Under the pieces are notes generated by a model that saw only the letters and a list, made by a program, of their open reading frames with translations, was not told the DNA's origin and made no database searches. A stretch of 64,000 bases of DNA, taken from the NCBI RefSeq assembly GCF_018882245.1, contig NZ_JACVOV010000004.1, forward strand, positions 107,028-171,027, given 5' to 3'. Positions 1 through 64,000 of the stretch are shown in pieces (within the stretch, counting starts at the first letter, position 1; each line of letters starts with the position of its first letter). Both the position numbers and the translations under genes were made by a program. Source of the stretch: Polynucleobacter sp. AP-Capit-er-40B-B4. Its GTDB lineage: Bacteria > Pseudomonadota > Gammaproteobacteria > Burkholderiales > Burkholderiaceae.

Positions 1-465
1 GATGAGACCATTTTTGTCTGCACGCTTCACGGTACCGGTCATGACTTTTTCGCCACGCTCAAGATAGTCGTTCAAAATTTGCTCGCGCTCAGCATCACGA
101 ATGCGTTGCAAGATCACTTGCTTAGCAGCTTGTGCGCCGATACGACCGAAAGCTAAAGATTCGATTTGCTCTTCGATATAGTCGCCAACTTCCATGTCAG
201 CAAGTTGCTCTTGAGCTTCAAATTGCAGAATCTCTTTATCAGGCTCTTGCAAACCGGCTTCGTTTGGAACTACCAACCAGCGACGGAAGGTTTCGTATTC
301 ACCAGTTTCGCGATCAATCGAAACGCGGATATCCACATCTTCTGTTGCATAACGCTTCTTGGTCGCAGAGGCTAAAGCCATCTCCAACGCCTCGAAAACG
401 ATAGCTTGATCAACGTTCTTTTCACGCGCTAACGCGTCTGCCAACATGAGAACTTCTCGGCTCAT
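1..465 (-). CDS. nusA: Transcription termination/antitermination protein NusA, N-terminal part
   Basis: Only the first 155 codons are in the window; the rest lies beyond base 1. NusA binds RNA polymerase and modulates pausing, termination and antitermination. The visible part is the polymerase-binding N-terminal domain (starts [18 protein letters not shown], with the [15 protein letters not shown] stretch near residue 30) and the beginning of the S1 RNA-binding domain ([13 protein letters not shown] at about 140-152). The ATG at 465 overlaps the rimP stop as ATGA, so the two are translationally coupled. rimP-nusA order, normally followed by infB and rbfA, is typical of proteobacteria. Confidence 0.96.
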
Positions 466-953
466 GACTTTCTTCCTTTGAAATCAATAACAGGGACCAA
501 CCGAGTCTTATCGACCTCGGCTAAAGAGAACTCCAATTGAGAAGGCTGACCATCAGCACCCTCAAATACCAAACCAAACTTTGCATCCGGTGAATTCAAT
601 TCACCACTCAGCAAACCTTGCAACTCACCACGAAAATTCTTGCGATTACCAACAGCAACACGCAACTTCAAATCCACCTGCATTCCAGCAAAGCGCTCAA
701 AATCAGCGGCAGTTTTAACTGGACGATCCAGTCCTGGAGAGGAAATCTCTAAGCGCTCATATGGAATGTTTTCAACCGGTAGGGTGTAGCTCAATTGATG
801 GCTCACCTTCTCGCAATCCAATACCGTAATCAAGCGCTCGTAATCTGGGTTTTCAATCGTGACGCGCAGCAAACCCCCGGCTTCACGCTCAATCTCAACT
901 AGCGTGTAACCTAAGTTTTCCAGCTCTGCAGAAATAACCTGCTGATCCTTCAC
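462..953 (-). CDS. rimP: Ribosome maturation factor RimP
   Basis: A 163-residue protein needed for 30S subunit maturation. Both parts of the family are visible: an N-terminal alpha/beta domain ([19 protein letters not shown], and [14 protein letters not shown] near residue 75-88) and a C-terminal SH3-like domain ([20 protein letters not shown] onward). The start is GTG at 953; the only nearby upstream ATG (966) is out of frame, and an AAGGGGTG Shine-Dalgarno-like stretch sits just upstream of the GTG. It is the first gene of the nusA operon, behind a leader of about 130 nt with several hairpins. Confidence 0.95.
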
Positions 954-977
954 GACACCCCTTCATACCAAAATGGC

Positions 978-1003
978 AAAAAAAAATGGGCTTCAAAGCC
1001 CAT
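978..1003 (-). terminator. Terminator-like hairpin in the rimP leader (possible attenuator)
   Basis: On the minus strand ATGGGCT-TTGA-AGCCCAT is followed by nine T residues, a textbook intrinsic terminator. It ends only 25 bases before the rimP start and lies downstream of a TATAAT -10 box, so it is inside the probable rimP-nusA transcript. It may attenuate the operon rather than end rluB transcription. Confidence 0.7.
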
Positions 1004-1024
1004 ATTCTCGAAATTCAGAACAGG

Positions 1025-1054
1025 CCGACTTACGTTGATCGCAACATCAGTCGG
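1025..1054 (-). promoter_or_regulatory. Long stem-loop in the rimP leader
   Basis: CCGACT (1025-1030) pairs with AGTCGG (1049-1054), and inside it GTTG (1034-1037) pairs with CAAC (1042-1045) around an ATCG loop. The two-part stem lies between the -10 box and the terminator-like hairpin, as an element of a structured 5' leader would. Function is inferred only. Confidence 0.45.
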
Positions 1055-1062
1055 TAACTACT

Positions 1063-1084
1063 AAAAACAGCAGAATCCTGCTGT
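1063..1084 (-). terminator. rluB: Hairpin with T-run after rluB
   Basis: Minus strand: ACAGCAG-GATT-CTGCTGT followed by TTTTA. The position, about 45 bases after the rluB stop, suits an intrinsic terminator for rluB-scpB; it also lies almost at the inferred start of the rimP transcript, too early to act on that RNA. Confidence 0.55.
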
Positions 1085-1093
1085 AAGACCAAA

Positions 1094-1099
1094 ATTATA
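1094..1099 (-). promoter_or_regulatory. Probable -10 box of the rimP-nusA promoter
   Basis: A perfect TATAAT on the minus strand (plus strand ATTATA). I see no good -35 hexamer at 16-18 base spacing. It would start transcription near 1087 and give a leader of about 130 nt before rimP. Confidence 0.5.
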
Positions 1100-1126
1100 G
1101 CCTATTTGGCAGAAAACCGATACAAA

Positions 1127-2929
1127 TCAGAAGCTTTCGCCCGGATTACGCGGTTTTCTGGGTCCTTTATTAAACGGTTTACGCCCCTTTGGTGCACCTC
1201 TTTTGGGCCCATTTCCGGGGCTTTGAGGGTTTCCAGTCACAAAAGCAGACTGTCCATGATGGACTTTGCCGCCTTTACTGCGATTTTGACCTTGACCGCC
1301 CTGACCGCCCTGACCGCCTTGGCCACCGCGACCACCTTGACCGCCCTGACCTGGTCTACCACCTTGGGTACGACCACGGAAAGGTCCGCGCCCATCACCA
1401 GAACCTCCGCTACCACTAGGTTTTCCGCCTCTGCCCTGATGAGTCAAGCCGTTATGACCGCTAGCAAGGGTCAAAGCATCACGGGAGCCCCAATAAGAAA
1501 CCGAGGTTTGCATTGGATCAGGCTGAAAATCTTCCCCCATAGGGCGACGATCACGACTGTTTGGATTAGGGTTGCGACCCTTATCTTGTGGCTGCGGCAT
1601 TTTTAAGCCTGCAGACTTCATCAAGTTATAGATGCCGCCAGCTTCAATCTCTTCCCATTTGCCACGACGTAAGCGTGGGGGCAATAAGAAAATGCCGTAA
1701 CGAGTTCGGATTAGGCGGGATACCACATGACCAACCGCCTCAAACATACGACGCACTTCGCGATTACGGCCTTCATTTAAAGCAACGTGATACCAACGGT
1801 TAGCACCTTCGCCACCGCCCATTGCTAGGCGTAAGAATTTGGCTTGGCCATCATCAAGCGTAATACCGCTCTTTAATAGCGCTGTATTTTCTTGACTCAA
1901 GTCGCCCAAGATGCGCACTGCGTATTCACGCTCAACACCGTATCGCGGATGCATCAAACGATTCGCCAATTCACCTGAAGTAGTGAACAGCAATAAACCT
2001 TCAGTATTAAAGTCCAAGCGGCCCACTGCAATCCAGCGACCTTGACGTGGTTTTGGCAAACGATCAAATACGGTTGGACGACCTTCTGGATCGGACTGGC
2101 TCACGATCTCACCAGCAGGCTTGTGATACATGATCACGCGTGGTGGCTTAGTCTGAATCTTGCGATGCACTGGCTTGCCATTAATGCGCACTTGATCTGT
2201 TGGCCCAATACGTTGACCAATATGAGCTGGCAATCCGTTTACAGAAACACGTCCTTGAATAATCAAGTCTTCCATATCGCGACGTGATCCCATGCCAACG
2301 TCAGCCAATACTTTATGTAACTTAACGGTGTCTTCGTCATCAGCGTCGTCATCTAGACCATCAAGGTCTGACCACACTTCATCACGCAAACTTAAAGGCA
2401 AATCATCTACGTTTGCAAATTGCAAGCTACTCACTTCATCTTCAGTTGGCGCATCCGGATCTTCATCTTCGCGCGAACGTTGTGCGCGTTGTGCGCGACG
2501 CTCTGCTCCAGTTTGATGAGAGATTTCACTCTCATTTACTCCATCAGGATTTTTAACTTCTTCAACTTCCGGGGCGTCCAGAGCTGCATCAAACTCGCCA
2601 GATACTACTGAGGCAAATAAAGCTTCGCTCTCAGCTGGGTTAGGGGCTAATTTGGCAGATTGATTGCCATGATTATTGCCGCCTTCACGCGGGCCATTTC
2701 CTTCACCACTTTCGCGGCGTGGCCGGTCTTTATTAAAAGGACGCTTCTTATTGAATGGGTGTTTACTGCCACCAGCACCTTGACGGCGTGGGCGACGATC
2801 ACCACGTTCTGTGCGCTCTCCACTTTCGCTCTTCTGACCATCAGCGTTCGATGGTGCAGAGTCTGCATTAGATGGGGTTGCCGATGGATTTACTACCGGG
2901 GATGAATCGTTTTCGTTAGAGCTTGTCAT
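1127..2929 (-). CDS. rluB: 23S rRNA pseudouridine synthase RluB with long tails
   Basis: A 600-residue member of the RsuA/RluB family that makes pseudouridine in 23S rRNA. Domain order: a disordered N-terminal extension (about 1-195, first basic then acidic), an S4 RNA-binding domain (about 201-250, [22 protein letters not shown]), the catalytic domain with the GRLDFNTEG motif (303-311; catalytic Asp306), and a C-terminal Gly/Arg/Lys/Gln-rich tail from about 440. The bacterial core enzyme is near 290 residues, so more than half of this protein is low-complexity. Tails of this kind are known in Burkholderiales RluB. It lies 6 bases after scpB, in one operon. Confidence 0.93.
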
Positions 2930-2935
2930 TAATAA

Positions 2936-3685
2936 TTATTTTGTTTCGTCTGGTTTGTCTTCAGACTCAGGGGTATCTTCTTCGGTAATTTCTTCTGTTA
3001 CTTCAATCACTGTTTCTTCTACAGTGATTTCAGTGATCTCTTCAGATTCGTTCACTTCTTGCGCATCTGCATCAATGATGACTGTCTCTACAGTTGCAGA
3101 TGGATCAAATTCCATCACTGCTTGGCCTAATTGTTCTGCGGCTGCCATTGGTGCCGCGTCTTCCAAAATAGGAAGGCTTTGTAAATTAGTCAGACTGAGG
3201 TCATCTAAAAATTGTTTAGTGGTTGCGTATAAACCAGGACGGCCAACTGTTTCTTTATGACCAATCACTTCAACCCAACCGCGATCTTCTAACTGCTTCA
3301 TCACGTTACTGCTAACCGCCACACCGCGAATCTCTTCAATCTCACCACGAGTCACTGGCTGGCGATAAGCGATGATGGCCAAGGTCTCCATTACTGCACG
3401 CGAATACTTAGGTGGCTTCTCAGGTGTGAGGCGATCGAGATACTCACGCATCGACAGACGGCTCTGAAAACGCCATCCCGTCGCAATATGCACCAACTCC
3501 ATACCCTTATCGTCCCAAGCACGTTGTAGCTCTACCAAGGCTTCATCGATATCTGCCGTAGTGATGTCTTCAACAAACAGGCGAGACAAATCAGCAACGG
3601 TGAGTGGCTCCTGTGCGCACAGGAGGGCTGTTTCAATTACGCGCTTATTGTGATCGTCCATAAAAGTCGGGCTACCAGGAATCAT
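2936..3685 (-). CDS. scpB: Segregation and condensation protein B
   Basis: Winged-helix subunit of the SMC-ScpA-ScpB condensin that compacts and segregates chromosomes. The family core is clear: [11 protein letters not shown] near residue 27, [17 protein letters not shown], then [20 protein letters not shown] and [20 protein letters not shown]. Residues from about 205 form an acidic Glu/Thr/Val-rich tail. ATG at 3685 is used here; ATG at 3661 (MDDHNKRV) is an equally plausible start because neither has a strong ribosome-binding site. It precedes rluB by 6 bases; scpA is not adjacent in this window. Confidence 0.93.
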
Positions 3686-3848
3686 CCTGACTAGGCTTTA
3701 AAAATGTATTTAGTAATGGGTTTTGGTGTTCTCTAGCGACTACGGACAATCCATCTCATCAGTTCTTATTGGAATATGTCCGCGCTGAAACGAAGTCCTT
3801 TTCGTTCACCTTGCGCCCATTATAAGGTAGGCTCAATACAATAGCCAC

Positions 3849-4772
3849 ATGCATAAGAAATCCACCAAACCCCCTTTTCCGGTATCTGATGCCCCCGTCT
3901 ATATGGAGCGTCGCAAGCTTCTAAGCCTTGGGATTGGCGTAGGTACCATGCTTGGGGGTGTGGGCTTGAGCTCTTGTAGCCTGATGAGCAGCAAAAAACC
4001 CGTTGTTGGCTTGGTTTTGGGGGCTGGAGCCGCCCGAGGCTTCGCTCACGTAGGTGTTATCAAGGCTTTAGAGGCCCAAGGCATCAGACCCGACATTGTG
4101 GTTGGCAGCAGCGCTGGTAGCGTGATTGCCACCTTATTGGCCTCAGGAGCCACGGGCAACGAACTCAATCGTTTGGCCCTCAACCTAGATGAGGCCACTA
4201 TTGCTGACTGGGGACTCCCTTTTGCTGGACGCTTTGGCGGCCTCATTAAAGGGGATGCCCTGCAAAACATGGTGAACCGAGAGGTGCAAAACAAATCCAT
4301 TGAGCAAATGCGCATTCCCCTAGGAATTGTTGCCACTGAATTGCAGTCAGGCAAAGGTGTTTTATTTAGAACGGGTAATACTGGTTTAGCAGTACGCGCC
4401 TCTTGCAGCGTACCGGGTGTTTTTCAACCAGCAGTGATTAGCGGCAAAGAATATGTAGATGGCGGCTTAGTGGCGCCGGTACCTGTCAGTTATGCAAGGC
4501 AAATGGGTGCAACTTTAGTGATTGCGGTCAACATTTCTTCTGAGCCAGTTCACCAAGATGCCAGCGGAACTCTTGGTGTTTTACAACAGACCATTTCCAT
4601 CATGCAACGAAGCATCAATCAGTACGAATTGAAAAGTGCTGACATTGTGATTCAACCGCAATTAAAACAAATGGGTGGCGGGGATTTTAAATCCAGAAAC
4701 GCAGCCATTCTTGCGGGGGAAGCTGCAGCACAAGAACAAATGGCGCTCATTAAGGAAAAGCTGAAAGGCTAA
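3849..4772 (+). CDS. Patatin-like phospholipase, lipoprotein
   Basis: A 307-residue patatin/RssA-type lipid acyl hydrolase with a Ser-Asp dyad. Visible motifs: oxyanion-hole GAGAARGF (58-65), nucleophile elbow GSSAG (86-90, Ser88) and DGG (Asp204). The N-terminus has a hydrophobic stretch ending in the lipobox LSSC (Cys43), so it is probably a membrane-anchored lipoprotein. The true start may be Met19 (MERRKLLSLG), which gives a normal-length signal peptide. It is divergent from scpB and convergent with the NlpC/P60 gene. Physiological lipid unknown. Confidence 0.85.
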   Translation: MHKKSTKPPFPVSDAPVYMERRKLLSLGIGVGTMLGGVGLSSCSLMSSKKPVVGLVLGAGAARGFAHVGVIKALEAQGIRPDIVVGSSAGSVIATLLASGATGNELNRLALNLDEATIADWGLPFAGRFGGLIKGDALQNMVNREVQNKSIEQMRIPLGIVATELQSGKGVLFRTGNTGLAVRASCSVPGVFQPAVISGKEYVDGGLVAPVPVSYARQMGATLVIAVNISSEPVHQDASGTLGVLQQTISIMQRSINQYELKSADIVIQPQLKQMGGGDFKSRNAAILAGEAAAQEQMALIKEKLKG

Positions 4773-4779
4773 TAGATGT

Positions 4780-4795
4780 AAGGCTTAGCAGCCTT
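4780..4795. terminator. Weak hairpin between convergent genes
   Basis: AAGGCT-TAGC-AGCCTT lies between the patatin stop and the stop of the minus-strand NlpC/P60 gene. There is no T-run, so a terminator role is tentative. Confidence 0.25.
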
Positions 4796-4801
4796 GTTGC
4801 C

Positions 4802-5449
4802 TTAAAGATTGCGTGACTTACGCTTGAGATTTTTTACTTCGTTGAGAAGTTCTTGACGCTCTGAATCATTGAGATTATCACTGCCATCTAAACGGCGTGC
4901 GCCATCAAAACGCTTATCCCAGTAGAGACTACCGAGATCATCCACTCTGACATTCGTACCTTTGGAAGGCGAATGAATAAATTTGTTATCGCCCACATAA
5001 ATACCAACGTGAGAGAAAGTTAAACGCATGGTGTTGAAAAATACGAGGTCGCCTGGCTGCAATTCTTCACGAGTAATTGGTTTGCCAACACGACTCATTT
5101 GAGTAGATTTACGTGGCAATAAAAATCCAAGCTTGTCTTTAAAGACGTAACCAACAAAACTACTACCGTCTAATCCAGATTGTGGCAGTTCTGTATCCCA
5201 GCGATAACGCACGCCAATCACTTCCATGGCGCGGTTGATTAACTCTTCAGATTTACCTGTAACGGTATCAGCCAATCGATCAGAAACGCGCGCAATGTAT
5301 GAGCGTCCTGCTTGGAACATGCTTTCTTTGGGCACAGCCGCATCTGCATTTGCCTCGACCACAGGGTCTACCGCATAAGCGGATACGCAAATGAATGCGC
5401 CTAGGCCAAAGCCTAGGAGTTTAGAAAGCATTGTTTTTTTCAATGACAT
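4802..5449 (-). CDS. NlpC/P60 (C40)-like exported protein lacking the catalytic cysteine
   Basis: A 215-residue exported protein with a signal peptide (cleaved near SAYA, residue 26) and an NlpC/P60 cell-wall endopeptidase fold. Active enzymes carry a D-C-S-G-F-V motif; here the matching stretch is LDGSSFV (93-99) with Gly95 at the Cys position (codon GGT, bases 5165-5167). The family's two His positions remain: Ser-His147-Val-Gly-Ile-Tyr and Phe-Ile-His159-Ser, as does the LQPGDLVFF motif. It therefore looks like a catalytically dead peptidoglycan-binding paralogue, or an enzyme with another nucleophile (Ser96/Ser97). It stands alone between the patatin gene and yejF. Confidence 0.85.
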   Translation of the reverse strand: MSLKKTMLSKLLGFGLGAFICVSAYAVDPVVEANADAAVPKESMFQAGRSYIARVSDRLADTVTGKSEELINRAMEVIGVRYRWDTELPQSGLDGSSFVGYVFKDKLGFLLPRKSTQMSRVGKPITREELQPGDLVFFNTMRLTFSHVGIYVGDNKFIHSPSKGTNVRVDDLGSLYWDKRFDGARRLDGSDNLNDSERQELLNEVKNLKRKSRNL

Positions 5450-5595
5450 CAGATCAGTTTAACAAAGAACCCTTAATTTACCAAGCCTTCAATTTAGACC
5501 CAAGTCCTTGTTTATAAAGATTAATTTTCACTAAATGAGGGCAAATGCACCAATTTAGCCCATTTAACAAGAGTTTGACCCCCCTCTTAATCCTA

Positions 5596-7233
5596 CTAAG
5601 TCAGCTCGGCAGCTGCAAAAAGTTCTTTGGTATAGGTTTGGCGGGGGTGCTTAATAAGGGTTTCAGTATCACCGAACTCCACCACTTTGCCACCCTTAAG
5701 AACCATGACCTCATGTGACATAGCTCTAATCACCGCCAAATCATGGCTAATCATCAGGTAGGCCAAGTTGTACTTTTTCTGCAGCTCGGTCAATAAGGCG
5801 AGTACCTGTTTCTGAATAGAAACATCTAGCGCGGAGGTGGGCTCATCTAGAACCAAAATTTGGGGGCGCAGGATGAGTGCTCGTGCAATCGCAATACGTT
5901 GGCGCTGACCACCAGAGAATTCATGGGGATAACGCAGCAGCGCAGATCGATCTAACCCAACCTCTTTAAGCATATCCACCACGCGAGCTTCACGTTCTGC
6001 TGTCGACAGTTTTGGAAAATGGACATCCAAACCTTCGGAAACGATTTGCAGCACATTCATGCGTGGTGATAGAGAGCCAAAAGGATCCTGAAAGATCACT
6101 TGCAAGCTGGAGCGTAGCGCTCTTCTCTCCACTGGTTTGAGTTTCTGCCAATCATTGCCGAGCACATCCACATCGCCAGATACTTCTGCTGCTGAGTCGC
6201 CCAATAGCCCCAGGACGGCCATACCCAAGGTTGTCTTTCCAGAACCAGATTCACCAATCACGCCAATGGTTTGGCCCTGCTTTAGCGAGAAGCTGACTTT
6301 TTTCAGAACCTTATGTGGTGGCGCTTTTTTAAACCAAGACACCGATTCGGAGCTTGGGTAGGCTACCGATAGGTCTTCTGTTTTTAGCAGGACTGGCGCC
6401 AAAGGCATCAGTGGCGCCAAGTCACGCACAGGCTCGCTATTTACCAAAGCGCGGGTATATGGATCTTCGGGATGTTCGAACACCTGCTTCGTTGAACCAG
6501 ACTCCATCAGATTACCCTGGTTCAAGACAGCCACACGCTGTGCAAAGTGTTTCACCAGATTGAGATCATGGGTAATTAATAAAATTCCCATGCCGCCATC
6601 ATCTTTAGATTCTTCTTGCAACTCTTTGAGCAAATCCAAAATCTGCAAACGCAAACTGACATCCAGTGCTGTTGTTGGTTCGTCCGCAATAAGAAGGCGC
6701 GGCTTGCATGCCAAAGCCATGGCAATCATCGCGCGCTGTCGCTGACCGCCAGAGAGTTGATGTGGATAAGAGTGAAAACGGCGCTCAGGTTCGGGAATGC
6801 CTGTCTTGCGCAGCAAATCAACCGCAGCATCCATCGCATCTGCTTTCGAGATTAATGGCTGATAAATCTGTACTGCTTCAATAATTTGATTGCCCACAGT
6901 AAACAATGGATTCAAAGCCGTCATCGGCTCCTGAAAAACCATGGCAATTTCGCGGCCACGAATCTCTCGAATATCCTGAATAGACATGGATAGCAAATCG
7001 ACTTCGCCCTTTCCATCTTTTCTATTCCAGAGAATCTTTCCAGAAACTTTTGCACCTTCCGGCTCAAGCCTCAATGGCGCTAGCGCAGTCAGAGTCTTGC
7101 CAGAACCTGACTCACCAACGAGGGCAACACGTTCACCTATGCCGATTTCTAAATCAAGATGATTAACGGCAAATTTTTCGCGGCGACCTGTTCCAAAAGA
7201 AATACATAGATCTTCATAGCGCAGCAAACTCAT
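5596..7233 (-). CDS. yejF: Peptide ABC transporter, double ATP-binding protein YejF
   Basis: A 545-residue fusion of two ABC ATPase domains energising the Yej importer (oligopeptides; microcin C in enterobacteria). First domain: Walker A GESGSGKT (40-47) and signature LSGGQRQRAM; second domain: Walker A GESGSGKTT near residue 330 and signature FSGGQRQRIAIARAL, each with a Walker B ([24 protein letters not shown]). The ATG at 7233 overlaps the yejE stop as ATGA. It is last in yejA-yejB-yejE-yejF. Confidence 0.93.
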   Translation of the reverse strand: MSLLRYEDLCISFGTGRREKFAVNHLDLEIGIGERVALVGESGSGKTLTALAPLRLEPEGAKVSGKILWNRKDGKGEVDLLSMSIQDIREIRGREIAMVFQEPMTALNPLFTVGNQIIEAVQIYQPLISKADAMDAAVDLLRKTGIPEPERRFHSYPHQLSGGQRQRAMIAMALACKPRLLIADEPTTALDVSLRLQILDLLKELQEESKDDGGMGILLITHDLNLVKHFAQRVAVLNQGNLMESGSTKQVFEHPEDPYTRALVNSEPVRDLAPLMPLAPVLLKTEDLSVAYPSSESVSWFKKAPPHKVLKKVSFSLKQGQTIGVIGESGSGKTTLGMAVLGLLGDSAAEVSGDVDVLGNDWQKLKPVERRALRSSLQVIFQDPFGSLSPRMNVLQIVSEGLDVHFPKLSTAEREARVVDMLKEVGLDRSALLRYPHEFSGGQRQRIAIARALILRPQILVLDEPTSALDVSIQKQVLALLTELQKKYNLAYLMISHDLAVIRAMSHEVMVLKGGKVVEFGDTETLIKHPRQTYTKELFAAAELT

Positions 7234-8255
7234 GAGCGACCTCCACTCATCAACCCTGCTTTACGAGAATCAAATGCGTTACGCAATGCCTCGCCCATAA
7301 AAGTCAATAACAGTAAGGTTGCCACCAAGACCACAAAGGTGGATAAAGAAATCCACCAAGCATCTAGATTGCTCTTACCCTGAGACAACAACTCACCCAA
7401 GCTTGGTGTGCCTGGAGGCACTCCTAAGCCCAAGAAATCCAAGCTTGTCAAAGAGAGGATGGCCGCACTCATGCGGAATGGCAAAAAGGTAATTACCGGC
7501 GTCAAGCTATTAGGCAAAATATGGCGCCACATAATCTGCACATTAGTCAGACCTAATGCACGCGCCGCACGGACATACTCAAGTGCGCGATTACGGAAAA
7601 ACTCAGCACGAACATAGTCCGATAAACCCATCCACCCAAAAGCAGCCAACAAAATAATGAGTAAGGAAACGCTAGGGTTAAAGATCGAAGCAAAAATAAT
7701 GAGCAAGTACAACTCTGGCATAGCTGACCAAATCTCAATCAGTCGCTGAGAAATTAAATCAAACTTACCACCAAAGAATCCCATCAGGGATCCAGTAATG
7801 ATGCCCACGCTGACACCAACAATGGTGAGCGCTAAACCAAAAAGAATGGATAAGCGAAAGCCGTAGATCAAACGCGCCAGCACATCGCGCCCGCGATCAT
7901 CCGTCCCCAACCAGTTCTCCAAAGACGGTGGTGCCGGATTGGGTACTTTAGAGAAGTAATTAAGCGTCTCATAGCTATAGTGAATCGGTGGATAGATTGC
8001 CCAGTTGCCGTTGCTCGTAATATTTTGACGAATATCTGGATCTAAGAAATCAGTTGGCGTAGCAAAGTCTCCGCCAAAAACCGTTTCTGGCTGGCTCTTC
8101 ACGATCGGAAAATAGAAATGGCCTTCATAGCGAACCACCAAAGGCTTGTCATTGGCAATCAACTCGGCACACATCGATAAACCGAAGAGCACCATGAAGA
8201 TCCACAGGCTGGCATAGCCCATGCGACTATTTTTAAAACGTTGCCAACGATTCAT
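7230..8255 (-). CDS. yejE: Peptide ABC transporter permease YejE
   Basis: A 341-residue inner-membrane permease of the OppC/DppC class. After an N-terminal membrane helix comes a periplasmic region ending in the LGTDDRGRDVLARLIYGFR motif typical of this class, then five or six helices with the EAA loop (YVRAARALGLTNVQIMWRHILPN). I chose ATG 8255 (MNRWQRFKNS) because it overlaps the yejB stop as ATGA; a longer reading frame upstream would run 50 bases into yejB. Confidence 0.93.
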   Translation of the reverse strand: MNRWQRFKNSRMGYASLWIFMVLFGLSMCAELIANDKPLVVRYEGHFYFPIVKSQPETVFGGDFATPTDFLDPDIRQNITSNGNWAIYPPIHYSYETLNYFSKVPNPAPPSLENWLGTDDRGRDVLARLIYGFRLSILFGLALTIVGVSVGIITGSLMGFFGGKFDLISQRLIEIWSAMPELYLLIIFASIFNPSVSLLIILLAAFGWMGLSDYVRAEFFRNRALEYVRAARALGLTNVQIMWRHILPNSLTPVITFLPFRMSAAILSLTSLDFLGLGVPPGTPSLGELLSQGKSNLDAWWISLSTFVVLVATLLLLTFMGEALRNAFDSRKAGLMSGGRS

Positions 8256-9328
8256 GAGCCCCCTCCCGCACCGAACTGAATGCGTGGGTCTATGTAGACA
8301 TAGCAAAGATCAGAAATCAACTTCGTAAATAAACCAATTAAGGTGAATAAGTACAGGGTGCCAAATACGACTGGATAGTCTCGGCGCATCACTGACTCGT
8401 AAGAAAGCAAGCCAAGCCCATCCAAAGAGAACAAAGTCTCTATCAATAAGGAGCCTGTAAAGAATGCGCCAATAAACGCTGCAGGGAAACCTGTTACCAA
8501 TGGCAAGAGCGCATTACGGAAGACGTGCTTCCAGAGAACTTGTTTTTCTGTAAGTCCTTTTGCTCGTGCAGTCAGAACGTATTGTTTACGAATCTCTTCT
8601 AGAAATGAATTCTTGGTCAACATGGTCACTACTGCAAAGCTTCCCAGAACGGATGCGGTAATTGGCAATACCAAATGCCACAAGTAATCCATGACCTTAC
8701 CAATGAGGCTGAGATCACTCCAGTTATCAGAAGTTAAGCCTCGTAGCGGGAAGATCTGTAAGAAACTTCCTCCACCAAAGACCACTAGCAATAGGACGCC
8801 CAACACAAATCCCGGAATCGCATAACCCACAAGGATCATGCTGCTAGTGATGGCGTCAAAGCGTGAGCCGTCTCGTACCGCTTTAGCAATACCCAAAGGA
8901 ATAGAAACTAGATAGGTAATAAAGAAAGTCCACAAACCGATGCTGATCGATACCGGTAATTTAGAAACCACTAAACGCCAAACACTTTCGTGCTGGTAAT
9001 AACTTTGACCTAAATCGAATCTGGCAAAGCGGCCCAACATCATGAAATAACGCTCAAGAGGCGGCTTATCAAAACCATATAAAGCTTTTACTTCCTCTAG
9101 GCGTTGCGCATCCACGCCTTGACGACCACGATAGGTTGCACCAGAGCCCGATGACTCTGAGCCCCCTGTGGCTGCACTACCTTTGCCTTTTAACTCCAAC
9201 ACCATCTGCTCTACTGGACCACCAGGAACAAATTGCACTACGGCAAAGGTCAGAGTTAATACACCCAAGATCGTTGGGATCATCAGAAGCAAACGCTTGA
9301 AGATGTAGGCGCGCATTTGACCCTGCAT
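8252..9328 (-). CDS. yejB: Peptide ABC transporter permease YejB
   Basis: A 358-residue permease of the OppB/DppB class, partner of YejE. It has the N-terminal helix (YIFKRLLLMIPTILGVLTLTF), a small Gly/Ser-rich insert at about residue 48-70 that is usual in YejB, and the EAA loop (YVLTARAKGLTEKQVLWKHVFRN). Start ATG 9328 overlaps the yejA stop (TAATG); Met5 is an alternative. Part of the coupled yejABEF operon. Confidence 0.92.
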   Translation of the reverse strand: MQGQMRAYIFKRLLLMIPTILGVLTLTFAVVQFVPGGPVEQMVLELKGKGSAATGGSESSGSGATYRGRQGVDAQRLEEVKALYGFDKPPLERYFMMLGRFARFDLGQSYYQHESVWRLVVSKLPVSISIGLWTFFITYLVSIPLGIAKAVRDGSRFDAITSSMILVGYAIPGFVLGVLLLVVFGGGSFLQIFPLRGLTSDNWSDLSLIGKVMDYLWHLVLPITASVLGSFAVVTMLTKNSFLEEIRKQYVLTARAKGLTEKQVLWKHVFRNALLPLVTGFPAAFIGAFFTGSLLIETLFSLDGLGLLSYESVMRRDYPVVFGTLYLFTLIGLFTKLISDLCYVYIDPRIQFGAGGGS

Positions 9329-11196
9329 TATTTAGACTCCTCTTTCCACCAATTTTGCATGATCCACAGTTCTGCCGAATAGTACAAAGGTGGTTCTGGA
9401 TAGCGCATCTCGTGACGGAAGGCAACGCGATGGGTTGGGTTGTACCACTGAGGAACTACGTAATAACTATTCCACAAGACACGATCAAGTGCTCTAGTCG
9501 CGGTTCTTAACTGCTCACGATTTTGCGCCTTGGTAATTTCATCAATTAAGGCATCGACTACAGGTGACTGCACACCAATCACGTTATCGGAACCCTTTTC
9601 TTTGGCGGCTTGGCTACCAAAGCGATCCCAGAGCTCGTTACCTGGATTTTGAGAATCCTGGAATCGTACGGTGGTCATATCAAAGTCATATTCATTCATA
9701 CGCTTTTGGTGCAAGGCAAAGTCGCTCGTACGAATATCGACCTGCACCCCTAACTTTTCCAAGTTACGGACATACGCAGAAATCACTCTTAAGAAAAAGC
9801 CGCCATCTTCCACAATCTCAAACCGAAATGGCTCGCCCTTTTCATTGCGTAATGCGCCATCACGATATTGCCAGCCAGCATGCATGAGGAGTTCACGCGC
9901 TTTTTTTAAGTTCTGACGCAAACTTCCAGGAGACTTAGTTGAGGGAGCTGCTGGCATTGGGCCAAAGACAGCGTCTGGAACCCACTGTGGATATTTTGCT
10001 TTCAAAGGCTTAAGTAATTTCAACTCCGCTTCAGTGGGTTTGCGGGGGCCATCAAAATTAGCACTTAAGTCGCTATTCGTAAAATAGCTATTTATGCGAC
10101 TGTATTGATCAAAAAATATCTGGCGATTGAGCCACTCAAAATCTAGCGCATATCCCAATGCTTCACGAACACGCGCATCGTTAAAAATTGGGCGGCGTAC
10201 ATTCATTGCAAAACCTTGCATCCCAGCACCGTTGTGATTGAGGAATGCCTTTTTCAGCAAAATACCTTTATCAAACTTTGAGCCGACATAACCCTTAGCC
10301 CAAATCTTGGCGCGATACTCGACTAAAGCATCAAACTCCCCTGCTTTAAAGGCCTCCAACCTGACAGCATCATCACTGTAGAGCTTGTACAGCACTCGAT
10401 CAAAGTTATAAAAACCAACGCGCACGTTGAGTGGCTTACTGAGTTGGTCAGCCCAATAGTTTGGGTTCTTTTTATAGACAATCGACTTGCCAGCTTTAAA
10501 AGACTCAATCAAATAAGGGCCACTTGCAATCGGCGCCTCAAAGGCAAGCTTCTCAAATGGGATCATTGACCCATCAGGTCGCTTACCCCAGTTACGTGAG
10601 AACACCGGAAAGGTTCCCGCCAAGATTGGTAACTCTGCATTGTCATTTTTAAAGTCAAAGCGAATGGAGCGATCAGATAAAACCACCGCTTCTTTAATAT
10701 CGGCAAAAGTTGTCTTGTAACGTGGGTGAGCCTTACCACTCATTAAAGTATCAAAGCTGTATTTAACATCAGCCGCCAATACGGGACTACCATCAGAAAA
10801 CTTCGCTTCTGAACGAATATGGAATGTCACTGACTTGTGATCTTTAGCGACCTGAATATCATCAGCTAATAACCCGTAAATACTAGATACCTCATCAGCA
10901 CTTCCCTCGGCCAAAGATTCAAACATCAAATCGATACCCGGGGCTGTAATTCCGCGTAGGGTAAAAGGATTAAATTTATCGAAACTGGTTCTTTGGCCTG
11001 GATTTGGCAAGACCAGGGTTCCCCCACGGGGAGCATTTGGATTCACATAATCAAAATGGGTAAATCCGTCGGGATACTTAGGCTTGCCGTATTGCGCAAT
11101 ACCCTGTCCTGCCATAGCCGTATCGGCGCCCAGCACCACTAGCAGCGCTAGCAGCAGGAAATGGGCAATTTGGCGAATGGGTTTTAGGGTGGGCAT
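9328..11196 (-). CDS. yejA: Peptide ABC transporter substrate-binding protein YejA
   Basis: A 622-residue periplasmic binding protein of the SBP_bac_5 family that feeds YejBEF. It starts with a signal peptide (hydrophobic 12-26, cleavage near TAMA-GQG, residue 30). Family features include FDKFNPFTLRG, GSADEVSSIYGLLADDI, the HIRSEAKFSDGSPVLAADV stretch and ARELLMHAGW. The YejA-specific start of the mature protein (GIAQYGKPKYPDGFTHFDYV) supports the assignment over generic OppA. First gene of the operon, divergent from fabI over 50 bases. Confidence 0.93.
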   Translation of the reverse strand: MPTLKPIRQIAHFLLLALLVVLGADTAMAGQGIAQYGKPKYPDGFTHFDYVNPNAPRGGTLVLPNPGQRTSFDKFNPFTLRGITAPGIDLMFESLAEGSADEVSSIYGLLADDIQVAKDHKSVTFHIRSEAKFSDGSPVLAADVKYSFDTLMSGKAHPRYKTTFADIKEAVVLSDRSIRFDFKNDNAELPILAGTFPVFSRNWGKRPDGSMIPFEKLAFEAPIASGPYLIESFKAGKSIVYKKNPNYWADQLSKPLNVRVGFYNFDRVLYKLYSDDAVRLEAFKAGEFDALVEYRAKIWAKGYVGSKFDKGILLKKAFLNHNGAGMQGFAMNVRRPIFNDARVREALGYALDFEWLNRQIFFDQYSRINSYFTNSDLSANFDGPRKPTEAELKLLKPLKAKYPQWVPDAVFGPMPAAPSTKSPGSLRQNLKKARELLMHAGWQYRDGALRNEKGEPFRFEIVEDGGFFLRVISAYVRNLEKLGVQVDIRTSDFALHQKRMNEYDFDMTTVRFQDSQNPGNELWDRFGSQAAKEKGSDNVIGVQSPVVDALIDEITKAQNREQLRTATRALDRVLWNSYYVVPQWYNPTHRVAFRHEMRYPEPPLYYSAELWIMQNWWKEESK

Positions 11197-11246
11197 ATAT
11201 GCAACAATTGTAGATAGCTAATCATATTTGAAGCAAAGGACACAAC

Positions 11247-12032
11247 ATGGGCTTTCTCTCCGGCAAAAAAATCCTCATTACCGGCCTCCTCTCAAACCGC
11301 TCTATCGCCTATGGCATTGCCAAGGCCTGCCACCGCGAAGGCGCTGAACTTGCCTTTACCTACGTGGGTGAACGCTTTAAGGGTCGCATCGTTGATTTTG
11401 CAAAAGAATTCAATACCGACCTGATATTTGACTGTGATGTAGGCAGTGACGAGCAAATTAGCGCCCTTTTTAAGGATTTGGCTAAATCCTGGCCTCAGTT
11501 TGATGGTTTTGTTCATGCTATTGGCTTTGCACCGCGCGAAGCCATTGCCGGTGATTTCTTGGATGGCCTCTCTCGTGAAGGCTTCAAGATTGCCCATGAT
11601 ATTTCTGCGTATAGCTTCCCAGCAATGGCAAAAGAAGCTTTGCCAATGTTACGTGACAAATCCTCTTTGCTCACCCTGACTTATTTGGGTTCGATGAAGA
11701 ATGTTCCCAACTACAACACCATGGGTTTAGCTAAAGCATCTCTTGAAGCTTCCGTACGCTACCTCGCCGGCTCAGTTGGTCCTAAAGGCATTCGTGCCAA
11801 TGGAATTTCTGCTGGCCCTATTAAAACTTTGGCAGCATCTGGCATCAAAGGCTTTGGCAAGATTTTGGAAGCGGTTGAACAAACTGCGCCACTACGTCGC
11901 AACGTCACCATTGATGATGTGGGTAACACTGCAGCCTTCTTGTTGTCTGATTTAGCAAACGGCATTACTGCTGAAATCATTTATGTCGATAACGGCTTTA
12001 GCCAAGTAGTTGGCGGAATGGATGAAGTTTGA
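11247..12032 (+). CDS. fabI: Enoyl-ACP reductase (NADH) FabI
   Basis: A 261-residue short-chain dehydrogenase-type enzyme performing the last reduction of each fatty-acid elongation cycle, and the known target of triclosan. It shows the FabI form of the nucleotide motif, [15 protein letters not shown] (11-25), the [13 protein letters not shown] active-site stretch with Tyr-x6-Lys, and [20 protein letters not shown]. Length is normal. Its stop overlaps the TTG start of the chromate transporter gene, so the two are probably cotranscribed. Confidence 0.96.
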
Positions 12033-13357
12033 GCGTTCCACTACGCGAGGCCCTGAAGTTTTGGGCTAAGCTGGGCTTCATTAGTTTTGGAGGCCCTGCA
12101 GGACAAATCGCTGTTCTGCACCAAGAGTTAGTTGAAAAGCGTCGCTGGATTTCTGAGCGGCGCTTTTTACATGCGCTCAACTATTGCATGCTCCTTCCCG
12201 GGCCTGAGGCTCAACAGCTGGTGACCTATATAGGCTGGCTGATGCACCGCAGTTGGGGCGGCATTCTAGCAGGAACACTCTTTGTACTACCTTCTTTATT
12301 CATATTGATTGGCCTATCCTGGGTCTACCTCACCTATGGACAAGTTCCTTGGATTGCCGCAATCTTTTTTGGCATCAAGCCCGCTGTTACGGCAATAGTC
12401 TTGCACGCTGCAGTACGTATTGGTAAACGCACCATTCATAACCAAGCGTTGCAATGGATTGCTTTGGGCTCTTTCTTGGCTATCTTCATTCTGAATCTTG
12501 CCTTTCCGATCATCGTGGCGATTGCTGCAGCGATTGGCTATTGGGGTGGCAAAAAATATCCAGAATATTTTCAACAAAAAAATACGCATGGCAGCAAAGA
12601 ATCTGGTGCTTATGGCAGTGCAATCATTGATGATCACACCCCCACTCCTTTGCACGCTCAATTTGGCCATCAAAAAACAATTCGCCACTCTTTGATTGCC
12701 CTGAGTTTTTGGTTGCTGCCGATGGGTGCATTGATTGCGCTCTTTGGTTGGAAGAATTTGTATCCACAGATTGCCTGGTTTTTTTCTAAAGCTGCCTTCC
12801 TCACCTTTGGTGGTGCGTATGCAGTACTTCCTTACGTTTATCAAGGCGCCGTTGATCACTTCCATTGGCTCAGCGCCAATCAAATGATTGATGGTTTGGC
12901 GCTTGGTGAAACTACGCCTGGCCCACTCATCATGGTGGTCGCTTTTGTGGGCTACCTTGCTGGTCATATTCAGCACTTGATTGGTGCTAGCAATCCATTT
13001 TGGTTTGGCGTGCTCGGCGCATGTGTTGCAACTTGGTTTACTTTCTTGCCTTCCTTCTTTTTCATCCTGGTTGGCGGGCCGCTGATTGAATCGACTCACG
13101 GCAAACTTGGCTTTACAGCGCCACTGACCGCTATCACCGCAGCCGTTGTTGGTGTCATTGCCAATCTAGGCCTCTTTTTTGCTTATCACGTCTTTTTGCC
13201 GAGGGGCTTTGGTGGGTCGATTTCTTGGATCTCGATCTTGATCTGTGCCTTGGCTGGATTGGCCTTATTTAAATTCCAAAAGAGTGTTCTTACGGTCTTG
13301 GGTGGGTCAGCCTTAGCTGGATTGCTCTTCCATTACATCTCCATCCTGATAGGGTGA
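12029..13357 (+). CDS. chrA: Chromate transporter ChrA family
   Basis: A 442-residue membrane protein of the bidomain (long-chain) CHR family. Each half begins with the family motif: [20 protein letters not shown] near residue 14 and [20 protein letters not shown] near residue 260; about ten membrane helices are spread over both halves. Proven members extrude chromate, but most chromosomal copies have unknown native substrates. The TTG start at 12029 overlaps the fabI stop (TTGA), and no in-frame ATG lies nearby. It overlaps the next gene by four bases. Confidence 0.88.
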
Positions 13358-14262
13358 GTTTTCCCAAGATTGGCATAATGGAAGTTATGCGAATCGAACC
13401 TCAAACCATCACCCATCTTCAAGAATGGCTCGGCAAAACAGAGTCATTACAGGACACAGTTACAGCTGCGCCAGTCCGCGCCCTCTCAGCCACTTTGGAT
13501 CATGAAGATCCGGCGCCAAGTAAGGGTACTTTTTTGCCAGAGTTGTGGCACTGGCTGTACTTTCTACCTCATGCCCGCGAATCTGAAATTGGTCCTGATG
13601 GCCATCCAAAACGCGGCGGCTTTTTACCCCCGGTTCCCTTGCCACGCCGCATGTGGGCAGGCAGTCGTATTGAATGGATAAAACCATTAGCTGTTGGCGA
13701 TGAAATTGAAAGAGTTTCCACAATTGAGTCTGTCACTCATAAAGCGGGTCGCACTGGTGATTTGATTTTTGTTTTGGTTAATCACAAGATCTCTAATCAA
13801 AATGGCTTAGCAATCATTGAAGAACATGACATCGTGTATCGCGATGCTCCTGGACCGGACGACAAGCCTGTAGCCCCTACTCCAGCACCGACAGACGCAC
13901 AGTGGAGTAAAACGATTACGCCAGATGATGTATTGCTGTTTCGCTACTCAGCGCTGACTTTTAACGGTCATCGCATTCACTACGATCGTAAATATGTCAC
14001 TGAGGTTGAAGGCTATCCAGGTTTAATCGTGCACGGCCCTTTAATTGCAACGTTACTGGTTGATCTGGTGCGCCAGAGTATTCCAGACTGCAAGCTCAAG
14101 AGTTTTGAATTCCGCGCCATTCGCCCTACTTTTGATATCAATATTTTTAAAGTGAATGCCAAGCCTGATTTGGAAAAAGATCCTAGTGGAAAAACGATTT
14201 CGATTTGGGCGCAAGATCATGAAGGTTGGCTCACGATGCAAGCCACTGCCGTACTAGCTTAA
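13354..14262 (+). CDS. MaoC/HTD2-like acyl-CoA hydratase (itaconyl/mesaconyl-CoA hydratase type)
   Basis: A 302-residue double-hotdog protein with a FAS1-like dehydratase N-terminal half and a MaoC-like C-terminal half. The hydratase signature is seen as FRYSALTFNGHRIHYDR followed by YPGLIVHGPLIATLL (residues about 197-240). Such proteins hydrate C4/C5 dicarboxyl-CoA thioesters (mesaconyl-C4-CoA, itaconyl-CoA). Start GTG 13354 overlaps the chrA stop; ATG 13378 and ATG 13387 (MRIEPQTITHL) are alternatives. It is followed by an MmgE/PrpD protein and a CitE-like lyase, which suggests one pathway. Confidence 0.8.
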   Translation: MSFPKIGIMEVMRIEPQTITHLQEWLGKTESLQDTVTAAPVRALSATLDHEDPAPSKGTFLPELWHWLYFLPHARESEIGPDGHPKRGGFLPPVPLPRRMWAGSRIEWIKPLAVGDEIERVSTIESVTHKAGRTGDLIFVLVNHKISNQNGLAIIEEHDIVYRDAPGPDDKPVAPTPAPTDAQWSKTITPDDVLLFRYSALTFNGHRIHYDRKYVTEVEGYPGLIVHGPLIATLLVDLVRQSIPDCKLKSFEFRAIRPTFDINIFKVNAKPDLEKDPSGKTISIWAQDHEGWLTMQATAVLA

Positions 14263-14279
14263 TCAAACACTATTTATTT

Positions 14280-15656
14280 ATGACCACTCAACACCTCTCC
14301 CGTGAGCTCGCCAGCTTTGCAGCCAACCTCAAGGCTGCAGACATCCCCAACGATGTCATGAACCGTGCCGAAGATTTATTCGTAGATTGGTTTGGCTCAG
14401 CAATTGCGGGTAAGGGTTCGCGCCCGGTTGAATTGATTACCCAATTTACACAGAATATGGGTGGGTTTGATGCAAGCAACGCTGGTCCATCAGAGGTTCT
14501 TGTCTCCCGCAAAACCTCTAGCCCCTTTTTGGCAGCAATGGCAAATGCTGCAGCATCCCATGTTGCAGAGCAAGACGATGTTCATAATGGTTCAGTCTTT
14601 CATCCGGCAACGGTAGTATTTCCGCCAGTGCTTGCTTGCGCACAAGCACTTGGTGCATCTGGCGAAGAATTATTGGTAGCTGCAGTAGCGGGCTATGAAG
14701 TAGGCATCCGTGTTGGTGAATTTTTAGGTCGCTCTCATTACAAAGTGTTTCACACCACTGGTACTGCTGGCACTCTAGCGGCGGCTGCAGCAGTTGGGAG
14801 ACTTCTGAAGCTTTCTCCAGAGCAAATGCTTAACGCCTTTGGTTCTGCGGGCACACAGTCAGCCGGTCTTTGGGAATTTCTGCGTGATGCCGCTGACTCT
14901 AAACAACTCCATACAGCGCATGCTGCATCTACCGGACTGATGTCTGCGTATATTGCACAAGCTGGATTTACTGGTGCGCAGCATATTCTGGAGGGTAAGC
15001 AAGGTCTTGCAGCTGGCATGTCTAGCGATAGCGATCCAAGCAAGCTGGTAGATCGTTTGGGCAGTCGCTGGGCTTTAGCAGAAACCAGTTTTAAGTATTA
15101 CGCCTCATGCCGCCATACCCACCCTGCTGCTGACGCCTTGCTGCAAGTGATGCTGGCTCATAAGTTATCTCCTAACGATATTTCAAAGGTAGAGACTTTG
15201 GTTCATCAGGGTGCCATCGATGTTTTGGGGCCGGTAACTGATCCGGTCACCGTGCATCAATCTAAGTTTTCTATGGGCACGGTATTAGCATTAGTTGCTC
15301 ACTACCAATTTGCTGGCCTTCAAGAGTTTGACAAGCACTTTCATGATGATGAAATCTGCGCATTCCGCGAGCGCGTTTCGATGACGCTGGATCCTGAAGT
15401 AGATGGCGCCTACCCACAGCGCTGGATTGGTAAAGTCAAAGTGCATTTAAAGAATGGGCAAATATTGGATGGTCGTGTAGATGAGCCTAAGGGCGATCCT
15501 GGCAATACCCTGTCTCGCGCAGAAATTACAGACAAAGCGATGCGTCTAGCTGCCTTCAGCGGTGGCGCCAACCCAGCCGAGATGAATACAGCAATTGATC
15601 TCTTGTGGAATATCCGCAAACAAGCCAAGATAGGCTTTCTACTTCCATCGAATTAA
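14280..15656 (+). CDS. MmgE/PrpD family protein
   Basis: A 458-residue member of the family that includes 2-methylcitrate dehydratase (PrpD) and cis-aconitate decarboxylase. Family stretches: DWFGSAIAGKGSRPVELI, the helix HVAEQDDVHNGSVFHPATVVFP (about 88-109), YEVGIRVGEFLG and FKYYASCRHTHPAADAL. I chose ATG 14280 (MTTQHLSREL); an upstream in-frame ATG would overlap the hydratase gene by 37 bases. Substrate cannot be read from the sequence. The neighbours (hydratase, CitE-like lyase, tricarboxylate-type binding protein) point to a branched C5/C6 acid. Confidence 0.85.
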   Translation: MTTQHLSRELASFAANLKAADIPNDVMNRAEDLFVDWFGSAIAGKGSRPVELITQFTQNMGGFDASNAGPSEVLVSRKTSSPFLAAMANAAASHVAEQDDVHNGSVFHPATVVFPPVLACAQALGASGEELLVAAVAGYEVGIRVGEFLGRSHYKVFHTTGTAGTLAAAAAVGRLLKLSPEQMLNAFGSAGTQSAGLWEFLRDAADSKQLHTAHAASTGLMSAYIAQAGFTGAQHILEGKQGLAAGMSSDSDPSKLVDRLGSRWALAETSFKYYASCRHTHPAADALLQVMLAHKLSPNDISKVETLVHQGAIDVLGPVTDPVTVHQSKFSMGTVLALVAHYQFAGLQEFDKHFHDDEICAFRERVSMTLDPEVDGAYPQRWIGKVKVHLKNGQILDGRVDEPKGDPGNTLSRAEITDKAMRLAAFSGGANPAEMNTAIDLLWNIRKQAKIGFLLPSN

Positions 15657-15670
15657 GCACATACCCATCT

Positions 15671-16516
15671 ATGAACCCACTTGATACACCTTTAGGATTT
15701 AGCACCAACTTTTTATTTGTTCCAGGCACTCGCCCTGAGCGTTTTGTAAAAGCCCTTGACAGTGGTGCCAGTGGTGTTGTGTTGGATCTTGAGGATGCTG
15801 TTGCTGAGGAAGATAAAGTCAGCGCACGCGATGCCATTCGCACTGCTTGGCCAAGCTTTAGCGCTGAGCAAAAGAAACGTTTGGTAATACGTACGAACTC
15901 ACCAGGTAGCAAGTTTTATGCAGCTGATCTCATCCTTGCGCAAGAATTACAGGTAGCCTGTCTACTGATTCCAAAAAGCGAATCGCTCGATCAAATTAAT
16001 GGCGCCGCTCTGATATTGCCCAATACCGCAATCATTCCGATGATTGAGACTGCAATCGGCTTGGATCAACTTAAAGAAATTGCTAACTCCAATCAGGTGA
16101 TTCGCCTTGCTTTAGGTAACTTGGATTTACAAGCTGACCTTGGTATGGTTTGCGATCGTCAAGAAACTGAACTGCAAACTGCTCGATATCAAATTGTTTT
16201 AGCCTCTCGCCTCGCACAGATTGCCCCTCCTATTGATGGGGTTACACCCTCTACCGATGATATTGAGCGCATTGCTGACGATGCTGAGCGCGCAAAGCGC
16301 ATGGGCTTTGGCGGAAAGCTGTGCATTCATCCTAAACAAGTGAGCATTGTTGTTGCCGCATTTACGCCAACCGAAGAAGAGCTAGCATGGGCCCAGCGAG
16401 TGATTGATGCAGACAAGGCATCTAAAGGCGGCGCTGTAAAACTCGATGGCAGGATGATTGATAGGCCAGTAGTGTTATTAGCTCAAAGAACACTGGCAAT
16501 TACTGGTAAACACTAG
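15671..16516 (+). CDS. CitE/HpcH-type CoA ester lyase
   Basis: A 281-residue TIM-barrel protein of the CitE-like family (malyl-, citramalyl- or beta-methylmalyl-CoA lyases). Visible: NFLFVPGTRPERFVKAL, the acidic GVVLDLEDAVAEEDK (metal-binding region), VIRTNSPGSKFYAADL (substrate-binding Arg), a conserved Glu in IPMIETAIGL, and GKLCIHPKQVSIV. I chose ATG 15671 (MNPLDTPLGF) because the longer frame overlaps the previous gene. It lies 14 bases after the MmgE/PrpD gene, so they are very likely cotranscribed; a citramalyl-CoA lyase role would fit the set. Confidence 0.83.
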   Translation: MNPLDTPLGFSTNFLFVPGTRPERFVKALDSGASGVVLDLEDAVAEEDKVSARDAIRTAWPSFSAEQKKRLVIRTNSPGSKFYAADLILAQELQVACLLIPKSESLDQINGAALILPNTAIIPMIETAIGLDQLKEIANSNQVIRLALGNLDLQADLGMVCDRQETELQTARYQIVLASRLAQIAPPIDGVTPSTDDIERIADDAERAKRMGFGGKLCIHPKQVSIVVAAFTPTEEELAWAQRVIDADKASKGGAVKLDGRMIDRPVVLLAQRTLAITGKH

Positions 16517-16584
16517 GGTTATTCAAGACAAAATAGTTTTAAAACTGGCAAAATCGATCCACATAACAACAACATGGAGATCAA

Positions 16585-17574
16585 ATGAAAGTGAAGAAAT
16601 TTTTATTTTCAGGAATTGCAGCAGCATTAACAGCTGGCGCACTTCTAAGTACTAGCGCTCTTGCGCAAAAAGACTGGCCTACTAAATCGATCAACCTGAT
16701 TGTTCCATTTGCAGCTGGCGGTCCAACTGACTCTGTGGCACGTTTGATTGCAGTGCCAATGGGTCAAGCGCTTGGCCAAACTGTGGTTGTTGAGAACGTA
16801 CCTGGTGCAGGCGGAACGATTGCTAGCACTAAAGTAGCGCGTGCAGCTCCAGATGGCTATACCATCTACTTGCATCACATGGGTATGGCAACAGCAAATG
16901 CCCTGTACGACAAGCTCCCATATGATCCAATGACCAGCTTTGAATATATCGGTCAAGTTGCTGACGTACCAATGGTGTTGTTGGGTAAGAAAGATTTACC
17001 AGCAAATAACTTTAAAGAGCTTGAGGCTTATATTCGCGCCAATGGATCCAAAATCACTATGGCGAATGCTGGCCCAGGTGCGGTATCCCAGTTATGTGGA
17101 TTGTTATTTCAGAGCCGTATGGGTGTGAAGTTAACTAACATTCCCTACAAAGGAACTGGTCCTGCCCTCACTGATTTATTAGGCGGTCAAGTAGATCTTC
17201 TATGCGATCAGACCACTCAAACTATTCCCTATATTAAAGATGGTCGTGTAAAAGCTTACGGCACAACTACCCTTAAGCGTTTACCAGCTATTCCGAACGT
17301 TCCAACTTTGGATGAACAAGGCCTCAAAGGCTTCGAAGTGAAAGTTTGGCACGGTATGTACACACCAAAAGGCGTTCCTAAGCCTATCTTGGATAAGTTA
17401 AATGCTGCTTTGAAAAAAGCGCTCAACACTCCCGATGTACAAAAACGTCTAGCAGATGCCAATATCGACATTGTCTCTCAAGAGAAGATGACTCCTAATG
17501 GCCTCAAGACACATCTTGATGCAGAAATTAATAAATGGGGTCCAATCATTCGCAAGTCTAATATTCCAGACTAA
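16585..17574 (+). CDS. Tripartite tricarboxylate transporter substrate-binding protein (Bug/TctC)
   Basis: A 329-residue periplasmic binding protein. Signal peptide 1-27 (cleavage at ALA-Q), then the Bug hallmarks: WPTKSINLIVPFAAGGPTDSVAR, VVENVPGAGG and PYKGTGPALTDLLGGQVD. Bug proteins bind organic acids; most, as here, have no TctAB membrane genes beside them. Its place after the hydratase/PrpD/lyase genes suggests it binds their substrate. A bidirectional terminator follows. Ribosome-binding site GGAG lies 8 bases before the ATG. Confidence 0.92.
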   Translation: MKVKKFLFSGIAAALTAGALLSTSALAQKDWPTKSINLIVPFAAGGPTDSVARLIAVPMGQALGQTVVVENVPGAGGTIASTKVARAAPDGYTIYLHHMGMATANALYDKLPYDPMTSFEYIGQVADVPMVLLGKKDLPANNFKELEAYIRANGSKITMANAGPGAVSQLCGLLFQSRMGVKLTNIPYKGTGPALTDLLGGQVDLLCDQTTQTIPYIKDGRVKAYGTTTLKRLPAIPNVPTLDEQGLKGFEVKVWHGMYTPKGVPKPILDKLNAALKKALNTPDVQKRLADANIDIVSQEKMTPNGLKTHLDAEINKWGPIIRKSNIPD

Positions 17575-17592
17575 GCATTAATTGCAACAAAC

Positions 17593-17619
17593 AAAAAGCC
17601 AGCACAATGCTGGCTTTTT
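17593..17619. terminator. Bidirectional intrinsic terminator
   Basis: GCCAGCA-CAA-TGCTGGC is flanked by five A and five T residues, so it works on both strands, between the TctC-type gene and the convergent Rap1a-like gene. Confidence 0.85.
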
Positions 17620-17634
17620 GTTTGTGCTAAATAC

Positions 17635-18003
17635 TTATTTACATGGGTACTTATCGGTAAAGAAGCGCATTAAGGTTTTGGCGGCTCGATCTTGATTGAA
17701 CTGGGGGTTTGCATTAGTCCACACCAAGAACTTTTGCAGGATCACGTTCCGAGTTTCGCTCTTATCCGCAAAGCAGATGGCCGACTTCGCATCAAGAGGA
17801 CGATTCGCTAAGTACCCTTGATAGACGCCCTCTCCAAAGCCAAAACAAAAACTGCGGCCTTGCTCATCGTTGGGGTTTTTGCATAGCTCAACAAATGCAG
17901 CGGTACTAGCATCATCTGCTGGAAGGTCCTTTTGCGCAAATACACTGGGTGCAAAAGAAAGAGTAGATGCAATTAATAGAAATGTGACTGCCAATGTTTT
18001 CAT
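17635..18003 (-). CDS. Rap1a/Tai-like exported protein
   Basis: A 122-residue exported protein: signal peptide 1-23 (cleavage at VFA-Q) and a helical domain with the pattern ELCKN...FCFGFGEGVYQGY...ICF...W...NPQ...YPCK. That spacing of paired cysteines and the C-terminal YPC match the Rap1a/Tai immunity-protein family of type VI secretion amidase effectors. No effector or secretion gene is near, and many such chromosomal proteins have no known effector, so immunity is not shown. A longer frame upstream would overlap the DUF3300 gene; ATG 18003 is preferred because it directly precedes the signal peptide. Confidence 0.6.
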   Translation of the reverse strand: MKTLAVTFLLIASTLSFAPSVFAQKDLPADDASTAAFVELCKNPNDEQGRSFCFGFGEGVYQGYLANRPLDAKSAICFADKSETRNVILQKFLVWTNANPQFNQDRAAKTLMRFFTDKYPCK

Positions 18004-18025
18004 GATTCTCTTCTTTGAATAAAGA

Positions 18026-19252
18026 TTAACGTCTAAACCCGCCCATATGGCCGCCACCAAATCCACCCATATGAGAACCGCCGCCACCGCCAAACCCACC
18101 TGAGCGGCTTGCTCCATAGCTGCGTGAGCGATCTTGATTGCTGTCATAGCGCGCTTGATCCCGCAGGGCGTTTTCTTGAGCTGCCTCTCGATACATATTG
18201 GGATTTGCTCTGTCCGTCTGAGTATCATTGCGTGCTTCTTGATTTAGGCGTGCCGCTTGATTTCTTTCCTGGGGGGTTGCGTCTCTCTGAAAAGCATTAT
18301 TAGCGCGCTGACCATCTATTCTTGCCGCCTGTCTTTCCCCTGGGGTTGCATTATTTTTCCAATCGTTCAGCAAACGTTGCTGGTTAGCAATATTTGCTGG
18401 CCCAATAATAGGACGGGAAGGTACGCGCCCGGATGGATTGATGGTTGTAGAGTTAATCGTGCCATTACTCCAATTGGAATAGGTCCAAAAATCATCACCA
18501 ACCATAAAACCTAAACCAAATGTCATCAAACCCCAAGCAGGGTTATAGATGGGGTATGGAGGATAGTCAGGATAAGGCCATGGTCCATAAACCACTGTGG
18601 GGTTATAACTGGGGATATAAACCACTTTTGTATTTGCTGGGCCAATCAAAATGTTACCGTCTGCATCGGTGGTGACAGTAATTTGCTGATTAGATTTCAG
18701 GGTACCAGCTTTAACAGCCATTTTTCTGAGGACTTGGACTGCTTTCATGGTGTCCGCAGCCTGTAGTTTATAAGCGTTTCCTAGGTTTTGCGTCCACTGT
18801 AATTTTCTACCCATCATATTGAATACTTTAGGAAACGACATTAAAGATTTCACACTGTCGTTCCAAGATTGCGCCTTCAATGCATTTTGTAGATCATCGC
18901 CCTTTAGCGCAGCATTGTCAGTTCGCCAGTTATATGCTTCCGCAACTTCCAGCGGATAGGTGGAGGCCAAAAGCATCAGCGAGAGTAACGAATCGGGATA
19001 CAGGGCTATGGTTGAGACTAATGACTGTAATTGCTCTGATGAAAGGGTTTGTGGGCCAGCGTTAGAACTTGCATCTTGAGCATAGCTTTGAGTCTGTCCA
19101 TAAGCCTGGGGGTAATAACCCCCATTAGATTGATATGGATCTGGATTCATCACACATCCATTAAGCAAGGAGCCGCAAGTGATTGTTACTAAGGCTAGTA
19201 TTCCTACTTTTTTACTCAATATAGAAATATTTTGTTGGCTTATCTGTTTCAT
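18026..19252 (-). CDS. DUF3300 lipoprotein
   Basis: A 408-residue probable lipoprotein: lipobox LLNGC (Cys33) after a hydrophobic stretch. The DUF3300 domain follows (LSSEQLQSLVSTIALYPDSLLSLMLLASTYP at about 70-100, then WNDSVKSLMSFPKVFNMM), and a Tyr/Pro-rich stretch (PWPYPDYPPYPIYNPAWG). The last 50 residues are Ser/Gly-rich with two HMGGF repeats. Function of the family is unknown; an envelope location is likely. The Rap1a-like gene follows 22 bases after it and is probably in the same transcript. Confidence 0.85.
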   Translation of the reverse strand: MKQISQQNISILSKKVGILALVTITCGSLLNGCVMNPDPYQSNGGYYPQAYGQTQSYAQDASSNAGPQTLSSEQLQSLVSTIALYPDSLLSLMLLASTYPLEVAEAYNWRTDNAALKGDDLQNALKAQSWNDSVKSLMSFPKVFNMMGRKLQWTQNLGNAYKLQAADTMKAVQVLRKMAVKAGTLKSNQQITVTTDADGNILIGPANTKVVYIPSYNPTVVYGPWPYPDYPPYPIYNPAWGLMTFGLGFMVGDDFWTYSNWSNGTINSTTINPSGRVPSRPIIGPANIANQQRLLNDWKNNATPGERQAARIDGQRANNAFQRDATPQERNQAARLNQEARNDTQTDRANPNMYREAAQENALRDQARYDSNQDRSRSYGASRSGGFGGGGGSHMGGFGGGHMGGFRR

Positions 19253-19327
19253 ATCTGCCTCGGCATTGATCTTAGTAAATAGATCGCTTTATTTATTTGA
19301 AATGACTACTTTCCGTTTAAATGTTCA

Positions 19328-19948
19328 TTAACCCGGTCTAAATAAATATCCAGAGCGAGCTTTATCGCGGCGCCTTCTATAAAGCTTTCCAACAAAAGCA
19401 ATCAAAGCCCAAATCGCCAAGAAAGGATCGAGCAAGTAATCCCAAAGATTGCTCGACTCATGCCAATGGGCCGCCCAAGCAATGATGGCAATTGCAATAA
19501 TCCAAACACCCTTAGTCCAATTAGCTAATCCACAAACTAGCGCGCAGACTAGAACTGAGATGAAGAATGAAATAGATCCATATCCCCATGCGTAAGGATC
19601 AATCATCCCCAGGCCCAAAGCAAAGGGATAAAAGCAGAATGAAACAATAGCAATAGCGAATTTAAAAGCTAGAGGCGTTGGTTTACTGGATGGCAGCAAA
19701 GAACTCCATAAAAATAAGGTTAAGACAATGCTGAGATCGCCAGTAACGCCGCGAACATAAGCCGCTAAGGGCAATTCCATGCCCAAGCCAAGCGGCCAGA
19801 AAAATACATTGCCGATCAACAGCACTAAAAAAATCTTTGCGGCAAATGGCAAAGGATTTGGGGAGAATTTTTGCAATGCCCAAACACCAATGACCGAGCA
19901 TGAGATAGACAGCTCAATTAAAGCTAAGGTTTGCATGAATGAATTCAT
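19328..19948 (-). CDS. Multipass membrane protein of unknown function
   Basis: A 206-residue protein with six or seven hydrophobic segments (about 10-24, 35-58, 70-85, 95-116, 125-142, 147-160, 171-189) and a basic C-terminus (KLYRRRRDKARSGYLFRPG). I do not recognise the family. It overlaps the stop of the sialidase-like gene by one base, and that gene overlaps a GT39 gene, so all three form one translation-coupled unit. A role linked to the lipid-linked sugar transferase is plausible but unproven. Confidence 0.7.
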   Translation of the reverse strand: MNSFMQTLALIELSISCSVIGVWALQKFSPNPLPFAAKIFLVLLIGNVFFWPLGLGMELPLAAYVRGVTGDLSIVLTLFLWSSLLPSSKPTPLAFKFAIAIVSFCFYPFALGLGMIDPYAWGYGSISFFISVLVCALVCGLANWTKGVWIIAIAIIAWAAHWHESSNLWDYLLDPFLAIWALIAFVGKLYRRRRDKARSGYLFRPG

Positions 19949-21192
19949 TATTGAACCTCCTGACGCTGCACTTCTACTTCTTGTGTTTGCAACTTACTAA
20001 AAGCATGTTTTAGCCAAGCACCAGAGAAATAACGATGGCGAATTCTTTTACGGTCCCAGGTATATACCAAATGGGCATCATCACCATCTACAGTAATCAT
20101 GTATGGATAGGAAAACTCTTTACGCTGAGTATCTGGCAATGCCCCATCATCTTCCAACACTTCGATGGGTTGCCATTGGTCTGACTTAGGGCCGTTCATC
20201 ATTAAGACCAATCGATAGCGACCGTGTTCAATATTATTTAAAGCCAATATACGGGTACCGTTCTTAAGGGTGATGCCTGCTACTGCAGAATTAGGATTGG
20301 CAATTTCCAAATCTTCCGACTGCTGCCAGCTTTGGCCTGCGTTCTGAGTGCTACTAACCGGTATTTGCTTTGGCAATCCAGAACTACGCGTTTGTCGAAA
20401 ATAAGCATTAGCATCCTGAGCATCGCTCACAAATACCAATGGCTGAATTGCACTGCGACCAGAGCTCATGCGACGTTTATCGATGACGCGTCCTGCATCC
20501 ACCCTCAAAAACTCGCCAAAGCGCCCTATCCACTCGTGATAGGCAGGTAAACCCAATAAGCCATCGGTGTACATGACGCCTGGGGATTTAACAAGGGTAC
20601 TTAAATTCAATAATGGTGAGCTGATGAGGCGCTGCGGATTACTCCATGTCAACCCTTCATCATCCGATGTAATTGCAGAGATTGAGCTGCCTGCCCAACC
20701 GCCAATAGAAACGGTCACGAAAAATAGTTGCAACCCTCCATCGGGCAACCTACTTGGTACGGGGTTGCCTAATTTAGCAATATAGCGCGATAAACCCTTT
20801 TCGGCGCTAATACGATCCATAACAACAGTAGGGGCACTCCAGTTAGCGGAATGCGAATCAAATACCGAGCTATAAATCGAGACATCGGCAGCACCCTCGC
20901 GACTGCCTGCAAACCAGAATGCCCTCACTGCACCATCTTTTAAGGCAATGAGCGAGGCTGCATGAACCGAGGGAGATCCGGCATCAGGCAACCAATTCGC
21001 TTGTGATGCTGGCGCAGCAACCTTAGACGGGGTCTTAGTCTTAGCCGTTGCAGTCACTGTCTCATCCACCGCTTCCTCTGCTTGAAGAAAGGCGGACACT
21101 ACAAATGGCGCCCAAACAGGACGACTATCAATATGTAGAAAGCCCAATACAGCAGCAAGCAATAAAAAACAGAGTGCAACAATACGACTCAT
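19948..21192 (-). CDS. Sialidase-like (BNR repeat) exported protein
   Basis: A 414-residue protein with an N-terminal signal or anchor helix (residues 4-19) and a six-bladed propeller typical of the sialidase superfamily: Asp-box-like motifs such as TSDDEGLTWSNPQ and STQNAGQSWQQS, the early HAASLIALKDG and FWFAGSREG stretches, and LDNxEHGRYRL-like NNIEHGRYRLVLM. It resembles the BNR_2 family seen in glycosidases and sulfoquinovose or sugar-acid enzymes; sialic acid itself is not implied. ATGA overlap with the GT39 gene upstream, one-base overlap with the membrane gene downstream. Confidence 0.8.
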   Translation of the reverse strand: MSRIVALCFLLLAAVLGFLHIDSRPVWAPFVVSAFLQAEEAVDETVTATAKTKTPSKVAAPASQANWLPDAGSPSVHAASLIALKDGAVRAFWFAGSREGAADVSIYSSVFDSHSANWSAPTVVMDRISAEKGLSRYIAKLGNPVPSRLPDGGLQLFFVTVSIGGWAGSSISAITSDDEGLTWSNPQRLISSPLLNLSTLVKSPGVMYTDGLLGLPAYHEWIGRFGEFLRVDAGRVIDKRRMSSGRSAIQPLVFVSDAQDANAYFRQTRSSGLPKQIPVSSTQNAGQSWQQSEDLEIANPNSAVAGITLKNGTRILALNNIEHGRYRLVLMMNGPKSDQWQPIEVLEDDGALPDTQRKEFSYPYMITVDGDDAHLVYTWDRKRIRHRYFSGAWLKHAFSKLQTQEVEVQRQEVQ

Positions 21193-22910
21193 CTACAAAC
21201 ATCCTTCAGGTTTGATAAATCTGGCATAGCAGCTGGAGTAGCAATTAAATACTCATTTACAAATAAGTGTTTGCCAATTTGTCCTGCCAACATCTCCGCA
21301 ATTTCTTCATTAGAGTGGCGTGCACGCATCTCCATTCTTTGCCCCACAATCCGACAAGATTCACATAAGGTAGGCGCAACACCAAGAGGTGAATGTATTG
21401 CCACTAGAGGATAGTTAGCAGTCAAGCCATTGATATCGGCAGCGTCTTTGGATAAATAGCCATGCAACTTTGCCCCCGGCAGCAGTAGACGATACTCCTC
21501 ATCTTTAGCACGGTAGTCACAAGGAATCCAAATGTCTTTACCTTGCATCCGGGCAATTGTCTCAGTGGAGTAGCGCCCCAAACGTCCCTCCAAGGGCGCT
21601 AGACTGCTCGTTAAGGCGCAATAGACCATAAAGCAAGCAGTCAATGCCAGTACTTTGGTTTGGTTAGACCTGAATAAACCGACCAACACTACCAGCAAGC
21701 TTGCTGCCATCAATATCCAGTGGTGATAGGAATAAGCCCACTGACCCGCATCGCCCATGAACTGGGAAAACTGCAGATTGCTACCAATCCATGTTAATAG
21801 CGATATCACCAGCAGCTGCAGGAGTAGAGCAATTCGGAATCCCCACAAAGGTAGCCTATCCCAATAAAAAGCAATCAATGCGGCAAACGCAGGCATGGCT
21901 GGGAGCAAGTAGCGCCCTGATCGCTGACTAGGAAAACTGAAGACAATCAAGAATGCTGCGATCAAAAGCAATAACAACACTTCTTCTAGAGTCAGAAAAC
22001 GACGTGCACGCCAACATTGCATCAAAGTAGATATCAGTACGAAACTAAATAAACCAGCATTTGTAATCGTGGTTATCAATAACAACCAAATGCTATCGCC
22101 ACCGCGCAGTAAGTCCATGATGTAACTAGATTGGCGTGCAGCGAATTTGCCGGCATTCTCGCCGAGAACAAACTCCTTCCAAACCGCCTCAGGATAGGGA
22201 TCCAAGGCAAACCATAAAGCAAATACGCCCAAGGCAAGCACGGCAATGAGGATTAACTTATAGAGATCTTTTATCAATACCTGCGGAATACTCCACTGCC
22301 GCCAACGCCAATAAAAAAGACCCAAGGCAAAGGAAGCGGGCACGATATATGCAAAGGATTTTGCAAATAGCGCAAAGCCAAAACAGACTCCGGCAACGAG
22401 CGGAAAGAAGAATTTGGATTCAAATGCACTCTTCCCCCAATACAAGATTGCAAAAAAAGGCAGCGATATGCAGAAGACCTCAGGAGGGTCAGCCAAGAAT
22501 GGACGACCATAGCGATACGTCGCAAAAAAAGATAGCCAGACTAACGCAGCTAATAATCCCGTTTGCGTTTTGCCACTAAACCGACGTACCGCTAAAAATA
22601 AGAAGAAAGCAGTTAAAGCGGTATATAAAACACTGGGCCAGCGCAAATTCGCTAAAGTCCAATCAGATGCCCAATAAGTACTGGCAATACCCTGCCAAAA
22701 AATAAGCGGGGGCTTGGTGTTTTTGATGCCATCCATCTCAGACTGCAAAGGCAGCCACTGCCCTGAATCTGCCGTCATGCGCACGATATGCATGTAGGGA
22801 TACTCGTCACCGTTTTTAGGGGCAAAACGACTATCCAGACCGTAAAGATAGGTAAATACACCTAAAAGGAGGATTAATACGGCAGAACGGTAAGAAAATG
22901 AGCCACGCAT
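21189..22910 (-). CDS. Glycosyltransferase family 39 / ArnT-like membrane transferase
   Basis: A 573-residue integral membrane protein of the GT-C fold, which transfers a sugar from a polyprenyl-phosphate donor on the periplasmic side. The first periplasmic loop has the acidic pair Asp35-Glu36 (PKNGDEYPYM), the catalytic region in ArnT/PMT enzymes, and IKNTKPPLIFWQG, a lysine-rich loop also seen in ArnT. About eleven membrane helices follow, then a soluble C-terminal domain. Acceptor unknown: lipid A or another envelope glycan are candidates. It leads the three-gene unit with the sialidase-like and membrane genes. Confidence 0.83.
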   Translation of the reverse strand: MRGSFSYRSAVLILLLGVFTYLYGLDSRFAPKNGDEYPYMHIVRMTADSGQWLPLQSEMDGIKNTKPPLIFWQGIASTYWASDWTLANLRWPSVLYTALTAFFLFLAVRRFSGKTQTGLLAALVWLSFFATYRYGRPFLADPPEVFCISLPFFAILYWGKSAFESKFFFPLVAGVCFGFALFAKSFAYIVPASFALGLFYWRWRQWSIPQVLIKDLYKLILIAVLALGVFALWFALDPYPEAVWKEFVLGENAGKFAARQSSYIMDLLRGGDSIWLLLITTITNAGLFSFVLISTLMQCWRARRFLTLEEVLLLLLIAAFLIVFSFPSQRSGRYLLPAMPAFAALIAFYWDRLPLWGFRIALLLQLLVISLLTWIGSNLQFSQFMGDAGQWAYSYHHWILMAASLLVVLVGLFRSNQTKVLALTACFMVYCALTSSLAPLEGRLGRYSTETIARMQGKDIWIPCDYRAKDEEYRLLLPGAKLHGYLSKDAADINGLTANYPLVAIHSPLGVAPTLCESCRIVGQRMEMRARHSNEEIAEMLAGQIGKHLFVNEYLIATPAAMPDLSNLKDVCR

Positions 22911-23091
22911 AGCTATAGTTTATAGGGCTTATAAGAATTCCCTGGAAAACGGCTGATGGCTATATTTTTGAATGAGCTTATGAAAAATGAGTCTAATGTG
23001 AATATCCATTTTCTAGATTTTCTTGATTAAGATATCAATGAACTAATTTTCAATTTATTACCAAGAAGTAATCCGAACGGAGACCCAACAT

Positions 23092-23424
23092 ATGCGAGCA
23101 AGGTATTTAAAACCCGCAATCCTAGCAACTATTTATATTGGTATTAGCTACTGGAGTGGCACTGCCCTTGCCCAAAATGCAGACGCTAGCAATCTATACA
23201 AACGTGGCTTAGCAGCCACTTGCGCAAATTGTCACGGAACCGATGGCAAGGGTGTAGTTGATGGCGGGATGCCCCTTATTAACACCCTCACTAGCGAACA
23301 AATTCTGACCCAAATGAAAGCATTTAAGTCAGGCGCACGTGAAGGCACCATCATGCCGCAGCTAGCCAAAGGCTACTCTGACGAGCAACTCGAAACCATC
23401 GCCAATCAACTTGGCAAGAAATAA
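23092..23424 (+). CDS. fccA: Cytochrome c subunit of sulfide dehydrogenase
   Basis: A 110-residue exported c-type cytochrome: signal peptide 1-27 (cleavage ALA-Q), one haem site CANCH (44-48) in ATCANCHGTDG, and a distal Met candidate in GTIMPQL. It lies 14 bases before the FccB-like flavoprotein, so it should be the electron acceptor of flavocytochrome c sulfide dehydrogenase. Chromatium FccA is a dihaem protein; single-haem partners like this are common in proteobacteria. A GGAG ribosome-binding site precedes the ATG. Confidence 0.85.
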   Translation: MRARYLKPAILATIYIGISYWSGTALAQNADASNLYKRGLAATCANCHGTDGKGVVDGGMPLINTLTSEQILTQMKAFKSGAREGTIMPQLAKGYSDEQLETIANQLGKK

Positions 23425-23438
23425 TAAGGAAGCCCATC

Positions 23439-24713
23439 ATGGATCGTCGACACTTTATTGGCCAAGGCGCAGCAGCAATTGGCTTACTGGCTGGCTTCTC
23501 TGGACAAGCTAACGCTAATTTACAAAAAGCAGAAATTTTGGTGATTGGTGGCGGATATGGCGGCGCTACTGCCGCTAAATATTTACGCTTGTTTTCCAAT
23601 AACACGGCCAAGGTCACTTTGATCGAGCCTAATACCTCTTTCATTTCTTGCCCAATGTCTAACCTAGTGATTGGTGGTTCTCGCACTCTGGCTGAAATCA
23701 CCTCACCTTATGACACGCTCAGCAAACGTCATGGCATCAAGATTATTCAAGATAGCGTGAGCAGTATTGATCCAGACAAGAAAATCGTAAAACTAGCCTC
23801 AGGCAAAACTTTGCGCTACGACAAAGCCGTTGTATCTCCAGGCGTATCACTCAACTTCAAGAGCATTGAAGGTCTTGCACAGGCCAATAAAGATGGTGTG
23901 ACTCTGCAAGCTTGGAAGGCTGGACCAGAAACTGTTGCACTCCATAAGCAAATTGCTGCAATGCGTGAAGGTGGTACTTTTGCGATCAGTATTCCAGAAG
24001 CTCCTTATCGCTGCCCTCCTGGACCTTACGAACGCGCCTGCCAGGTAGCCAACTACTTAAAACAAAACAATCCTCGAGGTAAGGTGCTGATCTTGGATGC
24101 GAACCAAGACGTTACTTCTAAGGGCGCTTTGTTCAAGAAAGTTTGGGCTGAGCAGTACGCCGGAATTATCGAATACCGACCAAAGAGCAATGTGATTGGA
24201 GTAGATGCCAAAACTAAAACGCTCAAACTCGAAGTTGAAGATGATGTGAAGGCAGATGTGCTCAACGTGTTGCCACAAATGGCCGCAGGTGAAATTGCCA
24301 TCAAGACTGGTTTAGCAAATTCTAATGGTCGCTGGGCGAATGTGAACTTCCTCAATTTTGAATCTACTGCACGCAAAGATATTCACGTCTTAGGCGATGC
24401 GATTCAAATTGCGCCAGCAATGCCTAAGTCTGGACATATGGCCAACCAACATGCCAAAGTAGCTGCTGCAGCGATCGTCGCGGAACTCAGCGGCTGGGAA
24501 GTGAACCCAGCACCGGTATTAACAAATACTTGCTATAGCTTTGTTAATTCCAAGGAAGTTGTTCACGTCGCTAGCGTCCACCAATACAACGCAGCAGAAA
24601 AGACTTTTAAAACGGTTCCTGGATCTGGCGGTCTATCCCCTGCTCCATCTACCCTTGAAGGGGTCTATGCTTGGGGCTGGGCTCATAATATCTGGGCTGA
24701 TAGCCTGGGTTAA
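23439..24713 (+). CDS. fccB: Flavocytochrome c sulfide dehydrogenase, FAD subunit
   Basis: A 424-residue periplasmic flavoprotein that oxidises sulfide to sulfur or polysulfide. It has a twin-arginine signal (DRRHFIGQGAAAIGL, residues 2-16), the FAD motif VIGGGYGGATAAKYL, the active-site cysteine in SFISCPMSNLVIGG, and the CPPGPYERACQ stretch. The C-terminal sulfide-dehydrogenase domain is present (CYSFVNSKEVVHVASVHQY). It follows fccA by 14 bases and ends at a strong terminator. No sox genes are in the window. Confidence 0.9.
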   Translation: MDRRHFIGQGAAAIGLLAGFSGQANANLQKAEILVIGGGYGGATAAKYLRLFSNNTAKVTLIEPNTSFISCPMSNLVIGGSRTLAEITSPYDTLSKRHGIKIIQDSVSSIDPDKKIVKLASGKTLRYDKAVVSPGVSLNFKSIEGLAQANKDGVTLQAWKAGPETVALHKQIAAMREGGTFAISIPEAPYRCPPGPYERACQVANYLKQNNPRGKVLILDANQDVTSKGALFKKVWAEQYAGIIEYRPKSNVIGVDAKTKTLKLEVEDDVKADVLNVLPQMAAGEIAIKTGLANSNGRWANVNFLNFESTARKDIHVLGDAIQIAPAMPKSGHMANQHAKVAAAAIVAELSGWEVNPAPVLTNTCYSFVNSKEVVHVASVHQYNAAEKTFKTVPGSGGLSPAPSTLEGVYAWGWAHNIWADSLG

Positions 24714-24738
24714 TACCTTTAATACCTTCGCTGTTAAT

Positions 24739-24766
24739 AAAAAAGAGACCTTTGGGTCTCTTTTTT
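24739..24766. terminator. Bidirectional intrinsic terminator
   Basis: AAAGAGACC-TTTG-GGTCTCTTT followed by a T-run on the plus strand and by a T-run on the minus strand; it separates fccB from the convergent DUF3422 gene. Confidence 0.85.
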
Positions 24767-24783
24767 ATTTCATTGGCCCGCTA

Positions 24784-26118
24784 TTACTGCTGCCTGCGCC
24801 GCCTACGCCTACTGATGACCAAGAAGGTAATAGCAATGATTGGGGCGGCAATTGCAGCAATGATCTCGGGATGTATGGCAAGTCCAGCTTCTTTGCCGCC
24901 CTTAACGATATAAGCCAATAAACCAACTGCGTAATACGTCAGCACCAACACTGACAAACTTTCCACCGTTTCTTGAAGTCTGAGTTGCAGTCTTGCGCGC
25001 TGATCCATACTAGCCAATAATTTTTGCGTTTGCTGCTCATTTACAAACTCAATACGAGTTCTCAGGGTTTGCGTTGTCCTAGCAATACGGTCAGATAATT
25101 CGCGCAAGCGACGTTGAGTCCAGATACAAGTGCCCATGGCCGGCTGAAAACGTCGATCCATAAACTCTGACAACGTTTGCACTCCTGGAAGAGATGTTTC
25201 GTTTAATTCCAGTAAATTTTTTGATAGCAGCTGGCTATAGGCTTCGGCTGCAGTAAAGCGAAGTCCATACCCGGAGATCCATTGCTCAATACGAGAGGCT
25301 AAACGAGAAAGTTCCTCCAGAAAAATTCCATCGTTTTCGGTATTTACACCCGACTCTGCTTGCAGTTTGGAGATTTTTTCAGATATCGCAGCAAGCTCCG
25401 ACTCCGCCTCTCTTAAAGGGAGTGACAGGCTTTTGGCCACTGGAAAAGAGACCATAGCAACCATACGGTAAGTTTCAGCTTCTGCTAAACCCCTTGCTAT
25501 GCGACCTAGCTGTCTAGAGCCCAATACATCATGTGGAATAAAGAAAGAAATAAATCCATCTTGATCAAGCTGTAAGTCGGTCCACAGCTGCGCTTTTTTA
25601 CTTGAGAGAATAAAACTGCCCAGCACAGTATTGCCACTAAAGATTTCGGATACTTCTAGCGCCTCAGCAAACAAAGGGCGATGTTCGAATACTAAATCTA
25701 AGGCGGAAATTCTTTGTCCGCCAGACTCAGAAATAGTTGGGCAACCCAACCCCTTAAAAAGCAAATCTAGATCGCGCTCAATTTCCAGTCTTGACTTGAG
25801 TAAAGGCTCTTTCACCTTAGTCTTATTGTGAACAATGACCGCAATGGTCGCAAATTCACCATGCAACTCCCACTTCACTAAAACTCTTTCAGGCTCTGGC
25901 GCCAAATGCAGCGTCATAAACGAGTGATCATCCCTACTGGGGGCGCACCCTAAAGCATGGCTTAGCTTTTGTACCCAAGCTATCTGTTGTTGGCGAGAGG
26001 CTGCATCCAGCAAGAAGGATTGTGAAATCACTCTCTCGTTTGGCCACAATGGAATAGGAGGTCGAGCATGTACCTCTTCATGCAACAGCGCTCTAGATGG
26101 GTGATCGTATGCTCTCAT
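24784..26118 (-). CDS. DUF3422 family membrane-anchored protein
   Basis: A 444-residue protein that begins with the DUF3422 signature (HPSRALLHEEVHARPPIPLW, residues 6-25). Later parts include YRMVAMVSFPVAKSLSLPLREAE and a long helical region (about 250-390), then two C-terminal membrane helices (SVLVLTYYAVGLLAYIV and PIIAITFLVIS) ended by a run of arginines, which suggests a soluble N-terminal part facing the cytoplasm. Widespread in Burkholderiales; function unknown. It is 64 bases downstream of the TAXI gene on the same strand. Confidence 0.88.
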   Translation of the reverse strand: MRAYDHPSRALLHEEVHARPPIPLWPNERVISQSFLLDAASRQQQIAWVQKLSHALGCAPSRDDHSFMTLHLAPEPERVLVKWELHGEFATIAVIVHNKTKVKEPLLKSRLEIERDLDLLFKGLGCPTISESGGQRISALDLVFEHRPLFAEALEVSEIFSGNTVLGSFILSSKKAQLWTDLQLDQDGFISFFIPHDVLGSRQLGRIARGLAEAETYRMVAMVSFPVAKSLSLPLREAESELAAISEKISKLQAESGVNTENDGIFLEELSRLASRIEQWISGYGLRFTAAEAYSQLLSKNLLELNETSLPGVQTLSEFMDRRFQPAMGTCIWTQRRLRELSDRIARTTQTLRTRIEFVNEQQTQKLLASMDQRARLQLRLQETVESLSVLVLTYYAVGLLAYIVKGGKEAGLAIHPEIIAAIAAPIIAITFLVISRRRRRRQQ

Positions 26119-26182
26119 AGCTTATGTAATTTTTTATTTCTTTAGATCATATACCCAAGCTATATCAAACATACCTTTGCAT

Positions 26183-27598
26183 CTATATGGGCTGACTATT
26201 GCTATCAAAATCCTCATACCCATAGGGATGCTCACCCCTATTTAAGCAATTGCGGACGTAATCGATGCTAGTTCGCAAGGTGTAGTAATCGCTCGACAGC
26301 CGCTTAGAGACTTTGATTCTGAGCGCTTGATACTCCAGTAAATTTAACCTCTTCAGATACTCGTCGCGCTGCTCATCATTAAAGCCATTCAGTAGCTCTT
26401 GCTCCAAGGCTTTCAATGAACCATACAAACGATTGATCTTATTTTGCATCCGCTTAGCGCGGTACCCAGGCAGGGCTTGTAAAAGTGGGTAACCTAAAAC
26501 GCAGAAAGGCAACAAAACAAAAATGAGACGGTTAATAAGCTCAGCAATCCAAAACGGAAAATAAGCCATCAATAAAGGGTAATTATTTTTCTCGTAATGA
26601 ACTGCAACGGGACTTTCGGGCAACATTGAGTCCTTGAACGATGGAAACTCTCCGCGTTCAGAGAAGAAAGATTCCTTTCCGTTAATCTCTCTAGCAGCCT
26701 CTAAAAATAAAAATTGAATTGCTGGATGCATGCGATCATCAATGAGAAGATTAGTTGTTGTAGCCAACAGCTTCATATCAGACGGTGGAAAGTTACGCGA
26801 TAAATCAAAGGATCCCTGGGGTACATTCAATATATGAAGGTGCGGAATAACTTTGACGTATGCCTCAGCACGCGTAAAGGTGACTAAATGCAAGCTAGGA
26901 TCATTTAGCAGCTCCTGAACATTCGGAGCCTCAAAGGAATCTACAATAAAAGCGCCATCAATTTTCCCTGCTTTTAAAGCCTTGACAGCATCTTCACCAG
27001 ATAAATAAACAAACTTTGGAAGGTGCTCGAACCCTGAAACCTGAAGAATCTTAGAGGCTTGTGCATAAGTCCCGCCACCTTTAACTCCAATAGAAATCGT
27101 TTTGGAGGAAAAATATTTGAAATGTCCGGTATGGGCCTCTAAGTCACCATTCTTAATTTCTGATCCACGATAAAAAAACCATATTGGATCGTAGGCAATT
27201 GCACCAAGTGATTCAATTCCTTTGACATCTTTTGCATGCGCTACACCTGCCTGAACAAAGCCAGCCTGTATGGGATCATCACGGTCAGCTAAGCGATCAA
27301 TATTTTCCTGTGCGCCTAAGGTGGGCACTAGCTCAAGAGTAATTCCCTTCTTGGCAAAAAAATCAGCATACTTTTTGCCAAGGTCTTCATATGACCCACC
27401 CGGAGATCCGGTAGCCATGAGGACGTGTCTTGGGGGTGGAGGATCTGCATACCACCAAACACCCATCAAGATGACGAGCAGCAGAATTAGCAAGGGCCAA
27501 GTCTCTTGCAGAAATTGGGTGAAGTCACCCCATTTCTCCTGAAGGCTCTCAGAAAGACCTAAGTAGGTATCTTTTATGTCTTGTTTAAAACTTCCCAT
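26183..27598 (-). CDS. TAXI-type TRAP transporter binding protein fused to membrane segments
   Basis: A 471-residue protein. Residues 34-50 form a membrane helix (LLILLLVILMGVWWYA). The TAXI solute-binding domain follows (VLMATGSPGGSYEDLGKKYADFF, FVQAGVAHAKD, TISIGVKGGGTYAQASKIL), then a second helix near residue 360 (LINRLIFVLLPFCVLGYPLL) and a cytoplasmic coiled-coil-like tail. TAXI proteins usually are free periplasmic proteins beside a fused TRAP permease; none is adjacent here. This anchored form could be a sensor or a scaffold rather than a transporter part. Confidence 0.85.
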   Translation of the reverse strand: MGSFKQDIKDTYLGLSESLQEKWGDFTQFLQETWPLLILLLVILMGVWWYADPPPPRHVLMATGSPGGSYEDLGKKYADFFAKKGITLELVPTLGAQENIDRLADRDDPIQAGFVQAGVAHAKDVKGIESLGAIAYDPIWFFYRGSEIKNGDLEAHTGHFKYFSSKTISIGVKGGGTYAQASKILQVSGFEHLPKFVYLSGEDAVKALKAGKIDGAFIVDSFEAPNVQELLNDPSLHLVTFTRAEAYVKVIPHLHILNVPQGSFDLSRNFPPSDMKLLATTTNLLIDDRMHPAIQFLFLEAAREINGKESFFSERGEFPSFKDSMLPESPVAVHYEKNNYPLLMAYFPFWIAELINRLIFVLLPFCVLGYPLLQALPGYRAKRMQNKINRLYGSLKALEQELLNGFNDEQRDEYLKRLNLLEYQALRIKVSKRLSSDYYTLRTSIDYVRNCLNRGEHPYGYEDFDSNSQPI

Positions 27599-27684
27599 GA
27601 GCTACCAATCTGCAAAATTCATTAAAGCTAATGATAATGTTCTTATACAGATTCTTTCAATTTGCTTTTGAATACCCTAAAACT

Positions 27685-28386
27685 ATGATAAAAATCAGAA
27701 AATCCCAAGATCGTGGCTACGCCGACCATGGCTGGCTAAAGAGCTTTCACTCCTTTTCATTTGCTGGCTACCATGACCCTCAATTTATGGGCTGGGGAAA
27801 CCTGCGTGTGATTAACGAAGATCGTGTTGCTGCCGGCATGGGCTTTGGCAAACATGGTCATCGCAATATGGAGATTATTAGCTACGTTCTCTCTGGCGAA
27901 TTAGCCCATCAAGACAGTATGGGAAACATCGAATCTATACCCCCAGGTGATGTGCAGCGCATGAGTGCCGGTAGCGGCGTGACCCATAGCGAGTTCAATC
28001 ATGCCAAAGATCAAACTACCCACTTTCTACAAATCTGGATAGAGCCCAATGTTTCAGAGATTGAGCCTAGTTATGAACAAAAAACCATTCCAGCAATTGA
28101 AAAAGATGGCAAGCTGCGCATCATCGCCTCCCCTACAGGAAATGATGGTGCCGTTAAAATTCATGCTGATGCCACGATATATGCTGGACTTTTCAACAGC
28201 CCTCAATCAGCAACCCTCAAGCTAGACCCTAAGAGAAAAGCTTATGTTCATCTCATCCGTGGAATGCTCACCATTAGCGGCCAAAAATTAGTCAGTGGCG
28301 ATGCCCTATTTATTGAGGATGAATCTTCCCTGGTAATCAGCGATGGTGTTGATGCAGAAGTGCTGATATTTGACTTGAGTCATTAA
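27685..28386 (+). CDS. Pirin family protein
   Basis: A 233-residue bicupin. The N-terminal cupin has the pirin metal-site motif GFGKHGHRNMEIISYVLSG and GSGVTHSEFNH, giving the usual three His and one Glu ligands; some pirins are quercetin dioxygenases, others regulators. I use ATG 27685 (MIKIRKSQDRG), which begins exactly at the conserved family start; an in-frame ATG 54 bases upstream adds an unrelated stretch. Neighbouring UxaA-type gene follows after 54 bases. Confidence 0.88.
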   Translation: MIKIRKSQDRGYADHGWLKSFHSFSFAGYHDPQFMGWGNLRVINEDRVAAGMGFGKHGHRNMEIISYVLSGELAHQDSMGNIESIPPGDVQRMSAGSGVTHSEFNHAKDQTTHFLQIWIEPNVSEIEPSYEQKTIPAIEKDGKLRIIASPTGNDGAVKIHADATIYAGLFNSPQSATLKLDPKRKAYVHLIRGMLTISGQKLVSGDALFIEDESSLVISDGVDAEVLIFDLSH

Positions 28387-28440
28387 ATATTTGGCTTGCT
28401 GGATATACGATCAGCTCAATACCTGGAAAACTAAAAGATC

Positions 28441-29988
28441 ATGATTGAAACCTCTGGAAAGAAACTGGCTGGCCCAATTATTCGCCTGCATCCCAATGAT
28501 AATATTGTGGTTGCACGAGTAGATGTTGGGATTGGCACCGAAGTACCGAGCGAGTATTTCACAAGTCGTAGCCAAGTGCCCGCAGGTTACAAAATCGCGT
28601 CCCAGAAAATACTTAAGGGCGAGCCCATTCTCAAGTACAACGTCACCGTAGGGTTTGCTAATACTGATATTGAAGCCGGTACGATGGTCCATAGCCACAA
28701 TACTGAGTTTCGGGAGTTTGATCGTGACTATGCTTACGCAAGCGAATACAAGCCTACAACCCTCTTGCCAGAATCTGAACGTGCTACTTTTCAGGGTTAT
28801 GTCAGACCCAATGGCAAAGTAGGAACACGTAACTTCATCGGCATCCTTTCTACGGTAAATTGCTCTGCAACAGTAGTTAATAAGATTGCAGATTGGTTTA
28901 CGCCGGAGCGACTCAAAGAATTTCCTAATGTAGATGGCGTAGTCGCATTTAGCCATGACATTGGCTGCGGAATGGAGATGAGCGGCGAACCAATGGAGTT
29001 ACTACGCCGCACGATGGCTGGCTATGCGCGCCACCCTAACCTCGCGGCTGCACTCATTGTGGGTCTTGGTTGTGAGCGTAATCAGCTCAAGGGCTTGATG
29101 GAACAGGAAGACCTGACTGAGAATGCCAACTTGCACACATTCATCATGCAAGAAACCGGTGGCACTCGTAAAACGATCGAAGCAGGAATTGAAGCAGTGA
29201 AAGCCTTATTACCAGAAGCAAATAAAGCGAAACGTGAAACTGTTTCAGCAAGTCATTTGTGCGTAGGTCTGCAATGTGGCGGATCAGATGGCTTCTCCTC
29301 CATCACGGCCAATCCAGCCCTAGGCGCAGCAATTGACATCTTGTCTCGTCACGGTGGCACCGGCATTCTTTCAGAGACACCAGAGATTTATGGTGTTGAA
29401 CACACTCTCACCCGTCGCGCAGCAAGTAAAGAGGTAGGCGAAAAACTGATTCGACGCATTCGTTGGTGGAAAGATGAATACTCGGTTGGTAGAGATGTAC
29501 AAATTAACGGGCAAGTAAGCCCCGGTAATCAAATTGGTGGCCTAGCCAATATCTTTGAAAAATCACTAGGCTCCTCCATGAAAGGTGGAGCGGGTCCGCT
29601 GATGGAAGTCTATAAGTACGCCGAGCCAGTCACAGCCAAAGGCTTCGTATTTATGGACACCCCTGGATTTGATCCAGTTTCCGCGACTGGGCAAATTGCT
29701 GGCGGTGCCAACCTAATTGCCTTCACCACGGGCCGCGGCTCAATGTTTGGCTCTAAGCCAGCCCCCTGTATCAAATTGGCTACGAATACTCCAATGTATC
29801 AGCGCCTTACCGAGGATATGGACATTAACTGCGGTGAGATTTTAGATGGCACCGTCTCCGTCCAAGAGATGGGGCAACAGATATTTGAGTTATTTCTGAA
29901 GACCGCCTCTGGTGAGGCCTCCAAGAGCGAGTTGCTCGGTTTAGGCGACTATGAATTTGTCCCATGGCAAATTGGGGTAATGAGCTAA
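28441..29988 (+). CDS. UxaA-family altronate/galactarate dehydratase-like enzyme
   Basis: A 515-residue single-chain enzyme with an N-terminal SAF domain (IRLHPNDNIVVARVDVGIGTEV) and the large UxaA domain (GYVRPNGKVGTRNFIGILSTVNCSAT, FSHDIGCGMEMSGE, GLQCGGSDGFSSITANPALGAA). The family dehydrates hexarates or hexonates using iron. The substrate here is not readable from sequence; no uronate or galactarate genes are near, so the specific name uxaA or garD is withheld. Full length, no breaks. Confidence 0.87.
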   Translation: MIETSGKKLAGPIIRLHPNDNIVVARVDVGIGTEVPSEYFTSRSQVPAGYKIASQKILKGEPILKYNVTVGFANTDIEAGTMVHSHNTEFREFDRDYAYASEYKPTTLLPESERATFQGYVRPNGKVGTRNFIGILSTVNCSATVVNKIADWFTPERLKEFPNVDGVVAFSHDIGCGMEMSGEPMELLRRTMAGYARHPNLAAALIVGLGCERNQLKGLMEQEDLTENANLHTFIMQETGGTRKTIEAGIEAVKALLPEANKAKRETVSASHLCVGLQCGGSDGFSSITANPALGAAIDILSRHGGTGILSETPEIYGVEHTLTRRAASKEVGEKLIRRIRWWKDEYSVGRDVQINGQVSPGNQIGGLANIFEKSLGSSMKGGAGPLMEVYKYAEPVTAKGFVFMDTPGFDPVSATGQIAGGANLIAFTTGRGSMFGSKPAPCIKLATNTPMYQRLTEDMDINCGEILDGTVSVQEMGQQIFELFLKTASGEASKSELLGLGDYEFVPWQIGVMS

Positions 29989-30049
29989 GAGAACTGTAGA
30001 ATTAATCCTATTAGCTCAACCCAGATAGAAACGAAACTGAAACAGGCTT

Positions 30050-31030
30050 ATGAAATTTAGGGATTACTATGAAACTCTTGGCGTTGCTCGCAGCGCCACC
30101 GAGGCTGAAATCAAATCAGCCTATCGCAAACTAGCACGCAAGTACCATCCAGACGTCAATAAAGAGGCTGGCGCTGAGGAACAGTTCAAGCAAATCGGTG
30201 AAGCCTATGCTGTTTTAAAAGACACCGAAAAACGTGCAGCCTATGATCGCTTTGGTGAAAACTGGAAGAATGGTCAAGACTTCACACCTCCCCCCAATTG
30301 GAACGAAGGGTTTGAATATTCTGATGCCGGATTTGGCGGAGGTCATCCCGGATATGGCGGTGGTTTTGAAGGCGATCAAAGTGAATTCTTTGAATCTCTA
30401 TTTGGTAGAGGCAAACATCGTCAAGGCGGACGCAGCGGCAATAGTCGTCAGGGCATGAACTTCAAAGGCCAAGATCACCACGCCAAAATCTTGATTGATC
30501 TCGCAGACGCTTACAACGGCGCCAAACGTACCATTGCTTTGCATATGCCCACACAAGATGCGAGTGGTCATGTGAGTACACAAGAGCGCAAGTTAGACGT
30601 CAGTATTCCTAAAGGCATTAAAGCCGGACAAAACCTACGGCTTTCTGGCCAAGGTGGCCCTGGCATGGGCGAAGGCCCTGCCGGTGACTTGTATCTCGAG
30701 ATCGACTTTCATCCAAACCCAATCTATCGTGTAGATGGTAAGGATGTATTGATTGACATTCCTTTGGCGCCATGGGAGACGGCCTTGGGCACAACAGTCA
30801 ATGTGCCCACTCCAGCAGGCAGCACTCTGGAATTAAAAATTCCAGCCGGAACAGTTGCAGGACGCAAGATGCGCCTTAAAGGCAAAGGCATCCCCAGTTC
30901 AGAACCCGGTGATTTATATGTTGTTCCTACGATTGCCTTGCCACCTGCACAAACAGATGCTCAAAAAGAGGCCTATCAAAACTTTGAGAAGGCTTTTGAT
31001 TTCAACCCTAGATCTCACTTGAAGGGATGA
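30050..31030 (+). CDS. cbpA: Curved-DNA-binding protein CbpA (DnaJ-like co-chaperone)
   Basis: A 326-residue Hsp40. J domain at 1-70 with the HPD motif (33-35), a Gly/Phe-rich linker with [11 protein letters not shown] (about 95-130), no zinc-finger, then the two C-terminal beta-sandwich domains ([53 protein letters not shown]). Absence of the zinc centre separates it from DnaJ. It overlaps cbpM by ATGA, the normal partner. Confidence 0.93.
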
Positions 31031-31338
31031 TAGATATGACACAAACTAATATCACTTGGATTGAAGGCGAAGTCGTTGAGAACGAAGTTCATATGACGAT
31101 TGTTGAGCTCTCACATGCCTCACGCACACCAGAAGATCTCATCATGACTTGGGTTTCTGAAGGCGTACTCAGCCCAATAGGATCCTCGCCGGAGGATTGG
31201 CGCTTCAGCGGTGACTCATTAAGAAGAGCTAAAACTGCAGCTCATCTCACACACGATCTTGAGTTGAATGTACCTGGGGTTGCCCTAGCACTTGACCTGC
31301 TTGACGAAATCGCCAAGCTGCGTGCACGCTTAAAATAA
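31027..31338 (+). CDS. cbpM: Chaperone modulator CbpM
   Basis: A 103-residue MerR-like helix-turn-helix protein that binds the J domain of CbpA and inhibits it. Visible: [25 protein letters not shown] and a C-terminal helix ([17 protein letters not shown]). ATG 31027 overlaps the cbpA stop; ATG 31036 ([11 protein letters not shown]) is a likely alternative. Confidence 0.88.
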
Positions 31339-31359
31339 GACAGCTAAGTTCGCAGTAAC

Positions 31360-33288
31360 TTACGATTCCGAGCGACTTAAGAGTTGCTCCCAACGCTGCA
31401 GCTTTTGATCTAAATCAGCAGTAATTTCACTCAGACGAGCTTGCATGCTGGCTGCCAGCTCAGGTTCGTTCTTATACAAATCTGGATTACTCATAGCAAC
31501 GCCTATATCTGCCTGCTCAGTTTCCAATGTTTCGATCAGCAATGGCAATGACTCCAACTCTTGGCGTTCTTTGCCATTGAGCTTTTGAACGCCACTTTTG
31601 GCTGCCGGCTTAGCCTCTGTCTTGGCCTCCGCCTTTACCTCAGGCTTGGTCTCTGTCTTCTCTACTGATTTCGCATTAACGTTAGAGGCGCGGATCTTGT
31701 CTGAACGCGCTTTTTGAATCTTCCAGTCTTCATAGCCGCCTTCGTATTCACGCCAGAAGCCATCGCCTTCATTCGCAATGATGCTTGTCACTACGTTATC
31801 CAAAAAATAGCGATCATGACTTACCAAGAAAACGGTGCCCTTGTAATCCTGCAAGAGTTGCTCAAGCAAATCTAGAGTATCAATATCTAAGTCATTGGTT
31901 GGCTCGTCCAGAACCAACACATTGGCCGGCCTAGCAAACAGGCGCGCTAGCAATAAGCGGTTACGCTCACCACCAGATAATGTACTCACTGGTGAATTCG
32001 TTCTCTCTGGCGCGAATAAGAAATCACTTAAGTAGCTCTTAACGTGTTTTTTATTGCCATTGATTTCAATCCACTCGCTACCTGGGCTGATGTAATCTTC
32101 TAGCGAAGCATTGAGATCAAGACCTTCGCGCATTTGATCAAAATAAGCAACCTCAATACGGGTGCCCATCGTTGCGGTACCTGAATCGGGCGCAATAGTT
32201 CCTAAAATCAATTTAAGCAAGGTTGTCTTACCCGCTCCATTAGGACCTAATAGACCAACCTTATCGCCGCGCAAAATCGTAGCTGTGAAGTCCTTCACAA
32301 TCGGACGATCATAGGTCTTGCTAACGTTTTGCAGATCCGCCACAATCTTCCCGCTACGGTCGCCAGAAGAGACGGCTAACTTCACCTGCCCCATAGCATC
32401 TCTGCGTTCGGCGCGACTGGTGCGCAACTTTTCCAAGCGGGCGATACGAGCCACACTGCGCGTACGACGTGCTTCCACCCCTTTACGAATCCAAACCTCT
32501 TCTTGAGCCAATAATTTATCTGCCCGAGCATTTGCCAAAGACTCTGCGTTCAGTTCCTGCTCTTTTAAAACTTCATATTGCGTGAAGTTGCCAGGGTAGC
32601 TGCGCAGAATGCCGCGATCAAGCTCAACAATTTGCGTGCAGACGTTATCCAAGAAGGCGCGATCATGGGTAATCAAGATGACTGAGCCTTGATATTCCCT
32701 AAGTAACTCCTCCAACCATGCTATTGAATCTAAATCCAAATGGTTGGTTGGCTCATCTAATAAGAGCACGTCAGGCATCTCTACCAAAGCGCGCGCTAAG
32801 GCTACCCGCTTCTTCGTGCCGCCGGAAAGTGTATTGATTTTGAGGTCAGCTTCTAGATGAAGACGATCTAAAGTTTCATGAACGCGCTGCTCCCAATTCC
32901 AACCGCTCAGTGCTTCTAATTGAGACTGCACTTCATCTAAGCGGTGATGAGATGCATCATCCCATTCGCCAACGCTCAGTGCCTCATACTCTTCTCGCAG
33001 GGCTTTCGCTTGCGCCACACCTTTGGATACCGCATCAAACACCGTTTCTTCAGCCTCAAAAATAGGTTCCTGAGGAACATATGCAATGCGTAGACCCTGT
33101 TGATACTGCAGCAGGCCACCATCCATTTTTTCGATGCCAGCCAAGATCTTCAATAGAGAAGATTTGCCGGTGCCATTACGGCCAATTAAGCCAACACGCT
33201 CACCAGATTCCAGTGAAAAAGCAGTGTTTGCGAGGAGGTCAACGTGGCCAAAAGCCAGTTTTGCATCAGTAAGTACGATTAAAGCCAT
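31360..33288 (-). CDS. uup: ABC-F family ATPase Uup
   Basis: A 642-residue soluble protein with two ABC ATPase domains and no membrane part: Walker A GRNGTGKSS (first) and GPNGAGKTT (second), signatures LSGGTKKRVALARAL and LSGGERNRLLLARL, and an inter-domain linker rich in Arg/Glu. A Lys/Ala/Glu-rich hinge and a C-terminal coiled coil (about 575-640) mark Uup among ABC-F proteins; it acts on ribosomes or on branched DNA and affects transposon excision in E. coli. Convergent with cbpM. Confidence 0.9.
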   Translation of the reverse strand: MALIVLTDAKLAFGHVDLLANTAFSLESGERVGLIGRNGTGKSSLLKILAGIEKMDGGLLQYQQGLRIAYVPQEPIFEAEETVFDAVSKGVAQAKALREEYEALSVGEWDDASHHRLDEVQSQLEALSGWNWEQRVHETLDRLHLEADLKINTLSGGTKKRVALARALVEMPDVLLLDEPTNHLDLDSIAWLEELLREYQGSVILITHDRAFLDNVCTQIVELDRGILRSYPGNFTQYEVLKEQELNAESLANARADKLLAQEEVWIRKGVEARRTRSVARIARLEKLRTSRAERRDAMGQVKLAVSSGDRSGKIVADLQNVSKTYDRPIVKDFTATILRGDKVGLLGPNGAGKTTLLKLILGTIAPDSGTATMGTRIEVAYFDQMREGLDLNASLEDYISPGSEWIEINGNKKHVKSYLSDFLFAPERTNSPVSTLSGGERNRLLLARLFARPANVLVLDEPTNDLDIDTLDLLEQLLQDYKGTVFLVSHDRYFLDNVVTSIIANEGDGFWREYEGGYEDWKIQKARSDKIRASNVNAKSVEKTETKPEVKAEAKTEAKPAAKSGVQKLNGKERQELESLPLLIETLETEQADIGVAMSNPDLYKNEPELAASMQARLSEITADLDQKLQRWEQLLSRSES

Positions 33289-33355
33289 GGCGACATTATC
33301 GTCACTTCCCCAAAAGACGAGATATTTCCGTCAATTTCTGCGAGACTAGCTCCAT

Positions 33356-33952
33356 ATGGTCTGCAAATTAACCCCTTCTGCACCCCGCCTTATCCTGTTC
33401 GCCGGTCATGCGGGCACAGGTAAGTCTACTTTGGCAAAAAAAGCTCTGCCTTTGATTATTGAGAAAACTGGGGAAGATTTTTTCTTTCTCGACAAAGACA
33501 CTGCCTATGGCGCCTTTAGCGCCCATGTCATGCAACTCACCACTCAAAACCCCAATGATCGCGATAGCCCCTACTATCTTGAAAATCTCCGAGATTGGGA
33601 ATACCAAGGGCTCATTGATATTGCAAGAGAAAATTTACTCCTTGGGGTGAATGTTATTCTAGTTGGGCCATTCTCGAGAGAAATTCAGAGCGGCAGAATG
33701 TTTGATCCACAAGCCCTTAGCGTGCCACCACAAACCAGCATTCAGATTGCCTGGATAGATTTAGATGAGGCTGAAGCAGAAAAACGCATGGAGAAACGTG
33801 CCGACCCTCGAGATGAGTGGAAGCTAGCACATTGGGAGCAATACGCCAAACGCAGGACAGAGCCGCCTACCCATGCTTTATTACATCGATTCAATAACAC
33901 TGTTTTTAATGAAGCTTCTTTTGAGAAGCTTATCGATGACATCACTCTGTAA
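33356..33952 (+). CDS. P-loop kinase-like ATPase of unknown substrate
   Basis: A 198-residue protein with Walker A GHAGTGKST (17-25), FLDKDTAYGAF resembling a substrate-acidic site, a Walker-B-like VILVGPFSRE, and the LID-like EKRMEKRADPRDEWKLAHWEQY. The layout is that of small-molecule kinases and zeta-toxin-like kinases (AAA_33). No antitoxin gene is adjacent, so a metabolic kinase is the simpler reading. Divergent from uup. Confidence 0.65.
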   Translation: MVCKLTPSAPRLILFAGHAGTGKSTLAKKALPLIIEKTGEDFFFLDKDTAYGAFSAHVMQLTTQNPNDRDSPYYLENLRDWEYQGLIDIARENLLLGVNVILVGPFSREIQSGRMFDPQALSVPPQTSIQIAWIDLDEAEAEKRMEKRADPRDEWKLAHWEQYAKRRTEPPTHALLHRFNNTVFNEASFEKLIDDITL

Positions 33953-33961
33953 ATACAAGAT

Positions 33962-33988
33962 AAAAAAAATAGGGCTCCTAAGGAGCCC
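33962..33988 (-). terminator. ompW: Intrinsic terminator of ompW
   Basis: Minus strand: GGGCTCC-TTA-GGAGCCC followed by TATTTTTTTT. It sits 26 bases beyond the ompW stop; on the plus strand no T-run follows, so it serves mainly ompW. Confidence 0.82.
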
Positions 33989-34014
33989 CATCTCAAGATC
34001 TAAGTACTGAATTA

Positions 34015-34641
34015 TTAGAACTTGTAAGCCACACCTACAGCAGGCATCCATGGGTTTAAGGTCAACTTGCCGAGATTTGCACCGCCAGCTACAGCCTGAA
34101 CATTGGTTGCCATTGTTGCGTATTTCACGTCAACGTTTAAGCCCCAGTTTTTATCAAGCATGTAGTCCATACCAACCTGACCAACAAAGCCAAAGCTTGA
34201 TGGCTCAACTTGCAATCCAGCACCAGGGCCGTAGAAGTTTTGACGATTGCCAAAAATAGTGTAGTTAACACCTGCGCCAACATAAGGCTTAAATGCACCT
34301 AAGTCTGTGAAGTGATACTGAGCCAAAAGCGATGGTGGAAGCGCGCTAATCTTACCTGCATCAGCGCCGTTAGCAGTAATGTTCACTTGCTGAGGCCAAG
34401 TCAGCACCAACTCAGCAGCGATATTTTTGGTAAAGAAATAAGAAACATCAAATTCAGGAATCCATTGGTCCTTCGTCTTAATATTTGCGGATTGGGCGAT
34501 ACCAGTTTGGCCATTCTGCCAAAGTAAATCAACAGCACGCACACGCAGCATCCAAGGATTTTCTTGGGCTTGAGCTTGAGCTACGATTGGAGCTAAGGAT
34601 GCTACTGCAGCCATTGCTGCTACGAGAGACTTAATACGCAT
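34015..34641 (-). CDS. ompW: OmpW family outer membrane protein
   Basis: A 208-residue eight-stranded beta-barrel. Signal peptide (MRIKSLVAAMAAVASLAPIVAQAQA), then ENPWMLRVRAVDLLW, the usual OmpW opening, FDVSYFFTKNIAAEL, LLAQYHFTDLGAFKPYVGAGVNYT and a C-terminal Phe for barrel assembly. I chose ATG 34641 because a GGGAAA ribosome-binding site is 8 bases upstream; the upstream ATG would add eight residues before the signal peptide. Two FNR-type boxes precede it, consistent with oxygen control of ompW seen in enterobacteria. Confidence 0.92.
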   Translation of the reverse strand: MRIKSLVAAMAAVASLAPIVAQAQAQENPWMLRVRAVDLLWQNGQTGIAQSANIKTKDQWIPEFDVSYFFTKNIAAELVLTWPQQVNITANGADAGKISALPPSLLAQYHFTDLGAFKPYVGAGVNYTIFGNRQNFYGPGAGLQVEPSSFGFVGQVGMDYMLDKNWGLNVDVKYATMATNVQAVAGGANLGKLTLNPWMPAVGVAYKF

Positions 34642-34706
34642 GATGGTTTCCCTTTTTGTTATCAATTTCGATGAAACTATTTTCGAATTGATACCAATGT
34701 GAGAAT

Positions 34707-34720
34707 TTGATGTAAATCAA
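34707..34720 (-). promoter_or_regulatory. FNR/Anr box upstream of ompW
   Basis: TTGAT-GTAA-ATCAA matches the full FNR consensus (TTGAT-N4-ATCAA). Its centre is 72 bases before the ompW ATG, so a start near 34672 would put it at about -41.5, the class II activation position. Confidence 0.75.
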
Positions 34721-34778
34721 ATGAAAAGCACTAGGGAATTTTTTGTTTGCTAAAAAGCAACATGCTTTTAAAGCTTAT

Positions 34779-34792
34779 TTGATCTAGATCAA
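34779..34792 (-). promoter_or_regulatory. Second FNR/Anr box upstream of ompW
   Basis: TTGAT-CTAG-ATCAA, again a perfect FNR palindrome. The centre is 72 bases from that of the first box (close to seven helical turns), just after the hemN stop; both can act only on ompW among nearby starts. Confidence 0.72.
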
Positions 34793-34809
34793 ATGACTAG
34801 AAAATTACC

Positions 34810-36225
34810 CTATAGAACCTTGGAGTAAGTTCCCTTTGCTTGAGACTCTCTGAGATGCCGATCAAAAGTCATAGCTACTCGTCTAGCCAATAAGCGCCCC
34901 TTGGTCGGAACCAATATCGTTTCGCCTTCCCAAGCCAGAAGACCAGCTTCGCCGAGATGTTTTAATTCCTCAATCTCGGTTTTAAAGTACGACTGGAAAT
35001 CAATTTGATGTGATTTCGCAAAAGACTGGGTATCCAACTCAAATTGGCACATAAGTTCACCGATTAACTCGCGCCGCAGTAAGTCATCTTGATCAAGTCT
35101 AAGACCACGAAGCACTGGCAAATGTCCATGATCTAGTGCTTCGTAATACTCATCTAAGGTTCGAACGTTTTGAGAATAGCAATCATCCACCTTGCCAATA
35201 GAAGAAATACCAAAAGCTAATAGATCGCACTCTGCTTGGGTTGAGTAACCCTGAAAATTACGATGAAGCTTGCCCTCTTTTTGAGCGATCGCTAACTCAT
35301 CATCAGGCTTAGCAAAATGGTCCATCCCAATAAAGACGTAGCCAGCTTCACCAAGACGCTCAATCGTATTAGAAAGAATGTCTAACTTATCTGCGGCAGG
35401 CGGCAAATCTGCTTCAGCAATTCGACGCTGAGGCTTAAAAATGTGTGGCAGATGAGCATAGTTATAGACGGATAGGCGATCAGGATTCATCGCCAATACT
35501 GCATCTACGGTTTCTTTAAAGGTCGCAGGCGTTTGCTTAGGAAGTCCATAGATTAAATCCACACTACGCGATTTAAAGCCATACTTTCTGGACCAGTCCA
35601 TGACTGCTTGAGTTTCTTCAATTGTTTGTACGCGATGAACGGCTTCTTGTACCGCCAAGTTGAAATCCTGCACACCCAAACTAATACGGTTAAAGCCCAA
35701 CTCAGCCAGAAGTGCGATATCTTTTTCAGTAACGCGCCTTGGATCAATCTCAATAGAATACTCACCGCCAGGCAATAACTCAAAATGCTCGCGAGTGTGT
35801 TGCATCAGCTCAATCATTTCTTCATGAGAGAGGAATGTGGGTGTACCACCACCCCAATGTAATTGCGTGATGGGAATCTGCTTTTTTGCACCCATTGCCT
35901 TGGTGACCATCGCCATTTCTTTAGCAAGGTACTTAATGTACTTGGCGCTACGCCCATGATCCTTGGTGATGATTTTGTTACAGCCACAGTAGTAACAAAT
36001 ATTAGGACAGAACGGCAAATGGAAATACAGAGAGAGTGGTTCGTCCACTTTCGCTACCCGCTCTAGCGCACCTAAATAATCTGCTTCGGAGAATTCATTA
36101 TGAAAGCGATCGGCACTAGGATAAGACGTATAGCGTGGTCCATTGATGTCAAACTTTTTCAACAGTTCAGGATGAAATAAAACTTCATTTTCTTGGGCTG
36201 AAGAGGGATTTGCTACAGAGGTCAT
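34810..36225 (-). CDS. hemN: Oxygen-independent coproporphyrinogen III oxidase HemN
   Basis: A 471-residue radical-SAM enzyme that converts coproporphyrinogen III to protoporphyrinogen IX without oxygen. The 4Fe-4S motif is C-PNI-C-YY-C (Cys73, 77, 80) followed by Gly-Cys82, as in HemN proper; [23 protein letters not shown] and GVQDFN follow. HemN C-terminal domain present ([17 protein letters not shown] at the end). It lies 17 bases after an FAD-oxidoreductase gene and may share its transcript. Confidence 0.95.
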
Positions 36226-36242
36226 GGAGCGCTTATAGGGGG

Positions 36243-37856
36243 TTACTTTGATAGATAGTCTAGCGCTACCGCTTCTGCCACTTTAATCCCGTCAACACCC
36301 GCAGACAAGATTCCACCAGCATAGCCAGCGCCCTCACCTGCTGGATAAAGCCCTTTGACGTTGAGGCTTTGATAATTAGCGCCACGTGTAATTCGCAAAG
36401 GAGAGGAAGTGCGCGTCTCGACCCCTGTCAATACGGCATCCTTCATGGAGAAGCCTTTGATTTGTTTCTCAAATGCCGGTATCGCCTCTCGAATGGCCTC
36501 AATGGCATAAGCAGGCAAACTATCAGCAAGATCCGTTAGATGAACACCAGGCTTGTAGGATGGCAAAACACTGCCGAACTCGGTGGATGGTTTGCCTTCT
36601 AAAAAATCGCCGATCAATTGACCTGGTGCTTCATAAGTACCACCCCCCAACTCAAAGGCCTTGGACTCAATCGACCTCTGAAACTCAATACCCGCAAGTG
36701 GACCACCCGGGTAATCTTCCGGAGTAATGCCCACAACGATGCCAGCATTGGCATTACGTTCATTGCGCGAGTATTGACTCATACCATTGGTAACAACTCT
36801 ATTAGGCTCTGAGGTTGCAGCAACAACTGTGCCCCCAGGGCACATGCAAAAGCTATAGACCGATCGGCCATTTTTAGCGTGATGCACTAACTTGTAATCC
36901 GCGGCGCCAATCAGCTCATTACCTGCATGAGGACCAAGGCGCGCCCGATCAATCAGTGACTGCGGATGCTCAATTCGAAAGCCTACCGAGAATGGTTTAG
37001 CTTCCATATAGACACCAGCATGATGCAAGGCTTCAAAAGTATCGCGCGCACTATGCCCTAAAGCCAAAATCACATGGCTCGCAGGCAGATCTGGCTGCCC
37101 TTCTATCTTGACCCCAGTAATCTGTTCATTCTGAATGTCAAAACCAATCACCTTTTGGGTAAACCGTATCTCACCGCCTAGCCCAATAATTTCTTGGCGC
37201 ATTTTTTCTACTACGCCAACTAAACGGAAGGTGCCAATGTGCGGTTTGGCTACATAAGTAATTTCTTCTGGCGCCCCCGCTTTCACAAACTCATGAATGA
37301 CTTTGCGTCCGTAAAACTTGGGGTCTTTGATTTGGCTATACAACTTACCGTCTGAGAACGTACCAGCCCCACCCTCACCAAATTGGACATTGGACTCTGG
37401 ATTAAGTTTATTTTTGCGCCATAAGCCCCATGTATCTTGGGTGCGTTCACGCACTTTTTTGCCGCGCTCCAAAACAATGGGTTTAAAGCCCATTTGCGCC
37501 AGCAGCAAAGCGGCAAAAATTCCACAGGGTCCAAAACCGATTACTACTGGGCGCAGTACTTTTCCGGAGTCGATCGATTCAGGCGCTTTTGCTACAAAGT
37601 GGTAGCTCGTATCTGGGGATGGCCTAATATGAATATCACCTGCAAATTTTTTCAGCAGGGCATCTTCATTCTTTACGGATAAATCTACGGTGTAGATAAA
37701 AGATAAGGCAACGTTTTTTCGAGCATCGTAACTTCGCTTAAAAACCTCAAAGCTTATTAAGTCTTTAGCATTCAAATCCAAGCGTTTTAGAATCGCCTGC
37801 TCCACGGCTTCAGGAGCATGGTCAATAGGTAAACGCAATTCAGTAATATGGATCAT
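36243..37856 (-). CDS. FAD-dependent dehydrogenase (COG2509-like)
   Basis: A 537-residue flavoprotein. The N-terminal 90 residues form a small RNA-binding-like domain ([21 protein letters not shown]), followed by the FAD-binding motif [49 protein letters not shown], and [11 protein letters not shown]; the C-terminus carries [20 protein letters not shown]. This combination marks an uncharacterised, widely conserved dehydrogenase family. Function and substrate unknown. It runs into hemN. Confidence 0.85.
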
Positions 37857-37977
37857 GGAGTTTTACGATACACAGTGATTTAAGGCCTTTTTAGCCCCCG
37901 AAGAAGCCATAGACCAAATAATACTGGTTATGGACTCACTGCGGCCAGGAGATCGTACATAAAGGCGATAATGCGTT

Positions 37978-38523
37978 ATGGCCCTACGCGCAACTATCCA
38001 CAAAGCCGACCTACATGTCGCAGATTCTGACCGTCATTACTACGGCAGTCACTCTTTAACCATCGCTAAGCACCCCTCAGAAACTGAGCAGCGGATGATG
38101 ATCCGGATCATCGCTTTTGCATTACAGGCACACGAAGACCTTGTTTTTACAAAAGGCTTGAGCGATACCGACGAACCCGATCTCTGGATCAAGGACCTCA
38201 CTGACGCCATTAAGCTTTGGATTGAGATTGGCCAACCCGACGAGCGACGGATTCTGAAAGCCTGTGGTCGAGCAGATCAAGTCGTGGTCTATTGCTATGG
38301 CGGCCAAACGAGCAAAATCTGGTGGGATGGCATCGCTAATAAGTTAACCCGCGCTCGTAACTTACAGGTGATTTCTATTCCAGCTGAACAAGCTGAAGAT
38401 TTAAATAAATTGGTTGAGCGTAGCATGGTCATCCATGTCAACATTCAAGATGGCGAAGTATATGTTTCTTCTGACCACGGCCAAGTGACCATTACCACAG
38501 AGATTTGGCGCAATAACCAATAG
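37978..38523 (+). CDS. yaeQ: YaeQ family protein
   Basis: A 181-residue protein of the PD-(D/E)XK-fold YaeQ family, recognised by MALRATIHKADLHVADSDR, HPSETEQRMMIRIIAFALQA and LWIEIGQPDERRILKACGRA. Function unknown; YaeQ was once linked to RfaH-independent haemolysin expression. It precedes the PIN-domain gene by 9 bases and the two are probably cotranscribed. Confidence 0.9.
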   Translation: MALRATIHKADLHVADSDRHYYGSHSLTIAKHPSETEQRMMIRIIAFALQAHEDLVFTKGLSDTDEPDLWIKDLTDAIKLWIEIGQPDERRILKACGRADQVVVYCYGGQTSKIWWDGIANKLTRARNLQVISIPAEQAEDLNKLVERSMVIHVNIQDGEVYVSSDHGQVTITTEIWRNNQ

Positions 38524-38532
38524 GCATCAAAA

Positions 38533-38949
38533 ATGAAGGTAGTGGTTTTTGATACCAATGTCTTATTAGATCTATTTGTCTTTAATGACTTTAGAGCACT
38601 GCACTTAAAGCAAGCGCTCATCGAGGGCAAGATAGATGCTTTAGCAACTTCAGCAACCTTGGAGGAATTTGAAGACGTCATTGCACGTCCTTTATTTTCC
38701 CTAGACCAGGCACAGCAAGAGCAAATCTCTCTTGAATGGCGGAATTTCGCAAGGGTGATTGACGGCAAGGACCTGATAAAGTCACCCTGGGTGTGCCAAG
38801 ACCCAGATGATCAAGTCTTTTTAGATCTTGCCTTTACCGCAAAGCCCTGCACCCTTATTAGCAAGGACAATGAAGTGCTTCGATTTGCAAATAAAGCGGT
38901 TGTAGAGCAGATCCTGATTACCGCAGACTACACGGCAATCGACCTATAG
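38533..38949 (+). CDS. PIN-domain protein (putative toxin component)
   Basis: A 138-residue PIN-fold protein. Acidic metal-site residues are visible: [12 protein letters not shown] (Asp8), the Glu in [16 protein letters not shown], and [17 protein letters not shown]. It belongs to the family annotated as PIN toxin without a fixed antitoxin. No small antitoxin gene is next to it; upstream is yaeQ. It overlaps the convergent luciferase-like gene by six bases at the stops. Confidence 0.8.
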
Positions 38950-39942
38950 ACTTTGCGCTGCCTGAGCGGCGATCTCAAATGACTTGAGGCGAGCCTGATG
39001 ATCAAATATTTGCCCAGTACAAACAATTTCATCTGCACCGCTGGCATCCAACCAATGACGCATACCCTTCTTCACAGTTTCTAGCGACCCCACAACCGAG
39101 ACTTGTAGGGCTTGGTCTGCAGCAGCTCTCTCATGAGGCTCGCAAAATTCATTCATATCTGCAATTGGGGGTGGCAACTGACCTCTGGTATTCCTACGCA
39201 TCCTCACGACATTCTGTTGCAAAGTAGTAAATAGATGCCGAGCTTCTTCATCGGTATCTGCAGCCACTACATTCATTACAAAAGCGCTATAAGGTTTGGC
39301 CTGTTGGACCGATGGTTTAAAAAGCTCACGATAAATCTTCATAGCTTCTAGCAGTTGCTCAGGGGCAAAGTGAGAAGCAAAGGCATAAGGCAAACCAAAG
39401 TGTGCAGCCAATTGGGCGCCATACAGACTGGATCCCAAAATCCAAATGGGCACGTTGGTATTCATACCGGGGATCGCTTTCACTGATTGGCCTTCCTGCA
39501 GTGGGCCAAAGTAATGCTGAAGCTCTCTCACGTCTTGTGGAAAGCGATCATCGCTGCCCAATAAATCCCGTCTCAACGCCCTGGCAGTCAATTGATCAGT
39601 TCCAGGCGCCCTACCCAAGCCAAGCTCAATCCTGCCTGGATACAAAGACTCTAGCGTGCCAAATTGCTCAGCAATCACTAGCGGGGCATGATTCGGTAGC
39701 ATCACCCCTCCAGAGCCCACACGAATATGCTTGGTGCCACCAGCGATATAGCTAACCAGAACCGCAGTTGCTGAACTCGCATTACCGGTCATGTTGTGAT
39801 GTTCTGCAACCCAATAGCGGGTATAGCCCCATTTTTCGGCATGTTGCGCCACATCTAGCGAGTTTCGAAGCGCATCCGCAGCAGTAAACCCCTGTGGAAT
39901 CGGAGATATATCTAGAATGGAGTATGGGATGGAATTTGCCAT
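38944..39942 (-). CDS. LLM-class flavin-dependent oxidoreductase
   Basis: A 332-residue TIM-barrel of the bacterial luciferase-like family: [35 protein letters not shown] (near 34-47), [25 protein letters not shown] and [17 protein letters not shown]. This set matches the MsnO8-type group of monooxygenases that use reduced flavin; substrate unknown. Convergent with the PIN gene. Confidence 0.9.
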
Positions 39943-39975
39943 CGCTAGATCATACCGAGAAAGTGCATTATTGAC

Positions 39976-40197
39976 ATGAGCAAACCAAAAATGGCTGATC
40001 CTGATGACGGCCTATTTAAACCAGGCAGCAAACTTCGGCATATTAAGACCGGTGGCTTTTATAGAGTTGTCTTTCTTGCCAATGTAGAAGCTACTCTCGA
40101 GCCCGCCTATGTTTATGAATCGATGCAATCTCATGATTTCTGGATTAGACCTAAAACAGAAATGGAAGATGGGCGCTTTGAACTCATCTCCAAATAA
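39976..40197 (+). CDS. DUF1653-like small protein
   Basis: A 73-residue protein with a single beta-rich domain: [33 protein letters not shown] and [16 protein letters not shown]. This resembles the DUF1653 pattern (a Tyr-Arg-Val core followed by acidic and Tyr residues, ending in a Pro-Glu-rich strand). Function unknown. It is 15 bases upstream of slyX and likely in one unit. Confidence 0.7.
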
Positions 40198-40212
40198 GAA
40201 AGTCACATACAC

Positions 40213-40413
40213 ATGTCTGAAGAACGAATCACCAATCTCGAGATCAAGCTGAGCTTTACCGAGGATCTCATCGAAAAACTCAATGAGACGGTTTATAAAC
40301 AGCAGCAGCAAATTGAATTTCTGTATCGCGAACTCAAAGCCATTAAGGAGCAGGCTAGCAGCAGTGGTGGTGGGGGCGGCAGCTTGAAGGATGAAATTCC
40401 TCCACACTATTAA
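40213..40413 (+). CDS. slyX: SlyX family protein
   Basis: A 66-residue coiled-coil protein (ERITNLEIKLSFTEDLIEKLNETVYKQQQQIEFL) with a Gly/Ser linker and the family C-terminus LKDEIPPHY. Function unknown although conserved in proteobacteria. Confidence 0.88.
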   Translation: MSEERITNLEIKLSFTEDLIEKLNETVYKQQQQIEFLYRELKAIKEQASSSGGGGGSLKDEIPPHY

Positions 40414-40473
40414 TCAGCTGCTAATATAGTCATTAGGCGCAAACCCCTTACAACATCGATAAAGGAACCCTCC

Positions 40474-40821
40474 GTGAGTAACTTAACACTATTTTTAGTC
40501 CAATGGGGCTTAACTTCTTTATCTTTATGGGTTGCTAGCTATATTTTTAGTGGCTTACGCTTTGCAGATGGTGGCTCTTTAATCATTGCCGCCCTACTTC
40601 TGGGTTTTGCCAACGCAATTGTTAAGCCATTATTGGTTCTTTTCACACTTCCGTTAACCGTAGTCACGATGGGCCTCTTCCTACTCGTGATTAATGCCTT
40701 AGTGTTGATGCTTGTCTCTGCTGTAGTGAGTGGCTTTACGATTTCCAGTTTCTGGACTGCGTTTTTTGCCAGCATCTTTATTTCTTTATTTAGCCTCTTT
40801 GTTAGCGGCTTAGTTTTCTAA
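40474..40821 (+). CDS. Phage-holin-family (4 TMS) membrane protein
   Basis: A 115-residue protein made of four hydrophobic segments (about 5-22, 33-50, 55-81, 86-112). The stretches VASYIFSGLRFADGGSLIIAALLLGFANAIVKP and LTLPLTVVTMGLFLLVINALVLML-type pattern identify the PF04020 family, found in free-living bacteria without phage linkage. GTG start at 40474, with AAGGA seven bases upstream. Role unknown. Confidence 0.85.
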   Translation: MSNLTLFLVQWGLTSLSLWVASYIFSGLRFADGGSLIIAALLLGFANAIVKPLLVLFTLPLTVVTMGLFLLVINALVLMLVSAVVSGFTISSFWTAFFASIFISLFSLFVSGLVF

Positions 40822-40848
40822 GAAATATTTTTCCGAGCTTCGTTTCTC

Positions 40849-42660
40849 TTATTTGCTCACCGAATAAATATCAGACCAAGAATGCAGCGCCGTCTTACAG
40901 GGCTGCGACTTGGTCGCTAAGGATTTCGCATTCTCAGCAGCAATGCTGATGCCACCAGTCAAAAAGCCTAATCCAATCGATACGGCACTATTTACTACCC
41001 CTGCCTTATTGACTCCAGCTTTTGGATTTTGCAAGGTGCCCTCAATTTTTACCAAGCCCCCAAGATCCAAGCCAGTTGTAAGACCCGATTTTTCTCTTGG
41101 ATTAATGCTGATATTCAGAGCTTCATTAGCGAGATTGACTGATCCAGCTAGCGTAATGTCCAAACGATCTGTTTCCGCACCTACGGAATCCTGAATATTA
41201 ATCATGCCATTGTTTACTGGTAAATAGGCAACCGCACATTCCAAAATAGTTTGACTAGATTGTTTTCGCATTGGATTGATTGCATCGAACACCGTAACAA
41301 TAAAGTCTCCACCCTTGTTAATAAACTTCGAATCTAATTTTCCCTGCCCAACTGAAATCTGAATGGCGCCATTGGCGCGACTAGCTAGTTGATGTGGGCT
41401 TACTCCGCTTCCTTGAAGACTCCAGGCTATACGAGTAGCGCCGCCAGAAACTTTGGCATTCGAGTCAGCACTTGCGACTATTTGCTCCAAGCTGAAGTCT
41501 TTAGCAAAACCCTTGATAGATACTTTGGGAGCTGGCCCATCAAAACTGGTAACAGAAATTTGCGCCTGCGCGCTTCCTTTGCCAACATTAAAACTCAAAT
41601 CATTTGCATCAATATTATTTTTCTTAAATTGCAGTGTCGTTTTGAAGTTAGCAAATGGAGCCTGCCCTGGAACACCCAGCTCAGCAACGTTGACGCTAAT
41701 TACTCCATCTGCCAAAGGTAATAAATCGAAAGGCAATTTCTCGTCTGAAAAGAAATAATTCCCTTGAGGTTTATGGGAAGTTGCAGCTGGAACACTGCCA
41801 GCCTTGCCGGCAATGGCGGCGGAACCAGCCAATGGCGCCAAATCAAAGGATTTGGAATTCAACTGAATATTGAATGTCGGCAAAACCTGGGGCTTCTTGT
41901 CAATGTCACCCTTAATGGCAAGTGATTTTCCATTTAAGGTGAGATCCAAATCCAGATTCATGTTTACTGGAGACTGATTCCAGGCGAAGTAAGCATTACG
42001 CAAGGATCCTGTTGAACCTTTTAGATTCAGGCTATATTTTTCGTACTGAACATCCAACAGAATCGTCGATCTTCCTTCTCTACTACCCAAAGTTAGCCTC
42101 GGAAGATGAATGACTTTTGCAGCTTGATTACCGTCTTGATAGCTGATGATGGCATCAATAATGTCCATCGTCTTAATAGAAACAAATGTACTATCTGAAG
42201 AATCATTACTGGCTGCATTGGCTGGAGTTGTGGTTGTCGAACCATTTCTAGCCAAGACTGGCGGAGTCAGATTCCAATTACCCTCACCACTCTTATTGGT
42301 TTGCAGATTGGCTTCTAAGCCGGTTATACCTATTCTGCTAATTTCAACACTACCCTTGAGTAATGGGAACAACCGAATATCCAACTCAATTTGTTTGAAT
42401 GTCAGCATGTTGGGGTTACTTGCCCAAGAGGCATTACTCAAAGAAACCTGTTCGGCCTTCACGCTGATGGATGGGAAAAGATTTAGGCTGACTGGCCCAG
42501 CAATCTTAAGATCCCTGCCTGTAGCATCCTTGACTGATGAACTCAGGAGTTTAGTTAATTGCGTCGGATTAATAAAAGAAGCCGCATACCATGCACCTAA
42601 GCCCGCCACCAAAAGGAAAGCAACAAAAGCAAGCAGGGAAATCTTCAGGACTTTGTTCAC
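40849..42660 (-). CDS. AsmA family protein
   Basis: A 603-residue protein with an N-terminal membrane helix (ISLLAFVAFLLVAGLGAWYAA) and a long periplasmic beta-rich repeat region typical of AsmA/TamB-like lipid-transfer bridges (VKDATGRDLKIAGPVSLNLFPSISVKAEQVSLSNA at the start; DRLDITLAGSVNLANEALNI near the end). Such proteins help move phospholipids to the outer membrane. It is divergent from the yjdM-like gene. Confidence 0.88.
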   Translation of the reverse strand: MNKVLKISLLAFVAFLLVAGLGAWYAASFINPTQLTKLLSSSVKDATGRDLKIAGPVSLNLFPSISVKAEQVSLSNASWASNPNMLTFKQIELDIRLFPLLKGSVEISRIGITGLEANLQTNKSGEGNWNLTPPVLARNGSTTTTPANAASNDSSDSTFVSIKTMDIIDAIISYQDGNQAAKVIHLPRLTLGSREGRSTILLDVQYEKYSLNLKGSTGSLRNAYFAWNQSPVNMNLDLDLTLNGKSLAIKGDIDKKPQVLPTFNIQLNSKSFDLAPLAGSAAIAGKAGSVPAATSHKPQGNYFFSDEKLPFDLLPLADGVISVNVAELGVPGQAPFANFKTTLQFKKNNIDANDLSFNVGKGSAQAQISVTSFDGPAPKVSIKGFAKDFSLEQIVASADSNAKVSGGATRIAWSLQGSGVSPHQLASRANGAIQISVGQGKLDSKFINKGGDFIVTVFDAINPMRKQSSQTILECAVAYLPVNNGMINIQDSVGAETDRLDITLAGSVNLANEALNISINPREKSGLTTGLDLGGLVKIEGTLQNPKAGVNKAGVVNSAVSIGLGFLTGGISIAAENAKSLATKSQPCKTALHSWSDIYSVSK

Positions 42661-42720
42661 CCAACCATTCTAAAGCGATACCTGGCAATTAGACGCCGCC
42701 AACTACCCCTAGACTAAAAT

Positions 42721-43071
42721 ATGCCTATGAGTACAGATAATTTACCGAAGTGCCCCGCCTGCCAGGAAGATATGACCTACCCCGATGGGGATAATTATGT
42801 TTGCGCCCAATGTGGCCATGAATGGCCTATGGCTGCAGCCGCAGAAGAAATAGAGGCGGGATTGATCGTCAAAGACGCCAACGGCAATCTATTGGCAGAT
42901 GGCGATACCGTGACCCTCATTAAAGATTTAAAGGTGAAGGGCTCATCTACAACCCTCAAGGTTGGCACCAAGATTAAAGGCATTCGACTGGTCCCGGGCG
43001 ACCACGAGGTAGATTGCAAAACAGAAGCTGGCAATATGCTCCTCAAAGCCTGCTTTTTGAAGAAAGCCTAG
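42721..43071 (+). CDS. yjdM: Zinc-ribbon protein YjdM (PhnA family)
   Basis: A 116-residue protein: zinc ribbon CPAC...CAQCGHEW (Cys11, 14, 28, 31) and a C-terminal SH3-like domain ([42 protein letters not shown]). Long called PhnA, it is not involved in phosphonate cleavage. Start ATG 42721 or 42727 cannot be separated by the ribosome-binding site. Confidence 0.9.
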
Positions 43072-43092
43072 ATCCAATCAAATTCTAGGCTT
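43064..43092. terminator. Hairpin between convergent genes
   Basis: A nine-base-pair stem, AAGCCTAGA...TCTAGGCTT, with an 11-base loop. The left arm includes the yjdM stop codon. No T-run follows, so terminator function is uncertain. Confidence 0.35.
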
Positions 43093-43107
43093 GCTCCGCT
43101 AACAGAC

Positions 43108-43323
43108 TTAAGTACTCGCCTTTTTAAGGACTGCGTAGATCTGGTCCTTTAGCAAAAGCTTCTCCTTCTTCAAAACCTCAATCTCTTCTTGGGTGCTTGG
43201 CTCCGTATGAGCCTCCATTCTTTGGATCTTCTGATCCAAATTATTGTGTTTATCAAATAGATGCAAGAAGTGACGATCTGACGTTTTCAACTTGGTAATG
43301 AGTTCACGATATTCAGGAAACAT
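43108..43323 (-). CDS. DUF465 (YdcH-like) small protein
   Basis: A 71-residue helical hairpin of the YdcH/DUF465 family: MFPEYRELITKLKTSDRHFLHLFDKHNNLDQKI followed by a second helix ending KLLLKDQIYAVLKK. Function unknown; conserved in proteobacteria. Confidence 0.85.
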   Translation of the reverse strand: MFPEYRELITKLKTSDRHFLHLFDKHNNLDQKIQRMEAHTEPSTQEEIEVLKKEKLLLKDQIYAVLKKAST

Positions 43324-43541
43324 AGATCCTCTTGATATAAGGGTTATGGAAAACTGCTTGAGATTAGTTTAGCAATCCCGTATTACAAGAACAATGCCCA
43401 AGGCGATCTTTTTGTTTTGCCCCCTCCCCTTGTAATCTGCCAGAAAAACCCCATATAGGAAAGGCAAATTCCCCAAGGAAATTGCAGTAATATCAGCTAG
43501 TGCACTAAGCACAATAACTACCAAAAGAAGGGTAATAGACC
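43324..43541. other. Intergenic region before the histone-like gene
   Basis: 218 bases between divergent genes. I see the ribosome-binding site AAGGG before the downstream ATG and a short C-rich stretch, but no recognisable regulator box; Pho-box-like heptamers were looked for and not found. Confidence 0.5.
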
Positions 43542-44420
43542 ATGGCTACAAAGAAGTCTCCAGCAAAAAAGAAAGTAGCTACCAAGGTGGTAACAAAAGC
43601 CCCTGCAAAAAAAGCTGTCCAGAAAGTTGCCGCTAAAAAAGTAGCAGCCAAAAAGACAGTGAAAAAGGTAGTGAAAAAACCAGCAGCAAAGAAAGTTGCT
43701 GCAAAGAAACCTGCGGCCAAAAAGCCAGCAGCTAAGAAAACAACGGCAAAGAAACCTGCGGCCAAAAAGCCAGCAGCAAAAAAAGTTGCCAAGAAAGCTG
43801 TAAAACAAGCTTCATCTAAAGCATCTAAGGTAGATCAATATGGTCTGGAGCAAGATGATGAGTTTTACGGCTTGTATTTTGCGAAGTCTACAAAAAAGGG
43901 TTTGGTTGAAGTAAAACCTTGTACCTTCTCATTGATGTACTGGTGGAAAGGCTTGCTTGGCTACCCTGACATGATCGAGATCTCCAAAGGGAGCAATACT
44001 GCGATGCTGCAGTTTGAATCTACTTTTGGCGGTGGTGACTCTGGTGAAACTGAATTAACCGAAAAAGATGTATTGGATATTGATCACATCATTGAAGTGG
44101 ATGAAGAAGAAATGATGATCTCCCTTTACTCTTATGTACCTATTCCGGTTCCTGAGAAATTAGTCGGCGCTGTAAGTCTAGCTATCCTGAATATCAACCC
44201 AGAAACCCGCTATGGCAGCTTAGAGCTCTGCTCCACCGAGAACGAAGAAGGCGAAACAGAGCATTTCTTGCGCTATCGTGCGGCAACCTATTTGCGTGGC
44301 ATTAAGTCAGGCAAAGTGGAGGCTATTGAAAGCATGGTTACTAATGGATCCGAGTTCTTCGGTCTTGCTTTAGATGCCATGTGTGTGAATAAGTCGATTA
44401 AGAAATGGCTTCTTAGCTAA
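43542..44420 (+). CDS. Histone H1-like lysine tail fused to a YbjN-like domain
   Basis: A 292-residue fusion. Residues 1-96 are almost only Lys, Ala, Pro, Val and Thr in KKPAAKK-type repeats, like the DNA-binding tails of AlgP, PhaF and Bordetella BpH1. Residues 98-292 form a folded acidic domain (DEFYGLYFAKSTKKGL..., then VPEKLVGAVSLAILNINPETRYGSLEL, FLRYRAATYLRG and FFGLALDAM) with the alpha-beta pattern of YbjN/type III chaperone-like proteins; that assignment is moderate. The tail carries internal nucleotide repeats. It lies upstream of the lysine-rich gene coupled to PPK2. Function unknown. Confidence 0.75.
   Translation: MATKKSPAKKKVATKVVTKAPAKKAVQKVAAKKVAAKKTVKKVVKKPAAKKVAAKKPAAKKPAAKKTTAKKPAAKKPAAKKVAKKAVKQASSKASKVDQYGLEQDDEFYGLYFAKSTKKGLVEVKPCTFSLMYWWKGLLGYPDMIEISKGSNTAMLQFESTFGGGDSGETELTEKDVLDIDHIIEVDEEEMMISLYSYVPIPVPEKLVGAVSLAILNINPETRYGSLELCSTENEEGETEHFLRYRAATYLRGIKSGKVEAIESMVTNGSEFFGLALDAMCVNKSIKKWLLS
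43701..43777 (+). repeat. 45-base tandem repeat in the histone-like tail
   Basis: A 32-base stretch at 43701-43732 recurs without change at 43746-43777, i.e. with 45-base (15-codon) spacing. Similar but less exact units flank it. Identity at synonymous positions suggests recent duplication, so tail length may vary between strains. Confidence 0.85.
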
Positions 44421-44436
44421 TTGAGCGACAGCAAAT

Positions 44437-44457
44437 GGCGGACTAACTATCCGCCAC
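44437..44457. terminator. Hairpin between convergent genes
   Basis: TGGCGGA-CTAACTA-TCCGCCA, a seven-base-pair GC-rich stem between the histone-like gene and the small lipoprotein gene. No T-run follows on either strand. Confidence 0.4.
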
Positions 44458-44711
44458 TATCTGCAAAGATAGATGTAAGTTATGGGAAAACGGTCATTGA
44501 CCGTTTTTCTGCTTTCTAGAATCGTCACTGTTCTTTTGCCCTGCTTTTTGCACTCCACAAGAGCCGCTTCCTGAGCCTCAGTCTCTTTCGCTGTCTTGGG
44601 GGCATGCACTCCAATCGTTCCATCTGATTGTTGATAGACGCCGAATTCACTCTGAGGCGTTGAGCAAGCCGCCAATAGGAGGCCAAGAAGAGCAACTAAG
44701 TAACGATTCAT
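44457..44711 (-). CDS. Small lipoprotein, unknown function
   Basis: An 84-residue protein with a lipoprotein signal (lipobox LAAC, Cys16) and a short mature domain (GVYQQSDGTIGVHAPKTAKETEAQEAALVECKKQGKRTVTI...YLCR) with two cysteines that could form a disulfide. I do not recognise a named family. It reads away from the lysine-rich gene. Confidence 0.75.
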   Translation of the reverse strand: MNRYLVALLGLLLAACSTPQSEFGVYQQSDGTIGVHAPKTAKETEAQEAALVECKKQGKRTVTILESRKTVNDRFPITYIYLCR

Positions 44712-44778
44712 TTTAAAGAATGTCTAAGGGTTTAAAGGTAACCCTATTCTAGGACACTCCAAAGTAAAGATTCGGTAA

Positions 44779-44796
44779 TCGTCACAAAAGTGTCAT
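44779..44796 (+). promoter_or_regulatory. Candidate Pho box before the lysine-rich gene and PPK2
   Basis: TCGTCAC-AAAA-GTGTCAT: two heptamers at 11-base spacing matching the CTGTCAT repeat bound by PhoB (5 and 6 of 7, the second differing only at its first base). It lies 90 bases before the ATG. Confidence 0.6.
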
Positions 44797-44885
44797 ATAC
44801 GCTTGAAATTGATAGATTTAAAACGTAGGATGGTCCAAAGAGTAAAAATTTACCTATAACCTATGAATAAAAAATAAGGAAAATC

Positions 44886-45161
44886 ATGAGCCAAAAGAAA
44901 CTAGTGAAGCAGCTGTTAAAAAAGCTCGATAAATTAGAGTCCGATAGAGAAAAGCTCATCAATAAGCTGGCAAAAGCATTAGATAAGCTAGAAAAAAAGG
45001 TGACGGATAAGAAGGTCCCCACGAAAAAAGTAGCGGCTAAAAAAGCACCTGCTAAAAAGGTCCCAGTAAAGAAAGTTGCTGTAAAAAAGACCCCTACTAA
45101 AAAGGCGCCTGCAAAAAAGACGGCCGCCAAGAAAGCTGTCAGCGCCAACGAAGTAAGCTAA
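44886..45161 (+). CDS. Lysine-rich protein with coiled coil, coupled to PPK2
   Basis: A 91-residue protein. Residues 1-43 form an amphipathic, strongly charged helix (LVKQLLKKLDKLESDREKLI), then residues 44-87 are KKAPAKK/KKVAVKK repeats like PAKKA-motif DNA-binding tails (PhaM, PhaF, histone H1-like proteins). Its TAA stop overlaps the PPK2 ATG by one base (TAATG), so the two are made together. AAGGA is six bases before its ATG. A role in placing polyphosphate synthesis on nucleoid or granule is a hypothesis. Confidence 0.75.
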   Translation: MSQKKLVKQLLKKLDKLESDREKLINKLAKALDKLEKKVTDKKVPTKKVAAKKAPAKKVPVKKVAVKKTPTKKAPAKKTAAKKAVSANEVS

Positions 45162-45934
45162 TGAGTCATAAAAACAAAGATAAGCTGGAGGAATCTAGTT
45201 ACGACGCTGCACTTCGCTTATTACAAATTGAGTTGGTGAAGCTCCAAAATAGCCTCATCAAAAATGGTGATCAGATCCTGGTCATATTAGAGGGTCGAGA
45301 TACTGCAGGCAAAGACGGAACCATTAAAGCTATCACGGAACATCTAAGTCCACGTGAAACACGTATTGTTGCACTTGGCAAACCCTCAGATACCGAATCT
45401 ACAGAGTGGTACTTTCAGAGGTATGTTGCGCAGCTACCCAAGCAAGGTGAGTTCGTCCTATTCAATCGTAGTTGGTATAACCGAGCTGGCGTTGAACGCG
45501 TCATGAATTTCTGCACTAAAGCTCAATACGTTAATTTCATGGAAACCGTAAATGACTTTGAATCCATCCTAGTGCGCTCAGACATTACTATCTTGAAATA
45601 CTATTTAGACATTTCCAAGAAAGAGCAGGCGTTGCGTCTTGAAGATAGGGAGAATGATCCACTAAAGCAGTGGAAGATCAGCCCTATTGATCAGCAAGCG
45701 CAGAAAAATTGGAATGCGTATAGTAAATGTAGAAATGAAATGCTAGAAAGAACCAGCCCTAAAGATGCGCCTTGGACAATTGTTATGGCTAACGACAAGA
45801 AGCTGGCTCACTTAAATTTAATTCGAGATTTACTCTCTAGAGTGTCCTACCCAGGAAAAGATAAGTCACTACTCAGGGCGGATAAAGATATTGCCTTTAA
45901 GTGGGATGGCAAACTATCTAAACTCGAGAAATAA
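45161..45934 (+). CDS. Polyphosphate kinase 2 family protein (first copy)
   Basis: A 257-residue PPK2 that transfers phosphate between polyphosphate and nucleotides. Walker A-type EGRDTAGKDGTIK (44-56), then WYFQRYVAQLPKQGEFVLFNRSWYNRAGVERVMNF, the lid and catalytic region of the family, and WKISPIDQQAQKNW. One-domain length. The Asp in AGKDG, where the other copy has Gly, hints at a different nucleotide preference, but class cannot be fixed by eye. It ends five bases from the convergent second PPK2. Confidence 0.92.
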   Translation: MSHKNKDKLEESSYDAALRLLQIELVKLQNSLIKNGDQILVILEGRDTAGKDGTIKAITEHLSPRETRIVALGKPSDTESTEWYFQRYVAQLPKQGEFVLFNRSWYNRAGVERVMNFCTKAQYVNFMETVNDFESILVRSDITILKYYLDISKKEQALRLEDRENDPLKQWKISPIDQQAQKNWNAYSKCRNEMLERTSPKDAPWTIVMANDKKLAHLNLIRDLLSRVSYPGKDKSLLRADKDIAFKWDGKLSKLEK

Positions 45935-45939
45935 AATCT

Positions 45940-46851
45940 TTAGAAGACTTCAGGGACGTACATCTTCTGCGGCACTGGACCACGAAGATAGTCTGGGTTA
46001 TGCACACGCTTAGGCAAAGTAATTACCGGATGATCGATTTCTTGATATGGGATTTGACTGAGTAAATGGGTGATGCAGTTGAGACGAGCTTTTTTCTTAT
46101 CATTGGCAGCAACTACCCACCACGGCGCCTCTGGAATATGAGTACGCTCCAGCATCGTTTCTTTTGCCTTGGTATAGGCCTCCCAGAGTCTTCTGGCTTC
46201 AAGATCCATTGGACTTAATTTCCACTGCTTGAGTGGATCATGAATGCGCATCATGAAGCGGTTGTACTGTTCATCATCAGAAATAGAGAACCAATACTTA
46301 ATTAAGATAATGCCCGAGCTAATCATCATTCGCTCAAGATCAGGAACTGTTCTTAGGAACTCTTCGTATTCTTCATCATTACAAAACCCCATCACCCTCT
46401 CTACGCCGGCACGGTTGTACCAGCTACGATCAAATAGAGCGATCTCACCACCAGCAGGCAAATGGGAAATATATCTTTGAAAATACCATTGAGTCTTTTC
46501 GCGTTCGTTGGGTGCCGGTAAAGCGACTACTTTACAAACACGAGGATTGAGGCGCTGGGTAATACGCTTAATAGCACCACCCTTACCCGCTGAATCACGA
46601 CCCTCAAATAGAACTGCAACCTTAAGCTTATTTGCCACTACCCAATCTTGGAGCTTTACTAGCTCGCCCTGCAGTCTAAATAATTCGCGGAAATAAACAT
46701 TGCGTGGAATCTGAGATTTGCTATCGCCATCAGGGGAAAGACGATCATCATCAAGCTCCATCTCAAGCTCTTCATCCATGCTATCAAGAATTTCTTCTTG
46801 AGCACGTCGATACCACTCGGCCATCTCTTTATGCTTCGATGTCATTTTCAT
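45940..46851 (-). CDS. ppk2: Polyphosphate kinase 2 family protein (second copy)
   Basis: A 303-residue PPK2 with an N-terminal acidic extension (EEILDSMDEELEMELDDD), Walker A FEGRDSAGKGGAIKR (82-96), WYFQRYISHLPAGGEIALFDRSWYNRAGVERVMGFC and WKLSPMDLEARRLW. It matches the class I type enzymes that make GTP or ATP from polyphosphate (about 300 residues). A candidate Pho box overlaps the end of the acyltransferase gene upstream. Alternative start Met3. Confidence 0.93.
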   Translation of the reverse strand: MKMTSKHKEMAEWYRRAQEEILDSMDEELEMELDDDRLSPDGDSKSQIPRNVYFRELFRLQGELVKLQDWVVANKLKVAVLFEGRDSAGKGGAIKRITQRLNPRVCKVVALPAPNEREKTQWYFQRYISHLPAGGEIALFDRSWYNRAGVERVMGFCNDEEYEEFLRTVPDLERMMISSGIILIKYWFSISDDEQYNRFMMRIHDPLKQWKLSPMDLEARRLWEAYTKAKETMLERTHIPEAPWWVVAANDKKKARLNCITHLLSQIPYQEIDHPVITLPKRVHNPDYLRGPVPQKMYVPEVF

Positions 46852-46884
46852 TCCACTCCTAGAATACCTTTATAGCCAGGAAAG

Positions 46885-46902
46885 ATGACACTTTTATTAC
46901 AT
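46885..46902 (-). promoter_or_regulatory. Candidate Pho box before the second PPK2
   Basis: Minus strand: ATGTAAT-AAAA-GTGTCAT, 34 bases before the PPK2 ATG. It overlaps the last codons of the upstream acyltransferase gene. The first heptamer is weak (5 of 7). Confidence 0.45.
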
Positions 46903-47685
46903 AAAGGGCTGATGACCGTTTAAGCGATTAGAAATAACCTCCTGGCTATGCAAGGCTAACCACTTGCGATCTCTAGAGGCTTCTGGAGTAGCACCAGAAG
47001 GGGATAAAAAGGTTAATTCGACGATCAATTGACGATCATGCAATATCTTAGCCATAGATTCAAGCAATCCCATCTCGCCAACAAAGGCAGCAACATCACT
47101 TCTCTCGCCAGACGCAGCAGACTGATAGGAAATTGCTAGGGAGTAGACCGATACGCCAGCAATCACGGCAGATTCAAACAAATTAGGTTTGAACGGCAGT
47201 ACAGTCTCTCCTAGCGTGGAGGTGCCCTCAGGAAAGATACAGACAGAATGAGATGCAAGAACTCTGCCTACATCTTCAGCAACCTTCTTCCCATGGCGAA
47301 TTTTGTCTCGCTTAATAAAAACGGTGCCCAATTGCTTTGCCATCCAGCCAAATATTGGCCACCCCTCTACATCCGACTTTGCAACAAAGAGAATGGGGTT
47401 AAAAGCATTGATAGCGTGGATATCCATCCAAGAAATATGGTTTGAAGCAAGAAGGAATGGAGTGCTTGGAAGAATTTCTTGATTCTTCAACCTTAATTCA
47501 ATTCCAAAAATATTTAGCAATCTTTTTGACCAAGCCTGAATCAGTTGATTTTTCTTTTTTTGATCCGCAAAAGGAAATTGAAAAGATAAAGTAGCCAAAC
47601 CAGCGATCACGTGAACCCATACGAGAACCCAGCACCAAGCTACTGATGTGTTTCTCGATAGATTTAGGGAATGTTTCTTACTCAT
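46897..47685 (-). CDS. 1-acyl-glycerol-3-phosphate acyltransferase family (PlsC/OlsA-like)
   Basis: A 262-residue membrane acyltransferase with an N-terminal helix (WCWVLVWVHVIAGLATL), the catalytic HISWMD (HX4D, 83-88) and FPEGTST (151-157). PlsC enzymes acylate lysophosphatidic acid; the OlsA subgroup acylates lyso-ornithine lipid. Since an OlsB-type gene is 2.4 kb away in the same island, OlsA is possible. ATG 47685 chosen over a TTG at 47697. It is divergent from plcP over 104 bases. Confidence 0.83.
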   Translation of the reverse strand: MSKKHSLNLSRNTSVAWCWVLVWVHVIAGLATLSFQFPFADQKKKNQLIQAWSKRLLNIFGIELRLKNQEILPSTPFLLASNHISWMDIHAINAFNPILFVAKSDVEGWPIFGWMAKQLGTVFIKRDKIRHGKKVAEDVGRVLASHSVCIFPEGTSTLGETVLPFKPNLFESAVIAGVSVYSLAISYQSAASGERSDVAAFVGEMGLLESMAKILHDRQLIVELTFLSPSGATPEASRDRKWLALHSQEVISNRLNGHQPFM

Positions 47686-47725
47686 ATGGATTAGCAATAT
47701 AAATCAAATTCAGAAAATATTTGCA

Positions 47726-47765
47726 TAGTCACAAAACTGCCTCAGAACTGTCACGCTGCTTTCAT
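47726..47765 (+). promoter_or_regulatory. Multi-copy Pho box before the plcP-like gene
   Basis: Four heptamers at exact 11-base spacing: TAGTCAC, CTGCCTC, CTGTCAC, CTTTCAT (starts 47726, 47737, 47748, 47759), each separated by four bases. The last pair is close to the PhoB consensus CTGTCAT. It ends 24 bases before the ATG. Confidence 0.75.
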
Positions 47766-47789
47766 ACTTTGTTGGCTTAATACTGTTTC

Positions 47790-48599
47790 ATGATGCATTA
47801 CAAAGCCATCTGGATTTCAGACGTACACCTGGGGACATCAGGGTGTCAGGCAAACTACCTTCTCGATTTTCTAAAGCATAACGAAGCTGAGAAATTCTAT
47901 CTGGTGGGCGACATTATTGACGGTTGGAGACTAAAGAAATCTTTCTACTGGCCACAATCACATAATGACGTAGTGCAAAAACTATTGCGCAAGGCTCGTA
48001 AAGGCAGCGAAGTCATCTATGTTCCCGGCAATCATGATGAAAGCGCTAGACAATTCTTTGGCCTTTCGTTTGGTGATGTCAAGGTTGTTGAAGAGGTAAT
48101 CCATACAACCGTAGATGGCAGAAAACTATGGGTAACCCATGGCGATCAATTTGATGGGGTAATGCAATACGCTAAGTGGCTTGCCTATGTTGGCGACACC
48201 ATGTATTCGTTCATTCTTTACGTGAACCGCTACTTCAATATGCTCCGCGCCAAGATGGGCTTGCAATATTGGTCTCTATCTCAATACCTCAAGCACCAGG
48301 TAAAAAACGCCGTCAGCTATATCGCAGATTTTGAACACATTATGGCCAGGGAAGCGCGTCTAAGAGGTTGTGATGGGGTTGTTTGCGGGCATATTCACAA
48401 GGCAGAAATCCGTGAGATCGATGGCTTGCTGTATTGCAACGATGGCGATTGGGTCGAAAGCCTGACCGCCTTGGTTGAAACACAAACCGGTGAACTCAAA
48501 ATTATTCACTGGACAAATATTAAGGGCGAGCCCGTTGAAGCCACTCAAGCCTCCCTTCCACCCGCTATTGAATCACTTATTAAAGAGGTTGCTCTATGA
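47790..48599 (+). CDS. plcP: Metallophosphoesterase, PlcP-like phospholipase C (or UDP-diacylglucosamine hydrolase-like)
   Basis: A 269-residue calcineurin-like phosphoesterase. Metal sites: SDVHLG (10-15), GDIIDGW (40-46), GNHDE (80-84), THGDQFD (116-122) and GHIH (200-203). It resembles UDP-2,3-diacylglucosamine hydrolase, yet LpxH-like proteins in an operon with a glycosyltransferase and under PhoB control are the PlcP type that cuts phospholipids to diacylglycerol in phosphate-starved bacteria. ATGA overlap with the next glycosyltransferase. Start could also be Met2. Confidence 0.8.
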   Translation: MMHYKAIWISDVHLGTSGCQANYLLDFLKHNEAEKFYLVGDIIDGWRLKKSFYWPQSHNDVVQKLLRKARKGSEVIYVPGNHDESARQFFGLSFGDVKVVEEVIHTTVDGRKLWVTHGDQFDGVMQYAKWLAYVGDTMYSFILYVNRYFNMLRAKMGLQYWSLSQYLKHQVKNAVSYIADFEHIMAREARLRGCDGVVCGHIHKAEIREIDGLLYCNDGDWVESLTALVETQTGELKIIHWTNIKGEPVEATQASLPPAIESLIKEVAL

Positions 48600-49624
48600 A
48601 AATTATGATCATTACCGATGCATGGGACCCACAGGTGAACGGCGTTGTCCGCACCCTCAAACAAACCCGTGCAGAATTAATTGCCTTGGGTCATGAGGTG
48701 GAGATGATCACCCCCACTGGTTTTAAATCAATTCCATGTCCAACCTATCCTGATATCGCCTTATCCCTGTTCCCGGCCAAAGAAGTAGCACGTCGAATTA
48801 AAGAGTTTGCACCTGATGCCATGCATATCGCTACCGAGGGTCCATTGGGGCTATCTGCTCGCGCCTATGCAGTAAAAAATCGCCTACCCTTTTCTACCGC
48901 ATATCACACACGCTTCCCAGAGTACGTCAAGGCACGTACCGGCATTCCATTGGGCATTACCTATGCATTTATTCGGTGGTTTCATGGTCCATCTATGGCA
49001 GTCATGGCGCCAACCATTGTGGTTAAGGACGATCTAGAAAAATTTGGCCTGAAGAATGTGGTTCTGTGGTCAAGAGGTGTAGATCTCGACATTTTTAAGA
49101 TGCAGGATTCAAAGGCACTGAATACCGCTCATCCCATCTTTTTATATGTAGGGCGTGTGGCTGTTGAAAAAAATATCAATGCTTTTTTAGAGATTGATCT
49201 GCCAGGTTCCAAGTGGGTGGTAGGAGACGGTCCGGCCTTGGCTGGAATAAAAGAAAAATATCCAGAAGTGAACTATCTGGGTGTATTACAGCAACATGAG
49301 TTGGCTAAAGTGTATGCAGCTGCAGATGTATTTGTATTTCCAAGTAAGACCGACACATTTGGACTAGTTTTATTGGAAGCAATGGCATGCGGCACCCCCG
49401 TAGCAGCGTATCCAGTAACTGGTCCTATTGATGTACTGGGGAATTCAAACTCAGGGGCAATGAATGAGGATCTGCGAGAAGCCTGTATGCAAGCACTTAA
49501 AATTCCTCGTGAAATTGCACGTGCCCATGCTGAGAAATTTTCTTGGCGTGCAGCTACAGAGCAGTTTGCTCAACATTTGAAGCCTGTGCCAACGACAGAA
49601 GTTCACGTCGCTGCATTAGCTTAA
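48596..49624 (+). CDS. agt: GT4-type glycosyltransferase (Agt-like)
   Basis: A 342-residue GT-B enzyme. N-terminal domain: DAWDPQVNGVVRTLKQTRAEL; C-terminal nucleotide-sugar domain: FLYVGRVAVEKNINAFLEI, WVVGDGPALAGIKE and FVFPSKTDTFGLVLLEAMACGTPVAAYPVTG with the family's E-x7-E motif. With the plcP-like gene it resembles agt, which glycosylates diacylglycerol to make glycolipids under phosphate limitation. Four-base overlap with the upstream gene. Confidence 0.85.
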   Translation: MKIMIITDAWDPQVNGVVRTLKQTRAELIALGHEVEMITPTGFKSIPCPTYPDIALSLFPAKEVARRIKEFAPDAMHIATEGPLGLSARAYAVKNRLPFSTAYHTRFPEYVKARTGIPLGITYAFIRWFHGPSMAVMAPTIVVKDDLEKFGLKNVVLWSRGVDLDIFKMQDSKALNTAHPIFLYVGRVAVEKNINAFLEIDLPGSKWVVGDGPALAGIKEKYPEVNYLGVLQQHELAKVYAAADVFVFPSKTDTFGLVLLEAMACGTPVAAYPVTGPIDVLGNSNSGAMNEDLREACMQALKIPREIARAHAEKFSWRAATEQFAQHLKPVPTTEVHVAALA

Positions 49625-49636
49625 GGCAAGATACTC

Positions 49637-50041
49637 GTGAGCTTCCCTTACCATGTTGACCAGAACCCACATAAGGGCAACCGAGGCCTTACTAGGGCAT
49701 GGCATGCGACCAAGAACTCCTGGTGTGGATTGGTATATGCCTTTCGAGAAGAAAGCGCTTTTCGACAAGAGCTTACCCTGCTTGTATTGTTAGCACCTAC
49801 AGCACTTGCATTACCTATAACACCTTTAGAAAAGGTGCTACTAGTCTCGTCTCTGGTAATGGTGCTCGTCATTGAACTACTGAATTCTAGTGTAGAGGCA
49901 GCAATTGATCGAATTTCATTTGAGCATCACGATCTCTCCAAGCGCGCAAAAGATTTTGGCAGTGCCGCCGTCATGCTAGCCCTCGTTATAGCAGTACTAC
50001 TTTGGGCCGCAGTCTGCGCCCCCTTGATTCTCACACTCTAA
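49637..50041 (+). CDS. dgkA: Diacylglycerol kinase
   Basis: A 134-residue integral membrane kinase. DgkA features: RAWHATKNSWCGLVYAFREESAFRQEL, three membrane helices, and the active-site ELLNSSVEAAIDRISFEHHDLSKRAKDFGSAAV. It turns diacylglycerol back to phosphatidate. GTG start at 49637, 12 bases after the glycosyltransferase stop. In this operon it may recycle diacylglycerol left from PlcP action. Confidence 0.92.
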   Translation: MSFPYHVDQNPHKGNRGLTRAWHATKNSWCGLVYAFREESAFRQELTLLVLLAPTALALPITPLEKVLLVSSLVMVLVIELLNSSVEAAIDRISFEHHDLSKRAKDFGSAAVMLALVIAVLLWAAVCAPLILTL

Positions 50042-50081
50042 ATAAGCCATTTACCCAACCATTCACTTACGAAGGCTAACC

Positions 50082-51002
50082 ATGTCTGACATTCCCAATC
50101 CAATTGGTTCATTTGAAATTTTTTCCCCTAAAAAAGTAAAGCCGCTGAAAAAGAAGCAGTCAAATACCTTTCAAAAGCTCTCTAAAAAGTTAGCTAAAAA
50201 ACTATTTGGAAAGAAATTTGTTACAAAAACAAGAGCTGAACTTAGGGAAGTGGAGATAACTCCTTCCGTTCAAATAAAACCCAAAAAACCGGCCTTTCAG
50301 ATTGTTTGGGCAAGTACTCCAGGTGAAATTAAAGAAGCTCAGAGATTGCGATACAAAGTATTTGCCGAGGAGATGGGGGCGAAGCTACCGATGAATGCAG
50401 AAGGTCTTGATATTGATGAATTCGATGCCTATTGCGACCACTTATTAATTCGTGATCAAGACAGCCTCAAGGTCGTGGGCACCTATCGCGTTCTCCCCCC
50501 TCATAGAGCTAAAGAAATCGGACGCCTTTATTCTGATTCTGAGTTTGACTTATCCCGCCTTGACCACCTGCGCCCTAAATTAGTTGAATTGGGTAGATCT
50601 TGCGTTCACCAAGACTATCGCTCAGGCGCGGTGATCATGGCGCTGTGGAGTGGCCTGGCACAGTATATGCAAAAGAATGGCTATGAAATCATGTTGGGAT
50701 GCGCCAGCATCCCTATGGCTGATGGCGGACACTTTGCAGCGAGCCTTTATAACTCACTTGGCAATGATCAAATGGCGCCTACAGAGTTCCACGCCTTCCC
50801 ACGCTTGCCATTGCCATTGGATAAGCTGAATGGTGGCCTGGATGTACAGCCTCCCCCTTTGATTAAGGGCTACTTAAAGCTTGGAGCCAAAATTTGCAGC
50901 GCTCCAGCGTGGGATCCAGACTTTAATACTGCTGACTTATTAACAATGATGAGACTATCAGAAATTAATCCGCGTTACGCAAAGCATTTCTTGGGTCTCT
51001 AA
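50082..51002 (+). CDS. GNAT-like acyltransferase, OlsB/ornithine-acyl-ACP type
   Basis: A 306-residue protein. After a Lys-rich N-terminal stretch (about 18-60), the PF13444-type acyltransferase domain: RLRYKVFAEEMGAKLP, DIDEFDAYCDHLLIRD, VGTYRVLPP and LVELGRSCVHQDYRSGAVIMALWSGLA (the LGRSCVH motif of OlsB). OlsB joins a 3-hydroxyacyl chain to ornithine, first step to ornithine lipids. Other members acylate other amino acids, so substrate is inferred. 40 bases after dgkA; followed by a terminator. Confidence 0.82.
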   Translation: MSDIPNPIGSFEIFSPKKVKPLKKKQSNTFQKLSKKLAKKLFGKKFVTKTRAELREVEITPSVQIKPKKPAFQIVWASTPGEIKEAQRLRYKVFAEEMGAKLPMNAEGLDIDEFDAYCDHLLIRDQDSLKVVGTYRVLPPHRAKEIGRLYSDSEFDLSRLDHLRPKLVELGRSCVHQDYRSGAVIMALWSGLAQYMQKNGYEIMLGCASIPMADGGHFAASLYNSLGNDQMAPTEFHAFPRLPLPLDKLNGGLDVQPPPLIKGYLKLGAKICSAPAWDPDFNTADLLTMMRLSEINPRYAKHFLGL

Positions 51003-51031
51003 TTTTAAGGAATGAATTTCTTAGTAAAAAG

Positions 51032-51056
51032 CCGCTTCAGTATGAGGTGGATTTTT
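51032..51056 (+). terminator. Intrinsic terminator after the OlsB-like gene
   Basis: CCGCTTCA-GTA-TGAGGTGG (8 pairs with two G-U wobbles) followed by ATTTTTAT. It closes the plcP-agt-dgkA-olsB-like operon. Confidence 0.6.
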
Positions 51057-51070
51057 ATATTTAGCTTGAG

Positions 51071-52645
51071 TTACTTAAAGCTGATTTGATAAGAGCGGCC
51101 AACTCTTTCCCACTCTGCGGCCTCTTTTAAAAGACTAAATTCTGTCAAAGGGTGTTCGGTGGCCCATTCTTTAGATAGGCTCACCAGGTAGGAGCCTTCA
51201 TGCTCTGAAACTTTTACCTTTGGAATGCTATTGTCATTTCGACCGCGACAAAGAACTTGAGCAAGCCTCAAACAAAAGAGCATACGCCAGTCTTCAAAGC
51301 CGTGGTTATTGGCTAACTTACCAAGTTTTCCGGTATGGCCAATCAATAAAGCAGCAAGTCTTGCCTGGTCATTCTTAGAGAATCCCGGCATATCGGCATT
51401 ACCAGCAATATAAGCTGAATGCTTGTGATACCCATTATGGGAAATAGATAAACCAATTTCATGAAGGTTAGCAGCCCACTGCAATAATGCGACGTTATCT
51501 GCCCTACTCTCTGACTCAGGCTTAGGAAGTTGCTGTAAAAAATCTGCCGCCAATTTACCTACCCTAGCAGCCTGATCACGATCCACGGCATAACGTTGCA
51601 TGAATTGCTCTACGGTGACATAGCGCATATCGTGATGCTGAGATCGACCAAGTAAGTCATAAAGAACGCCGCTACGTAATGCGGCATCCGTCACTTCCAT
51701 TTCCTCAATACCCAATTCATCGAATGCAGCCAGCATAATCGCTAAGCCTCCAGGCCATACAGCCCTTCTATCATCCTTGAGACCAATCAACTCAACTTGA
51801 TTGACGTGATCATATTTGAGAAGATGCTTTTTGAGATTCTTTAGGCCTTCACGGGTAATGAGGCCACTTGCCCCATTGACGCGACCCATTGTTAATCCAT
51901 CGCTATTCCCATTGAAATTATTGCTAGCGATTAATTCAGCCAAGGCTCTAGCAGTTCCAGAGGAACCGATGACTTGTTTCCATCCACTTTTTAAATAAAC
52001 CCCGGAGATTACCTGTATTTCACGGCGGGCAGCTAGCTCGGCCTCCTTAAAAGCGTGAGCATCAATATTTCCTTTGGGGAAAAAACGCAAACTATGTGAG
52101 ACGCAGCCTATGTAAAGACTTTCCATCAACTTTGGCTCGTAACCTTTGCCAATAATGAATTCGGTAGAACCGCCACCAATATCAATGACAAGCCTATTAC
52201 CTTGAATAGCCTGCACCTCATGCGCCGCCCCAATGTAAATGAGACGGGCCTCTTCTACGCCAGCAATAACCTCAATCGGAAAACCTAAAGCCTCTTGCGC
52301 ATCCTCAACAAACTGCTGTGCATTTTTAGCAACACGTAATGTATTGGTAGCAACCGCGCGAACATTGGCAGGATCAAATCCACGAATGCGTTCACCAAAA
52401 CGTCTAATAGCAATTAAGCCTCGTTGATAGGCATCATTACCAAGTAATTTATTTTCCGTTAGTCCTGCAGCCAAACGAACTGTCTCGCGCAAGGTATCTA
52501 TAGGACGAAGCTGCGTTCCTGAAGGAGTATTGACGACCTGAGCCACCAGCATGCGAAAACTATTAGAGCCTAAGTCAACCGCAGCTACGAGGTCTGCTGA
52601 TATCGCTAAAGGATCTACCGGATTGCTGGACAAAATGTTCCCCAA
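51071..52645 (-). CDS. ppx: Exopolyphosphatase (Ppx/GppA family)
   Basis: A 524-residue enzyme removing phosphate from polyphosphate ends (or converting pppGpp). ASKHA-fold motifs: VAAVDLGSNSFRMLVAQV (20-37), ATNTLRVAKNA, IAGVEEARLIYIG and LVIDIGGGSTEFIIG; the C-terminal HD-like domain includes LLQWAANLHEIGLSISH. The family length and position between PhoB/PhoR and the lipid genes support Ppx. A candidate Pho box lies 44 bases upstream. Confidence 0.92.
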   Translation of the reverse strand: MGNILSSNPVDPLAISADLVAAVDLGSNSFRMLVAQVVNTPSGTQLRPIDTLRETVRLAAGLTENKLLGNDAYQRGLIAIRRFGERIRGFDPANVRAVATNTLRVAKNAQQFVEDAQEALGFPIEVIAGVEEARLIYIGAAHEVQAIQGNRLVIDIGGGSTEFIIGKGYEPKLMESLYIGCVSHSLRFFPKGNIDAHAFKEAELAARREIQVISGVYLKSGWKQVIGSSGTARALAELIASNNFNGNSDGLTMGRVNGASGLITREGLKNLKKHLLKYDHVNQVELIGLKDDRRAVWPGGLAIMLAAFDELGIEEMEVTDAALRSGVLYDLLGRSQHHDMRYVTVEQFMQRYAVDRDQAARVGKLAADFLQQLPKPESESRADNVALLQWAANLHEIGLSISHNGYHKHSAYIAGNADMPGFSKNDQARLAALLIGHTGKLGKLANNHGFEDWRMLFCLRLAQVLCRGRNDNSIPKVKVSEHEGSYLVSLSKEWATEHPLTEFSLLKEAAEWERVGRSYQISFK

Positions 52646-52688
52646 AAATGGAATGCAGCATCAATTATGTCTATTTTATGTACAAACC

Positions 52689-52706
52689 ATGACATATTGA
52701 TGAAAT
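52689..52706 (-). promoter_or_regulatory. Candidate Pho box before ppx
   Basis: Minus strand: ATTTCAT-CAAT-ATGTCAT, heptamers matching CTGTCAT at 5 and 6 of 7 positions, 44 bases before the ppx start. Confidence 0.5.
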
Positions 52707-52745
52707 CAATGCCAAGCCTATCTGGCTAGGGGAGTAAAGGGAATT

Positions 52746-52955
52746 TTAGGCGGCTAAGTTCTGCTCAGAGCTAAAGCAATCTCGATTACCAAAGCTACAC
52801 AAAATACAGCAATCACCAGACTTTGGCTTCAAAATTGCACTACAAGAACGGCAGCGATAAAAATGTTGAGAACCTTCGTCCGAGCTAACGATCTCAGAGT
52901 TCTGACAATGGGGGCAAGTAACAATGGCTTGCGGGTATTGGATGGTTTTATTCAC
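52746..52955 (-). CDS. GDCCxxC-motif small zinc-ribbon-like protein
   Basis: A 69-residue cysteine-rich protein: CPHC (14-17), CRSC (35-38) and GDCCILC (47-53). This matches the family named for its GDCCVxC motif, where some members carry selenocysteine; all are cysteine here. Function unknown, metal or redox binding likely. The start is GTG (MNKTIQYP); the nearest upstream ATG is out of frame. A Pho-box-like site is 23 bases upstream. Confidence 0.75.
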   Translation of the reverse strand: MNKTIQYPQAIVTCPHCQNSEIVSSDEGSQHFYRCRSCSAILKPKSGDCCILCSFGNRDCFSSEQNLAA

Positions 52956-52977
52956 AATGCCATACTGAACCAGAATT

Positions 52978-52995
52978 ATGACAAGAATATGTCAG
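52978..52995 (-). promoter_or_regulatory. Candidate Pho box before the GDCCxxC gene
   Basis: Minus strand: CTGACAT-ATTC-TTGTCAT, each heptamer 6 of 7 to CTGTCAT, 23 bases before the GTG start. The short distance implies a very short leader. Confidence 0.5.
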
Positions 52996-53099
52996 TTGAC
53001 TATAAAGGGGCGGAAACTAAACCCATTAAAACAATGAATTATGACTGTCATATTACTTTGCTAGGATTAGACCTTACTTAATCCATGGATTGAATGATT

Positions 53100-53300
53100 A
53101 TGAGTAAATATCAATATGAAGATGCTGTAAAGCAATTGCAAGAGTCTGGCTGCATTGGACTGGCAGACCTAAAAAATCTTCCGCACGAAGATCTTGTAGA
53201 GCTACTGGAAGAGATTAAGGTTTGGTGCCTTTATGCCAACGGCAAAGCTGAAAAGCTACCTAAAGAATCTAAAAAGAAGAAAAAGAAAAAGAAGGAGTGA
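53100..53300 (+). CDS. Small protein with polylysine tail, unknown function
   Basis: A 66-residue protein: a helical domain (YEDAVKQLQESGCIGLADLKNLPHEDLVELLEEIKVWCLYANGKAE) and a C-terminal tail with eight Lys in a row before a final Glu. I do not recognise it. A single CTGTCAT heptamer (53045-53051) lies 49 bases upstream. It ends three bases from the convergent phoR stop. ATG 53094 is an alternative start. Confidence 0.6.
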   Translation: MSKYQYEDAVKQLQESGCIGLADLKNLPHEDLVELLEEIKVWCLYANGKAEKLPKESKKKKKKKKE

Positions 53301-53303
53301 GGA

Positions 53304-54602
53304 CTAAACCGCGACTCGGTCTTTAGGGAAGCGAAGCATGAATTTACTACCTCTACCGGGCGTACTTTCAATCACGAGCTGAGCTTGATGGCGGTTGGCG
53401 ATATGCTTAACAATAGCGAGCCCCAGTCCGGTTCCGCCAGTATCCCTTGATCGACTCCGGTCAACACGATAAAAGCGCTCCGTTAATCGAGAGAGATGCT
53501 CAGATGCAATGCCTGGGCCAGTATCCGTTACTGAAAATTCACCCTGCCCCTGTTCGTTAACCTTCCACTCCACAGAAATAGCGCCCACATCTGGGGTATA
53601 ACGAATTGCATTGGACACTAAATTGCTAAAAGCAGAGAGGATCTCCCTTTCATCACCCAATAAGTTTTGCGTTGAGTTCACATCAAAACTTATTGAATGC
53701 TTTCCTTGTGAAAGCGCTTCGGCATCATTTTTAATTAGCGCCATTAAGGTTTCGATCTTCACCACAGTAGTTGTAGCTGGCAATGCATTAGACTCTAGAT
53801 TGGCTAAGGTTAATAGATCCTCAACTAAGCTCTTCATTCTTTGTGCCTGCGACATCATCATGTCTAAGTACTGATCCTGCTGATCCTTTTTAAGCTCCAA
53901 GGATTGAACGGTCTCCAGAAAGCCCATTAAGACGGTGATTGGCGTCCGCATTTCATGAGAAACATTGGCCACGAAATCACGCCGCATGGCATCCGCTTTT
54001 TGCAAGTCAGTAACGTCCTGAATCAAAAGAAGATGGCGTTTTTGACCAAATGGGAAGGCCTGCAGCATCAAACTGAGACTGCCATCTGGCCCCATGCGCT
54101 CCATCAATAGGGGCTCTTCAAAAATACGCCTATTCAGATACTGTATGAATTCAGGTCGTCTAATTAAAAAATTTACGCGCTGCATCACATCGCGCTTAAA
54201 GATCAACCCAAAAAATCTCTCGGCAATACTGTTACACCATTCAATTTGATCATTTTCATCAAGCATAACAATGCCATTAGGTGAGGCCTGAAATGCCTCA
54301 ATAAAATGATCGTGTTGTTGCTCAATACTGCGAATGCGCTGCTTTAGATTTCTGACAAGTCGTTGAAGCCTAAAAAATACCTCCTCCCAAAAACCACTTG
54401 GCAAGGGCATATTTTCAACAGAATCAGCAAGGATGTATTTCCTCAGACGCGCTAAATTAATATACGCATAAACAAGGGGGATAGAAAGTACTGCAACTCC
54501 TGCAGCAATAGCCCACTCTGCGCCCCAGAAAGGCAGAACGATAAATGCCGCAATAAATGCGACACAAATGATGACAAAGAAACGGGTTAATACAGAGAGC
54601 AT
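53304..54602 (-). CDS. phoR: Phosphate regulon sensor kinase PhoR
   Basis: A 432-residue histidine kinase. Two membrane helices (8-25, 31-48), a short charged linker, a PAS domain (about 100-200; FIEAFQASPNGIVMLDENDQI), the phospho-acceptor His216 in VANVSHEMRTPITVLMGF, and ATPase boxes (FSNLVSNAIRYTP, DTGPGIASEHL, GTGLGLAIVKHI). Short periplasmic loop and PAS are typical of PhoR, which senses Pst-PhoU state rather than a ligand. 62 bases after phoB. Confidence 0.95.
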   Translation of the reverse strand: MLSVLTRFFVIICVAFIAAFIVLPFWGAEWAIAAGVAVLSIPLVYAYINLARLRKYILADSVENMPLPSGFWEEVFFRLQRLVRNLKQRIRSIEQQHDHFIEAFQASPNGIVMLDENDQIEWCNSIAERFFGLIFKRDVMQRVNFLIRRPEFIQYLNRRIFEEPLLMERMGPDGSLSLMLQAFPFGQKRHLLLIQDVTDLQKADAMRRDFVANVSHEMRTPITVLMGFLETVQSLELKKDQQDQYLDMMMSQAQRMKSLVEDLLTLANLESNALPATTTVVKIETLMALIKNDAEALSQGKHSISFDVNSTQNLLGDEREILSAFSNLVSNAIRYTPDVGAISVEWKVNEQGQGEFSVTDTGPGIASEHLSRLTERFYRVDRSRSRDTGGTGLGLAIVKHIANRHQAQLVIESTPGRGSKFMLRFPKDRVAV

Positions 54603-54664
54603 GCTGCAATATTAGAGCATCTCTAGAGGCCCCTAGAAAATTCTAGAAAAATACTTAAAAAGCC

Positions 54665-55378
54665 TTAAGTTTCAGTTGGAGTCTTGGTAATGCGGTAACC
54701 ACTACCCCGGACAGTCTCAACATAGCGGTCGCAATCAAATGGCACCAGAGCTGCTCTTAGGCGCTTGATGTGGACGTCAACCGTTCTTTCCTCAATATAG
54801 ACTTCACTACCCCAAACCTTATCCAGCAAGCTAGCACGGGAGTGAACCCGCTCAGGATTGGCCATAAAAAACTGCAGCAAGCGAAACTCTGTTGGACCCA
54901 AAGCAATTGACTTAGGCTCTTGATTTGGCCAGACTGCTAATACGCGGTGAGAGCTTGGATCCAGCTTTAATGGACCTACAGTCAATGGGCCCGTGTCTTC
55001 AATAGGCGTCTGCCTTCTTAATATTGCCCTTACTCTTGCCACCAGCTCTTTAGGAGAAAATGGCTTGGTCACATAGTCATCCGCACCAGAATCCAGTCCA
55101 AGAACCTTATCCGACTCCTCGCTTTTGGCGGTGAGCATCAGGATAGGCAAGCCTTTAGTGCGCTCAGTGGCACGGAGCTCCTTAGCAAACTGCACCCCAG
55201 ACTTTCCTGGCATCATCCAATCCAAGATAATCAGACTAGGCAATTGATCTTTCATCATCGCCAACGCAAGATCTGTTTGCATGGCTTTTTCCACTTCATA
55301 TCCAGCATGTGACAGATTAATCGCAATCAATTCTGCAATTGATGGCTCATCCTCAACTATGAGTATGCGGTGAGTCAT
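54665..55378 (-). CDS. phoB: Phosphate regulon response regulator PhoB
   Basis: A 237-residue OmpR-type regulator. Receiver: acidic pocket E9-D10, phosphoacceptor Asp53 (ILDWMMPGKSG), Lys105 (VTKPFSP). DNA-binding winged helix: LGPTEFRLLQFFMANPERVHSRASLLDKVWG and RTVDVHIKRLRAAL. It should bind the CTGTCAT boxes seen across the island. 15 bases after phoU in the pst operon. Confidence 0.96.
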   Translation of the reverse strand: MTHRILIVEDEPSIAELIAINLSHAGYEVEKAMQTDLALAMMKDQLPSLIILDWMMPGKSGVQFAKELRATERTKGLPILMLTAKSEESDKVLGLDSGADDYVTKPFSPKELVARVRAILRRQTPIEDTGPLTVGPLKLDPSSHRVLAVWPNQEPKSIALGPTEFRLLQFFMANPERVHSRASLLDKVWGSEVYIEERTVDVHIKRLRAALVPFDCDRYVETVRGSGYRITKTPTET

Positions 55379-55393
55379 TATTCGAGGTCCTAA

Positions 55394-56101
55394 TTATTGT
55401 CTATTTGCTTCGCGAACTAAATCTTCATGGGGAATATGACGAACGTCAGATCCCTTGGCAATGTAAATTACGAACTCTGCGATATTTTTAGCGTGGTCGC
55501 CAATACGCTCGATTGCCTTAGCAATAGTCAGCATATCTAGGCCAGTGCTAATCATATGAGGGTCTTCAGACATGTAAGTAATGAGCTTACGAACAAAGCC
55601 TCTAAATTCTTCATCAATCTGTCGATCCTCTTGCACTACCTCAGCTGCCGCAATAGTATCTAGGCGGGCAAATGCATCAAGACTGCGGCGTAGTAGAGAG
55701 ATAGCCATCTGGCCTGATAACCGAATCTCAGCAACGTTAATGTTATGCGGTAGGCCAGACTCAATTAAACGCTTAGTGCGCTTAGCAACGCGCTCTGCTT
55801 CATCGCCCGCACGCTCTAAATTGGTTATCGCTTTGGATACCGCCATCACGAGACGTAAGTCGCGTGCTGTAGGCTGTCTACGTGCAATCAATTCTGTACA
55901 GGCTAAGTCGATCTGGATCTCAAGATCATTTACTAGCTTTTCATTTTCGATCACAACATTGCAGGTTTCAGCATCCATTTGCGTAAAAGCGCGCATGGCT
56001 GTTGCAATTTGTGACTCCACTAACCCACCCATTTCAAGCAAGCGGCTTGAGAGCGAATTAAGATCTGCGTCGAATTGTGATGATAGATGTTTATCTGGCA
56101 T
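55394..56101 (-). CDS. phoU: Phosphate transport regulator PhoU
   Basis: A 235-residue protein of two PhoU helical-bundle repeats. Each repeat has the E/D-rich metal site: VNDLEIQIDLACTELIARRQP and LITYMSEDPHMISTGLDMLTIAKAIERIGDHAKNIAEF. It links PstB to PhoR. ATG 56101 chosen, with GGAGA 6 bases upstream; a TTG at 56113 directly after the pstB stop is less likely. Confidence 0.95.
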   Translation of the reverse strand: MPDKHLSSQFDADLNSLSSRLLEMGGLVESQIATAMRAFTQMDAETCNVVIENEKLVNDLEIQIDLACTELIARRQPTARDLRLVMAVSKAITNLERAGDEAERVAKRTKRLIESGLPHNINVAEIRLSGQMAISLLRRSLDAFARLDTIAAAEVVQEDRQIDEEFRGFVRKLITYMSEDPHMISTGLDMLTIAKAIERIGDHAKNIAEFVIYIAKGSDVRHIPHEDLVREANRQ

Positions 56102-56113
56102 ATATGTCTCCAA

Positions 56114-56962
56114 TTAACCGAAGCGGCCGGTTATGTAATCTTCTGTTTCTTTGCGCTTAGGCTTAATAAATATTTCGTCTGTTTTACCGTACTCAATAAG
56201 GCTACCCAAATACATATAGGCTGTGTAGTCGGATACACGGGCTGCTTGTTGCATATTATGGGTCACAATCGCGATGGTGTAATCCTTCTTCAATTCATGA
56301 ATTAACTCTTCCACCTTGCCGGTTGAGATAGGATCCAAAGCTGAAGTTGGCTCATCCAACAAAATGACTGAAGGCTTGACTGCAACTCCGCGAGCAATAC
56401 ACAAACGCTGTTGCTGGCCGCCAGAGAGAGATAAACCACTTTGATTTAATTTATCCTTTACTTCATTCCACAGGGCCGCTTTATTTAATGCCCACTCTAC
56501 GCGCTCATCCATCTCAGAGCGAGAAAGTTTTTCGTAAAGACGCACGCCAAAGGCGATATTTTCATAGATCGACATTGGGAATGGCGTTGGCTTCTGGAAA
56601 ACCATACCAATTCTTGAACGGAGCAGATTCAAATCCTGGCCCGGCTCAAGAATATTTTGTCCATAAAAGTTAATCTCACCCTCTGCACGCTGGCCTGGAT
56701 ATAGATCATACATACGGTTTAACGTTCTCAGAAGTGTCGATTTACCACAGCCAGATGGGCCAATAAAGGCTGTAACCTTACCCTGCTCAATATCTAAATT
56801 GATTTTCTTTAAGCCCTGGAATGCGCCGTAGTAAAAATTCAAATTGCGCACTTCAATAGCGTTAATGGCCGCTTGTTGCGGTTCCTGGTTTAACGTATCC
56901 ACTCTACCCCCTTGACCATCAACCTGATTTAAGTCAAACATAGTTTTCATATTACTCATCAT
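56114..56962 (-). CDS. pstB: Phosphate ABC transporter ATPase PstB
   Basis: A 282-residue ABC ATPase: Walker A GPSGCGKS (68-75), [19 protein letters not shown] signature, Walker [13 protein letters not shown]. An unusual 35-residue N-terminal extension precedes the domain ([13 protein letters not shown]). Overlaps pstA by four bases (ATGA). Confidence 0.95.
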
Positions 56963-57825
56963 CCCTGCACCTTGTCTCGGAACACCACGCGAGCCAGGAT
57001 ATTTAACCCAAGCACTGCAAATGTAATCAGTAAAGCGCCGCCCCAGGCAAGATCAACCCAGTTGTCATAGGGGCTCATCGCAAACTGGAAAATAACAACC
57101 GGCAAATTTGCCATTGGCGCATTCATATTCGTTGAGAAGAATTGGTTATTCAGCGCCGTAAAGAGTAAAGGTGCCGTCTCACCACTCACACGAGCAAGCG
57201 CAAGCAAGATACCCGTCATCACGCCGCTCTGAGCTGCGCGCAACGTAATCATGAATGCCACTTTCCATTTTGGCGTACCAAGCGCATAAGCTGCTTCACG
57301 CAAGCTACCCGGAACCAAACGCAGCATATTTTCCGTGGTTCTAACGACCACAGGAATAGCAATTAAAGCCAACGCAATCGTGCCAGCCCAACCAGAGAAG
57401 TGACGAACTTGCGCAACTACGAATGCGTATACAAACAGACCAATGACAATAGATGGTGCGGACAACATAATGTCAGTTACAAAGCGAGTGACTGCGGCAA
57501 CCTTGCTGCGATCGCCGTATTCTGAAAGATACAAGCCAGCCAATACACCTACTGGCGTGCTGATGAGTGTGCAGCAACCAATCAACATCAAACTACCCAC
57601 AATCGCGTTAGCAAGACCGCCACCATCAGAGCCTGGCGCCGGAGTGCTATGAGTAAAGAGGTCTAAGTTAATTGAAGAAAAACCTTTGATGACCAAAACA
57701 CTAAGGATCCAAAATAAAAAAACCATCCCCAAGGCCATCGCAGCCATCGACAAAGTTAAGCCAATTTTGTTTGCACGTTTTCGACGGGCAAAAATTTCTG
57801 GATTGATATTGGTTGCCTTGTTCAT
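56959..57825 (-). CDS. pstA: Phosphate ABC transporter permease PstA
   Basis: A 288-residue permease, six membrane helices, EAA loop [26 protein letters not shown] chose ATG 57825 ([10 protein letters not shown]) because it overlaps the pstC stop as ATGA; an upstream GTG/ATG frame would extend into pstC. Characteristic [16 protein letters not shown] stretch present ([16 protein letters not shown]). Confidence 0.95.
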
Positions 57826-58811
57826 GATTTCAGGCCCTGCTTCTTCTCCATATTGCTTAGCATCCACTTAGCACAGGCCAAAACAATGAAGGTGATGATG
57901 AATAGCGCAAGACCGAGGGCAAATAAAGATGAAAGATGATTACCTGCTTCAGCTTCACCGAATTCGTTTGCTAATGTAGATGCAATCGATGTGCCCGGAG
58001 CGAATAAAGATGGTGACAGGCGCTGTGCATTGCCGATAACAAAGGTCACAGCCATGGTTTCACCCAGGGCACGACCCAAACCCAGCATTACGCCACCAAT
58101 AACCCCTGCCTTGGTATATGGCAATACAACATTCTTAACGACTTCCCAGGTTGTACAACCAATCCCGTATGCAGACTCCTTTAGAACCGGCGGGACAATC
58201 TCAAACACGTCGCGCATCACTGAAGCGATGAATGGAAGAATCATCATTGCCAAAATGAGTCCGGCACAGAGGACACCAATACCATTGAACGCGCCAGAGA
58301 ATAGGATTCCCAATCCAGGAACCTTACCCAAAGTAGCTGCAAGTGCTGGCTGAACATAGTCAGCAAACAACGGTGCAAAAATAAATAGGCCAAACATTCC
58401 ATAAATAATAGAAGGCACTGCAGCCAACAACTCTACCGCTGTACCAAGGGGTCTGCGTAAAGGACCCGGGCAAAGTTCGGTCAAAAAGACGGCAATACCA
58501 AAGCTTAAGGGAACGGCAATGACCAAAGCGATGATGGATGTAACCAAGGTTCCGTAGATCGCAATCAAGCCACCAAACTCACCATTTACGATATCCCACT
58601 CTTGGGTAAAGAAAAAACCAATACCAAAAGTATGTAGGGCTGGCCACGCATTAATCACGAGAGAGATGATGATTCCCAAGAGGGCAATTAAGACGCTGCA
58701 AGCAAAAAACTGGGTAATGCCATGAAACAAGAAATCCTGCACACGCTGGATCTTGGCGATCCTGAGCGCCTGAGGCGTTGGGGCGGAATGAGACTGGGCG
58801 TTATCTATCAT
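57822..58811 (-). CDS. pstC: Phosphate ABC transporter permease PstC
   Basis: A 329-residue permease: [58 protein letters not shown], and the EAA loop [25 protein letters not shown]. Start ATG 58811 used; GTG 58820 adds three residues. It follows pstS after 83 bases that contain a stem-loop. Confidence 0.95.
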
Positions 58812-58835
58812 AATTCGCACATATTTAAACAGCCA

Positions 58836-58861
58836 AACAGCCCCACCTTAGTGGAGCTGTT
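58836..58861. terminator. Stem-loop between pstS and pstC
   Basis: AACAGCCCCAC-CTTA-GTGGAGCTGTT, 11 pairs with one mismatch. The minus-strand RNA is followed by TTGGCTGTTT, a poor T-run, so it probably lowers read-through and protects the pstS 3' end rather than stopping the operon fully. Confidence 0.55.
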
Positions 58862-58894
58862 TGTTTTTGGTAAAAACTGGCAGATTAGCAAAAT

Positions 58895-59917
58895 TTACTT
58901 AGTTGCAATCTTGGTAAACACATTCTTACGAATGAAGTCAGTAGTTTTGTCTGGCATTGGAACGTAGTCTAAATCTTCAGCCATCTTCTTGCCATCTTTA
59001 AAGGCAAAGTCAAAGAACTTAATAACTTCCGCTACGTTAGCTTTATTTTCTGGGTTCTTGTAGATCAAGATAAAAGAGGCGCCTGTGATTGGCCATGATT
59101 TAGCACCAGGAGCATTCGTAATAAATGTACCCATTCCTGGAATCGCAGCCCAATCTGTACTTGCAGCAGCCGCAGCAAAGGTCAGGTCATCTGGAGCCAC
59201 AAATTGACCATCTTTGTTCTTCATGGAAATGAAGGTCATTTTGTTTTTCTTTGCGTAGGCATACTCAACATATCCAACTGAGTTTTTTACACGGGTTACG
59301 TTTGCTGCTACACCTTCGTTACCTTTGCCACCTACCGTAGAAGCGGCAGGCCACTTAACAGAAGCGCCGGCACCCACTGAGTCTTTAAATAAAGAGCTTG
59401 TTTTAGCCAAGTAATCAGTAAAGATTGCTGTTGTACCTGAACCGTCAGCACGTACAACTACAGTAATGGGACCGCTAGGAATCTTGACACCAGGATTCAT
59501 GATAGCGATACGCTTATCACCCCAATCAGAAATTACACCCTGGAAGATGTCTGCCAAAGTTGGGCCATCTAACTTGATCTCGCCTGGCTTTACACCGTCA
59601 ACGTTAATCACTGGCACTACACCGCCAATAATTACTGGGAACTGAACTAAACCATCTTTTTCTAAGTCGTCAAACTTCACTGGATTATCGGTCGCGCCAA
59701 AATCTACTGTTTTAGCTTTGATCTGTTTGATGCCACCGGAAGATCCAATGGATTGGTAATTTAAATTAGAGCCTGTCTTAGCTTTATAAGCTTCTGCCCA
59801 TTTTGCATAAATTGGATATGGGAAGGTTGCGCCAGCACCGGTCATATCCACTGCAAATGCCGCTGGTGCAAGTGAAATTGCGCCTATTACTAGGGCTTTT
59901 TTTAGAAAAGATTTCAT
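58895..59917 (-). CDS. pstS: Phosphate-binding protein PstS
   Basis: A 340-residue periplasmic phosphate-binding protein. Signal peptide (KALVIGAISLAPAAFA, cleavage before VDMTGAG), then GAGATFPYPIYAKWAEAY, YQSIGSSGGIKQIKAKTVDFGATDNP (phosphate site), VVRADGSGTTAIFTDYL. Start ATG 59917 (MKSFLKK) fits the signal peptide; upstream frame would add ten residues. Headed by a strong Pho box. First gene of pstSCAB-phoUBR. Confidence 0.97.
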   Translation of the reverse strand: MKSFLKKALVIGAISLAPAAFAVDMTGAGATFPYPIYAKWAEAYKAKTGSNLNYQSIGSSGGIKQIKAKTVDFGATDNPVKFDDLEKDGLVQFPVIIGGVVPVINVDGVKPGEIKLDGPTLADIFQGVISDWGDKRIAIMNPGVKIPSGPITVVVRADGSGTTAIFTDYLAKTSSLFKDSVGAGASVKWPAASTVGGKGNEGVAANVTRVKNSVGYVEYAYAKKNKMTFISMKNKDGQFVAPDDLTFAAAAASTDWAAIPGMGTFITNAPGAKSWPITGASFILIYKNPENKANVAEVIKFFDFAFKDGKKMAEDLDYVPMPDKTTDFIRKNVFTKIATK

Positions 59918-59978
59918 TTGGTCAGTCCTTACATTAAATATGCGCAACGGCGCGATATAAGAACGATACGGCGGGAAT

Positions 59979-59996
59979 ATGACGGTTATATGACAG
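59979..59996 (-). promoter_or_regulatory. Pho box upstream of pstS
   Basis: Minus strand: CTGTCAT-ATAA-CCGTCAT, a nearly perfect PhoB site (7 and 6 of 7), 62 bases before the pstS ATG. A weaker third heptamer (CCGCCGT, 59968-59974) follows at the same spacing. It is the reference box for judging the others in this window. Confidence 0.88.
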
Positions 59997-60147
59997 TCCT
60001 AAAACCCCCATTTTTCGAGGTCTATGGCAATCTAAACTGCATTGGGATGCAAAAACACCCGGAGAAATCATGCAAAATGCCCAGCAACCAGGAGCAAGAA
60101 AAATAGGCGCTCAGAGCAATCCTAAGCGCTCAAATTTAACCCCTAAT

Positions 60148-60175
60148 ACTTAAGACTTAAGACTTAAAACTTAAA
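60148..60175. repeat. Four-copy 7-base tandem repeat at the autotransporter stop
   Basis: ACTTAAG ACTTAAG ACTTAAA ACTTAAA, covering the last codons (encoding the final Phe-Lys-Phe) and stop of the autotransporter gene on the minus strand. A repeat unit not divisible by three can shift frame if the copy number changes. Confidence 0.8.
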
Positions 60176-62494
60176 TCTAAGCTCTGCACCGCCACCGTAT
60201 TCTTGACCGTAGGTATTAAAAGAAGCAACAGCACCAATACGGGCAGAGACATCCTTGGTAATGCCACCCTGAATACCCAAACCCACCATATTGGAAACCG
60301 GGCCCATATTGGCGCCAACTTGAGAAAAGGAGCCAGTTGGGCCAGTAGCGGTAATCGAATGAGCGGCATTGCTGTTGGCAAACCAATCGTAGCCCAGCTT
60401 ATAGAAACCAATTAGGGAGAGTGGGTCATTGGCACCCTTGAGTAAGGGGTAAATAAAATCCAATCCAGCAAAAGTCACTGCTGTGTATGCAGTTGCTGAA
60501 GAAATGCCGTAATTAAAAATTGAGTTTCCGTTTTGTTCTGTTGCTCCACCCATCCATAACTGAGAATAAGATACGCCAACAAATGGAGAGAGCGTGAAAT
60601 CTTGCGCCTGATAAGCCTTAGCCAACTTCGCAGCACCATATACACCATTTGATTTATAGGAGCTCGTAGCATTACTACCTGCAATCACCCCTACATCAGG
60701 CATGCTACGGTTTGCATTGGTATCGCCATACATATAACCTAAGGCACCGGAGAGCTTAACTTGCGCATCAAAATTTCTAGCGCCGTACAGACCGGCATAA
60801 AAGTTGGTGGTGTTGAAATTTTGAGTGACCTGCTGACTCTCGGTCATTGAGGTTGTGCCAGTTCCAGCAAAGACACCATAACCCCCTTCTTTGCTACGAC
60901 TAATATCGCCGCCAATAATCAGATCATAAAGGTTGTAACCAAAACCAGAGAGGTTGTTATTGTTATTTACAGTGCCCTTTACTGCCGCCGCATCTGCCCA
61001 GACGTATCTGCCTTCATCATCCTGATAAACCTTAGTTGAAGGAGAGGCACTCACCGGCGCATGAATCCGATCCATCACTGTATTGATGATGTGTGCCATC
61101 TGCTCAAGACCAATGGTCATATTGGAGGAGTAACCCTCGGCATGAACTTGCGCAAGGGTTGCAGCCTGTTCTGGTGTAAGGGTTGGAATAATTTGACTGA
61201 ATAGTGCCTGATTTGCGCCAAACATTGCAGCTCCAGCCGCACTGAGATTCACCATAAAATCTTTGGAGCCTGTATAGGCCGCAGTAATAGATTTGGCTAA
61301 ATTTTGACCGGAACTGCCATTAACTACAGGCGTAGCTACTGCCGAGGTTCTGGCTAACAAGTCCCACTTGTCTACACCCGCCTGCTTTCCTAAATTCCAA
61401 CTAGTTGTAACAAATGCCCCTCCATAAGTACCGCTTTTTTTGGAAATATTTGCAGTTGGAATACCACTTAAAACATCGACATAGATTTTTGTTGTGGACG
61501 GAGCAAGAGATGATCTAGGATCAATGCCGAAGTTTGTTACACCACTCCCTAGACTGGCAACTGATAACTTGCCATAGGAAGTGGCATCAGTAATGATAAT
61601 GTTGTAATTAGTTGGCAGTGCGCCAACATAAGTCAGGTTTGACTGCGCATTATTGAGCGTCTTAATGAGGCCATTATTTTCAATTCCATAACCTGTAAAT
61701 CCAAAGCCTGTGCTGCCAGCAATATTTCCTAAGTTGTTAATAGTCGATATCGTGCCCCAGTTACGAATTGAGTTATAGCAAGTAAGTCCATTACAGGCGC
61801 CAGTCCGAATATCTCCACCAGAATTATTGTTAATAACATTGACAGTACTGCCTGTGCCAACAAGGATGCCGGCATCCTGTCCGCCATTTATCGAGCCGCT
61901 ATTGCTAATAGTTCCTATCGATGCAGTATTTGAACCAGATGCCGTATCAAGATAAATTGCGCCAGCGGAACCATTAATAGCACCAGAATTATTGATAGTG
62001 CCAATGGATGTCGATCCGCCGGCCGTTGACATAAAGATACCTTGGGCGATCGCATTATTCCCATTGTTGTAAATGGAGCCGGTGTTATTTATTGTTGTAA
62101 TACTTCCAGAGCCGGTAAGTTGAATGGCATATAGAGCTCCATTGATTTGAGACGCATTATTGAGATTTTTTACAACTGCTGTTCCATCCACCTGAATACC
62201 GCTTGTATTAGTGGTTTGACCCTGAATTAGGCTTGAGTTGTTTAGATTTTCAACTGTCGCATTCTGAATTAATAGCGCAGGGTTTGTCAGCCAAGCAGTA
62301 GTTCCGACATAAGCTCCAGACTGAATAGCTACCTCAGATTTATTGGAAGAAATGACTACGTTTGGGCAATTTGTTCCTGTGATAGAAACCGGGTCACCAC
62401 TGGTAGAGCATTGTGCAAAGGCAGCATTAAATGCACCTACCCCTACAAGAAAAATACAAAACTTAATAACAAATGGGGTAATTTTTGATGGCAT
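60164..62494 (-). CDS. Autotransporter (type V secretion) protein
   Basis: A 776-residue surface protein. Signal peptide (KFCIFLVGVGAFNAAFA), then a passenger of about 350 residues in Asn/Gly/Ser-rich repeats (INNSGAING, TISNSGSINGG, INNTGSIYNN) typical of a right-handed beta-helix, a linker, and a C-terminal beta-barrel (about 500-776; YVWADAAAVKGTVNN, GYMYGDTNANRS, LGIQGGITKDVSARIGAVASFNTYGQEYGGGAELRFKF) ending in Phe, the assembly signal. A CSTSGDPVSITGTNCPN loop near the mature N-terminus has two Cys. Passenger function unknown. Four bases after the lipoprotein gene. Confidence 0.87.
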   Translation of the reverse strand: MPSKITPFVIKFCIFLVGVGAFNAAFAQCSTSGDPVSITGTNCPNVVISSNKSEVAIQSGAYVGTTAWLTNPALLIQNATVENLNNSSLIQGQTTNTSGIQVDGTAVVKNLNNASQINGALYAIQLTGSGSITTINNTGSIYNNGNNAIAQGIFMSTAGGSTSIGTINNSGAINGSAGAIYLDTASGSNTASIGTISNSGSINGGQDAGILVGTGSTVNVINNNSGGDIRTGACNGLTCYNSIRNWGTISTINNLGNIAGSTGFGFTGYGIENNGLIKTLNNAQSNLTYVGALPTNYNIIITDATSYGKLSVASLGSGVTNFGIDPRSSLAPSTTKIYVDVLSGIPTANISKKSGTYGGAFVTTSWNLGKQAGVDKWDLLARTSAVATPVVNGSSGQNLAKSITAAYTGSKDFMVNLSAAGAAMFGANQALFSQIIPTLTPEQAATLAQVHAEGYSSNMTIGLEQMAHIINTVMDRIHAPVSASPSTKVYQDDEGRYVWADAAAVKGTVNNNNNLSGFGYNLYDLIIGGDISRSKEGGYGVFAGTGTTSMTESQQVTQNFNTTNFYAGLYGARNFDAQVKLSGALGYMYGDTNANRSMPDVGVIAGSNATSSYKSNGVYGAAKLAKAYQAQDFTLSPFVGVSYSQLWMGGATEQNGNSIFNYGISSATAYTAVTFAGLDFIYPLLKGANDPLSLIGFYKLGYDWFANSNAAHSITATGPTGSFSQVGANMGPVSNMVGLGIQGGITKDVSARIGAVASFNTYGQEYGGGAELRFKF

Positions 62495-62497
62495 TGA

Positions 62498-62875
62498 TTA
62501 CTCGTTTTTAAATACATTAACCGTTCCACCACAAGCGGCAAAACACTGTCTATAGGATTCGTCGCACTGCCAATTATTGGCATGCGCTTGACAATACATG
62601 CCGTTGGGATTGCACTTCTTTACATCATCATGACTTTGCGCTCGATTGACGCAAGCCTGATAGTTCAAATGGTTCTGCTGTTGGCAGCTATTTACACTGT
62701 TCTGAGCTTGTTGCTGCATGCTGTTGTAACAAACCTGCTTAGTGGACATACATTGCATTGCGCAGGTTTTGCCATGCTCTGTTGGTGGTGCAATGTATTC
62801 GTAGCGATAGGTGGTACAGGAAGCTAAGGCGATCAATGCCGCCAGGCCAAAGAATATGCTCTTCAAGTTCTTCAT
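62498..62875 (-). CDS. Cysteine-rich lipoprotein
   Basis: A 125-residue lipoprotein: lipobox LASC (Cys20), then ten more cysteines, spaced roughly as CxxxC or single residues in the mature part (KTCAMQCMS, QVCYNS, NSCQQQ, QACVNR, KKCNPNGMYCQ, WQCDESYRQCFAACGG). Five disulfides could form. Unknown family. It is immediately upstream of the autotransporter and likely assists or decorates it. Confidence 0.75.
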   Translation of the reverse strand: MKNLKSIFFGLAALIALASCTTYRYEYIAPPTEHGKTCAMQCMSTKQVCYNSMQQQAQNSVNSCQQQNHLNYQACVNRAQSHDDVKKCNPNGMYCQAHANNWQCDESYRQCFAACGGTVNVFKNE

Positions 62876-62880
62876 TTTGT

Positions 62881-62911
62881 TAACATGTTATCAATTATAG
62901 GCATAATTATG
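62881..62911. promoter_or_regulatory. Palindromes between the TetR gene and the autotransporter operon
   Basis: Two 10-base perfect palindromes: TAACATGTTA (62881-62890) and CATAATTATG (62902-62911), in the 64-base divergent gap. They are candidate operators for the TetR-like protein at 62940. Confidence 0.4.
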
Positions 62912-62939
62912 ACATACCAACCTTACTCTTTTAGGTGAA

Positions 62940-63521
62940 ATGACAGACTCCAGCACTTCGAGAAGCGAAAAGAATCAGCTACGACTTAAACAAGTGGTAG
63001 GTGTAGCTCATCGCCTGTTTGAAAGCCGCGGCTTCGAAAAAGTTGGGATGCGTGAAATAGCTGAAGCGGCCTCCATGAGTCCGATGCAGGTATATCGACT
63101 TGGTCTAGATAAACAAGATCTATTGGCTGAAGTGATTTACCAAGTCAACGAGGAAGTCATTAGCAAGATAAAGCCATTTACAGCTACAAAACATAAGGAC
63201 CCAGTAACTTTTATCGAGAGCTATTTATTGGATCTATACAAACAAGATGTAGCCATTAAGACTATTCGCAAAGAAGGTGCTGCATTTGGTTGGCTTTGGT
63301 CAGGGAAGTATGAAGCGTTGATCTTTGGACAAGTGATGCAAATGATTCAACCCATTGCGGATGCCTTAACTCACTTTGAATATGATGAAATCGAGGCGCG
63401 TTGTTATGCAATTTGGTCGCTCTACTATGTGGGATATCGAAATGCCGTCATGAATAACGCCAATGCGCAAGCATGCTTAGATGGCATTAAGCCCAGCTTA
63501 CAAATTAATCTTAGGAAATAG
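62940..63521 (+). CDS. TetR family transcriptional regulator
   Basis: A 193-residue repressor-type protein: N-terminal helix-turn-helix (VGVAHRLFESRGFEKVGMREIAEAASMSPMQVYRLGLDKQDLL, residues about 20-65) and a helical ligand domain. Target inferred from position: divergent from the lipoprotein-autotransporter pair and 5 bases before a small secreted protein gene. Ligand unknown. Confidence 0.85.
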   Translation: MTDSSTSRSEKNQLRLKQVVGVAHRLFESRGFEKVGMREIAEAASMSPMQVYRLGLDKQDLLAEVIYQVNEEVISKIKPFTATKHKDPVTFIESYLLDLYKQDVAIKTIRKEGAAFGWLWSGKYEALIFGQVMQMIQPIADALTHFEYDEIEARCYAIWSLYYVGYRNAVMNNANAQACLDGIKPSLQINLRK

Positions 63522-63525
63522 ATTG

Positions 63526-63870
63526 ATGAAGAATTTAATGTATCTGTACGTAGCGCTATTACTTGCACTTCAGCCTAGTCTGAGTAGCGCTTTAGAGAAG
63601 CCTGAAGGTGTTGTGTACTGCCACGGTAAGACTGTGGTGGAATATCGCCTAATTAATCCAGAGAAGAATGGCACTGCATCTGATGTTGATTTAACGGTCA
63701 ATGGCAAGACAGCGCGCTATATGACTGCTTATTCATGGTTTGGCTCAAACCAAGCAATACCTAAGGGTTTTCTATTTGCCATTTTGGGCGAAAAACAATT
63801 TGATCCATTGTTGGTATTTGATGGGCACCTTCTGGATGCAAAGAAGAACAAATACCTCAAATGTAATTAA
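63526..63870 (+). CDS. Small exported protein of unknown function
   Basis: A 114-residue protein with a signal peptide (MYLYVALLLALQPSLSSA) and a mature part with two cysteines (VVYCHGKTVVEYRL and the C-terminal KCN). I do not recognise it. ATG 63526, four bases after the TetR stop, is used since it begins the signal peptide; an in-frame ATG 45 bases upstream overlaps the TetR gene. Confidence 0.65.
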   Translation: MKNLMYLYVALLLALQPSLSSALEKPEGVVYCHGKTVVEYRLINPEKNGTASDVDLTVNGKTARYMTAYSWFGSNQAIPKGFLFAILGEKQFDPLLVFDGHLLDAKKNKYLKCN

Positions 63871-63874
63871 TGAT

Positions 63875-64000
63875 TGAACTGACCTGATTTTTAGTACCAC
63901 TCCCAAAGAGAGGATTTTTGATAATCTTCACCTTAAAGGAGTGCTAAATATGGCAAAAGGCCAACGTCTTAAACCCGAGCAAATCGTCACCTTATTGCGT
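63875..64000 (+). mobile_element. Left end of an IS3-family insertion sequence (partial)
   Basis: From TGAACTGACC (63875), a TG-started probable left inverted repeat, to the window edge. About 75 bases later an IS3 OrfA start is seen. The right end is outside the window, so ends and target duplication cannot be confirmed. Confidence 0.55.
63950..64000 (+). CDS. IS3-family transposase OrfA, N-terminal fragment
   Basis: Only 17 codons are visible: MAKGQRLKPEQIVTLLR. The KGxRxxPEQIVxLLR opening is typical of OrfA (helix-turn-helix protein) of IS3-family elements. AAGGA ribosome-binding site lies upstream. Continues beyond the window. Confidence 0.75.
   Translation, partial: MAKGQRLKPEQIVTLLR

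Follow-up and report, generated by a model that had tools for sequence, protein, structure and literature searches.

A likely PhoB regulon of phosphate uptake, polyphosphate and lipid-remodelling genes gathered in one 15-kb stretch of a Polynucleobacter genome

Introduction

Phosphate is limiting in many lakes. Bacteria of the genus Polynucleobacter are very abundant in fresh water (PMC7522526), and in the genome studied here genes for phosphate uptake, sensing, polyphosphate metabolism and lipid remodelling lie within one 15-kb stretch of a 64-kb window, the whole stretch of DNA that was analysed. Do these genes answer to a single regulator, and how did they come to lie together? Comparison of the locus with its relatives suggests that it is likely a PhoB regulon that was physically assembled in steps.

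Results

Gene content of the island

Pfam and NCBIfam scans of the 15.2-kb stretch revealed genes for Pst, PhoU, PhoBR, Ppx, two PPK2s, a PlcP-like and an Agt-like protein, DgkA and two acyltransferases (Table 1). These scans uphold the physical grouping of phosphate-starvation genes within about 15 kb that the initial annotation had described. PhoB and PhoR were both present, each scoring above its NCBIfam cut-off. The order olsA-plcP-agt-olsB-ppx was found in 36 of 40 loci of the genus. For pstS, the listed start is a TTG; an ATG within that frame but still ahead of the signal peptide is more likely. The Pfam scan returned no match for the small poly-Lys protein.

Table 1. Genes and Pho-box-like sites of the island, in window coordinates.
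Feature	Position	Strand	Evidence
Pho-box-like site before H1-like/ppk2a operon	44779..44800	+	score 25.5 of 30
Histone-H1-like small protein, Lys-rich, 91 aa	44886..45161	+	weak PF07382 and NF038053 matches, below cut-offs
ppk2a, Walker A GKD, Walker B FNRSWYNR	45161..45934	+	TIGR03707 343.5 bits (cut-off 301.8)
ppk2b, class I-type, Walker A GKG, Walker B FDRSWYNR	45940..46851	-	TIGR03707 370.4 bits (cut-off 301.8)
Pho-box-like site before ppk2b	46881..46902	-	score 24.5; overlaps last bases of olsA
olsA-like O-acyltransferase	46897..47697	-	PlsC-type PF01553
Four tandem 11-bp PhoB-type units before plcP	47726..47769	+	overlapping pairs score 22.5, 23.0, 24.5
plcP-like metallophosphoesterase (predicted phospholipase C)	47790..48599	+	PF12850, PF00149
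agt-like GT4 glycosyltransferase (predicted DAG glycosyltransferase)	48596..49624	+	PF13439, PF00534
dgkA, diacylglycerol kinase family	49637..50041	+	PF01219 109.7 bits
olsB-like N-acyltransferase, Lys-rich N-terminal extension	50082..51002	+	GNAT Acetyltransf_5 PF13444 134 bits
ppx exopolyphosphatase	51071..52645	-	PF02541, PF21447; TIGR03706 308.7 bits (cut-off 307)
Pho-box-like site before ppx	52685..52706	-	score 23.0
GDCCVxC zinc-ribbon small protein	52746..52955	-	NF041374 60.1 bits (cut-off 40)
Pho-box-like site before GDCCVxC gene (initially placed at 52978)	52974..52995	-	score 25.5; unconserved
Small protein with poly-Lys C-terminus	53094..53300	+	homologue in 25 genus loci
phoR	53304..54602	-	TIGR02966 416.9 bits (cut-off 334.2)
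phoB	54665..55378	-	TIGR02154 320.7 bits (cut-off 296.2)
phoU	55394..56113	-	PF01895 twice
pstB	56114..56962	-	PF00005, gene order
pstA	56959..57867	-	PF00528, gene order
pstC	57822..58820	-	PF00528, gene order
pstS	58895..59947	-	PF12849 111 bits; PstS-like
Pho-box-like site before pstS	59975..59996	-	score 27.0, window's best

Among the lipid genes, agt overlaps plcP by 4 bases, with the tandem PhoB-type units upstream; its two best NCBIfam models are lipid glycosyltransferases, both matched far below cut-off. In other genera, dgkA followed plcP-agt in 13 of 19 loci, and Pho boxes preceded plcP in 9 of 18. The two acyltransferases, initially listed as such, are present and are better named OlsB-like and OlsA-like after their best models. 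The OlsB models scored 178 and 167 bits, below cut-offs of 350 and 320. Residues 72-305 of the OlsB-like protein were 69-71% identical to the orthologues at Burkholderia loci L205, L220 and L223, which are loci other than Bcal1281, the Burkholderia OlsB of published function (PMC7814305). The OlsA models scored 130 and 127 bits (cut-off 300 for each) versus 92 for AGP acyltransferase, all below cut-off. The second PF01553 protein of the genome gave the opposite ranking, with 85 bits for AGP acyltransferase and 41 for OlsA. The names RHOCB and BRUA of the OlsB and OlsA models suggest, in our reading, alphaproteobacterial source enzymes.

Pho-box-like sites in this genome

Sites were scored as 22-mers on both strands of the window using a two-unit PhoB consensus whose weights we set (maximum 30). 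Of six Pho boxes proposed earlier, five proved to be the five best 22-mers of the window: 59975(-), 52974(-), 44779(+), 47748(+) and 46881(-). The sixth, before ppx at 52685(-), tied for sixth rank with three others, one of them within the plcP array. The background consisted of 20 stretches of this genome (400 kb, 799,160 positions); in it, seven positions scored at least 23, three at least 24, and one equalled or exceeded the 44779 site.

An unweighted pattern allowing at most one mismatch matched 19 sites in the whole 2.04-Mb genome, four of them in the 15.2-kb stretch (binomial p = 1.1e-5). These four precede genes; of the 15 others, 11 fall within open reading frames 120 aa or longer. With up to two mismatches, there was no clear genome-wide excess over the backward control (321 vs 287).

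Conservation of the sites in relatives

Conservation was evaluated at a threshold of at least 23 in as many as 38 loci of the genus that hold the island, the number being smaller where a contig or gene ends. Upstream regions reached the threshold for pstS in 12/12, plcP in 34/36, ppk2b in 22/26 and ppx in 28/38 relatives, although these counts are not independent because the island genomes are related. Control genes gave 0/149 in total (phoB, dgkA and phoR, 0/32 each; pstB, 0/17; olsA, 0/36), and with the second unit of the matrix scrambled, none of the ten gene sets gave a hit. At the plcP promoters, the consensus read backwards also matched in 14/36. Repeats conserved beyond chance were thus found at four promoters. 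A fifth, that of the H1-like/ppk2a operon, held a Pho box (at least 23.5) in 13/13 scored genomes with the operon in the island versus 1/33 with ppk2a elsewhere; the pattern had already been noticed when 5 of these 13 and 12 of these 33 were scored. The 13 in-island cases are probably a single event, and the gain of the site could be hitchhiking on position.

The site before the GDCCVxC gene reached the threshold in 1 of 23 relatives, some of which carry a weaker version (22.5) in the corresponding position. It was rejected as a conserved PhoB site despite its score in this genome. The suggestion of a single PhoB regulon is likely to hold for the uptake, polyphosphate and lipid genes, with the reservations that this site is not conserved and that no region upstream of olsA reached the threshold.

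Two PPK2s and an H1-like protein

The PPK2 domain (PF03976) was matched twice (313 and 358 bits). Both proteins carry the Asn of WYN, the class I signature according to PMC8776046, and exceed the TIGR03707 cut-off. The motifs in Table 1 were found in 31/31 genus loci (30 distinct) and 16 more for PPK2a, and in 44/44 loci (41 distinct) for PPK2b. The Walker B Asp of most class I PPK2s is present in PPK2b and is replaced by Asn in PPK2a, so the latter is filed solely as a PPK2 with the class I signature. This Asn aligns with Asp117 of FtPPK2. It comes together with an Asp that follows the Walker A Lys, a combination shared with class III enzymes. The same pairing of Asn with GKD occurred in 16/16 TIGR03709 (class III-type) genes and in 13/13 a-type PPK2s of other families. 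An a-type PPK2 (GKD/FNRSWYN) would be a class I-like enzyme with a class III-like metal site.

The stop codon of the H1-like gene and the start of ppk2a share one base (TAATG). A Lys-rich open reading frame lies ahead of ppk2a in 40 of the 46 genus genomes scored, one of the 40 being doubtful.

PPK1 loss and assembly of the island

A search of this genome gave no PPK1 match, and PPK2 is the only polyphosphate kinase family found in it. The initial view that the regulon spends polyphosphate may be too narrow: with PPK1 not found, the PPK2s may also be makers, and both of these enzymes likely substitute for PPK1. Among 61 sampled genomes of the genus, 18 encode PPK1. A 48-row tree indicated one loss, the PPK1-less clade (28 rows, SH-aLRT 100) including this genome. 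Two PPK2s occur in 36/43 PPK1-less genomes and also in 7/18 PPK1-bearing ones; genome G022 (83% complete), in which OlsB is missing, keeps one. As these seven and G022 show, PPK2 does not simply accompany the loss of PPK1. In the four genomes with no PPK match at all, OlsB too is absent or broken. The ppk2b gene adjoins olsA in 24/24 fetched PPK1-less island loci, a count that excludes the broken locus of G017, versus 0/14 PPK1-bearing loci. Some members of the PPK1-less clade also hold the H1-like/ppk2a operon in the island.

For other genera, we examined the best 80 OlsB loci, 53 of which are from other Burkholderiaceae genera. In these 53, olsB lies beside ppx in 51, phoB is present in 47 and plcP in none, and PPK1 sits between ppx and phoR in 47/47 loci showing both. 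The plcP-agt-dgkA triad lies apart from the olsB/Pst-Pho locus there. That such functions are usually scattered in other bacteria is thus borne out for plcP-agt-dgkA but not for olsB. From these gene orders, Polynucleobacter appears to have joined plcP-agt-dgkA and olsA to an older olsB-Pst-Pho locus, with the PPK2 genes added in one clade.

Comparison with known systems

The pst-pho-ppk1-ppx/olsB locus of Burkholderiaceae (Paraburkholderia, Cupriavidus, Pandoraea, Ralstonia) shares the pstCAB-phoU-phoB-phoR-ppx order and a convergent olsB in most loci. In contrast, the present island adds plcP-agt-dgkA and olsA, is without PPK1 and has two PPK2 genes at its end. Pho boxes have been predicted before olsB in Burkholderia sensu lato (PMC7814305). 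As in the PlcP-Agt operon of P. aeruginosa (PA3219-PA3218), Phaeobacter and S. meliloti (PMC8528852), a metallophosphoesterase gene and then a glycosyltransferase gene follow a Pho box; here, however, dgkA and olsB lie downstream on the same strand, and the Pho sensor genes are next to the operon. The pairing of N- and O-acyltransferases resembles OlsB/OlsA systems under phosphate limitation, with Pho control on the olsB side and no Pho box at olsA, as reported for Acinetobacter (PMC11828411). Unlike in those systems, olsB ends the plcP operon and olsA points away from that operon, and OlsB has a Lys-rich N-terminal extension. Both kinases resemble class I PPK2s, but PPK2a differs by GKD/FNRS, otherwise seen here in TIGR03709 genes. 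The H1-like protein shares with AlgP, the histone-H1-like polyphosphate granule protein of P. aeruginosa (PMC9239181), basic character, K/A/P repeats and a polyphosphate link. It is much shorter and in an operon with a kinase, and the likeness is one of composition and weak, sub-cut-off H1/HC2 matches.

Discussion

We favour, at a probability of roughly 70%, a PhoB island in which starvation would raise Pst, phospholipid exchange, and two PPK2s and Ppx that likely run the polyphosphate pool instead of PPK1. Phosphate shortage would, through predicted PhoB binding, increase Pst uptake and start replacing phospholipids with glycolipids and ornithine lipids. Known families suggest that diacylglycerol released by PlcP would receive a sugar from Agt, that DgkA would convert any surplus back to phosphatidic acid, and that ornithine lipid would be the product of OlsB and OlsA. 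PhoB would also raise both PPK2s and Ppx. When phosphate returns, PPK2 may make polyphosphate, a Pi sink matched to the induced Pst, as PPK1 does in Caulobacter, where the granules are described as made by PPK1 and not PPK2 (PMC13250506); in famine, PPK2 may spend it. The H1-like protein encoded with PPK2a may act on polyphosphate granules, like AlgP in Pseudomonas.

The alternative that we take most seriously, and which is quite conceivable, keeps the regulon but has both PPK2s only spend polyphosphate, recharging GDP/ADP in starvation, with the polymer coming from another enzyme or being scarce in the clade. Both kinases pass TIGR03707, the PPK2_P_aer model, and P. aeruginosa PPK2A is reported to favour nucleotide phosphorylation over polyphosphate synthesis 75-fold (PMC8776046); Ppx is also kept beside both kinases. 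Yet Ppx and two kinases without a maker would be odd in a genome with no PPK1 match, and the same source describes class I PPK2s, from C. glutamicum and PA2428, that strongly synthesize polyphosphate. It is improbable that PPK2a is instead catalytically dead and kept as a polyphosphate-binding scaffold with the H1-like protein. Its invariant Asn occupies the position of an Asp proposed to hold Mg in FtPPK2 (PMC4748334), but the recurrence of Asn with GKD in class III-type genes and other families makes it look like an alternative metal site.

Two further explanations concern the island as a whole. If the PlcP-like protein acted on lipid A precursors in the manner of LpxH and the PF01553 protein were another PlsC, the block would serve general envelope synthesis rather than lipid replacement. 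The closest PlcP relatives, where named, are indeed mostly UDP-2,3-diacylglucosamine diphosphatase or LpxH, and the OlsA and OlsB models fall below cut-off. This explanation is nonetheless unlikely: the LpxH models scored 32 of 190 and 41 of 134 bits, far below cut-off, the two PF01553 copies of the genome fit different enzymes, and plcP has Pho boxes in other genera too. Finally, the genes could be neighbours by chance or co-transfer, with only pst, perhaps also olsB, under PhoB control and the other sites chance matches. The one-mismatch sites elsewhere in the genome, mostly inside genes, the two-mismatch result and the unconserved 52978 site would fit this. Set against the four conserved promoters, the empty controls and the gene order kept in most genus loci, we regard it as very unlikely.

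A bolder version of the favoured reading is possible but doubtful. One Polynucleobacter clade would have swapped PPK1 for two PPK2s that are under PhoB control and differ in their metal sites, one of them translationally coupled to an H1-like granule protein. The resulting PPK1-free polyphosphate cycle would buffer phosphate on refeeding in the same island that dismantles phospholipids, an island built stepwise by moving scattered PhoB targets beside their regulator. If the PhoB island is real, the locus would offer a ready marker set for phosphate stress, the passage from regulon to gene cluster would have taken steps that can be ordered on a tree, and the genus would provide a natural test of whether PPK2 alone does the phosphate buffering that PPK1 does in Caulobacter.

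Organization of the phosphate island

The Polynucleobacter genome under study, G000, comprises 2.04 Mb in 10 contigs and is 100% complete; the window spans positions 107028-171027 of contig C7. Based on OlsB, the nearest named loci among the best 80 kept were from Polynucleobacter, the top one being that of Polynucleobacter sp. 86C-FISCH (92%). In an alignment of six proteins, the row nearest to G000 was 94% identical.

Features of the island and its surroundings (bare coordinates are window positions; C7 is the G000 contig; L and other G numbers are fetched loci and sampled genomes)
Feature	Position	Description
Island	44779-59996	
Lys-rich H1-like ORF	left end of island	1-base overlap with ppk2a
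ppk2b, olsA	right of ppk2a	opposite strand
plcP, agt, dgkA, olsB		one shared direction; overlaps or gaps of ≤40 bases
ppx		convergent to olsB; then two small ORFs
phoR, phoB, phoU, pstB, pstA, pstC, pstS	right end of island, in that order	
Lys-rich N-terminal stretch of OlsB	50082-50290	~70 residues
Second lysine/alanine/proline-repeat protein	43542-44420	just beyond island; 292 aa; C-terminal part of unknown kind
Autotransporter beta-domain protein (PF03797)	60164-62494	adjoins pstS, same strand
Second of two dgkA genes in G000	C7:85205	the other lies in the island
Pho-box-like site before GDCCVxC gene	52974-52995	
Pho-box-like site before low-molecular-weight phosphatase-like gene	C7:97545 (L277)	beyond island
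ppx-phoR slot of a relative	L042:10570-16935	alkaline phosphatase (PF00245), two MgtC-like proteins, DUF2252, low-molecular-weight phosphatase
Additional olsB-olsA pair of a relative	L066 (G053:C1:1782-21702)	apart from island

Most OlsB matches from other genera are without the Lys-rich N-terminal stretch: they mostly begin at residue 61-72, with a few at 5-55. The slot between ppx and phoR ranged from 0.7 to 8.2 kb in the 12 genus loci looked at; in the window, it holds only the two small ORFs. Alkaline phosphatase (PF00245) had no match in the whole of G000. A search for PlcP homologues yielded close relatives only among the matches listed (120 of 7999).

Pho-box sites and their conservation

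The initial annotation had proposed six candidate Pho boxes in the island. We scored every position on both strands using a matrix in which the E. coli PhoB consensus, CTGTCAT-A(AT)A(TA)-CTGT(CA)A(CT) in PMC3465305, was taken as two 11-base units, with weights of our own. Five of the proposed sites proved to be the window's five top-scoring places, and the sixth, before ppx, tied for sixth rank. The plcP promoter contained four tandem units. As background, in 400 kb of G000 (20 stretches, approximately one fifth of the genome), a score of 24 was reached by 3 positions and one of 23 by 7. Using the unweighted pattern with at most one mismatch, 19 sites were found in the whole genome, 4 of them inside the island (p = 1.1e-5); with two mismatches, the genome-wide count did not clearly exceed that of the backward control (321 vs 287). 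At up to one mismatch, the sites beyond the island revealed no clear further regulon, 4 of 15 falling outside open frames of 120 aa. One of these sites precedes the phosphatase-like gene at C7:97545, which resembles the low-molecular-weight phosphatase found in the ppx-phoR slot of relatives.

Conservation was evaluated across 38 genus loci by scoring the orthologous promoters, at a threshold of 23. Sites were present upstream of pstS in 12/12, plcP in 34/36, ppk2b in 22/26, ppx in 28/38 and olsB in 17/38. This score occurred in none of 149 control regions upstream of phoB, dgkA, phoR, pstB and olsA in the genus loci. In the genus promoters, a matrix with a scrambled second unit found zero sites, and a backward-read matrix found none save at plcP (14/36) and olsB (1/38). 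The proposed site before the GDCCVxC gene was strong in G000 but reached 23 in just 1 of 23 relatives.

In other genera, a Pho box was present upstream of plcP in 9 of 18 scored loci and upstream of ppx in 7 of 51. For olsB, with the gene start corrected for the shift from the long N-terminal extension, 8 of 52 loci scored at least 23 and 18 of 52 at least 22 (median shuffle p 0.02). As these plcP (9/18) and olsB (8/52) genes have Pho boxes, part of the island's regulation likely predates the grouping.

Assembly of the island

The genus sample comprised 40 olsB regions, each at most 20 kb long. Of the 20 loci in the plcP sample, 19 belonged to other genera, including one whose plcP contains stops, and the last was a broken Polynucleobacter island. 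PlcP was matched in 95 of 120 sampled family genomes. Among the 19 other-genus plcP loci, plcP was followed by agt in 17 cases and by dgkA in 13; olsB, olsA, ppx and phoU were seen in none of them. The best 80 OlsB loci kept included 53 from other genera: olsB adjoined ppx in 51 of these, phoB was present in 47, plcP was absent from all 53, and PPK1 lay between ppx and phoR in all 47 loci showing both. In Polynucleobacter, olsA-plcP-agt-olsB-ppx were united in 36 of 40 loci. Of the four exceptions, L066 is an additional olsB-olsA copy, L076 is a broken island, and L068 and L070 are short contigs.

Island genes were broken in two reduced genus genomes, those of L076 (G017) and L145 (G151), with contigs of 1.55 and 1.66 Mb, respectively; G017 was also without any PPK match. 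In some PPK1-bearing relatives (L072, L169 and L170; L072 comes from the same genome as L176), a dgkA match lay between phoR and phoB, not in the lipid operon. The two other-genus loci in which olsB was apart from ppx were both from Burkholderia, L220 (Burkholderia stagnalis) and L223 (Burkholderia sp. SRS-46). According to PMC7814305, ornithine lipid production is constitutive in Burkholderia sensu stricto.

PPK1 loss and PPK2 distribution

No PF02503 match to PPK1 was found in G000; the positive control was matched in 7 of 14 named genomes. Among 61 sampled genus genomes, 18 had PPK1 and 49 had PPK2. The 43 PPK1-less genomes had two PPK2 genes in 36 cases, one in 3, all 78-83% complete, and none in 4, in which OlsB was also missing or broken. 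The 18 PPK1-bearing genomes had no PPK2 in 8 cases, one in 2, two in 7 and fragments in 1. A 48-row tree, a quick tree with long branches flagged and with the locus as sole basis for the PPK1 state of five named rows, yielded a single PPK1 loss and a PPK1-less clade of 28 rows (SH-aLRT 100). This split is consistent with two short genome notes on Polynucleobacter strains, in which one subcluster has ppk2, except for one strain, and another has ppk and ppk2 (PMC10019162, PMC10112219).

With G017 excluded, the ppk2b gene adjoined olsA in all 24 sampled island loci without PPK1 vs none of 14 PPK1-bearing genomes. Upstream of ppk2b in four PPK1-bearing genomes (L126 left out), the best scores were 25.5, 26.0, 22.5 and 23.0, and PhoB-type control of ppk2b may thus be older than the PPK1 loss.

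Two kinds of PPK2 and the moved ppk2a operon

PPK2a carried FNRSWYNR with GKD in 31/31 genus loci (30 distinct) and in 16 more, and PPK2b carried FDRSWYNR with GKG in 44/44 (41 distinct). Among the top loci retained from 150 genomes of the order, the same motifs occurred in 13/13 a-type and 14/14 b-type genes. Asn102 of PPK2a aligns with Asp117 of F. tularensis PPK2, the Walker B residue (role from PMC4748334). That PPK2a is dead, an idea prompted by Asn in place of the Walker B Asp, was rejected as the leading one: Asn with GKD recurred in those 13 a-type genes and in 16/16 TIGR03709 genes above the cut-off, which carried GKD with NRS, 15 of them having the class III Glu and one Asp. Longer genes with the class II signature had GKG with FDRSWYG in 9/9. 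The class signatures follow PMC8776046. Because Asn and GKD recur together in TIGR03709 genes and in a-type genes of other families, the metal site of PPK2a is likely an alternative rather than a dead one.

In-island ppk2a occurred in G000 and seven relatives on the tree, within one clade of nine rows; the ninth (L051) has ppk2a elsewhere. Of 20 ppk2a regions fetched, L267 proved to be b-type and was left out. In the first set of cases scored, a Pho box preceded the H1-like/ppk2a operon in 8/8 island cases vs 1/21 elsewhere. A second set of 16 further regions plus L148, scored after the first-set pattern was known, had the box in 5/5 island cases (26.5 to 29.5) vs 0/12 elsewhere (maximum 20.5), yielding pooled values of 13/13 and 1/33. 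The Lys-rich ORF preceded ppk2a in 12/13 island cases and 28/33 elsewhere, one of the latter (L346) being doubtful; none was found upstream of the 13 a-type genes from other families.

Proposed working of the island

A Pho locus with olsB, PlcP-Agt and OlsBA are already known kinds. A literature search, mostly of journals without subscription, found among the papers listed none on this Polynucleobacter island by title or abstract start. As far as these searches go, the assembly order, the single PPK1 loss together with in-island PPK2 genes, the Pho-box-like site before the relocated ppk2a operon and the H1-like partner of that operon are new.

In phosphate famine, PhoR-PhoB would switch on Pst, the lipid operon, the PPK2s and Ppx. 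PlcP would release diacylglycerol, Agt and OlsB/OlsA would restock the membrane with phosphate-free lipids, and DgkA would recycle excess diacylglycerol. In Paraburkholderia xenovorans, PE is reported to be replaced at low phosphate (PMC7814305).

On refeeding, the cell would be flooded through the fully induced Pst. In Caulobacter it is PPK1 that averts harm at that stage, by making polyphosphate (PMC13250506). Properties of other PPK2s argue against such a role for the G000 enzymes: the Caulobacter PPK2 does not serve as a refeeding sink, and the direction of the PPK2 reaction differs among enzymes (PMC8776046). Nevertheless, as G000 has no PPK1 match, its PPK2s would be the likely sink for phosphate on refeeding.
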